Positions 1 through 32,241 of a stretch of 32,241 bases of DNA are shown here, piece by piece. Both the position numbers and the translations under genes were made by a program. Position 1 is the stretch's first letter. The number at the start of each line of letters is the position of its first letter. The notes below the pieces were generated by a model. The model saw nothing but the letters and a program-made list of their open reading frames with translations. It was not told the DNA's origin and did not search any database. Source of the stretch: a virus. The stretch spans positions 1 through 32,241 of IMG/VR virus record IMGVR_UViG_3300000236_000003. One strand, written 5' to 3'.

Positions 1-19
1 CAAACGCCCTTGCGACTTG

Positions 20-262
20 CTATGCTTCGGGCACGACCCCGCGCATCAGGGACTTGCACCCTTTGGATAATTTCAGATATAAATAAAATTGGCTCGAAAT
101 TTGTTTTTCCGAATTTATTTTATTTATACCTATGCCATTCAAGGCACACACATATAATATGCGATAATTGCGGGCTTCGGTGCTAATTGAAACATTTTGC
201 AAGTAAGTCTCATTTGTGCTATTTTGATACGATAGTGCGTTGAAAACCCGCAATATACGCAT
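20..262 (-). CDS. Hypothetical protein, 80 aa, doubtful
   Basis: An open frame of 80 codons begins at an ATG just after the stop of the neighbouring gene (274-564); an in-frame TTG at 280 could be an alternative start. I recognise no domain. It is polar, with a Lys-rich C-terminal stretch and no membrane segment. The DNA shares TTCAATTAGCAC with the 3' part of the DUF3310 gene (near 640), so part of this stretch may be duplicated non-coding DNA. It could equally be a chance ORF at the edge of the element. Confidence 0.25.
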   Translation of the reverse strand: MRILRVFNALSYQNSTNETYLQNVSISTEARNYRILYVCALNGIGINKINSEKQISSQFYLYLKLSKGCKSLMRGVVPEA

Positions 263-273
263 ATTATTTTTCG

Positions 274-564
274 TTAACAACTAAAAATAAAATCAAATTT
301 TTCAAGTTGCTTTTTAAAATTATATAAATTATCCGAAAGTGATAATATAGAAACAGAAATAACACTATATCCGCCATGTCGTTTCCGATATTCATCTTGA
401 GAAAGTTCATGGACGGATATACAATTATTTTCATGCCAATCAATCGTAAGATTATACGTGTCATTACCGACAGTTTTCACAAACATTATGCGATAATCAT
501 TAACATCAATACAGAATTTATTATATAATGCCTGATTTTTAATTGATAACAAAAATTCGTTCAT
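274..564 (-). CDS. Hypothetical protein, 96 aa
   Basis: A minus-strand ORF downstream of the DUF3310 gene with a 34-bp gap. The frame is open further upstream, but the ATG at 564 avoids overlapping the DUF3310 gene and gives the protein beginning MNEFLLSIKNQ. It is mixed alpha/beta in look, with residues around 30-50 (VGNDTYNLTIDW) resembling beta strands; there is no membrane segment or known motif. Its place at the end of the early operon suggests an accessory phage protein. Function unknown. Confidence 0.5.
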   Translation of the reverse strand: MNEFLLSIKNQALYNKFCIDVNDYRIMFVKTVGNDTYNLTIDWHENNCISVHELSQDEYRKRHGGYSVISVSILSLSDNLYNFKKQLEKFDFIFSC

Positions 565-598
565 AAAATAAATATTTGAAATGATTAATAATAAGTTG

Positions 599-895
599 CT
601 AACATACGGTAGCCGACCATGCGGCATGTTGTTTTGTGCTAATTGAACACATTTCTATGTGTCTGATTTCACGTTCCAAATACCATTGCGCTTTTTTGAG
701 GTCATCAAATGTAGTTCCTTTCTTGCCGGCACGCGAAATGTATTTTAGCACATTTCCGAGGCAAAAGTTCAACTGCCAAGCCTCAATAACATTAATTGCT
801 TCATACAAATTATCAGCACCGCCGTAATGCTGTGGATGATCGATTTTTTCTTCGGGAATAATCACAACGTCTCTCATTTTTTGGTTTTTTCCCAT
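599..895 (-). CDS. DUF3310 family phage protein
   Basis: This 98-aa protein carries the DUF3310 signature: HPQHYGG, then YEAINVIEAW, then LGNVLKYISRAGKKG, and DLKKAQWYLEREI. DUF3310 proteins are small phage proteins usually found among nucleotide-metabolism or replication genes, sometimes annotated as nucleotide-kinase-like, but their activity is not established. The ATG at 895 is chosen because the family begins shortly before the HPxHY motif; a start at 934 would intrude into the neighbouring gene. The last 17 residues lie outside the family core. It sits 13 bp after the DUF5131 gene and is probably co-transcribed with it. Confidence 0.88.
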   Translation of the reverse strand: MGKNQKMRDVVIIPEEKIDHPQHYGGADNLYEAINVIEAWQLNFCLGNVLKYISRAGKKGTTFDDLKKAQWYLEREIRHIEMCSISTKQHAAWSATVC

Positions 896-908
896 GATTT
901 CAGATATA

Positions 909-1715
909 TTATTTTGGGAAATTACGATACTCAAACCCTCTCACGTGCTCATAGCTGACTTGTTCAGAGGCATTGTAACAATATTCGCCGGTTATTTTTG
1001 GCGGCTCCAACATAATTGCATTGCGCTCATTTACAGTCAGATTCTCGATAGGAACATACTTGCCCCAACTCTTGAAGAATACCTGTATATTGAACATCTC
1101 GCACTCTTCTATTAGTGATTCAGCCCACTCCATGCGCATCGGTGTGGCTTTCGTGCCTGTCATGCCGCCGATGATTACCCATCTAATTTGTTCAATCCAT
1201 TCAGTTTTCAGATTCACATGCCCCGTAAGCGGCTCGAAAGAAACGAAATGCAAAGCCGCCGGATGTTCCAATAATGCCGGAATGCGCATATCTGCCGATT
1301 CCTGATTCTCGCACGAGGTGCCTAACCAAAAATTTGGCGGGTAATAATCAAACTCTAATATTTGCGGGAATTTCGTAAGCATCTGAAAAGAATGAGACTC
1401 ATTGAAATTAATGCGGTCAAGAACTGCACGGCGTATAGTTCTGTTCCAAAATGCCGGGTCTGACATTGAATTGACAAACACACGCGAAGGTTTTTTCGGA
1501 AATTCCGCAAACAGTCTATGGTCTAACATTGTAGGTGAAAATCTCGCTACATCTTCGAATATGTTTTTTCTTTTGTTAAGCGTAGCCTCACGCTCTGCAA
1601 TAGGTTTCGCAAATCGCTTCGCTATGCCGCGTGCATAGCAGTAGTTGCATCCGCCCAAGCAACCCCACACGGGATTCCACGTGTAATCTGTCCATTGGAT
1701 TTTTGATTTTTGCAT
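909..1715 (-). CDS. DUF5131 / phage Gp37-Gp68 family protein
   Basis: The 268-aa protein begins with the Gp37/Gp68 hallmark: KIQWTDYTWNPVWGC followed by CNYCYAR, giving a C-x3-C-x2-C cluster like that of radical-SAM enzymes. It continues with SMSDPAFW, FQMLTKFPQ, WLGTSCENQ, LHFVSFEPLTG and WVIIGGMTG, which follow the family order through the TIM-barrel-like body. The family is common in phages and mobile elements, and its substrate is unknown. The start at 1715 is preceded by TTTTTCAATC directly against the ATG, as in several other genes here. It probably shares a transcript with the 69-aa gene upstream and the DUF3310 gene downstream. Confidence 0.88.
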   Translation of the reverse strand: MQKSKIQWTDYTWNPVWGCLGGCNYCYARGIAKRFAKPIAEREATLNKRKNIFEDVARFSPTMLDHRLFAEFPKKPSRVFVNSMSDPAFWNRTIRRAVLDRINFNESHSFQMLTKFPQILEFDYYPPNFWLGTSCENQESADMRIPALLEHPAALHFVSFEPLTGHVNLKTEWIEQIRWVIIGGMTGTKATPMRMEWAESLIEECEMFNIQVFFKSWGKYVPIENLTVNERNAIMLEPPKITGEYCYNASEQVSYEHVRGFEYRNFPK

Positions 1716-1732
1716 GATTGAAAAATTTATTG

Positions 1733-1942
1733 TTATTTCGCATAAATAAGTAAGCATATCATTTCATTCGAGTTGTAGATTCGTAGTAATTTGAACTCAA
1801 AGTTTTTGGAAAACATAAAATCTATATCTTCCAAAATCGTAAATCTCAAAACAAAAGAAGAGATATAAAGTTGTGGCTCAACCGTTAGGTTATTTATTTC
1901 CACGAACTCCTTCGCCGCCTGTTCTAATGTATATATGTCCAT
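1733..1942 (-). CDS. Hypothetical protein, 69 aa
   Basis: A short gene with no family I recognise; it starts MDIYTLEQAAKEFVEINN. Residues 1-20 look helical and the middle is strand-rich; there is no signal peptide or clear membrane helix. The ATG at 1942 directly follows TTTTTTCAATC, the sequence seen before at least four other starts in this window, which is the best evidence that it is a real gene. It lies just downstream of the methyltransferase remnant and 17 bp before the DUF5131 gene. Confidence 0.6.
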   Translation of the reverse strand: MDIYTLEQAAKEFVEINNLTVEPQLYISSFVLRFTILEDIDFMFSKNFEFKLLRIYNSNEMICLLIYAK

Positions 1943-1979
1943 GATTGAAAAAATTATTGTTGAAAAAAATTGATTGAAA

Positions 1980-2074
1980 AATTCTATATGCTACCTCCGG
2001 AACTATGGCGTTTCCCAGTGCTGCTCTGCGGCAAGTTCAAAGTCTCCGATGCCGCTGAACAGGCTTCCGTGTGT
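1980..2074 (-). pseudogene. C5-cytosine DNA methyltransferase remnant with internal deletion
   Basis: The last residues of the primase frame read THGSLFSGIGDFELAAEQ, the N-terminal AdoMet-binding motif I of Dcm-type methyltransferases (usual form SLFSGIGGFELAAE). Directly after it, in another frame (about 1980-2018), the DNA encodes LGNAIVPEVAYRI, the C-terminal motif X (usual form GNAVVPxVAxxI). The roughly 300 residues that normally lie between are missing, including the PCQ and ENV catalytic motifs and the target-recognition domain. A methyltransferase gene downstream of the primase has therefore been collapsed by one internal deletion. It cannot be active. Confidence 0.8.
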
Positions 2075-5000
2075 AATTTGTTCAACATCAGAATGTGAAT
2101 TATCATCTTTTGTTTCATAGTTAGGAAGTGGTTGCGGAGTTTGGTGATAGGGTTGCAGTGTTGTATAGTTACGGCAGCTGAGGTCAATGCCGAGCATTTC
2201 GAAGTCAAATGCCCAACCTGTGGTTACGTTGTCGAAGCGTGTGCTTTTTGACCTACCTAGGAAGGTCTTACTGTGTTCGATGTAATATTCAAGCGAGCGT
2301 TTCGGCATAATTTCTTGTCGCGTTTTTGCGCACAGTTCGGCATAATAATTATAGATTGTGCTCATTTTCAGATACAATATTTGCTTACTTCCGTTTTTGT
2401 ACCCGGAGAAATCAAATCTCTTTTCTTCCGTTGATGCACCATTCTTCACAAGCAAGGTGATGACGATTTCGTCAATGATTCGGTAATTATCGCCGTGTCG
2501 AATTATGCCGCGTTCGGCAAGAGATACAAGGCTTTCCCAGAATGCACTGACTTCGTTGGAGCTGTTCATAATCGTATATTGCTCACGAATGCGATTCAGT
2601 GAGAGTTGAAACACATCTTCGTATTTGAACGCTAAAGTCACGCGCGATTCCAATATCTTGAATGTCGCTATAAGAATCGCATAATTCTTAATCAATCGCC
2701 CGTCCACCGACGAAGATACTTGCTCCGACAAATCCTTCTCAACATCGTAGAACGTTTGTTCGTATTCTTTTTCAATAAGCAAACGGAATCCGAGCAGCTC
2801 TTCAACTAAGTGTGTTAATCCTTTTTTCTCAATCGCTTTCAGTTCATTGAACTTGTTTTTTTGCGTTTGCGAATATTCCGGATTATAGTAAGGGAGGAAA
2901 ACAAGACGCGAAAACAAGGCGACATCCGCCGTCGGCATTTCCTGACCGCACAGTAATGCCATGGAATTAACTTGTGTCGTTTCGGTCTTAATTCCTGCCT
3001 TGATTGAACCGCGCACACGTCCGTCGCGGTTATAGATAGATTTCAGATATTCCAACTTATTGATGTCTAACGAATTCTTATACTCGTCAATCAATGCAAA
3101 TGCGTTTTTGAAATTCTCCATGTGCACTGCGGCGGCATATTCCGTGCCTTTGTGAATGTTGAGCAGGTTCTGCTCATCTCCGAAAAAGTTAAGCAGACTC
3201 TTGGCATGTTCTGTTTTTCCGGTGCCTTTCACACCGAAAAAATTAACCAATGGCAAGTTCCCTGTAATCGAAAAAATATAATCCGAAAACACAGACGTAA
3301 GCAGTGCGCAGGTAGATAGTTTGCTATTTTCACCATAGACAGAAATGAACTTTTCAGACCATTGAAAAAACGAAATATCTTGCGGTTTGCGAACGAATTT
3401 GCGCTCAGCCTTGAATACTGTTCGATCATGTTTGTACAACTCCGAAAATGCAGGGATGTAATAATTCGTATTTTGGACGGTTACAGTTCCGTAACTGTCC
3501 ACAGGCACAAACTGACGTTCATACACAATTCCGTTCGCCCATGCCCAAAAACCTTGCTTTTGCCAGCCTAAGTTTTCGATATTCTTGCAAAATTTCGTAT
3601 CGGCATACAGGCGTTGTTTCAATCGAGTGAATTTCGTTTTGTCTCCCCAAAAAAGGAAATTGCCTTTGCTTTCGCAGAATATTTGCCATTTGTCAATCTT
3701 GACCATGCTTTCAATATCAACTTCGATAATCTGTTTTTCGTTCTTGAAATTTATGATTTCAAATAGTTTGCGCGTTTCGTTGATGCTTTCTATATGGAAG
3801 AGCGGGCGAATGATATAGTTGGAATATGGCACAGAACCGCCGCTTTTTTCCTCGAAAAACAACTGATTATCTTTCTCAAACAAGCCGTATTTGTCAAGCG
3901 ATTCGAGCTGTTCTTTCGTCAATCCGTGCGGATTATTCGCATATATGGTAACTTCCTTATTATCGGAACGTTGGTTCTCTTTGAGATAATCTGAAACTAT
4001 CTTTTTGAAATCGCCTTGATTGATGACATATCCATTACTTTTGAACCTTGAAACAACATGATTAATTTTCAACATTCGCTCAGTCTCAGATAAGAATGAT
4101 ATTATTTCTGCGGATTTCTCAATTGCTGATTTCTTAGACTTATCATCACTTCCCTTGATTGAACCTATTAGCAGCTCAAAATAGAAGTCAATGAATGAAG
4201 TAGTATCTTCTATATCGTCGATCACATTGAAATATGTGATTTCAAGGTTAAACCCTACTGAAATCAGTTGCTTGAAAAGTTTCAAAAGCTTCGTTTCTCC
4301 GTTTGTATCAATCAAATCAAATTGCTCAAGCGATTCTGAGACGCTAATATTTTTCGTAAGCTTATGCAGCTCATTGAAATATGAAAAAGCTGTATTTTCT
4401 GTGAATCCGACAGTGTTAAGTTCGTTATTGAAATGCTTTTCTATAACGAAATCATTAGAAAAAACCAGCTTTGCAACATTCTTTTCCTTGATAGCTTCCT
4501 TCGCTTCTTCCCACGCAAAAAAGCCTATAACGCATTCTTTTTCTTCGGAAAGTTTTGCAGTTTTTTTGTTTAGGAGCTTTTCTTCGATGCCGAATTTTTG
4601 TGAAAGTTTTTTTCGCAAAATAATGCGTTCGGCTTCATTGTCAATGAATGAAATTGAGGTTGCAATGGTTTCGGCAACTTTCACAATATCTTTTGCGGAA
4701 TCGCTGCCGTTCAACAGCGTTTTCGCCTGAAATTCAAAGAAATCAACTTTGTTTTCACGAATATAATTCAACACTTCATCCTTTGTGCGCGACTTACCGA
4801 AGCTGTCCGGGTCTTCGCCTTCGGGCAGGATGCAAACATCAACCACGAAATCTTCGGAAAGAAACTTGTCAATGCTTTTCATTGCCGCATTTTTGCCGGC
4901 ATTATCGGCATCGAACAGCAGAATCACGTGGTATGTGAAGCGTTGAATCAGTTTCACTTGCATAGTGCTCAGAGCGGTTCCGGATGTGGCAACGGTGTTC

Positions 5001-5827
5001 GCAATGCCGAGCTGATGGAAACGCATCACGTCGGTATTGCCTTCAACTAAGAAGCACTCATCGTTGGCAACAATCGCTTTCTTTGCCTGAAATAAGCCGA
5101 AAAGTATTTTGCTTTTGTTGAAAAGCTCTGTATTTGAGCTGTTTAAGTATTTCGCTTCGCTTTTGTCGGCGGTAAGAATACGACTAGAAAAACCTATAAC
5201 TTTTCCGGATAAGTCGAAATACGGAAACATAACGCGATTTCGGAAACGGTCATATAGTGAGCGGTCTGTTTTCTTGGTTCCGGAAAGTCCGCTTTCCGTC
5301 AATAATTCAGCTTTGTATGCGCGTTTTAACGCTGCAACGCTCAGGAATTGCCAATCATCTTTCGCATAGCCGATATTGAAATCGCGCAAAATTTCAGCAT
5401 TGAAACCGCGCTCAATGCTCATATATTGGTGTGCAGCGGATTTTTCGAACGAATGTAGAAAGACTTTCTGTGCAAATTCTGTAACAATTGCAAGGCTTTC
5501 CTTGTGCGTTCGGCGAGCGGCATCGTCGGAGGATTCCGATTCTGCAACGGGAACGTTATACTTTTTCGCAATCCATTTCACTGCTTCCGGATAATTCATT
5601 GCTTCGTGTTTCATTACGAAACTGAACGCATTGCCGCTTTCGCCGCAACTGAAACATTTGTAGATGCCTTTTGCCGGAGATACCGAGAATGACGGGTTTT
5701 TTTCGTTGTGAAACGGACAAAGTCCGAGATGTGCTGTGCCTTTTCGCCGCAAATTAATGAAATCGCCGACGACATCTTCAATCTTGACGATTGATTTCAA
5801 GTGGTCTATGGTGGATACCTGTATCAT
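2003..5827 (-). CDS. Phage primase-helicase (CHC2 zinc finger, TOPRIM, P-loop ATPase)
   Basis: A 1274-aa replication protein. Residues 37-61 form a CHC2 zinc finger (C37, H40, C58, C61). A DnaG-like catalytic core follows, with TOPRIM residues E262 (VEGNTD) and D306/D308 (FDADNAG), then EGEDPDSF near 336-343. A long linker leads to a DUF927-like ATPase region with Walker A GVKGTGKT (about 865-872) and Walker B ALIDEY (about 911-916). Such proteins prime and unwind DNA at phage forks. The start at 5827 has an ATGA overlap with the upstream gene. The final ~23 residues are the methyltransferase motif-I remnant described separately, so the natural C terminus has been replaced. Confidence 0.9.
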   Translation of the reverse strand: MIQVSTIDHLKSIVKIEDVVGDFINLRRKGTAHLGLCPFHNEKNPSFSVSPAKGIYKCFSCGESGNAFSFVMKHEAMNYPEAVKWIAKKYNVPVAESESSDDAARRTHKESLAIVTEFAQKVFLHSFEKSAAHQYMSIERGFNAEILRDFNIGYAKDDWQFLSVAALKRAYKAELLTESGLSGTKKTDRSLYDRFRNRVMFPYFDLSGKVIGFSSRILTADKSEAKYLNSSNTELFNKSKILFGLFQAKKAIVANDECFLVEGNTDVMRFHQLGIANTVATSGTALSTMQVKLIQRFTYHVILLFDADNAGKNAAMKSIDKFLSEDFVVDVCILPEGEDPDSFGKSRTKDEVLNYIRENKVDFFEFQAKTLLNGSDSAKDIVKVAETIATSISFIDNEAERIILRKKLSQKFGIEEKLLNKKTAKLSEEKECVIGFFAWEEAKEAIKEKNVAKLVFSNDFVIEKHFNNELNTVGFTENTAFSYFNELHKLTKNISVSESLEQFDLIDTNGETKLLKLFKQLISVGFNLEITYFNVIDDIEDTTSFIDFYFELLIGSIKGSDDKSKKSAIEKSAEIISFLSETERMLKINHVVSRFKSNGYVINQGDFKKIVSDYLKENQRSDNKEVTIYANNPHGLTKEQLESLDKYGLFEKDNQLFFEEKSGGSVPYSNYIIRPLFHIESINETRKLFEIINFKNEKQIIEVDIESMVKIDKWQIFCESKGNFLFWGDKTKFTRLKQRLYADTKFCKNIENLGWQKQGFWAWANGIVYERQFVPVDSYGTVTVQNTNYYIPAFSELYKHDRTVFKAERKFVRKPQDISFFQWSEKFISVYGENSKLSTCALLTSVFSDYIFSITGNLPLVNFFGVKGTGKTEHAKSLLNFFGDEQNLLNIHKGTEYAAAVHMENFKNAFALIDEYKNSLDINKLEYLKSIYNRDGRVRGSIKAGIKTETTQVNSMALLCGQEMPTADVALFSRLVFLPYYNPEYSQTQKNKFNELKAIEKKGLTHLVEELLGFRLLIEKEYEQTFYDVEKDLSEQVSSSVDGRLIKNYAILIATFKILESRVTLAFKYEDVFQLSLNRIREQYTIMNSSNEVSAFWESLVSLAERGIIRHGDNYRIIDEIVITLLVKNGASTEEKRFDFSGYKNGSKQILYLKMSTIYNYYAELCAKTRQEIMPKRSLEYYIEHSKTFLGRSKSTRFDNVTTGWAFDFEMLGIDLSCRNYTTLQPYHQTPQPLPNYETKDDNSHSDVEQITHGSLFSGIGDFELAAEQHWETP

Positions 5828-6147
5828 TCGATTTCAATTAATTTGTATAAGCCAAAATAAATATCATGTGTCTGAATTTCAGAGCCGTATTTCTTAACAA
5901 GTAACTTTTTGAATTCGGAAATATCAATTCCGAAACAGAGTTTTATAATGAATTCTACCAATTGCAACTTGCTGAAATGGATTTTGTGATAATCTTCAAT
6001 TCTGATAACAGCCTTTTTTTCGTCGATTTGAGCTTCAATTTCTTTTGGCAAAAATATATTTGCCCATTCTGCATCAATCTCGGAATCGGCTTTCACAAAT
6101 ACGAAATAGTTATGCGTGTTTTGAGACTTTATTTTGAGAGGTTTCAT
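5824..6147 (-). CDS. Hypothetical early protein, 107 aa
   Basis: A small acidic protein directly before the primase, sharing an ATGA start/stop overlap with it, so the two are probably translationally coupled. I see no known motif. The N-terminal half reads as beta strands (THNYFVFVKADSE) and the C-terminal half as helices. An in-frame ATG at 6180 would overlap the upstream regulator more deeply; 6147 is preferred as the shorter overlap. Its position suggests a replication accessory role, but this is only context. Confidence 0.6.
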   Translation of the reverse strand: MKPLKIKSQNTHNYFVFVKADSEIDAEWANIFLPKEIEAQIDEKKAVIRIEDYHKIHFSKLQLVEFIIKLCFGIDISEFKKLLVKKYGSEIQTHDIYFGLYKLIEIE

Positions 6148-6622
6148 GTTTTTGTGTGTTTGGTTGTGAGAATAAGGCATAGTAAGTCGTAATAATTTCA
6201 GAAACTTCTGGCAAATAGCTATGTTTCAAGCCGTATAGCACAGTCGAATGGTCTATTCCTATAAGATTTCCAATTTCAGAAAATGAAGCTTTTGTATCAC
6301 GCTTTGCAATGTGACAATATGCGTATCGAGCAGATACAAGATAGCGTTTTCGAAGTTTCGATTTCATTAAAAAATCAGGCACATTCGCGATGTTGGCAAC
6401 TCGGCTCAATATCACAAGCAAAGAGGCATCTTCATTTTTCGACCAAATAGAATTGACCGATTCAGAAAGAACTAAGCTGATATTGATTGCAAGAGTCAAG
6501 TCAGGAATTAGCTCTCCATGTATAATACGCAAAAGAAATTTGCGTGTAACTTTGAGAGCATTTGCAGCTTCTTCAAGCGTAACTCCCTTGATTAACATAA
6601 TATTATGGATATTATTCTTCAT
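6110..6622 (-). CDS. HTH regulator with DnaA domain-IV-like C terminus
   Basis: This 170-aa protein appears to join two DNA-binding modules. Residues about 10-60 resemble an XRE-type HTH (LEEAANALKVTRKFLLRIIHG). Residues about 85-135 resemble DnaA domain IV, including SARYAYCHIAKR, FSEIGNLIG and the signature DHSTV (about 124-128) that recognises DnaA boxes. There is no AAA+ ATPase, so it is not an initiator by itself. It lies two genes upstream of the primase, which suggests origin recognition or replication control. Its start overlaps the read-through frame of the zinc-ribbon gene. Confidence is good for the DnaA-like part and lower for the XRE call. Confidence 0.72.
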   Translation of the reverse strand: MKNNIHNIMLIKGVTLEEAANALKVTRKFLLRIIHGELIPDLTLAINISLVLSESVNSIWSKNEDASLLVILSRVANIANVPDFLMKSKLRKRYLVSARYAYCHIAKRDTKASFSEIGNLIGIDHSTVLYGLKHSYLPEVSEIITTYYALFSQPNTQKHETSQNKVSKHA

Positions 6623-6665
6623 ATTCTTTTGGATTAATACCTTGTTTTTCTAAGTTCCTTGATGC

Positions 6666-6830
6666 TCATAATACATATATGAAAAATAGTCCAATACCGC
6701 CTCCGCCAAGCAGCAAAGCAAAAATTAACTTAGCACGATGCTTGTCGCACAATACTTTTTGCAATAAGGCCGACCAATAGTCTTTTTCGCCGCAAATTTC
6801 GCAGCTGTTACCGTGCTTACTCTTGCTCAT
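6666..6830 (-). CDS. Small zinc-ribbon membrane protein, 54 aa
   Basis: This short ORF encodes MSKSKHGNSCEICGEKDYWS, a second metal pair CDKH, and one membrane helix (LIFALLLGGGGIGLFFIYVL) at the C terminus. C10/C13 and C28/H31 could bind one zinc ion. Its ATG overlaps the end of the 120-aa gene by 14 bp. The same frame resumes after the TGA for 17 codons (ASRNLEKQGINPKEYEE) and ends at 6612, overlapping the next start, so the gene may once have been 72 codons long. Similar small zinc-ribbon membrane proteins occur in Bacteroidota mobile elements; function unknown. Confidence 0.6.
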   Translation of the reverse strand: MSKSKHGNSCEICGEKDYWSALLQKVLCDKHRAKLIFALLLGGGGIGLFFIYVL

Positions 6831-7179
6831 ACTCTGCAATTGCTATTCTAATTTTCACTTGCAATTCTGAAGCATCGGATATTACTTTTGTTGTTGATTC
6901 TGCTAACTTATACAGTTGCAGCGCAAGCGCATCTTCCATTATTGCGATAATCATTCCTTGTTTTTTTGTCGGAATTAATTTCGGATTATGAAACCGTCCT
7001 TTCCAAGTCTGATAGTCCATTTCGCCCATTTCTCCTAAGAATTGGTTGAGCCATTTGAACATGTCCTTACGTCCATCCGGCTGAATGATACCAAAATATT
7101 TACCGGCAATAAGCGGCGGAAGATTTGTAGATGTGTAATCGGTTTTGCAAATCCGATTATTTTTATTTTCTTTGTTCAT
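6817..7179 (-). CDS. Hypothetical early protein, 120 aa
   Basis: First gene of the leftward early operon, reading away from the 35-bp palindrome at 7255-7289. The protein begins MNKENKNNRICKTDYTS; the middle is rich in Trp and Phe (MFKWLNQFLGEMGEMDYQTW) and the C terminus is helical. No known domain. The upstream DNA holds the palindrome TTAAACGTTTAA at 7190-7201 and only a poor promoter match (TTTG-N21-TATTTAGC). Its expression is probably controlled by whatever binds these palindromes. Confidence 0.65.
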   Translation of the reverse strand: MNKENKNNRICKTDYTSTNLPPLIAGKYFGIIQPDGRKDMFKWLNQFLGEMGEMDYQTWKGRFHNPKLIPTKKQGMIIAIMEDALALQLYKLAESTTKVISDASELQVKIRIAIAEYEQE

Positions 7180-7189
7180 GTGAGATAAA

Positions 7190-7201
7190 TTAAACGTTTA
7201 A
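7190..7201. promoter_or_regulatory. 12-bp palindrome upstream of early operon
   Basis: TTAAACGTTTAA is a perfect palindrome 11 bp before the ATG of the 120-aa gene, in what would be its 5' leader or core promoter. A partial repeat (ATTAAACGC) follows. It could be an operator, but a 12-bp AT-rich palindrome is weak evidence by itself. Confidence 0.35.
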
Positions 7202-7254
7202 ATTAAACGCTAAATACGGAATTAAATAAGTAAAAACCAAATTTTAAGTAAATA

Positions 7255-7289
7255 TTTACTTAATTTAGAATTATTCTAAATTAAGTAAA
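7255..7289. promoter_or_regulatory. 35-bp perfect palindromic operator
   Basis: Two 17-bp arms surround a single central base, with no mismatch. The inner core is TTTAGAAT-T-ATTCTAAA and the outer part is TTTACTTAA/TTAAGTAAA. It lies between the divergent early operon (start 7179) and the broken HTH gene, whose TTG start at 7291 is two bases away. The size and position fit a dimeric repressor site giving autoregulation. The same 17-bp core occurs at 22463-22479. Confidence 0.8.
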
Positions 7290-7290
7290 A

Positions 7291-7647
7291 TTGAATACCG
7301 CTAATATTGAGAAGGTTGTAAAATTCAAACGCTATACGCAAAAACAAATAAGAGAGGTTCTTGAGATTTCAGCCAGCACATGGCTGAATTAGATAAACGA
7401 AAGAAGGATGCCGAGCGAAAAGATAGAAATACTCTCTAAGTTACTACCAATGAGCCTTGAAGAATTATTTCAAGAATACCCGAATGAATATGAAAAAACA
7501 GAACAAAAAAGCATAGTTAGCGAAGAAATCGCAGAGTATAAGAAATCCTTTCAGCAAGAAAGTGATATTCGGAAAGTATTGAAAGAAGTAATCGAAATTA
7601 AGAAGATATTGACTGACAATATCATTAAGCCTACTGAAAAACAGTAG
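7291..7647 (+). pseudogene. XRE-family HTH regulator interrupted by an amber codon
   Basis: The frame opens with a TTG at 7291, with a stop just upstream and no ATG. It reads through an HTH (KRYTQKQIREVLEISASTWLN), meets TAG at 7390-7392, then continues in frame as INERRMPSEKIEILSKLLPMS and an acidic coiled-coil tail to 7647. The part after the stop is exactly what an XRE domain needs (RRMPS, then an LxxLLxMSLEELF helix), so this was one 118-residue gene. An ATG at 7408 could express only the tail. It sits against the 35-bp palindrome, as expected of an autoregulated repressor. A sequencing error or amber suppression are alternatives. Confidence 0.75.
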
Positions 7648-7716
7648 ATTATAGCCGCAATATCGGCATGAAATCGGCACAAAAAGATGCAAATATTACA
7701 AAAGTTGCATTTATAA

Positions 7717-8013
7717 TATGCTGAAAATCAATGTGCGTTTTCTGACAAAATGAAAACAGGTATGAATGAAAAACAGACAAAATACGCAGGTCGCAGATGG
7801 TTACAGCTCCGAAAAGATTTGAAGTTGAAACCTGAATATCACATGTATAGCCTGCGCGATACAGGTATAATCCAGATGCTTCGTGATGGCATAAGCCCTG
7901 ATGAAGTGGCAAAGCATGCAGGGCATAGCTCTCTTGAAATAACAAGTATCTATGCCCTGCACGCTAATAAGACTGCGAACTCGCAAATCATGAGAAAAGC
8001 CGGGAAGTTCTAA
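7717..8013 (+). pseudogene. C-terminal stub of a tyrosine recombinase (integrase)
   Basis: About 98 codons remain, beginning after an in-frame TAA; the first ATG is at 7750. They contain the C-terminal catalytic motifs of tyrosine recombinases: YSLRDTGIIQML (box II arginine, with H-x-x-R seen as Y-S-L-R), EVAKHAGHSS (HxxGH-like) and ITSIYALHA with the candidate nucleophile Tyr. The N-terminal core-binding domain and the first catalytic arginine are missing. An active integrase is 300-400 aa, so this is a fragment. It runs convergently into the gene at 8010-8498, overlapping by four bases. Confidence 0.8.
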
Positions 8014-8498
8014 GCTTTTTCTTCTAAAATAATTTCTGGATATGCCTCCATAATTGCGCGATGTTCCGGCAATAGTAATTCAAGATAAATAATTACACCT
8101 GTTTCTGTCGCTTTTCGGAACTCAGCCGGAATATTCGACTGCATTGCCATAAGCAATTGACCGAGCGCATTGCCGGAGTTTGTTGCCGATTTCACAATTC
8201 CGTCCGGAATATACACGCGGATAGGACGCAACGGGAACAGCCAGTTCTCATTTTCCGATACTGTGAACGTCGGAAATACTTCCAATTTCAATGCTTCGTA
8301 ACATAGTCGTATCAAGGCTGATTCAATGTTATAAGCTGCATTGATGCTGAAATTATTATAAGTATGAGAATTCGCCTTACAAGGCGATTTCACGCTGTTG
8401 AATTCTTTCGTAACGAAAACAACGCGATTGAGAGAGTTATTTACGTTGGTGATTTCAATAACTGTACCTGTTGTGGTATTGATAAGTTTCATATTCAA
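8010..8498 (-). CDS. Hypothetical protein after the tail fibre, 162 aa
   Basis: Last gene of the structural operon, 10 bp after the fibre gene. The N-terminal third is strand-rich (KLINTTTGTVIEITNV), the middle holds NIESALIRLCYEALKLEVFP, and the C-terminal part is helical and acidic. No membrane segment. Genes in this position often encode fibre chaperones or host-range proteins, but I see no diagnostic motif. The ATG at 8498 or a second ATG at 8492 could be the start. Confidence 0.6.
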   Translation of the reverse strand: MNMKLINTTTGTVIEITNVNNSLNRVVFVTKEFNSVKSPCKANSHTYNNFSINAAYNIESALIRLCYEALKLEVFPTFTVSENENWLFPLRPIRVYIPDGIVKSATNSGNALGQLLMAMQSNIPAEFRKATETGVIIYLELLLPEHRAIMEAYPEIILEEKA

Positions 8499-8508
8499 AT
8501 TATTAAGA

Positions 8509-9819
8509 TTATTTCAAATAATTTCCGCCGGCATCTGTTGTCGGAACCCACTGGCGTGCGGTACCTCCGCTGTTATCTGTGGCAGTGGTAACATAAGTAA
8601 CGTTCTCGAAAATTGCATAGTCTGCGCCGAGTGCATTGACTATGGCATTCGCCGAACAATCTCGGAACGAATTATAATCTCCGTTATTAGTAATCGTATT
8701 TGTTACAACTACTGATGAAAAAATAGAATTATTAGTATCAACTGTAAGAGCAGACGTTGCAGAGTTATTGACAAGTGCCTGCGCGATTCTGAGATAAGCT
8801 GATACATTTGAAAATGTGAAATTTGAATTTGTTATTTTCAATAATGAAATGTTAAAAAAAGCATTATATGCACTTTTGATTGTAATTCCTGTTGAATTAA
8901 CTATATTAAGATTTGTTACAGTTAATAAATTAACATTCTGAAAAGTTAAGTTCGAGCTATTGATTATGCTACAATTTGTGATACTTCCTTGTATAGTCAT
9001 TTGAATATTAGAACAGTTCAATATTGATTCAATTGTAATCCCAGTCCCCCAAAAAACCAAGTTTTTACTGTAAGATAATCTCAAACCTGTAGCAGATATA
9101 GGGAGTTTATTGGTCGTAATCACATTAAGATTATTAATACTATTATAAGTTGCCGTAAGGTAGAAGAACCAATTCCCCATTACAGCTAAGGTATTACTGC
9201 CGGAAACTATAACATTATCAATTATACAAGAATTCCCTGAACAGTAAAGCATAAAATTATTATATGTTCCAACAGATAACACAATATAGCAATCTCTTAA
9301 TAAGATATTAGATGAGAAAGAGTTTCTGACATTCATATTTGAGAATGTCATAGTGGAGTTAACTATATAAGCATTAGCGGCGGATATTCCAAATTGTTCG
9401 ACTACTGCCGAAAAGGTTAAACTGACATTCTCAAATATAAGTGATGTTAGGTTGAATAGTGGCGTTGAAGAAGCCCCAATATAAGTATTTATAATTTTCA
9501 AATTAAAAATAGATACAGTTCCAGAACTTATTAATTGATAAGCTGTTGATAGAGAAAATCCGTTACCGTCGATGAAGATGTCACTGCCTGTGGTTCCTGC
9601 ACTTGTTTCTGTTACATTGGAAATTAGCTTAATTTTTTTCTTACCTGCTGCAAAAGCAAGTCTTAATGTAGTGTAATCGCCTCCTGTGCCAACCGTCACA
9701 ATGTCATTCGCAATCCTTGCCGCCTTTGCCAAATCTATAAGCCCTTCCGACCCAGACTTCGTTCCATATACCGAATGTCCGTTATTTTCAATTAGTGTAT
9801 AATCTATTACCCTTCCCAT
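8509..9819 (-). CDS. Beta-helix tail fibre or tailspike-like protein
   Basis: A 436-aa protein. After an N-terminal attachment-like segment, residues about 40-80 read IVTVGTGGDYTTLRLAFAAG, the opening usual for pectate-lyase-like beta-helix proteins. About 300 residues rich in Asn, Ser, Thr and Ile then follow as repeated short strands (SNLTFQNVNLLTVTNLNIVN), typical of a right-handed parallel beta-helix. Such proteins are virion receptor-binding or polysaccharide-degrading fibres; I cannot see an enzymatic active site. It lies two bases after the gene upstream and is part of the tail-tip block. Confidence 0.72.
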   Translation of the reverse strand: MGRVIDYTLIENNGHSVYGTKSGSEGLIDLAKAARIANDIVTVGTGGDYTTLRLAFAAGKKKIKLISNVTETSAGTTGSDIFIDGNGFSLSTAYQLISSGTVSIFNLKIINTYIGASSTPLFNLTSLIFENVSLTFSAVVEQFGISAANAYIVNSTMTFSNMNVRNSFSSNILLRDCYIVLSVGTYNNFMLYCSGNSCIIDNVIVSGSNTLAVMGNWFFYLTATYNSINNLNVITTNKLPISATGLRLSYSKNLVFWGTGITIESILNCSNIQMTIQGSITNCSIINSSNLTFQNVNLLTVTNLNIVNSTGITIKSAYNAFFNISLLKITNSNFTFSNVSAYLRIAQALVNNSATSALTVDTNNSIFSSVVVTNTITNNGDYNSFRDCSANAIVNALGADYAIFENVTYVTTATDNSGGTARQWVPTTDAGGNYLK

Positions 9820-9820
9820 A

Positions 9821-11374
9821 TTAGTTGATCTTTAATGTTGAATAACTGTTGTCTTGTAAGCAATTATAGCTGTTGTCTAATAATTTCCCGTTATCCAAAA
9901 TCAATTCGCCCGAGCATGACCCCGTCCAACTTACGCGTGAAACATGGCAATATGCTGACAAATCAAGCGTTATCGTTGTATTTTCTCCCACATCGAGCAG
10001 AATCGGATATACTTTCACAATTACAGGGTTCGTGTCAGTGGACAGAACCACTTCGCCTACACCGTCAATCAACTCGAATGTGTCCGTTCTTACAATTGTA
10101 AGCGAGAACAGTTCAGTTATTGTATTATATTCGGCATCTTGGCATCGGAATTTCGCCTGCGGAATACCCAAAAATGGCGTTTCAAGGAAATCAGAATAAT
10201 GATCTTCGTTATACGCAGTCTTATATTTGAACTCGAAAGAAAAAAGATAGTTCTTGTCTTGATATACTTTCAACGAATCTGACTGCGGAATAATTTCTAC
10301 AATGTGATTCTTATACGCCTCATACACTTCTTCGCTGAGAAGTAATTCAGTCATATAATCTTGCGCGCGCTGTGCGTTCGTATATTTCGAGTTCATCCAA
10401 CCCGAATTTGTTGTTTTTTCGGAATCGTAATTCACGAAAAATACGCGGTTCTGTCCTTCGTCCGATATGCCGCTTTCACGGTTGAACTTGTTTTCAACCT
10501 CCGAAAGTCCGTGCAGCAATACACAATCGTAACCGCCTAAGCTGTTGCGAAATATGAATTGCCGCGCGAAGTGCATGTAACTGCGATCAATCGTATAAGT
10601 TTTCGTTTCCGAAACTTGCTCGAATGTTACGCCCGAACCGCCCAACACATAGAAATCGAAACTGACAATCAGCTTATCAATCTCATATTGTTCGAGTTGG
10701 TGTGCGAAAAATGAAGCATTTAATCTATAGACTGTCCACTCCGTTGCCGTAATTGCTGCGGATGTGATTGTCTGCGTGGTTGCATCGTCGAATGACAGCA
10801 CGAATTGATATTTCAATTCTGCCCACAGCATATTGAGATAATATAACATCTCAATTTGTGTCGGCATAAGCTTTTTCCGCATCTGCCAACTAAGGAATCG
10901 GTTTTCTGTACCTATGAATTTCGATAGAAACGTATAGCCCTTAGTGTCATAATATTGTAAAAGTGCACGGCTTAGTCCGCCGTTGATTGCGAAAAAGTTA
11001 GTTGAAATTATTGCATCCCAAGGCTGATTAGAACTGTTGTAGGTCTCAAAAATCTTGAATGTATATTCAGAAGTAAGACCGGCATCAATAATGTCGGTAA
11101 CAAAAAGGTCTGTTAGTAATAATTGTTTGCGAGTATCATTCCGAAGATATTCAGAAATATCCATTGTAATGACTTGATTTTCTTGCACAATGAAAGAGTC
11201 CTCTGCAAAAGGGTGAAAATATTCGTTAATATAAGGGTTGAAAATTTGGACGTGAAGCCTTCTTATTCTGGCATCGGGATAATATATAGATTTCGGACCA
11301 ATAGAAATCACAATCTTAGCAGGATTATCGCTGAGGATTACTTTTTCCGGATATGATTGAACTACGAAACTCAT
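9821..11374 (-). CDS. Large tail/baseplate-like structural protein, 517 aa
   Basis: A strand-rich protein without recognisable catalytic motifs, in the tail-tip position between the 607-aa baseplate-like gene and the fibre. It includes AEDSFIVQENQVITMDISEYL near the N terminus and a C-terminal immunoglobulin-like stretch with NTTITLDLSAYCHVSRVSW and SCSGELILDNGKLLDN. The likely role is virion structure, by position. Its start follows a copy of the structural-block motif, with the AATTTTGC half only six bases before the ATG. Confidence 0.6.
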   Translation of the reverse strand: MSFVVQSYPEKVILSDNPAKIVISIGPKSIYYPDARIRRLHVQIFNPYINEYFHPFAEDSFIVQENQVITMDISEYLRNDTRKQLLLTDLFVTDIIDAGLTSEYTFKIFETYNSSNQPWDAIISTNFFAINGGLSRALLQYYDTKGYTFLSKFIGTENRFLSWQMRKKLMPTQIEMLYYLNMLWAELKYQFVLSFDDATTQTITSAAITATEWTVYRLNASFFAHQLEQYEIDKLIVSFDFYVLGGSGVTFEQVSETKTYTIDRSYMHFARQFIFRNSLGGYDCVLLHGLSEVENKFNRESGISDEGQNRVFFVNYDSEKTTNSGWMNSKYTNAQRAQDYMTELLLSEEVYEAYKNHIVEIIPQSDSLKVYQDKNYLFSFEFKYKTAYNEDHYSDFLETPFLGIPQAKFRCQDAEYNTITELFSLTIVRTDTFELIDGVGEVVLSTDTNPVIVKVYPILLDVGENTTITLDLSAYCHVSRVSWTGSCSGELILDNGKLLDNSYNCLQDNSYSTLKIN

Positions 11375-11380
11375 ATTGAT

Positions 11381-11416
11381 GCAAAATTAAGAAAGTAATA
11401 CTTCTCAAAAAAGGAC
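11381..11416 (-). promoter_or_regulatory. Structural-block promoter-like motif, copy 1 (weakest)
   Basis: Minus strand GTCCTTTTTTGAG, 15 bases, then AATTTTGC. It matches three better copies at 13716, 17776 and 26807 in both boxes and in spacing. It lies in the 60-bp gap before the 517-aa gene, six bases from its ATG. Confidence 0.5.
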
Positions 11417-11434
11417 AAATCAGAAACGAACAAA

Positions 11435-13258
11435 TCAGAAACGAATTGCTGTTGCCTTAACTACTGAAACTCCATTATTACTCAACTTATATTCCAAGTC
11501 CGTAATGAAATAGGTATTTTCCCCTATTTTATATTTTTTCGTGAAATCGAAATTAAAAATATCTGCCGCATTCATATCCAGGTAGATTGTATATTCAGCA
11601 TCAACATCAAGATACCAAGTTAGAAACTTTTTCCAGCGTTCGTAATAAGACCATTGTGCCGAGTAGCTTATCGTATCTTTTTTATCATCCGGAGCATCGC
11701 CTGACGGAGGAACTCCAAAGAAATACCCGGAAGCTGCGTATGGAATATGTATGAAAGGCAATGCTGTCATATCATTCGAAAAGTGAAACATATACCGTAA
11801 TGAGAAATCGTTATATGGATATTCCGTGCCATTCCGGTTAAGAGCGCCTTGAAAAAAGTTTCCTTTCTGTTTAACTATCGGTAATGCTCTTAGATTCGAT
11901 TGGTTCTGACCGTATAACCAGTGCGATATTGAGCAAGAAAATAGTGGAATTTTCACTTCCAGATTGCCGGAAAACATTCCGTTAGAAATTGCAACATTAC
12001 GAAATTCTTGGAAATTACCTGAACCTTCCGGAAGGACTTGCCATTCTTCGCCTTGACTAAGAATGGAATATATACCGGGCGGATTTTCAACAAAAACAAG
12101 TGTTTTTGTATGATCCATCCGATAAGTGAATCTTGCGAAACCTATGGTATCGTACACTGTATAATTCCCATATACAGGATAATATTCTAACGATGGTAAT
12201 TCAATATGACTATGTTGGGACTGCGAAAAATCAGGATAATTAGATGCAAATGAGTCAGCACTATCACGTTGCACAGAAATTTCCCATCCGTCTGCTTTGC
12301 CTGAAATTTTCTTCGTTGTAGTCTTGACATGTTTCGACGAATAATCGATATAACTTTCTGTCATAATCATATCGTATCTCGAAATTAGTATAGCATGACC
12401 ATGCCGCACATTGAGAAATAAATTCCAAAAATTTTGTATTGACAACAAAAACTCCGTAACGGGTGTACGCGGAACATGATTCTTCGCATTATAGGTTCCG
12501 AAATCTATCTCATGCCTTGCATATACAATTGTATTAACGGTGAATAGAAGTTGTTTTGGAAACCACGTTAGGAATTGATTATCAGAAACCTTAGATTCAT
12601 ATAAGGTTATGAAATTCGATAACACCTTATATAAGACATCATCGACAAAAGGGAATGGCGTAACTGCAACAGGATAGTTATATTTAAAAAAGAATTCATA
12701 AGCTTGTGATTCAATCGAATTCACAGTATTCTGTCTCTCAAACGCATCTTTCCAAACACCGCCTTCAACTGTCTTATAATTTTCATATATAGTGTCCTTA
12801 AAAAAATCTTCGTTCTGAATCGTAGCCAAAACATATCTCTGCGGATACCGCGTTCCGTTTTCCGCGAACGTTGGCAAAATAAATTCGCAGTCGTCGCCAT
12901 AGTCTAAGTCTGTGAGCAGCTTGTCTTTTATTTGGTGATAGAAACCGCCGTTATTCACGAAAATAGTGAACTCAATCGACTTCTGACTAATTTCTTCCGC
13001 ACGCATAATGCCGCGTGCAATCGGAATACCGTGAAAAATTACTTCTGCATCGCCCTCAATAACTTCGTTTTCGTGTTTTTCAGGTCGAAATGCAAACCCA
13101 AAAATACGCTGATTTCGCACCGACAGCGGAGCCGAAACAGGTATAGAATAGCCACCTTCTAATTTGTCGAACGTGAATACATTCCCGTGCTCAACGATAA
13201 TAATTTGAAAATCGTCCGGCAGTTCAATGGGCTGTGAGTTGAAGCGAATTTCGAGCAT
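11435..13258 (-). CDS. Baseplate/tail-hub-like structural protein, 607 aa
   Basis: A large, aromatic-rich protein beginning MLEIRFNSQPIELPDDFQI and ending in strands that read FKKYKIGENTYFIT-like (near 585) and VSVVKATAIRF. This beginning and end, and the length, resemble baseplate or distal-tail proteins of Bacteroidota prophages, but no diagnostic motif is visible. It follows the holin-like gene with a one-base stop/start overlap at 13258. The probable role is tail-tip assembly. Confidence 0.6.
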   Translation of the reverse strand: MLEIRFNSQPIELPDDFQIIIVEHGNVFTFDKLEGGYSIPVSAPLSVRNQRIFGFAFRPEKHENEVIEGDAEVIFHGIPIARGIMRAEEISQKSIEFTIFVNNGGFYHQIKDKLLTDLDYGDDCEFILPTFAENGTRYPQRYVLATIQNEDFFKDTIYENYKTVEGGVWKDAFERQNTVNSIESQAYEFFFKYNYPVAVTPFPFVDDVLYKVLSNFITLYESKVSDNQFLTWFPKQLLFTVNTIVYARHEIDFGTYNAKNHVPRTPVTEFLLSIQNFWNLFLNVRHGHAILISRYDMIMTESYIDYSSKHVKTTTKKISGKADGWEISVQRDSADSFASNYPDFSQSQHSHIELPSLEYYPVYGNYTVYDTIGFARFTYRMDHTKTLVFVENPPGIYSILSQGEEWQVLPEGSGNFQEFRNVAISNGMFSGNLEVKIPLFSCSISHWLYGQNQSNLRALPIVKQKGNFFQGALNRNGTEYPYNDFSLRYMFHFSNDMTALPFIHIPYAASGYFFGVPPSGDAPDDKKDTISYSAQWSYYERWKKFLTWYLDVDAEYTIYLDMNAADIFNFDFTKKYKIGENTYFITDLEYKLSNNGVSVVKATAIRF

Positions 13259-13698
13259 TACTTATGTATATCGTTGAATTTTTTCGAGTAGAATTCCGTT
13301 ATCACTGTTAGCTTTTCGATGCTTGATGCAAGTAAGACGTTCGATTTCGAGAACATATCGAAACTATCTGAAAACTTGGAAATTACCTTAGTATTTTCAG
13401 CAATTACAGATAAGTTCTGCTTCGTATTATCCTCCATGTGGTCAATGAATCGCGTAGAAATAACATTCATTTCCTTGATAGCTTCGTCGCGTTCCTTATA
13501 TGCCCTGTCCATTGCATTCTTATAATCAATATCGCGCTTTTCTTGTAGTTGTTGATCTTTTTTCGCTAGGTAACGAATAATAAAAATCGAAAATGCAAGC
13601 ATAATTCCGAAGGAACCATAATCAAGAAGTATCATTTCGGGTGAAGCAACATCCACAGGAACTTGCAACAGAATTGAAAAGGGAAGATACATCAACAT
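13258..13698 (-). CDS. Holin-like membrane protein with coiled coil, 146 aa
   Basis: An N-terminal hydrophobic stretch is followed by a membrane helix (about 27-45, YGSFGIMLAFSIFIIRYLA) and a charged cytoplasmic-looking region (KKDQQLQEKRDIDYKNAM), then long amphipathic helices. This one-helix-plus-charged-tail form resembles BhlA/XhlA-type holin-associated proteins. It lies between the tape measure and baseplate-like genes, away from the amidase, so a tail role is also possible. A structural-block motif sits 17 bases before its ATG. Confidence 0.5.
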   Translation of the reverse strand: MLMYLPFSILLQVPVDVASPEMILLDYGSFGIMLAFSIFIIRYLAKKDQQLQEKRDIDYKNAMDRAYKERDEAIKEMNVISTRFIDHMEDNTKQNLSVIAENTKVISKFSDSFDMFSKSNVLLASSIEKLTVITEFYSKKFNDIHK

Positions 13699-13715
13699 AA
13701 CTCAATAATTTAGAT

Positions 13716-13751
13716 ACAAATTTCTGACAAAAATCAGAGTGCAAAAAGGAC
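13716..13751 (-). promoter_or_regulatory. Structural-block promoter-like motif, copy 2
   Basis: Minus strand GTCCTTTTTGCAC (13739-13751), 15 bases, AAATTTGT (13716-13723). Both boxes and the spacing are identical to the copy at 17776-17811. It fills the gap between the tape measure stop and the 146-aa gene. Confidence 0.65.
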
Positions 13752-13752
13752 A

Positions 13753-16700
13753 TTACAACACCGAAGTATCGTTTCTTACCTTGTTAATTTTCGCTTCGTA
13801 ATCCTCCAAATCCGTATAGACAATTTGCGCTTTCAGTTTTCCCTTGAAATTTTGTAAGTCCGAACGCATGTTTCCAAGTTCGGAGCGCATCGCACGCAGT
13901 TCGGCAATCATTTCGGAGTTATCCGCTTGCATCGTTGCAGGAACATTCGTTCCTGCGGTTTGGTATTTCCCGCGTGCGCGCTGTGGCACACGCAAACTAC
14001 GCATACTTGATATAGCCCGCGCATGATCCATTACCGTCATGCCGTATCTGTCCGTTTTCGCATTATATAAGGTGCGATTGTCCACCACGAACTCCGGCTC
14101 TTCCGCTACCAATGTAGGCTTGCGCACAATGCCGGTGCTGAGTGTCGGAACCAACGGCGCGGCGTAATGTTTGCCGTCATCCTCACCTACTACGTCATAC
14201 TTTCCGTCGGCGAGCTGCATTACAGCATTGCGCTGATTGGTAGCGGCTAAGGTCGATGCGCCGGCTTGCGCAGTGAGCGCAACATACGCAAGACCACCTG
14301 CAAAAGGATTTGTCAATGCAAGTGCGGCGGCTTCCATGTAGGCTTTGGCGGCTGTTGCAGCAATTTGCGCGAGTGTGATCGCAAATTCAATATCGGCATA
14401 TTTCTTTTGGATTTGCTTTTTCTTCTCCTCATCATCGCCCACACGTTGCAGTTCACGCTCTTTGGCGGCGTTCGTCAATGATTCGCTTGCGCTGATAACT
14501 GCCGAAATTTGCGCCAAGTTTTCGCTGCGGTTTTGCATTTCTTTGTCGTGTGCGGCTTGGGCTTGCGCATCCAATTGCTTCTGATGTTCCGTTCGCAGAA
14601 TGAACAATGCCTGTTCGTATTCCGCTTCTGTCAGTAATTCTTGATCCTTATATGCTTTCAGTTGGTCAAGCTGCTGTTGATATTTGTCGGCATCGGTAAC
14701 AAGTCCGTATTGCTCCCGAATAGATTGAATCTTCTCTGCATGTTCGCGCTCTTTTTCTTCCAGATACGCTTTTTTCTCGGCATCGCGCACGGTTTCAAGG
14801 TCGGAAATAATGCGCAGATATTCCTCACGTCTGGCGACATCTTCGGATGCGAACTTCGTTGCGGCATCAATTTGCTTTTGGTATTTTCCGTCAATTGCCG
14901 CAAGTTCAATTTCGTTCAATCGTTCCTGTTCGGTTACGATGCCGCGTTGCGCGTCGGTTACGAATGCCTCAATATCTTGGTAGCGTTTCAGTAATTCGTC
15001 TTGATATGCCTTTTCATTATCGATACGTTTGGCGGTATATGCGGCATCCAATTGCGAGAGTGCATAATTCTTTTGCTCTTCCGATGCTTTCGCCATCAAT
15101 ATTTTCTCCTGCTCTTTCGTGAACCAGATTTCCAATTCAGCCGCAGCGCGTTTGCGCTCGTCCTCAATTGCATTGATGTGTAATTGTTGAGTAAGCTCGA
15201 AAAGCATACGAGAATCATCGGCTTTGGCTTGGGCGTTTGCGGTTCCGCCTCCTGTCCCATTCCCTGAATTTGCCGCTTCTTCGCTTCCTGTTATAAGCGT
15301 AGAATAAAATTCTCCTATACTTTTTTTCCCATTTTCAAACTCAAGTGCGGCACGTTTTGTATCCGAAACAAGATTCCGAAGATTATCATCAATAATACTA
15401 TATCCTGTCGCAGACTGAACTGATGCGCTTATCTGATCGGCTGTTAAGCCGGCATTTGCCGCAGCTTGAAACCAAGCGAAATTAAACGTATCAAGTCTAT
15501 CAATAACAGATGGTTTAATCGTTTCATTAAAAATTTTAAAAATTTCACGTTGTGACCTTAAGTATTCCTTGTTTATATTTATAAATTCCTCTTTTTGACT
15601 TTCAATCGCAATATTTTGTAATAATGCCTCATTTACTGCTTTTTGAGCTTTTTCAATATCTTCTAATGAAGTCTGCTGTGTAAGAAGATTAGGCAAATAT
15701 GTTTTATATTTTTCGTTAACAGCCTTCAATACATTGTCGTAAGATAGCGTGCCTTTTTCTGTTGTTTTCAGCATCCCAAAAAGAGCATCACTTTCGCCGA
15801 CAACCTCAGCCATTTTTTCAGAATATATATCACCTGCTTTTGCAAGATTAAGCAGAGGTTTTTCAGCTTCTTTAGCCTTTTCACGGAATAATATAAAAGC
15901 CGTAATTGCAGCAGCAACTCCGGCTATTATCAAACCCCAAGGCGTTTTTTTCATTGAAATACTAAGAAGGTCGTTGGCTTTTTTCAAGACTAATGTTGCT
16001 TTTTCTTGCAAAAAAGTTGCAATTGTCGCACCTTTCGTAACGACAGTATAAGCTACAATTCCGGCAACAGCAATTTTCAAATACTTCGCAAACGTGTCCC
16101 AATTTTTTATAATCGTAACCAACACTTTCAACAAATACGAAAACGCATTCGTGCTGAATGTGAGGGCAGGGGCGAGCTGTTCGCCCAGCACAATCGCATT
16201 TTCTTGGGCGCGGTTTTTTGCCTGTTCGAGTTTGGCGGCGTTATTATCTGTGTTAATTGCTGCTTGCTCAATTGCCGTGTTCGTGCCGGTAACGGCTATT
16301 GTCAGTTCATCGTATTTTTGGATGTTGCCAAGCAAAATAGAACCTACCGTAATATTTTCAGCACCGAACAATTTCATTTTCAGCGCATCTTTCTGCGCTT
16401 CCGTGCCTTGTTTTTCAAGTTGTGCGTTCGCTTCTACCAAGGCATCGCGCATGTTGAACGTGCCTGATGCGTAACCCACGCCGGTTTGTTTTAATTTCAA
16501 TAATGCACCACGCAATTTCGTTCCGGCTTCTTCCGAATAGATTTGTTTTTCACCCAAAACCTCCAATGCCGCAACCGTTTCTTCGAGAGTCATGTTGCTT
16601 TCCGATGCCACAGTTCCCACATTCTTGAACGATTCTCCAAGGCTGTCCACCTCCGCACTGCCTGCCTTCGAGCCTGCCGCAAACACATTGATAATACGGC

Positions 16701-17760
16701 GACTTTCATCTGCGCCAAGTCCGAACTGATTCATGGCGGCGGTAACTGCGCCGATTGCCGGGTCGAGTTCCATCTTAGCGGCTTCGGCAAGGATAAGTGC
16801 ATCGTTCGTAACGGTTTTCAATGCCTCTGCGTTTGCGAGCAGTTCCGGTCGTTTCGAGCCTGCGGACGTGAACGCATCCACAATATCTTTGGCGGATTTC
16901 GTTATGCGCACGCCGCCTTCCTGCACAGATGTGCTCATTTCAATCGCGGCATCGCCTAAGCCTTTCACCTTTTCTTCTGAAAGTCCGGTCAATGCCTGCA
17001 AATTATCTTGCGAAGATTCAAACTCGTTGAACGCATCCACCGCTTTGCGTGCCGAGACCACTAATCCGGTAAGTGAACCGATAATGCCGATTGACATTGC
17101 GCCGAAACGGTTGAAATTATCAGCCATCTTGCCGAGTCTATCCTTGAATGTCAGCGTTTCTTTTGCAACGCCGCGCATCTCGTTGCGCACTTGCCCGATG
17201 GTTGTAGATATTTGCGCAAGTTGTTTGGACTTTTGGCGATATTCGTCAGTGTTACGGTTTATGGTTTGAATTTCCTTACTGAGTTGTGCATGTGCGCGGT
17301 TCAAGTCTTTAATGGTTGCGCCTGATAGATTCTTAAGGACTTTACTGTATTCGAAAGTTGCGTTATCAATGGCACGGAGTTGGTTGTTCGTTGCTTTGAG
17401 TTCCGCATTGAGTGCGTTCAATGCCGGGTTTTTCTCTAAGGTACGTAACTCCTTATTGATAGATTTTATTTCGGCATCAGCCTTGGCAAGTTCGGCGTTG
17501 GCGAGCTTCAATGCTTTTTCGTCAATGACATCGGCTTGTGAGAGTTTCACAATTTCGATGCGCAAATCCGATGCGCGTGTTTGTGCAAGTTTCAGCGCCT
17601 TGTTCGCTTCGTCAATCGAACTCTTTTTCAGTAACTGTTCTTTTTGCACTTTCAAAATCTCCTGACGGAGTTCCGAAGCCTTATTCTGTAAGCGTTTTAG
17701 TTCGGCGGCGGCTTCGTCGCCGTTCACCTTCAAATCTACTCTGCCTTGTATATCTGCCAT
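13753..17760 (-). CDS. Phage tail tape measure protein (TP901 family)
   Basis: This 1335-aa protein is the longest in the structural block. Residues about 5-210 are heptad-rich coiled coil. A TP901/PhageMin_Tail core follows from about 215 to 540, with FEYSKVLKNL-like helices, VSARKAVDAFNEFESSQDNL and ITKSAKDIVDAFTSAG, then NVGTVASESNMTLEETVAAL. Two or three hydrophobic segments lie at about 545-640 (TPWGLIIAGVAAAITAFILF). A second coiled coil spans about 870-1130. It sets tail length and is ejected with the DNA; by the usual scaling this length suggests a tail near 200 nm. A structural-block motif lies 15 bases before the ATG. Confidence 0.92.
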   Translation of the reverse strand: MADIQGRVDLKVNGDEAAAELKRLQNKASELRQEILKVQKEQLLKKSSIDEANKALKLAQTRASDLRIEIVKLSQADVIDEKALKLANAELAKADAEIKSINKELRTLEKNPALNALNAELKATNNQLRAIDNATFEYSKVLKNLSGATIKDLNRAHAQLSKEIQTINRNTDEYRQKSKQLAQISTTIGQVRNEMRGVAKETLTFKDRLGKMADNFNRFGAMSIGIIGSLTGLVVSARKAVDAFNEFESSQDNLQALTGLSEEKVKGLGDAAIEMSTSVQEGGVRITKSAKDIVDAFTSAGSKRPELLANAEALKTVTNDALILAEAAKMELDPAIGAVTAAMNQFGLGADESRRIINVFAAGSKAGSAEVDSLGESFKNVGTVASESNMTLEETVAALEVLGEKQIYSEEAGTKLRGALLKLKQTGVGYASGTFNMRDALVEANAQLEKQGTEAQKDALKMKLFGAENITVGSILLGNIQKYDELTIAVTGTNTAIEQAAINTDNNAAKLEQAKNRAQENAIVLGEQLAPALTFSTNAFSYLLKVLVTIIKNWDTFAKYLKIAVAGIVAYTVVTKGATIATFLQEKATLVLKKANDLLSISMKKTPWGLIIAGVAAAITAFILFREKAKEAEKPLLNLAKAGDIYSEKMAEVVGESDALFGMLKTTEKGTLSYDNVLKAVNEKYKTYLPNLLTQQTSLEDIEKAQKAVNEALLQNIAIESQKEEFININKEYLRSQREIFKIFNETIKPSVIDRLDTFNFAWFQAAANAGLTADQISASVQSATGYSIIDDNLRNLVSDTKRAALEFENGKKSIGEFYSTLITGSEEAANSGNGTGGGTANAQAKADDSRMLFELTQQLHINAIEDERKRAAAELEIWFTKEQEKILMAKASEEQKNYALSQLDAAYTAKRIDNEKAYQDELLKRYQDIEAFVTDAQRGIVTEQERLNEIELAAIDGKYQKQIDAATKFASEDVARREEYLRIISDLETVRDAEKKAYLEEKEREHAEKIQSIREQYGLVTDADKYQQQLDQLKAYKDQELLTEAEYEQALFILRTEHQKQLDAQAQAAHDKEMQNRSENLAQISAVISASESLTNAAKERELQRVGDDEEKKKQIQKKYADIEFAITLAQIAATAAKAYMEAAALALTNPFAGGLAYVALTAQAGASTLAATNQRNAVMQLADGKYDVVGEDDGKHYAAPLVPTLSTGIVRKPTLVAEEPEFVVDNRTLYNAKTDRYGMTVMDHARAISSMRSLRVPQRARGKYQTAGTNVPATMQADNSEMIAELRAMRSELGNMRSDLQNFKGKLKAQIVYTDLEDYEAKINKVRNDTSVL

Positions 17761-17775
17761 GATACGAAATTTGAC

Positions 17776-17811
17776 ACAAATTTCCGCTTAAAAACGATGT
17801 GCAAAAAGGAC
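17776..17811 (-). promoter_or_regulatory. Structural-block promoter-like motif, copy 3, with extra half
   Basis: Minus strand GTCCTTTTTGCAC (17799-17811), 15 bases, AAATTTGT (17776-17783), ahead of the tape measure. The downstream half, AAGCGGAAATTTGT, is repeated exactly at 17821-17834, just upstream of the first box. Confidence 0.65.
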
Positions 17812-17872
17812 AAAACGTGAACAAATTTCCGCTTCAACCTGACCTGTGTATTCTGTGTATAGAAAATTCATA

Positions 17873-18934
17873 CTATTTAATCTTTTTAAGATACGTTTCA
17901 ATTTGCATTTTCACTTCGTAGTCTGTGAGTTTCTTGCCTTTCATTTGCGAAAGTAACTTGTTTCGTCCGAAGTCGAAAATCTTCTTGCTATCCTTCTCGG
18001 CATATAGTTCAATAAGTCTCAATAATTCAGTATCAGTCCAAACCTTTGCCGCCGCATCGGTTTTCGTAGTTTCTTTTTTAGCGGTGTTCGTCTGCGGAAT
18101 TACGGTATGCACTACGGATGTTACTTCATTTTTCGCCGAAGTAAGTTCGTCAGAAAATGTGAACCACACCGCACCTGCCGCAACTGCGAAAAATGCCGCC
18201 GCCCAAAGAAGCTTCTTGAATTTGAACCCTACGGACGCGCTCTGTGCTTCCGTAGTGTTTTGCTTAATGCGTTGGTCTTGCTTATCGCTCGAATGTTGCA
18301 GCGTTTGGCGAATCTTTTTCAATTGCGTCAGCTTGTCTTTCGCGTTTCCTTCGGCAATTACGCAAGCATTATCGTAACGCTCGGCGGTTTTGCTTATCGT
18401 TTTTGCCTTCTGCGTGTTCTTGACAATCTTATCAGTAACACGCTCAATATCGTGCATTACAGTTTTGAGTTCGCCCGTGTATTTGTGGCTGACTTTGTTC
18501 CGGTCAATCACATCTTTCCCGACAAATCGCTGATACGGAACCGCAACTTCGCCGATGTCAGTCTGATTTTCTGCCGCCGCGTTTCCGATAACCTTCTGCG
18601 AAGTTTCCGAAAAAACGACGTTAAATTTCTGATATTGCTCCGAAAAATCGCCGATGATTTTCCGATACAGCACCGCTAATTTTCCGATTACTTCCTTATT
18701 TTTCCCGTTATTTTCCGATAATTCAGGCAAAGTTATGAAGTTTTGCGGCGACAGGTCAAACTCCACCGTAGTAGTGGATTCGCCGTATATCTGGAACACC
18801 TGCAATTCTTTTTGCCTCTCTCCTATCATTTTCACAATAACGATGTCGCCCGTGTAGATGTTAATTGCAGGCGTGCCGTGCGTGAATTGGTTCGATAACA
18901 GCACTAATATAGTGCGATATAGTTCAATGCTCAT
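17873..18934 (-). CDS. Single-pass membrane protein with 11-residue repeats, 353 aa
   Basis: I do not recognise the family. Residues 1-70 look globular. Residues about 82-148 contain degenerate repeats of about 11 residues with an IG...YxK pattern (EVIGKLAVLYRK, IIGDFSEQYQKF, DIGEVAVPYQRF). Helical, Lys-rich sequence leads to one membrane helix at about 240-260 (KLLWAAAFFAVAAGAVWFTF), and then a 90-residue C-terminal domain. It lies between the amidase (11-bp overlap) and the tape measure, so it may belong to lysis or to tail assembly. The repeats suggest a fibrous or self-assembling segment. Confidence 0.6.
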   Translation of the reverse strand: MSIELYRTILVLLSNQFTHGTPAINIYTGDIVIVKMIGERQKELQVFQIYGESTTTVEFDLSPQNFITLPELSENNGKNKEVIGKLAVLYRKIIGDFSEQYQKFNVVFSETSQKVIGNAAAENQTDIGEVAVPYQRFVGKDVIDRNKVSHKYTGELKTVMHDIERVTDKIVKNTQKAKTISKTAERYDNACVIAEGNAKDKLTQLKKIRQTLQHSSDKQDQRIKQNTTEAQSASVGFKFKKLLWAAAFFAVAAGAVWFTFSDELTSAKNEVTSVVHTVIPQTNTAKKETTKTDAAAKVWTDTELLRLIELYAEKDSKKIFDFGRNKLLSQMKGKKLTDYEVKMQIETYLKKIK

Positions 18935-19583
18935 AATTCAGTAATTTTATATGTGGTTGAAAACTTGCTGCTTTCAGCTTAATTAAGTCAATGTTCCTTC
19001 CCGGGCAAGCCGTCGGCTCAGGTCTTACCTCGCGGTGTCCGACTAAGATTGCATCGGGGTATCGTCGGCGTAAGAGGTAGAGCAGCTTGATTACGCTGCG
19101 TTTCTGTTCACCTTGGAGCGTATCTGTTTCAAAATTGCCTTGCATACATACGCCGATGGACACGGCATTATACTCTCGGCTTCCTGCGTGTGGAGTGTTA
19201 GCACTGTCGGGGTGGTTTTGATATACCTTGCCTGTTCTGCTGACAAAATAGTGATACACAATTCCGCCCCAGCCCTTGCCTTTGTGATACTCGTCCACAT
19301 TGTCCCACGAATTATCTTGACCGTAAGGATAATTATCGTGATGTAAGACGATGTGTGAAATAGTTGTTTTCATGTGTGTGCCTTGTTTTGTGATATCGCG
19401 CATGTCGATAATTGATAAGCTACGCATTCGGAGTTCGTTGATAATATCAAGCTGTCTTACTTTCTCTGAAAAGTTACTTTCGGAACCTGCCAAGGTAAGT
19501 TTGAAATTCACATAGTGAATCAAAACGAAACTGATTGTAACTGTTCCAAGTAGAATGACAATTTTTCCGAGTATTTTTTCCAT
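18924..19583 (-). CDS. Membrane-anchored N-acetylmuramoyl-L-alanine amidase (endolysin)
   Basis: A 219-aa protein with an N-terminal signal-anchor helix (about 6-23, GKIVILLGTVTISFVLIHYV) and an Amidase_2 / T7-lysozyme-type domain from about 70. Zinc-binding candidates are H81 (IVLHHDNY), H183 (VGHREV) and C193 (TACPG), in the order expected; GIVYHYFVSRTGKVYQ and AVSIGVCMQGNF are family signatures. It should cleave the bond between muramic acid and the stem peptide. The anchor suggests SAR-like export without a large holin, which is inference. The ATG at 19583 lies inside the end of the upstream membrane gene. Confidence 0.9.
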   Translation of the reverse strand: MEKILGKIVILLGTVTISFVLIHYVNFKLTLAGSESNFSEKVRQLDIINELRMRSLSIIDMRDITKQGTHMKTTISHIVLHHDNYPYGQDNSWDNVDEYHKGKGWGGIVYHYFVSRTGKVYQNHPDSANTPHAGSREYNAVSIGVCMQGNFETDTLQGEQKRSVIKLLYLLRRRYPDAILVGHREVRPEPTACPGRNIDLIKLKAASFQPHIKLLNYEH

Positions 19584-19945
19584 AATCCGTCTGATATTAT
19601 TGTGTATAGAAAAATAATTGCGCCTATTGCAATTACCCATTTTATAATGATTCCAAATGCAGTTTTCAATGTGCTTGTTGTTACGTCAATTCCTGCATCT
19701 GTTGTCTTTTTGCTGAATCCGAAAAGTAACTTCCATGCACCCCAAACTAACAAAATTCCGAAATCAAGTAACAACATCGGAACTATCAGTAAGAGTTGTA
19801 TTGCCATGAGTAGTCCGCCTTGCCAAGCCTTTCCGCCTTCGCCGTAGAAATCGAACAGTAAGCGGTTCGCCCAGAACGCGCCCCAACGAGTGGGGCGTTT
19901 CTTGATTCTGAACGGAACAATAATTTCTGCCGTGAATGTTTTCAT
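19520..19945 (-). CDS. Two-helix membrane protein of the lysis cluster, 141 aa
   Basis: Two strong membrane segments are visible: about 45-70 (GGLLMAIQLLLIVPMLLLDF and the following residues) and about 98-118 (FGIIIKWVIAIGAIIFLYTI). The N terminus is basic and the C terminus amphipathic. Topology and position fit a holin or lysis-associated protein, but no family motif is evident. The start at 19945 forms a TGATG overlap with the 51-aa gene upstream; a GTG at 19948 is possible. The end overlaps the amidase start by 64 bp, indicating one tightly packed transcript. Confidence 0.65.
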   Translation of the reverse strand: MKTFTAEIIVPFRIKKRPTRWGAFWANRLLFDFYGEGGKAWQGGLLMAIQLLLIVPMLLLDFGILLVWGAWKLLFGFSKKTTDAGIDVTTSTLKTAFGIIIKWVIAIGAIIFLYTIISDGLWKKYSEKLSFYLEQLQSVSF

Positions 19946-20100
19946 CACATTAATTTTGAGATTACAATAACAGCCGAAACAATTGAGAGCACAACTAAGG
20001 TTGGAAATGCAACCTTTTGAGTTTTTGTTTTTGCGCCGATAGTTCGCGCTATGAAATACAACGCACCGATAATATAGATTATGAAAATTGCTTCAAACAT
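19945..20100 (-). CDS. Very small two-helix membrane protein, 51 aa
   Basis: This ORF encodes MFEAIFIIYIIGALYFIART and a second hydrophobic run (PTLVVLSIVSAVIVIS), with a basic KTKTQK loop between them: a helical hairpin. Its start lies three bases after the spanin-like stop and its TGA overlaps the next ATG (TGATG). The tight packing and clean hairpin topology support a real gene. A pinholin or small holin role is plausible from its location but unproven. Confidence 0.65.
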   Translation of the reverse strand: MFEAIFIIYIIGALYFIARTIGAKTKTQKVAFPTLVVLSIVSAVIVISKLM

Positions 20101-20103
20101 AAC

Positions 20104-20385
20104 CTAAAAATTATCCCAAAAACTCGGTGTTTGTTTAGAATTTACTTTGCGAACTTCCTTATAGATAACTTCCTGACCACGTTTCAGCGTATCAGTATCG
20201 AATTTCAGTGTGTCCACATCGGCGGCAACGTCGCGCAGTTCGGTTTTGATGCTGTCTATTTCGGCGCGGAACTCCTTGCGGTAGTCGTGAAACTCATCCT
20301 GTGTTACGGTGTTCTGACTTTTGTAGATATTGTAACCTGCTGCTGCTATCACGATTATTACTACTATTGCTATGACTGTTTTCAT
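20104..20385 (-). CDS. i-spanin-like protein (one membrane helix plus coiled coil), 93 aa
   Basis: An N-terminal membrane helix (KTVIAIVVIIVIAAAGYNIY) is followed by an extended heptad-rich helix (about 30-80; EFRAEIDSIKTEL, then VDTLKFDTDTLKRGQ). This type-II topology with a periplasmic coiled coil is that of Rz-like inner-membrane spanins, which disrupt the outer membrane at lysis. No lipoprotein Rz1 partner with a lipobox is seen nearby or nested in another frame, so the call rests on topology and on clustering with the amidase. Confidence 0.55.
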   Translation of the reverse strand: MKTVIAIVVIIVIAAAGYNIYKSQNTVTQDEFHDYRKEFRAEIDSIKTELRDVAADVDTLKFDTDTLKRGQEVIYKEVRKVNSKQTPSFWDNF

Positions 20386-20651
20386 AATTCTAACTTTAAT
20401 TTTCGATTTATAATTTGTTCGGCTCTTTGGAAGTCCATTTTTGTTGATGCGTAAGTATTAATCGCGTATGTTCCGTAATGACTTTTTTGGTCTTCATACT
20501 CATATTCATTCCCAAATTTATAGATGTGTTTTGCATAGGTTTTCTGGAATGAAAACAGCAAAATAGTATGATGTGTATTCGGAACAAGGCAGTGGTATTC
20601 CATTTGGTATTTCGAGATAGTTACGAAATATGTATCTTCTGTAATAATCAT
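20382..20651 (-). CDS. Hypothetical protein, 89 aa
   Basis: A small protein with ATGA overlaps at both ends, linking the 235-aa membrane protein to the spanin-like gene. It is rich in Tyr and His (TYFVTISKYQMEYHCLVPNT) and probably a single beta-alpha domain; the C terminus is a basic helix (FQRAEQIINRKLKLEL). No signal peptide, no membrane helix, no known motif. Confidence 0.6.
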   Translation of the reverse strand: MIITEDTYFVTISKYQMEYHCLVPNTHHTILLFSFQKTYAKHIYKFGNEYEYEDQKSHYGTYAINTYASTKMDFQRAEQIINRKLKLEL

Positions 20652-21355
20652 AATTCTTGATTTTGTAAGTGATTGAATTTTTCTAAGATTTCATTATCCT
20701 CGGCGGTTCGCGCTTCGGGTTTCATTTTCAGAATGCGCGACTTATTATGTCGCAGCCAACCGTCGTAATACATGCTGTGTGTGCGCTGCATTTCGCTGAG
20801 TTCTTTCCTTGTGAGAAACAAATAACTTCTCAAATCTGTTATTTCGACATTCATTACCTTCAACTTATCAACCTTTGTTGTAACCTGCAAAGCAAGTTCA
20901 GCGGAGTTGCGCACGACTTGGTCGTAGTCGGTTTTCAGAACCATATCGGGGCGAGCTTCGTTATTTATCTGTCCGAGGGAATATGTGATAACCGCCGAGA
21001 ATACAGCATATAACAGTGACAAAATTACAGCTACATAGTTAAGCGTTCCGTCGGCGGCTTGGTCGAGAATATTGATATTCATGCCGAGCAAAACAAGCAG
21101 CGCGTCAAGGGTAGGGAGGATGCGTTTTAGTTGCGCGTGCCCTTGGCGTTGCATCACCACAATAGTAGTGATGCTATACGCCAACGCGCCGATGAATGCA
21201 GGCATCCAATTGGTAAGCGATTCGTTTTGCGATTGCAGAACGTAATGCAATGAGTAGGTATTGATGCCTATCAGTTCAACCATGACGAAAAACAAGGCAT
21301 AACTTACGCCGCTTTCGGACAGAAAAGAATTGTATTTGTTTGCAAACTGTTTCAT
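20648..21355 (-). CDS. Four-helix membrane protein with C-terminal coiled coil, 235 aa
   Basis: Four membrane segments at about 19-40, 50-68, 80-98 and 104-127 (for example YVAVILSLLYAVFSAVITYS) are followed by a cytoplasmic-looking helical region with KVDKLKVMNVEITDLRSYL. No transporter or holin motif is evident. It belongs to the lysis/membrane cluster by ATGA overlaps on both sides. It could be a multi-helix holin or a superinfection-exclusion protein; I cannot choose between them. Confidence 0.62.
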   Translation of the reverse strand: MKQFANKYNSFLSESGVSYALFFVMVELIGINTYSLHYVLQSQNESLTNWMPAFIGALAYSITTIVVMQRQGHAQLKRILPTLDALLVLLGMNINILDQAADGTLNYVAVILSLLYAVFSAVITYSLGQINNEARPDMVLKTDYDQVVRNSAELALQVTTKVDKLKVMNVEITDLRSYLFLTRKELSEMQRTHSMYYDGWLRHNKSRILKMKPEARTAEDNEILEKFNHLQNQEL

Positions 21356-21780
21356 TTGTCTGCCTTAATTTTATGATGTCTCACATTCCTTACTCTGCGC
21401 AGTTCGGGTTGGTTGCAATCTTCGTTATAGCGCAGTTTGTAACGAAGATTGCAATCATCGCATTCAATTGTTGGGTTTTTTTCTATGGCCAAGAAAACTT
21501 CTACTTCTTCCCAAACATTATCCTCATCATCGATTTCGAGAACATAATTCAATTCGCCGCCGCAGGAACAAAATGCAACCAATTCTGCCGAAGATTCACT
21601 GACAAAAAAATCATTTTCGTCCAACAATTTGCCTTCGGTATATTCGTCGTGCATTGCCTCAGCCATTTCGCACAGACGTATTTGTGTGGGGTTGCCCATT
21701 TGTAGCGCAACCGGCTCGCCTTTTTCATCGTAGAATTTGCCGCGTCGCAGCTTCATTCCGTTGTATTCTAACATTGCCAT
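21352..21780 (-). CDS. Zinc-ribbon-like hypothetical protein, 142 aa
   Basis: The N-terminal part is a beta-rich domain (LEYNGMKLRRGKFYDEKGE). C-terminal residues include CSCGGELNYVLEIDDEDNVW and, about 30 residues later, ECDDCNLRYK: paired CxC and CxxC motifs that would bind one zinc ion as a ribbon. It is not a known enzyme type. Neighbouring genes overlap it on both sides (13 bp and ATGA). The second in-frame ATG at 21774 is an alternative start. Confidence 0.62.
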   Translation of the reverse strand: MAMLEYNGMKLRRGKFYDEKGEPVALQMGNPTQIRLCEMAEAMHDEYTEGKLLDENDFFVSESSAELVAFCSCGGELNYVLEIDDEDNVWEEVEVFLAIEKNPTIECDDCNLRYKLRYNEDCNQPELRRVRNVRHHKIKADK

Positions 21781-22001
21781 GCTGAACTAAGTATTAGCGT
21801 TTTGAAGCTCTCGCGGTTGCCGCAATGCGACAAGGTGAACATGCCTTTTATCATGTCCATAATTTCGGAACGAAACGATGAGAGCTGCTCAGATGTGCAG
21901 CGCAACGGCATTACCAATTGAACCATAGGCAGCTCGTTGCAGGTAACGAAAAATACTTCGATGCTGTGCATCGGGCGGATTGGTTTGGTTTGATTATCCA
22001 T
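21768..22001 (-). CDS. Hypothetical protein, 77 aa
   Basis: A small protein reading MDNQTKPIRPMHSIEVFFVT and so on. Strands at the start are followed by a helix (SEQLSSFRSEIMDMIKGMFT). No motif found. Its start shares an eight-base ATGGATAA overlap with the basic 44-aa gene upstream, and its end overlaps the zinc-ribbon gene by 13 bp, which supports translation of all three from one message. Confidence 0.55.
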   Translation of the reverse strand: MDNQTKPIRPMHSIEVFFVTCNELPMVQLVMPLRCTSEQLSSFRSEIMDMIKGMFTLSHCGNRESFKTLILSSAWQC

Positions 22002-22128
22002 TTCTGCGTAATTTTTCTAATAAAACAATTTTATTTCTTCGGTTTGCGCGGTTTACGGCACGGAAAAAAGCAAACCAACGGAAAATGGCAAAGCGCGGGC
22101 GGCTGCCTTCGGAGCTGAGCTTATACAT
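21994..22128 (-). CDS. Very small basic protein, 44 aa
   Basis: This ORF begins MYKLSSEGSRPRFAIFRWFA and continues with VNRANRRNKIVLLEKLRRNG; it is strongly basic (about 11 Arg/Lys). Its start and stop each share an eight-base ATGnATAA overlap with the neighbouring genes, filling an otherwise empty gap exactly. That arrangement is the main evidence. It could bind nucleic acid or lie on a membrane; nothing more can be said. Confidence 0.5.
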   Translation of the reverse strand: MYKLSSEGSRPRFAIFRWFAFFRAVNRANRRNKIVLLEKLRRNG

Positions 22129-22261
22129 AGCACACCTCCTGTTGCATTATAAAAAATACTGCGGCAGCAGCTGCCAAAATTACGGAAACGATTACCGCAC
22201 GAATGAGCGGATTTTCAACATGGGCTTTCGCGCCGTGTTGTACTTGCTGTTTTTGGAACAT
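22121..22261 (-). CDS. Small single-pass membrane protein, 46 aa
   Basis: The protein is MFQKQQVQHGAKAHVENPLI followed by a membrane helix (RAVIVSVILAAAAAVFFIM). It is the first clear gene after the control node. The start at 22261 is chosen because it follows AAATTTTTCAAT, the leader seen at other starts; a frame open from 22318 would run through the hairpin. The first 13 bases of the coding region and the start codon are complementary to the upstream hairpin loop. The role is unknown; the size and position recall the tiny membrane proteins common in Bacteroidota prophages. Confidence 0.6.
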   Translation of the reverse strand: MFQKQQVQHGAKAHVENPLIRAVIVSVILAAAAAVFFIMQQEVCYV

Positions 22262-22351
22262 ATTGAAAAATTTATAAAATAAAAAAGCCATCGGGTTGTT
22301 CCAAAAACAGACTTCCATGCCGAAGCACTTGGTAGATTTTCACCCGATGGC
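22247..22351 (-). promoter_or_regulatory. Terminator-like hairpin with start-codon-complementary loop
   Basis: On the minus strand a 10-bp stem (ACGCCATCGGGT side at 22342-22351, ACCCGATGGC at 22287-22296) encloses 45 bases and is followed by TTTTTTATTTTAT, so it reads as an intrinsic terminator. The last 14 bases of the loop, CTGTTTTTGGAACA (complement of 22297-22310), pair perfectly with TGTTCCAAAAACAG (22247-22260), which covers the start of the 46-aa gene. The element could be a small RNA of about 120 nt beginning at the 22.41-kb promoter, an attenuator, or both. A 66-codon frame (22192-22392) runs through it and could act as a leader ORF. Confidence 0.6.
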
Positions 22352-22409
22352 GTATTGTTAATATTTGAAAATTCAGCGTATGACATAGTCATCTGTATTT
22401 GGAACGCTG

Positions 22410-22440
22410 CAAATGTAACCCTTTTATATAAATCTGCAAA
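22410..22440 (-). promoter_or_regulatory. Bacteroidota-type promoter P2
   Basis: TTTG (22437-22440) and TACATTTG (22410-22417) are 19 bases apart, a full match to the TTTG / TAnnTTTG consensus. Transcription would begin near 22403, about 10 bases before an ATG at 22392 and just ahead of the hairpin element. Confidence 0.75.
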
Positions 22441-22457
22441 ATTATTTTTAAGTTATT

Positions 22458-22484
22458 TATTATTTAGAATAATTCTAAATAATA
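22458..22484. promoter_or_regulatory. 27-bp palindromic operator, second site
   Basis: Thirteen-base arms around one central base, core TTTAGAAT-A-ATTCTAAA, identical except at the centre to the core of the palindrome at 7255-7289. It lies 17 bp upstream of the P2 -33 box and downstream of the P1 start, so one bound dimer could affect both. Confidence 0.78.
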
Positions 22485-22491
22485 TTACCCT

Positions 22492-22522
22492 ACCTGCATT
22501 ATTAAAAAAAACAAATGCAGGT
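22492..22522. repeat. Small inverted repeat between tandem promoters
   Basis: ACCTGCATT (22492-22500) and AATGCAGGT (22514-22522) form a 9-bp stem around an A-rich loop. It would lie in the 5' end of the P1 transcript, between the P1 start and the operator. No T-run follows in the minus direction, so it is not a simple terminator. Confidence 0.5.
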
Positions 22523-22547
22523 TCAACGGATGGATTGTAACTCGCTG

Positions 22548-22579
22548 CAAATATAATTCAAAAAAACACCCCGAACAAA
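22548..22579 (-). promoter_or_regulatory. Bacteroidota-type promoter P1
   Basis: TTTG (22576-22579) and TATATTTG (22548-22555) are 20 bases apart. The -33 box is inside the loop of the terminator of the preceding operon. Transcription would start near 22541. Confidence 0.68.
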
Positions 22580-22590
22580 AATTCGGAGTG
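22560..22590 (-). terminator. Intrinsic terminator after the head-tail genes
   Basis: In the minus direction CACTCCGAA - TTTTTG - TTCGGGGTG - TTTTTT: a 9-bp stem with one G-T pair and a T-run, directly after the stop of the 164-aa gene. Confidence 0.8.
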
Positions 22591-22591
22591 A

Positions 22592-23086
22592 TTAACGCTT
22601 AAAATATGAACGTAAAAAATGCTTCTTAGTTATATATTCTGTCGGCTCTCCTGTGCCGTGCATAAATTCATCCATAATAATTTTCGCGCCTTCTTTGGCA
22701 TACGCCGCTTGCATCAATTCAAGTAAGCGCATCGCTTCGCCATAAAATACGCCGCTGTATAGTCCGCGTATCGGTTTGCGGCGGTTGCCAGTTTGCCGTC
22801 CGTCCTCACGTCTGTTTAGGGTATTGCTTTTCACATCGTCGAAACTCACGCCCTTGCCTACGCCCATTTCTAGCATCCTCAGATAGTATTGAAATGCAAA
22901 CGAAATGAGCGCGGAATTGCCGTCGGCATCCATCGTAACATGCGAATGGAAGCTGTTGAGCAAGTCGCCCGTGTGCATGAGCCTCTTTTTCATGATGGAA
23001 AACTGCCACTTCTCAATGGTAATTTCCGCCCAACGTCGCAAATCAACATCCGATTTCGGACTTAGCCCTATGACGGTAATATCCAT
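22592..23086 (-). CDS. Putative head-tail or neck protein, 164 aa
   Basis: A basic protein whose N-terminal region (WAEITIEKWQFSIMKKRLMH, then TGDLLNSFHSHVTMDADGNS, then FAFQYYLRMLEMGVGKG) resembles small phage neck or tail-completion proteins with a helix-then-sheet pattern, without a firm family match. The C terminus is helical. It is the last gene of the portal operon and is followed at once by a terminator. It overlaps the upstream gene by 19 bp. Confidence 0.6.
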   Translation of the reverse strand: MDITVIGLSPKSDVDLRRWAEITIEKWQFSIMKKRLMHTGDLLNSFHSHVTMDADGNSALISFAFQYYLRMLEMGVGKGVSFDDVKSNTLNRREDGRQTGNRRKPIRGLYSGVFYGEAMRLLELMQAAYAKEGAKIIMDEFMHGTGEPTEYITKKHFLRSYFKR

Positions 23087-23574
23087 GTGTCGGGGTTGTA
23101 AGGTGTACAGCTTGCAAAATCGCGGTAACGCATCATATACATTATGCCGTAATACTTATCGGCAATCATCCCGATGGCGTGCGCCGTGGTTTCATTCAGA
23201 TAGAATTGCACGTTTTGCGGAATCGTGCCTTGCTCGGAATCGTATTCAATTCGTGAAATAATATCCTCGAAAATCGAATTACATTCCGATCGTGCGCCGG
23301 TAATGTCGCCGTCGCGCACACGTTGCAGCAGTATCACCGCACCGGTATAATATCGGTAGCGTTTGTCGTGGTTTGGTCCGTCCCAGCCGCCGTCCTCGTT
23401 CCACTGTGCAATGAGCGCGGTATCTTTCACGTAGCGCATTTTTGCAAGAAAATCGGAATTATCGAAGATAATACGCGACGTGCTGAACTCTTTGAAGAAT
23501 GCAGGCGCATCTTCCGTGTGATATATCTTATTATGCTCGGTGGCAAGCAGTTCGAAATACGCGTTAATGTCCAT
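23068..23574 (-). CDS. Putative morphogenesis protein, 168 aa
   Basis: The start at 23574 (MDINAYFELLATEHNKIYHT) is preferred because it gives a short overlap with the gene upstream; the frame is open to 23637. The middle contains ALIAQWNEDGGWDGPNHDKR and RYYTGAVILLQRVRDGDITG, and the end is Tyr-rich. No known motif. Its position between the portal-like and neck-like genes implies a role in particle assembly. Confidence 0.6.
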   Translation of the reverse strand: MDINAYFELLATEHNKIYHTEDAPAFFKEFSTSRIIFDNSDFLAKMRYVKDTALIAQWNEDGGWDGPNHDKRYRYYTGAVILLQRVRDGDITGARSECNSIFEDIISRIEYDSEQGTIPQNVQFYLNETTAHAIGMIADKYYGIMYMMRYRDFASCTPYNPDTWILPS

Positions 23575-24301
23575 GTGTGCGTTTTTTGAATTCTTCATTT
23601 TCCTTGTGCATCGCCTGTAGGCGAATGAACACTTCAATAATATTAGAGCGTTTCACGAAGTGATTGTCGGCAAGTGCGCCGTCCGCAATGTTGTCCAACA
23701 TCTTGAAATAGTGCAAGTCGTCTCGCACAGGCGCGCCGGATTTCGAGAACAATTCCGGGAATCTGTTTGCTATAACATCGGAGCAAGATGTATAGAACAG
23801 CAACACAGCTTCCTTCGTGTACACGGGCAGTTTCTCAATCAGAATCGCATTCCGTTCGACGTTGTCTGCATTGAACTCGCCTTCATGATACAGCGCAGAC
23901 ACAAAACGATTCAACCAATAGTCCTTATGTGTTTCGGCGAACATGTCCAAATACATGGACGCATAGCCAAAATATTGCTCGAACGTGATGTCCGTCATAC
24001 CGTCGCAAGGTCCTATAAGATCTTTTCTGCGGAACATCAACACAGGGAACTTATTGACGGTCAATTCCGCTTTTTTGTGCAAAAATTCAATCTTTTCGGC
24101 ATATTTCGCCATTTCTACGGCAGGAATCAGATAGAATTTTCGATGCGGAATTTTCAGCGCGTGCCGCAAAAACAGCACATTGAATGCCTCTTTTGTGAGG
24201 TTCAATTTTTTCAGATGCAAAGCATACGACAGTTCCTCTGCCGAAAGTCCGTTCCACTCAACTGGAATCGAACGCTTATAATTCATTTCATACGCCCTCA
24301 T
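23564..24301 (-). CDS. Putative morphogenesis protein, 245 aa
   Basis: A mostly helical protein without recognised domain. It begins MRAYEMNYKRSIPVEWNGLS and includes MTDITFEQYFGYASMYLDMF near the middle. An ATGA overlap joins it to the DUF6712-like gene. Genes at this position in Bacteroidota prophages are usually unnamed structural or assembly genes. It is too short and too helical to look like an HK97-fold capsid protein, but that was not tested by structure. Confidence 0.6.
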   Translation of the reverse strand: MRAYEMNYKRSIPVEWNGLSAEELSYALHLKKLNLTKEAFNVLFLRHALKIPHRKFYLIPAVEMAKYAEKIEFLHKKAELTVNKFPVLMFRRKDLIGPCDGMTDITFEQYFGYASMYLDMFAETHKDYWLNRFVSALYHEGEFNADNVERNAILIEKLPVYTKEAVLLFYTSCSDVIANRFPELFSKSGAPVRDDLHYFKMLDNIADGALADNHFVKRSNIIEVFIRLQAMHKENEEFKKRTHGH

Positions 24302-25185
24302 CGTCCCATCATGAAAAATCCGCTGGCTTCGTCGTTCAACTCAATCACGCTCACGGTTGAGTAGCAGTCAGAGGCTTCATACAGCGGATAGGTTGCGGCA
24401 TTCGTGTTCAGATACGCCTGCAATTCTTCAATCAGGCGGGTATATTCGAGCTTCAATTCGGGCTTATCTTCCATTTTCCACAGTGCGAAATAACATTCCG
24501 CCGGGCGAATGAAGGAGTTGAGCAGCAACTCATTCTCAGGCGAGAGCGTATCCGCAATGATTTGCGCCTTTATTTCGTCGGCAAGTGCCGACGAAATTGT
24601 TTTTTTCACTGTATTTTGCTCAAACATATACAGATGCGAACGCAAATGCAGGAATTTCAGACGCGGAATGTCAATCATCGTAGCCGTTTCAAACTCGGCA
24701 GCATTATTCACATATAACTTTTTGTTGAACGAATATGCGGGAGACAAAACCCACTCCGGGTAGTCGGCAACATAGGTTTCAAGGAATTCAAGCAATTCCT
24801 CAACGCCGTCGTAGCCTGTATTTTCGAGCGAAATTGAAAAGTTTTTCAATCGCCATTCGGCTGCCGGTTCAATGTTTCCGCTCATCGTTACGCCGATGCC
24901 GGTCTCGCCGACATTCAGCGATAATTGCGGCACAGCCAACATATACGCGAAATGTGCGGCAGGGTAGCGCACAACAGGAAGCAAGGCTTCAAGTTCGGGC
25001 GTGATTGCATCTTCGTCGTTTACGGCAGCGCGAAGTAATTCAAGCAAATCTGTTCCGATAATTTCTTTCAGATAGCGCGTTTCGGCTTGTTTGATATACG
25101 GTTGCAGCGTACGAATATCGGAGCTAATATCAACACTGATTTGCTCCTTAATTTCGGCAATAGTTAAGAAAATTGTGCGGCTCAT
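24298..25185 (-). CDS. DUF6712-like head-tail connector protein, 295 aa
   Basis: Two related halves are visible. Each has a helical segment of the connector type: LTIAEIKEQISVDISSDIRT with YIKQAETRYLKEIIG near the N terminus, and ADEIKAQIIADTLSPENELL with FIRPAECYFALWKM near residue 210-245. This matches DUF6712 proteins of Bacteroidota prophages and recalls gp6-type head-tail connectors. ATGA overlaps link it to the portal-like gene upstream and the 245-aa gene downstream. The family name is from memory; the connector role is inference. Confidence 0.68.
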   Translation of the reverse strand: MSRTIFLTIAEIKEQISVDISSDIRTLQPYIKQAETRYLKEIIGTDLLELLRAAVNDEDAITPELEALLPVVRYPAAHFAYMLAVPQLSLNVGETGIGVTMSGNIEPAAEWRLKNFSISLENTGYDGVEELLEFLETYVADYPEWVLSPAYSFNKKLYVNNAAEFETATMIDIPRLKFLHLRSHLYMFEQNTVKKTISSALADEIKAQIIADTLSPENELLLNSFIRPAECYFALWKMEDKPELKLEYTRLIEELQAYLNTNAATYPLYEASDCYSTVSVIELNDEASGFFMMGR

Positions 25186-26561
25186 ACTTGTGCGGATTTG
25201 TCGATTTCGCCGTTGGTATCCAACGTGGTCAGGAAAATATCAGGAATTGAAAATACAATCTCAGGCGACCATTTGTTTATCTGTTTGACCAGATACAGCG
25301 GTTTCAAGATTTGGTCTCGAACGCGTTTCTGCAAACTCTGTGCAATACGTAACAGTTCGCGCTTGTCAGAACCTGACAGATTGGATGTAGTTTTGCCGGG
25401 TATAGTTCCGATGAGCGACGGATGCACACGCATGGCGTAAGCAATCATTGCAGAGGCTTCGTGCGAATCGTCAATATATTCGCCGCCAATTTTCTTATCA
25501 ATGACATGAATCTTAATATCAGGAATTTCAACCTTGCCGTCGGGCGTGGATTTGAAGTACGTTATCATGGATTTGCCCGCTTTTTCTGCGCCTTTCAAGA
25601 ACTCATTCAGATTGTCGAGTTCTTTTTTCACGCGCTCTTCCTGCCCTTTCTTTGTTGTAATGCCTTCTTTGGCGAATATTTTCGGGAAATATTGTTCGTT
25701 AATTTCAATATGATACGCAATATATAAGCTGTTAAGCATGAATTGCTTTTTGAATTCCGGAATTTTGTTCGCAAATTCCATCCAACCGGATTCAATTACA
25801 GAATACCAATATGGCTTCGTGTAGTATGTTCGTCCGGGCGAAGGCAAGCGAACAGGAAGAATATACCGGAATTTCTTTTCATCCTTAGTTTTGCCGGCAT
25901 CATTCGGTCGGCGACCGATACGAATTTCAAGTTCTTTGGCGGCATTTTTCGCCCAAATTACAGGTGTAATTGTAACCTCAGTTTCCTTCGGTTTTTTTGG
26001 CCACAGCGCAGAATAGAAATGATTTTCAACAATGCCGGTATCAAGATTTGCAGTTTCCCAACGCGAAAAATACGCCTCTTTTGCCTCCATCGAAACAACG
26101 CGACGACTGCCTGGGTCATTCATATCGAGAATGATTTCAACGAAACCGTTGTAGAAAAAGTTAATGTCCGTAATCAATTCAGACATGAATGTGTTCATAT
26201 CGTTATCTTGAAAAAACTGCTCAACAGCAGCATATATGCCTTGTTTTTCTTGCTGAGTAGCTTCACGGAATTCGCCGTTTTCATCCATTACGCCGAACTT
26301 CACGCCTGCGCCGTAAGCAATATCAATGCGCAATTCCATACTACCGGAGCCGACAGGATTCTTCCCGAGCGTATCGGTGATGTATCTGGGTAAGTCATTG
26401 TCCGAGCCCCACGGCACAGCACCGCGATATTTCTCATTGACCGAAATAGGCTTATCCGGTTCCGTGAAATAATCTTTCGAAGCGAATGTAACCGCCGCAC
26501 GTGCGCCGAGCAAGTAACTTGCCGAAAACGGCACAAGTAATTCAAACTTTTCTTCTTTCAT
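25182..26561 (-). CDS. Portal-like protein, 459 aa
   Basis: The order of features resembles phage portals: an N-terminal WGSDNDLPRYITDTL, a membrane-ring region near residue 150 (ITDINFFYNGFVEIILDMND, like the portal NAY/NGF strand), a long basic middle with LNEFLKGAEKAGKSMITYFK, and a C-terminal HPSLIGTIPGKTTSNLSGSD followed by KRELLRIAQSLQKRVRDQIL, where portals carry the clip and crown helices. Portals form the DNA gate at one capsid vertex. It is the second gene of the structural block (ATGA overlap with the 81-aa gene). No terminase lies beside it, which is unusual. Confidence 0.7.
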   Translation of the reverse strand: MKEEKFELLVPFSASYLLGARAAVTFASKDYFTEPDKPISVNEKYRGAVPWGSDNDLPRYITDTLGKNPVGSGSMELRIDIAYGAGVKFGVMDENGEFREATQQEKQGIYAAVEQFFQDNDMNTFMSELITDINFFYNGFVEIILDMNDPGSRRVVSMEAKEAYFSRWETANLDTGIVENHFYSALWPKKPKETEVTITPVIWAKNAAKELEIRIGRRPNDAGKTKDEKKFRYILPVRLPSPGRTYYTKPYWYSVIESGWMEFANKIPEFKKQFMLNSLYIAYHIEINEQYFPKIFAKEGITTKKGQEERVKKELDNLNEFLKGAEKAGKSMITYFKSTPDGKVEIPDIKIHVIDKKIGGEYIDDSHEASAMIAYAMRVHPSLIGTIPGKTTSNLSGSDKRELLRIAQSLQKRVRDQILKPLYLVKQINKWSPEIVFSIPDIFLTTLDTNGEIDKSAQV

Positions 26562-26803
26562 ACAAATATTTCTTCAGAATCAATATGCGTGAGTAATACG
26601 AAATAGCACCAACGAATTTGCCCGCTGTCTAACGATTTCAGATTCATTTTCTGCTTTTCCTTATACGAGCTTGTAACAACTGCCTTCGTCATGTGCACAG
26701 TATAACCGCCTTCGCGTTTCTTCTTGGCTGTGCCGTGCGCTACGAATGTGAAATCGTGCGGCTGTCCGTTGTGTGCGAGTTCGATTGCTTCTGCTAATAA
26801 CAT
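26558..26803 (-). CDS. Small protein opening the structural operon, 81 aa
   Basis: The protein starts MLLAEAIELAHNGQPHDFTF and has a strand-rich middle (GYTVHMTKAVVTSSYKEKQK). No known domain. It is the first gene of the structural block, has an ATGA overlap with the portal-like gene, and its ATG lies three bases from the structural-block motif. If that motif is a promoter, the mRNA would be leaderless or translation would start further in. Confidence 0.55.
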   Translation of the reverse strand: MLLAEAIELAHNGQPHDFTFVAHGTAKKKREGGYTVHMTKAVVTSSYKEKQKMNLKSLDSGQIRWCYFVLLTHIDSEEIFV

Positions 26804-26806
26804 AGT

Positions 26807-26842
26807 GCAAATTTCCGCAAAATACGCCGCGTGCGAAAGGAC
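26807..26842 (-). promoter_or_regulatory. Structural-block promoter-like motif, copy 4
   Basis: Minus strand GTCCTTTCGCAC (26831-26842), 16 bases, AAATTTGC (26807-26814). One base shorter in the first box and one longer in the spacer than copies 2 and 3, so the overall distance is conserved. It starts the whole structural operon, directly after the terminator of the HTH gene. Confidence 0.6.
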
Positions 26843-26874
26843 AAAAAAAAGCTCCCGACATTACTATCGGGAGC
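26843..26874 (-). terminator. Intrinsic terminator after the small HTH gene
   Basis: In the minus direction GCTCCCGA - eight bases - TCGGGAGC followed by eight T. Perfect 8-bp GC-rich stem. The T-run merges with the first box of the structural-block motif. Confidence 0.88.
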
Positions 26875-26907
26875 AAACGCAATGAAACTATGTCTGAAGA
26901 AATATAC

Positions 26908-27168
26908 CTAATTGTCAGAAATATCCGGAAATGATTTCCGAATATCTTTTTTCATAAGCTCCAATCGTATTTCCATTGCACCGAACAACGCGATGAGCGA
27001 ATCAATAGTATAGTTAGCACTGCCATTGAGAATTGAATAGATAATGTGGCTTGATACACCACTTTTGCGCTCCAACTCACGAACGACTAACTTGTCATCC
27101 GCAATGATTTCTTTCAGAAACTCACCAATAATCCGCTTGGCGAGTTCGGTGTAGTCTTTGTTAATCAT
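26908..27168 (-). CDS. XRE-family HTH protein, 86 aa
   Basis: A compact HTH protein: LVVRELERKSGVSSHIIYSI is helices 2-3, followed by NGSANYTIDSLIALFGAMEI, the usual helix 4-5 of Cro/CI-like domains. There is no dimerisation or sensor domain. The start forms an ATGATTAA overlap with the TTG-started 42-aa ORF, and a terminator follows it. It is probably a regulator of the phage switch or of the neighbouring structural operon, and could bind the palindromes in the 27-29 kb region. Confidence 0.75.
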   Translation of the reverse strand: MINKDYTELAKRIIGEFLKEIIADDKLVVRELERKSGVSSHIIYSILNGSANYTIDSLIALFGAMEIRLELMKKDIRKSFPDISDN

Positions 27169-27289
27169 CTATCGTTGTGTTATAGAATTCAGCCGCGTTT
27201 TCTTCTAAGGAAGTATTACTTCCATCTACCGAAATAAAAATTTGGTCATTGTTAGCTGTGTCGTCGATGATAATATATTTTGTTACCAA
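27161..27289 (-). CDS. TTG-started small acidic protein, 42 aa
   Basis: Reading from TTG at 27289 gives MVTKYIIIDDTANNDQIFIS followed by VDGSNTSLEENAAEFYNTTI and DD. It looks like a real beta-alpha mini-domain and is acidic. The TTG sits where other genes have ATG, directly after TTTTTCAATC, and the stop overlaps the ATG of the HTH gene by eight bases, which argues for coupled translation. A DNA-mimic or antirepressor partner of the HTH protein is possible, but this is only inference from size, charge and pairing. Confidence 0.6.
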   Translation of the reverse strand: MVTKYIIIDDTANNDQIFISVDGSNTSLEENAAEFYNTTIDD

Positions 27290-27320
27290 GATTGAAAAAT
27301 TTGATTTTTTAAATACTTAA

Positions 27321-27352
27321 CAAAGGTAAGGTTTATTATCCAAGCGCGCAAA
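27321..27352 (-). promoter_or_regulatory. Bacteroidota-type promoter for the TTG ORF and HTH gene
   Basis: TTTG (27349-27352), 20 bases, TACCTTTG (27321-27328). A full consensus match. The TTG start is 32 bases beyond the inner edge of the -7 box. Confidence 0.85.
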
Positions 27353-27424
27353 TATTTGAGTGTTCATTTTCAATGAATTTTAAAATAATTTCTAAACTAT
27401 TGAATACCAATAAGATAGAAATCT

Positions 27425-27442
27425 ATTTTCACCCGTGAAAAT
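27425..27442. promoter_or_regulatory. Operator ATTTTCAC-CC-GTGAAAAT
   Basis: A perfect 8-bp inverted repeat with a two-base centre, 73 bp upstream of the promoter. In the duplicate at 28735 only the two central bases differ within the site, so the arms are conserved while the centre is free: the behaviour of a dimer-binding site. Confidence 0.7.
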
Positions 27443-27527
27443 TAGGCAAAAACATGCAAAGCAACTTTTTTCTCTCTCTGAAATTCACTTCCGATGCGAT
27501 AACGGCACATCTATAAGCAACTTTCTG

Positions 27528-27556
27528 AAAAAAAAAGCTCCCGCAAAAGCGAGAGC
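27528..27556 (-). terminator. Intrinsic terminator after the pentapeptide gene
   Basis: In the minus direction GCTCTCGC - TTTT - GCGGGAGC followed by nine T. Eight-base stem with one G-T pair. It separates the pentapeptide cassette from the HTH transcript. Confidence 0.82.
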
Positions 27557-27711
27557 ATAGACTTAAATTCAAATATATGAATCAACTTTTTTTTTCGAAT
27601 AGAGACAATACCGGAAAAAACTCGCGGCTATTTCTTGACAAGTTCTTCTTCGAGTCTAGTAATGTGAGAAACTTTTCTTTTCTGTATGCCCAATTTTTTC
27701 AATAGTCGGTA

Positions 27712-28578
27712 CTACTGCTTTTTTCCACTGTGTTGCAACATCGAGAACCATTTTCGGTGAGTTTCAAATGCTAATTTTCTAAGATTGCTTTTCTCAGAAT
27801 TATCATCTGGGAATTCCTCGTTATTATTCCAGAAATCAGACTCCCACTCTTCGAGAGTTTGGATATGGCAACCGAGACGTATATATCTCGTTCCAGTTGA
27901 CATCATGAAAGAAAAAGACGCATACCGATATATATTGAAACTCACCGACTTTACGACTTTCGCGTCCGAAAATTTCGCGTCTGAAAATTCCACGTTCGAA
28001 AACTGCGCGCCCGAAAAATTCGCGCTGGAAAATTTCGCGTCTGAAAAATCCACGTCCAAAAATTTCGCGCTGAAAAAATTAGCGTCCGAAAACTGCGCGC
28101 CCGAAAACTGCGCGCCCGAAAAATTCGCGTCCGAAAAATCCACGCGGAAAAATTTTGCGCTGGTAAAACCCGCGCGGAAAAATTTTGCGCTGGTAAATTT
28201 CGCACTATTAAAATAAGCGTCCGAAAAATCTGTGCCCCAAAATTCCGCGTCCGAAAAATTCGCGTCCAAAAATTTCGTGCGGAAAAATTCCGTGCGGGAA
28301 AAATTCGCGTACGAAAAATTCGCGTCCGAAAAATCTGTGCCCCAAAAATCCGCGTCCGAAAAATTCGCGTCCGAAAAATCCACGCAGAAAAATGTCGCGC
28401 TGGAAAATGTCGCGCTGGAAAATGTCGCGCTGGAAAAATTCGCGCGGGAAAAATCCACGTCCGAAAAATCCACGTCCGAAAAATCCTGCCCGAAACGAGC
28501 CGAATATCGCCTATAAAGGTCCCGCCCTTTTTGCCCCGACCTGAAAAACCTATCAATTTTTGTTTGTAATGTTTTCAT
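27712..28578 (-). CDS. Pentapeptide-repeat protein with only Phe at the central position, 288 aa
   Basis: Residues about 32-210 are some 36 consecutive pentapeptides of the form xFxxA/V (DFSDA, NFSSA, KFFRA, QFSGA). The central hydrophobic residue is always Phe, never Leu. Such repeats fold into a right-handed square beta-helix, and members such as MfpA and Qnr mimic DNA and protect gyrase. The C-terminal ~65 residues (YIRLGCHIQTLEEWESDFWN) match the cap found on many phage pentapeptide proteins. The ATG has an ATGA overlap with a seven-codon TTG leader ORF. Own promoter, terminator and flanking direct repeats mark it as an added cassette. Confidence 0.85.
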   Translation of the reverse strand: MKTLQTKIDRFFRSGQKGRDLYRRYSARFGQDFSDVDFSDVDFSRANFSSATFSSATFSSATFFCVDFSDANFSDADFWGTDFSDANFSYANFSRTEFFRTKFLDANFSDAEFWGTDFSDAYFNSAKFTSAKFFRAGFTSAKFFRVDFSDANFSGAQFSGAQFSDANFFSAKFLDVDFSDAKFSSANFSGAQFSNVEFSDAKFSDAKVVKSVSFNIYRYASFSFMMSTGTRYIRLGCHIQTLEEWESDFWNNNEEFPDDNSEKSNLRKLAFETHRKWFSMLQHSGKKQ

Positions 28579-28598
28579 TTTTCTGTAATTGTTACCAA
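28575..28598 (-). CDS. Seven-codon leader ORF (MVTITEK)
   Basis: TTG at 28598 follows TTTTTTTCAATC at the same place as the TTG of the 42-aa ORF and shares its first three codons (MVT), then stops with TGA overlapping the pentapeptide ATG. It is either a coupling leader peptide or the cut-down end of a copied 42-aa gene. Confidence 0.4.
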   Translation of the reverse strand: MVTITEK

Positions 28599-28630
28599 GA
28601 TTGAAAAAAATCTATATATAAAATATGTAA

Positions 28631-28662
28631 CAAAGGTAAGGTTTATTTTTTAAGCGCGCAAA
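28631..28662 (-). promoter_or_regulatory. Bacteroidota-type promoter for the pentapeptide gene
   Basis: TTTG (28659-28662), 20 bases, TACCTTTG (28631-28638), identical in both boxes to the promoter at 27321-27352. The TTG leader codon lies 33 bases beyond the inner edge of the -7 box. Confidence 0.85.
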
Positions 28663-28734
28663 TATTTAAGCATTTATTTTTGGTAATTTTTAATAAATTC
28701 TATAAATTGTTGAATCTCAATAAGATAGAAATCT

Positions 28735-28752
28735 ATTTTCACGTGTGAAAAT
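28735..28752. promoter_or_regulatory. Operator ATTTTCAC-GT-GTGAAAAT
   Basis: Duplicate of the site at 27425-27442, with the same 8-bp arms, a different two-base centre, and the same distance to its promoter. Confidence 0.7.
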
Positions 28753-28770
28753 TAGGCAAAAACCTGCAAA

Positions 28771-28890
28771 GCAACTTTTTGATCTCTCTGAAATTCACTT
28801 CCGCCGCAATAGCGGCACAGAACACAAGTTATTTCTATTTTTTTTCGGCACAACATACAAGCCGAATTTTAAAAAAAAAATAGAAATAAC
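28771..28890. repeat. Second repeat family, copy B (part overlaps the control repeat)
   Basis: From GCAACTTTTT through CTCTCTGAAATTCACTTCCG, CGGCACA and the hairpin GTTATTTCTATTTTTTTT ... AAAAAAAATAGAAATAAC. It is repeated at 29044-29160, and its first third is also at about 27461-27509. Confidence 0.8.
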
Positions 28891-28913
28891 ACCGAGAAGT
28901 GAATTTTAGAGAG
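28784..28913. repeat. Nested 130-bp imperfect inverted repeat
   Basis: Outer arms CTCTCTGAAATTCACTTC (28784-28801) and its complement with one mismatch (28896-28913). Inner arms GTTATTTCTATTTTTTTT (28828-28845) and its exact complement (28873-28890), with CGGC/GCCG inside. It could be a miniature element, an origin or a bidirectional terminator. Confidence 0.7.
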
Positions 28914-28969
28914 TTTTTGCAAGCCACTGATATACAGCAACTTGTAAGAATTGTGTAATTACTTAGTTC

Positions 28970-29041
28970 TCATTTCGTTAGCTCGGCGCAAAATTCAAAC
29001 GCTCGGCGGTTCAAATCGTAAACGCTGCCGTGTGCGTTGCC
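28970..29041 (-). pseudogene. Duplicated 3' end of the DUF932 gene
   Basis: The minus strand encodes GNAHGSVYDLNRRAFEFCAE LTK and a stop, the last 23 residues of the DUF932 protein at 30203-31129 with one Asn-to-Asp change. The DNA match extends downstream of the stop codon to about 28944. There is no 5' part, so this is a relic of a duplication that displaced the pentapeptide cassette and control DNA from the DUF932 gene. Confidence 0.88.
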
Positions 29042-29043
29042 GA

Positions 29044-29160
29044 GCAACTTTTTACTCTCTCTGAAATTCACTTCCGACGCGATAGCGGCACAGAATACAA
29101 GTTATTTCTATTTTTTTTCGGCACAACAAACAAGCTGAATTATAAAAAAAAATAGAAATA
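29044..29160. repeat. Second repeat family, copy C
   Basis: Copy of 28771-28890 with the hairpin arms slightly eroded (right arm ends GAAATACA). It lies just upstream of the promoter of the plus-strand early genes. Confidence 0.8.
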
Positions 29161-29202
29161 CACCTATTCGTCAAAGAAATTGAAACTTTCGTCAAAGGTT
29201 TG

Positions 29203-29233
29203 TTTGTTATGTAAATTATTTAGTTTACATTTG
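29203..29233 (+). promoter_or_regulatory. Bacteroidota-type promoter for the plus-strand early genes
   Basis: TTTG (29203-29206), 19 bases, TACATTTG (29226-29233). The ATG of the 101-aa gene is 33 bases from the -7 box, the same distance as in the two promoters at 27.3 and 28.6 kb. Confidence 0.85.
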
Positions 29234-29265
29234 TGTCAAGTTTAAAAATTAAAATTTTTTCAATC

Positions 29266-29571
29266 ATGAGTATTCAAAACATTACATTCGTTGCAGTGAG
29301 AATTTCACAAAAAACAGAAACCGCGCAAAGCGCTATAAAAAAAAGAGTTGCTCAAGTTTTGGGCGATGATGCGTATATCACAAATGCACGAAGTGCCGGT
29401 AAGGGTTCTTATCTCAATGACCCTTACAATTATTTCAAGATAGGCACATTGCAAGCCCCTCAAAACAAATTCTACATTAATTCTGAAAATGAAATTTGCA
29501 GAGAACTCTACGGAAAAGAAGTCGTTCAGAAAGAAATTACAAAAGAATTTCAAAAATGGCTCAAAAAATAA
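29266..29571 (+). CDS. Hypothetical early protein, 101 aa
   Basis: A basic protein beginning MSIQNITFVAVRISQKTETA with helical N-terminal and C-terminal parts (IKKRVAQVL; VVQKEITKEFQKWLKK). No known motif. The ATG at 29266 is chosen over an earlier in-frame ATG at 29233 because that codon overlaps the promoter, and because TTTTTTCAATC directly precedes 29266. It is the first gene of a short plus-strand operon diverging from the pentapeptide gene. Confidence 0.68.
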   Translation: MSIQNITFVAVRISQKTETAQSAIKKRVAQVLGDDAYITNARSAGKGSYLNDPYNYFKIGTLQAPQNKFYINSENEICRELYGKEVVQKEITKEFQKWLKK

Positions 29572-29625
29572 TTTAAAAACACCCCCGCAGGCTTGCCGTA
29601 AGTCGGGGTTAAAAAAAATAAAATT

Positions 29626-30072
29626 ATGTTTTTGAACCAAATTATAAATAAAATAATTGAGCGCGATTTCAGCGGCAATCAAAACAAATTCGCGGTAGCA
29701 TCGGGCAAGGCTCGACAGTTCGTGAACCGAATTACAAACGGCGAAAAATACCCAATCTCCATCTCCCAGCGCTCTTTCATCGAACTTTTGCGAAATGCCG
29801 GTTATCCTGTCAATGAACAATTACTGACAGATACAATATTGTCCGTTATTATGCCAGATTATTTTGCAGACGCCGAACGCGCCGAAGCAACATATGATAT
29901 CTTGTCGGAAGATATTCAAAAAGCATATCCGGAGCTAACAGTCAATTCTGACAGTTACGGTGTGCAAGTGTATTGCACAGAAATACAGAGCATAGAAATA
30001 ATGGAAAATTTTTGCTTCGGTTTCAGTTGTGAATATAATAAGCCAAATGTAGTTTTGCTAATTTCGATGTAA
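29626..30072 (+). CDS. Possible HTH-containing hypothetical protein, 148 aa
   Basis: The N-terminal ~65 residues (NKFAVASGKARQFVNRITNG, then SQRSFIELLRNAGYPV) have the spacing of a Cro-like HTH with an extended loop. The C-terminal half is acidic, with no recognised fold. It follows the 101-aa gene after a 54-bp gap that contains a loose GC-rich stem (CCCCG ... CGGGG, 29584-29607) without T-run. A regulator role is a weak guess. Confidence 0.55.
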   Translation: MFLNQIINKIIERDFSGNQNKFAVASGKARQFVNRITNGEKYPISISQRSFIELLRNAGYPVNEQLLTDTILSVIMPDYFADAERAEATYDILSEDIQKAYPELTVNSDSYGVQVYCTEIQSIEIMENFCFGFSCEYNKPNVVLLISM

Positions 30073-30137
30073 TGGAATCTATGGAAAAAATAACGCTTGT
30101 CTCAGGTAAACTATGTATAGTTACAACTTTGATGTGA
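30072..30137 (+). CDS. Very small ORF, 21 aa
   Basis: Encodes MESMEKITLVSGKLCIVTTL M; its ATG overlaps the stop of the 148-aa gene (TAATG), and its TGA touches the 20-bp inverted repeat that follows. Only the overlap supports it, and it may be chance. Confidence 0.25.
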   Translation: MESMEKITLVSGKLCIVTTLM

Positions 30138-30193
30138 ATTACACAGTTTTTGCAAGTTGCTGTTTAACAGTGGCTTGCAAAAACTGTGTAATT
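30137..30193. repeat. 20-bp perfect inverted repeat between convergent genes
   Basis: AATTACACAGTTTTTGCAAG (30137-30156) and its exact complement (30174-30193) around a 17-base loop that itself folds (CTGTT-T-AACAG). It is probably a bidirectional stop between the plus-strand early genes and DUF932, although no external T-run is present. A partly eroded copy at about 28914-28960 has the loop in the opposite orientation. Confidence 0.75.
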
Positions 30194-30202
30194 ACTTAGT
30201 TC

Positions 30203-31129
30203 TCATTTCGTTAGCTCGGCACAAAATTCAAACGCTCGGCGGTTCAAGTTGTAAACGCTGCCGTGTGCGTTACCAAATGCCCGTTCCTTCTGCTTTCTTA
30301 CGTGTGTCGTGTAATATGTAACCGCGTGAAACAACATCAGTGCATTGTCTCCAATGTCAAGCCGTTCGCGTTCAATCGCTTGATTAAGTGCCAAGATTTG
30401 ATTTTTTCGTTGCGTGCTCAGTTCGTCCGGTGCGCAATTTTCGTCAATATCGAAAATTGCGCGTATCAGTGCGGCGCGGTCGCGTTTCTCTATTTTTTGC
30501 CCGGCAAATTTCTCGAAATATGACTTCAGTTTGGCTTCGTGCTGTTGGAAGGTTCTGAAGTTTTCTTCCATAAGGCGAATTTGGTCGGAGTTCGTTGTGG
30601 TATGGTAAGCCTTCATTTTCTGGTTGAGCTGTGTGAATTGGTTAGCGCATCGTATCATGTTGTGCGTGTGCCCGGAAAAAAAAGCGCTGCTTCCGTCGTG
30701 ACTGTTGCCTAACAACATATAGCGGTCGTTCGAAAATCCGGCAATATCGGCACGTTCGCCTTTCAGCCATGCCAAAACTTTCCGCCCTTCGTTGAGTTCG
30801 GATGTTCCGGCAATTGAAAAGCCGGTATAATTTGCAAGGCGTTGCACGGCTTCGGAAAATCGCGCGTTCATGGTCGGGGTGTAAGTGTCGCGTGCAATAT
30901 GTATGCTTTCGCCGGTGTCAGTTCGATATATACTCTTCCACCCGGTAAGCTGTCGCCCGTATCTGTCGAATATCGGCGCGGGTTTCACGTCCCAAGAAAA
31001 AAGATTTTCCGTGTCGAAACATTCAACGGATTCGGATTCGATTATTTCGGGAGCTTGCGACGGAACAATTGCCGGCAAATTTTCCGCAATTTTATGTGGT
31101 TGTCTGAAAAAAAATGATTTATTTTGCAT
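30203..31129 (-). CDS. DUF932 family phage/plasmid protein
   Basis: A 308-aa protein matching the DUF932 (phage/plasmid-like TIGR03299) pattern: FDRYGRQLTGWKSIYRTDTG near residue 55-75, YTPTMNARFSEAVQRL, GRKVLAWLKGE, FMLLG-like YMLLGNSHDGSSAFF, the conserved IRCANQF (about 158-164), and a helical C-terminal half ending FGNAHGSVYNLNRRAFEFC. The function is unknown; members occur on phages, plasmids and conjugative elements. The ATG at 31129 follows AATTTTTTCAATC. A GC-rich hairpin lies in the 140-bp gap to the upstream coiled-coil gene. Confidence 0.85.
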   Translation of the reverse strand: MQNKSFFFRQPHKIAENLPAIVPSQAPEIIESESVECFDTENLFSWDVKPAPIFDRYGRQLTGWKSIYRTDTGESIHIARDTYTPTMNARFSEAVQRLANYTGFSIAGTSELNEGRKVLAWLKGERADIAGFSNDRYMLLGNSHDGSSAFFSGHTHNMIRCANQFTQLNQKMKAYHTTTNSDQIRLMEENFRTFQQHEAKLKSYFEKFAGQKIEKRDRAALIRAIFDIDENCAPDELSTQRKNQILALNQAIERERLDIGDNALMLFHAVTYYTTHVRKQKERAFGNAHGSVYNLNRRAFEFCAELTK

Positions 31130-31168
31130 GATTGAAAAAATTTAGAAAGTTGAAAACTTTTTGAATGT

Positions 31169-31200
31169 GGGGGAGCCGCTGTAACGGCTCCCCCTTTTTT
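31169..31200 (+). terminator. Strong intrinsic terminator-like hairpin, plus orientation
   Basis: GGGGGAGCCG - CTGTAA - CGGCTCCCCC - TTTTTT: a perfect 10-bp GC stem with six T on the plus strand. Both flanking genes are on the minus strand, so as a terminator it would stop antisense transcripts coming through the DUF932 gene. In the minus direction it would be a 5'-leader hairpin about 40 bases before the DUF932 start. Confidence 0.7.
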
Positions 31201-31268
31201 GTTATCTGCTCGCGGTGGGCTTACTATCTTCTGCCCTGTCGCGCTTTGGAGTCGACTGTGTCATGTCC

Positions 31269-31925
31269 TTACATATTGTTAATTTCTATTATTCGCGCGT
31301 TCAGTTCGTCGCGTTTGCTTTCTATTTCGTTCATAAGTGCCTCCACAATTCGCACAATAACGAAATTTTGGGATACGGAAAACAAAACAGAACCACTTAC
31401 CAGGTTAATCAATTGAAATCCAAAAACAGATTCCGCGAAATCGTCGGCATGTCTCACAAGATCGAGAACTTCATCGGCGCGCTCGAATGCGCCTGTTAGG
31501 GTATCGTGCTGTTTTTGCAGACGTTCGCGCTCGGCTGCAAGTTGCACAGCCTGTTCAATACTTAGGCGCTGGCGGTTCAGTCGTTGTTCGAGTTCTTTGT
31601 TCTGCGCCGCTAATTGCATCATCATTCTGCGCATTTCTTCGAGTTCGTTCGGCTGTGGTTCCGGCTCTCGTCTTGGCTGTAGTTCATCTTCGCTCTCGGT
31701 TTCATTATCCTGTGTGAATGCGTCAGCCGGTAGGCTTCGGAATTTTTCGGCATCCACAAATCCGCCCTTTTTGAATTTGGCTTTTGCTTTCTTGTTCGAA
31801 ACTTCTGTTTCGACAATATCGCCGGCATGTAATTCGGACACAAAACAAAAAACCTCCGCATTTTCGCGGTCAATGAAATCGAAGGTTTGACCTTCATCGT
31901 TCGAAATTTGAAAAAATTGAAACAT
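31269..31925 (-). CDS. Hypothetical coiled-coil early protein, 218 aa
   Basis: The N-terminal ~60 residues are a small beta domain (FFQISNDEGQTFDFIDRENA), followed by an acidic Pro/Glu/Arg linker (about 75-92) and a long coiled coil (about 93-150, LEEMRRMMMQLAAQNKELEQ). The C-terminal third is hydrophobic (FGFQLINLVSGSVLFSVSQN) and then charged. No known family. The ATG at 31925 directly follows TTTTTTTTCAATC. It probably begins the transcript that also carries DUF932. Confidence 0.62.
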   Translation of the reverse strand: MFQFFQISNDEGQTFDFIDRENAEVFCFVSELHAGDIVETEVSNKKAKAKFKKGGFVDAEKFRSLPADAFTQDNETESEDELQPRREPEPQPNELEEMRRMMMQLAAQNKELEQRLNRQRLSIEQAVQLAAERERLQKQHDTLTGAFERADEVLDLVRHADDFAESVFGFQLINLVSGSVLFSVSQNFVIVRIVEALMNEIESKRDELNARIIEINNM

Positions 31926-31987
31926 GATTGAAAAAAATTAAAAAGTTTAACGGCTGTAACCGTGAGTAATTATTTAATTACCTGATA

Positions 31988-31995
31988 CAAAGATA
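31988..31995 (-). promoter_or_regulatory. Possible -7 element for the coiled-coil/DUF932 operon
   Basis: TATCTTTG fits TAnnTTTG, 63 bases before the ATG at 31925, but there is no TTTG at the right distance upstream. Weak. Confidence 0.35.
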
Positions 31996-32167
31996 CATAT
32001 AATTTTAGAATAAAAAAACAGTGCTGATTTTCAGAGTGTTACAAACAATGTAAAACATTGTGTATCAAACAGATACAGCAAAAATAAACCTTTTAATAAA
32101 AATTATAGTTAAAAAGTGTTAAAAATAAGGTGCTAAAAAACAGTAAGTCAATACAATGCAGTGCAAT
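31996..32167. other. AT-rich DNA without genes
   Basis: No plausible coding region on either strand. It contains a single half-operator TTTAGAAT (near 32005) and two small inverted repeats: ACAATG/CATTGT (32045-32061) and GTATC/GATAC (about 32062-32076). Confidence 0.6.
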
Positions 32168-32229
32168 AAAAAAAGGGGTTGTCAGGGAATCACCCAGACT
32201 TTGAGATATACTCCATGCCCCGCCCTGAC
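32168..32229 (-). terminator. Probable terminator of a gene beyond the window
   Basis: In the minus direction GTCAGGG (32223-32229), a 35-base loop, CCCTGAC (32181-32187), then AACCCC and seven T. It would end a leftward transcript entering from the right. The long loop could instead be part of a structured RNA; its 5' end is not visible. Confidence 0.5.
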
Positions 32230-32241
32230 CTCTTGGGAGTT

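Follow-up and report, generated by a model that had tools for sequence, protein, structure and literature searches.

A putative late promoter of related tailed phages of Bacteroidota and its candidate phage activator

The stretch of viral DNA analysed here (the window, 32,241 nt in length) does not cover a complete phage genome: between its two ends it lacks about 10 kb that is present in the related contig 322 of G003 (27.8-37.7 kb). Its structural block lies on the minus strand and includes genes for a portal protein and a tape measure protein, together with predicted promoters at four gene starts (Table 1).

Putative promoter units in the window

Copies of a two-box motif had been predicted at the starts of the 81-aa gene, the tape measure gene, the 146-aa gene and the 517-aa gene, and this is borne out. 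TGTCC-N27-TTTG has exactly four matches in the window, all on the minus strand and each at one of these starts, compared with a mean of 0.41 and a maximum of two in shuffled versions of the window. The early genes were expected to lack the motif; no further match is found in the window, and a host-type promoter precedes, for example, the gene at 28578.

The details of the original prediction are altered in several respects. The two boxes are real, but the first was over-specified at GCAC: the 13-mer GTCCTTTTTGCAC is exact at sites 2 and 3 only, site 1 reads GTCCTTTCGCAC, site 4 is without GCAC, and the T before GTCC belongs to the motif. The spacing, given as 15 or 16 bases, is identical (27 nt at four of four sites) when counted from TGTCC to TTTG. 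The second box was said to lack the TA of a -7 element; this does not hold for site 4, which has the complete host box TAATTTTG, while sites 1-3 (GAAATTTG) keep only the A and have one mismatch.

TTTG is followed by the ATG after 4, 16, 18 and 7 nt at sites 1 to 4, respectively. Two of the copies had been proposed to give leaderless mRNAs. At promoter 1, the ATG of the 81-aa gene coincides with the inferred +1, which is the leaderless register, whereas a 3-nt leader is predicted for promoter 4.

Two near-identical contigs retain the sites of the window. The site orthologous to promoter 1 is at 1601 in contig 322 of G003, and promoter 4 is present in relatives in a form one base shorter. Loss of the motif from relatives with the same gene order, named in advance as an observation that would speak against the prediction, was looked for and not found.

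A second AAGCGGAAATTTGT, 45 nt upstream of promoter 2's own copy, duplicates the -7 region; there is no TGTCC box at the right distance, and the duplication of the promoter is thus partial. Elsewhere in the window, a 196-nt direct repeat (83%) lies on either side of a 288-aa pentapeptide-repeat gene, both copies containing a canonical host promoter that ends in TACCTTTG. A host-type promoter, TTG-N-TACATTTG, is located within the late block ahead of a 65/66-aa ORF, which is possibly a separately expressed extra gene. A short ORF on the strand opposite to both late and early genes resembles, by eye, the C-terminal end of a tyrosine recombinase.

Table 1. Coordinates of genes and predicted elements in the window, and of hairpin-spacer promoters in other phages
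Feature	Coordinates	Strand	Remarks
Late promoter 1 (putative)	26808-26843	-	36-nt unit, 5' to 3' 26843-26808, TGTCCTTTCGCACGCGGCGTATTTTGCGGAAATTTG; TGTCCTTT at -40 to -33 ... GGAAATTTG
Late promoter 2 (putative)	17777-17812	-	Unit 17812-17777, TGTCCTTTTTGCACATCGTTTTTAAGCGGAAATTTG; upstream of tape measure gene; kept in G003 contig 322 at 10769
Late promoter 3 (putative)	13717-13752	-	Unit 13752-13717, TGTCCTTTTTGCACTCTGATTTTTGTCAGAAATTTG; upstream of 146-aa gene; kept in G001 and G003
Late promoter 4 (putative)	11382-11417	-	Unit 11417-11382, TGTCCTTTTTTGAGAAGTATTACTTTCTTAATTTTG; upstream of 517-aa gene; perfect -7 box
Intrinsic terminator	26851-26874	-	GCTCCCGATAGTAATGTCGGGAGC + T8; strong; ends directly at promoter 1
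Second AAGCGGAAATTTGT	17821-17834	-	
81-aa gene	26558-26803	-	First in portal operon; predicted leaderless
Portal protein gene	25182-26561	-	
Tape measure protein gene	13753-17760	-	Downstream of promoter 2
146-aa gene	13258-13698	-	Downstream of promoter 3; putatively holin-like (label of the original prediction)
517-aa structural-block gene	9821-11374	-	Downstream of promoter 4
196-nt direct repeat	27295-27490 and 28605-28800		
Host-type promoter in late block	22410-22439		
Recombinase-like short ORF	7750-8013		
170-aa protein gene	6110-6622		DnaA C-terminal helix-turn-helix (HTH)
Hairpin-spacer promoters	G010, 26387; G011, 24920; MT835542, 29602; G410, 25049; G434, 22174; G414, 23235		G010 position on late strand

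Anatomy and distribution of the unit

The anatomy of the unit was derived from 135 non-redundant sites, in which TGTCC and TTTG are fixed by selection. Its consensus is TGTCCTTT followed by a host-type TAnnTTTG; the trailing GCAC is not conserved. TTT follows TGTCC at 95-100% of sites. The fifth base after TTTG is an A in 71%, and taking this base as +1 places TGTCCTTT at -40 to -33, TAnnTTTG at -12 to -5, and the TTT at the position of the host -33 box, where a G is present in only 7%. The first two positions of the -7 box are T in 80% and A in 95%, values that are partly a product of selection, since sites from the viral scan with TGTCCTTT-N20-TAnnTTTG were preselected for TAnn; among sites not selected for TA, the A is found in 32 of 35 and the T in 21 of 35. 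In flavobacterial relatives, including Polaribacter phage Leef_1, TGTCCTTT is kept 40 nt before the ATG and the -7 box is weaker.

The distance from TTTG to the start codon has a register peak at TTTG-N4-ATG, with the ATG at the inferred +1 in 30 of 151 sites, so that the corresponding mRNAs are predicted to be leaderless. The sharpness of the peak favours the proposal of leaderless starts. In Bacteroides thetaiotaomicron, about 3.7% of 5' UTRs are shorter than 10 nt (PMC7366714).

The spacer may also contain a terminator hairpin: a stem is present in 14 of the 135 sites, compared with 5.4 in shuffles. In some phages (Table 1) the spacer is a perfect terminator hairpin whose T-run merges into the -7 box (e.g., TGTCCTTTATAGCCCGCTCTCCGCGGGCTATTTTTG).

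About 50 distantly related phages of Bacteroidota carry the motif on the late strand with its spacing unchanged. A DNA-level phage search gave no match, a scan with the single portal sequence yielded no confirmed relatives, and a first viral scan with a long form of the motif gave one true relative, besides an unrelated match in four copies. A portal profile (A1) recovered relatives at 28-47% identity from bacterial genomes and IMG/VR. In six virus records found by portal similarity, a search open to 16 spacings gave 13 matches to TGTCCTTT...TTTG, all of one length, and in the pooled portal relatives TGTCC-N27-TTTG occurs 39 times, against about four at each other spacing. In 26 virus records found by the motif, nearly all matches are TGTCCTTT-N24-TTTG on one strand, with up to seven per phage. 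The TGTCCTTT-N20-TAnnTTTG scan of the viral collection gave at least 120 stretches, the majority located immediately before an ORF. When 17 spacings were compared among the matches listed, N20 to TAnnTTTG accounted for 13 sites, eight with an ATG-initiated ORF just downstream, against 3-10 sites at each of the other spacings, with such an ORF in one of about 103 altogether.

Strand and position are also constrained. At a position weight matrix score of 15 or more, 126 sites lie on the late strand and three on the opposite strand. Sites stand at operon heads in the relatives, as in the window: 18 of 28 records have a site no more than 1.5 kb upstream of the portal gene, and for the tape measure gene the figure is 21 of 28 (ORFs were called mechanically, and many records are fragments). 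The portal family is common to 25 of the 25 motif records compared, which indicates one large phage lineage. Across 395 Bacteroidota genomes the motif is not enriched and is rarer than a reversed control. A late promoter that needs a phage factor, as originally predicted, is the best explanation, given that spacing, strand and gene position are kept over very distant relatives. The assignment of the unit to the promoter class is well supported by sequence comparison.

A candidate activator family

An unannotated family of proteins of about 155-190 aa, with a predicted C-terminal HTH, is present in 21 of 21 whole motif phages. By all-against-all comparison and iterative profiles over whole records, it is the only small non-structural family that common. 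In the annotated gene order of Bacteroides phage BT-TP2 and Porphyromonas gingivalis phage 017a, its gene separates the early genes from those for the head protease and capsid, and in five phages it ends 320-560 nt ahead of the first site. Some phages, G010 among them, have no strong site between this gene and the capsid genes, which would then need read-through or a weaker variant of the promoter. The region upstream of the candidate gene itself carries a TGTCC-type promoter in 0 of 25 cases and a host-type promoter in many. Family members in motif-bearing phages include BT-TP2 gp8, annotated as a 'transcriptional regulator', and Leef_1 gene 39; their role is given by annotation only. The sites of BT-TP2 are at 10591, 17977 and 25811.

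Both near-identical relatives of the window carry the gene. The protein of these near relatives is encoded at 29047-29520 of contig 322 of G003, with E 2e-14 to a profile built without them. The gene is absent from the window because the contig lacks some 10 kb of its genome, and in the phage of the window it would lie in that missing part.

The candidate matches no fitting family in Pfam or PHROG and has no significant relative in the PDB by sequence. In the AlphaFold model (pLDDT 90), the C-terminal part forms a three-helix unit whose last helix is long and basic; the protein of the near relative is modelled poorly (pLDDT 65). No PDB entry matches the fold significantly (Foldseek E of 2 or more, Z below 5), and its best viral structure match is the Leef_1 homologue (TM 0.72). 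Residues 94-150 are matched weakly, in most cases by HTH DNA-binding domains, and it is only the nature of these matches that points to DNA binding.

The association was also examined in reverse, starting from the protein. At the 74 loci found in this way, the N27 spacing stands out on the late strand, with 29 against about 2.5, and has no peak on the other strand; about 19 of 30 further whole records have sites. Phages 11b, RAP44, p00 and P2559S, and the first 50 kb each of B40-8, crAss001 and DAC15, have neither the candidate protein nor the promoter. Phage 6H encodes a divergent homologue of the candidate at 31125-31676 (E 4e-9) and has no TGTCCTTT promoter. A divergent box in 6H, TGTCTTAA, is found only before four late-strand genes, one of which is the small gene preceding a portal-sized gene; its count (four, with 3.2 expected from base composition) is not above expectation, and only its placement before genes is notable. 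Protein and motif both follow one lineage, which has portal and adaptor just as universally, so that the activator cannot be identified from co-occurrence alone. The candidate family is the most likely late activator, and would work with host RNA polymerase.

Alternative readings, proposed mechanism and significance

The simplest alternative is that these are ordinary host promoters that need no phage factor. Bacteroides sigma-ABfr promoters have TTTG at -33 and TAnnTTTG at -7 (PMC7366714), and the phage unit resembles them in the sequence and place of its -7 box, with TA at most sites, and in the TTT at the -33 place, so that TGTCC could be a strong variant of the -33 region. It differs in the near absence of the -33 G, in the extension of the box by TGTCC, in having one dominant spacing where that of the host is variable (PMC7366714), and in its placement at phage late operons, being absent from the early genes and not enriched in host genomes; this alternative is considered unlikely. 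A phage-encoded sigma factor, with TGTCCTTT for its -35 element and the second box for its -10 element, which the original prediction had offered beside an activator, would account for two boxes at fixed spacing, a typical feature of sigma recognition. However, the -7 box is still of the host sigma-ABfr type, and none of 30 motif phages has a match to a sigma region-2 domain, against positive results for 10 of 14 control genomes; region-4-like matches are weak and not general. A phage sigma factor is thus rejected as very improbable, and an activator fits better.

The activator might also be another phage protein, with the 155-aa family in a different role. Of 30 motif phages, 13 have stretches that weakly resemble Sigma70_r4_2, and the window encodes a protein with the DnaA C-terminal HTH (Table 1), but neither is general: region 4 is above the cut-off in 0 of 30 records, and the DnaA-type protein, rejected as the activator, is found in only 4 of 35. 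There is little probability in this reading. Frames of about 190 aa with a weak region-4-like HTH, below the cut-off, were recorded at G417:6875, G441:1356, G428:4093, G449:38989 and G414:1494. Finally, a conserved operon-head element other than a promoter (an RNA processing, packaging or recombination site) could be imagined, given that some copies overlap a terminator hairpin; yet a transcription start agrees with the -7 box, with A as the +1 base, with the register of the ATG and with placement on one strand where operons begin, and an element of another kind is hardly credible.

The reading preferred here is that the unit is probably a late promoter that a large clade of tailed phages of Bacteroidota has in common, with the 155-190 aa family the most likely phage activator. 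Host RNA polymerase with its primary sigma factor would read TAnnTTTG, the host -33 box being replaced by the 8-bp phage element TGTCCTTT at a fixed spacing. The activator, with an alpha/beta N-terminal part and a basic C-terminal HTH, would be encoded at the early/late junction and expressed from an ordinary host-type promoter. It would bind TGTCC, either next to sigma region 4 or instead of it, and turn on the head, portal, tape-measure and tail operons. Transcription would begin 5 nt past TTTG, on the ATG itself at about one fifth of sites. The host-type -7 box and the lack of a sigma region 2 argue for host holoenzyme with an activator, and the overlap of the box with the -33 position makes it probable that sigma region 4 is replaced or covered by the activator, as it is by MotA and AsiA in T4.

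Late activators are known from other temperate phages: Mu C and P2 Ogr are small proteins that turn on structural operons. Ltr of Staphylococcus aureus phi13 is reported to be another (PMC13123087). The candidate resembles these three as a small phage protein proposed to turn on structural operons; it differs in host polymerase and box, and no sequence match to them was seen. The middle promoters of T4, where MotA and AsiA appropriate sigma (PMC6755090), are also alike in that a host-type downstream box is retained and a short phage box at fixed spacing replaces the -35. The T4 box is centred on -30, while that of the motif phages lies at -40 to -33 and serves structural genes, and the candidate has no Pfam match pointing to MotA at E of 1 or less. 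The parallel is a likeness of working, not membership.

In the literature searched, which included few subscription papers, no TGTCC promoter, candidate protein, or late promoter or activator of a Bacteroidota phage is described. A fuller picture can be put forward tentatively, at slightly less than even confidence: a clade-wide late regulon in which a previously undescribed activator family displaces or substitutes for sigma region 4 at TGTCC, the box co-evolves with the protein, and late mRNAs are systematically leaderless, which is rare in this phylum. The promoter consensus would mark late operons in gut, oral and marine phages, and the candidate regulator is available in a cultured phage (BT-TP2 gp8). 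The unit might find use in Bacteroides genetics as a promoter that is phage-specific and probably inducible, and it may help to model how leaderless mRNAs are translated in hosts where Shine-Dalgarno sequences are not used.
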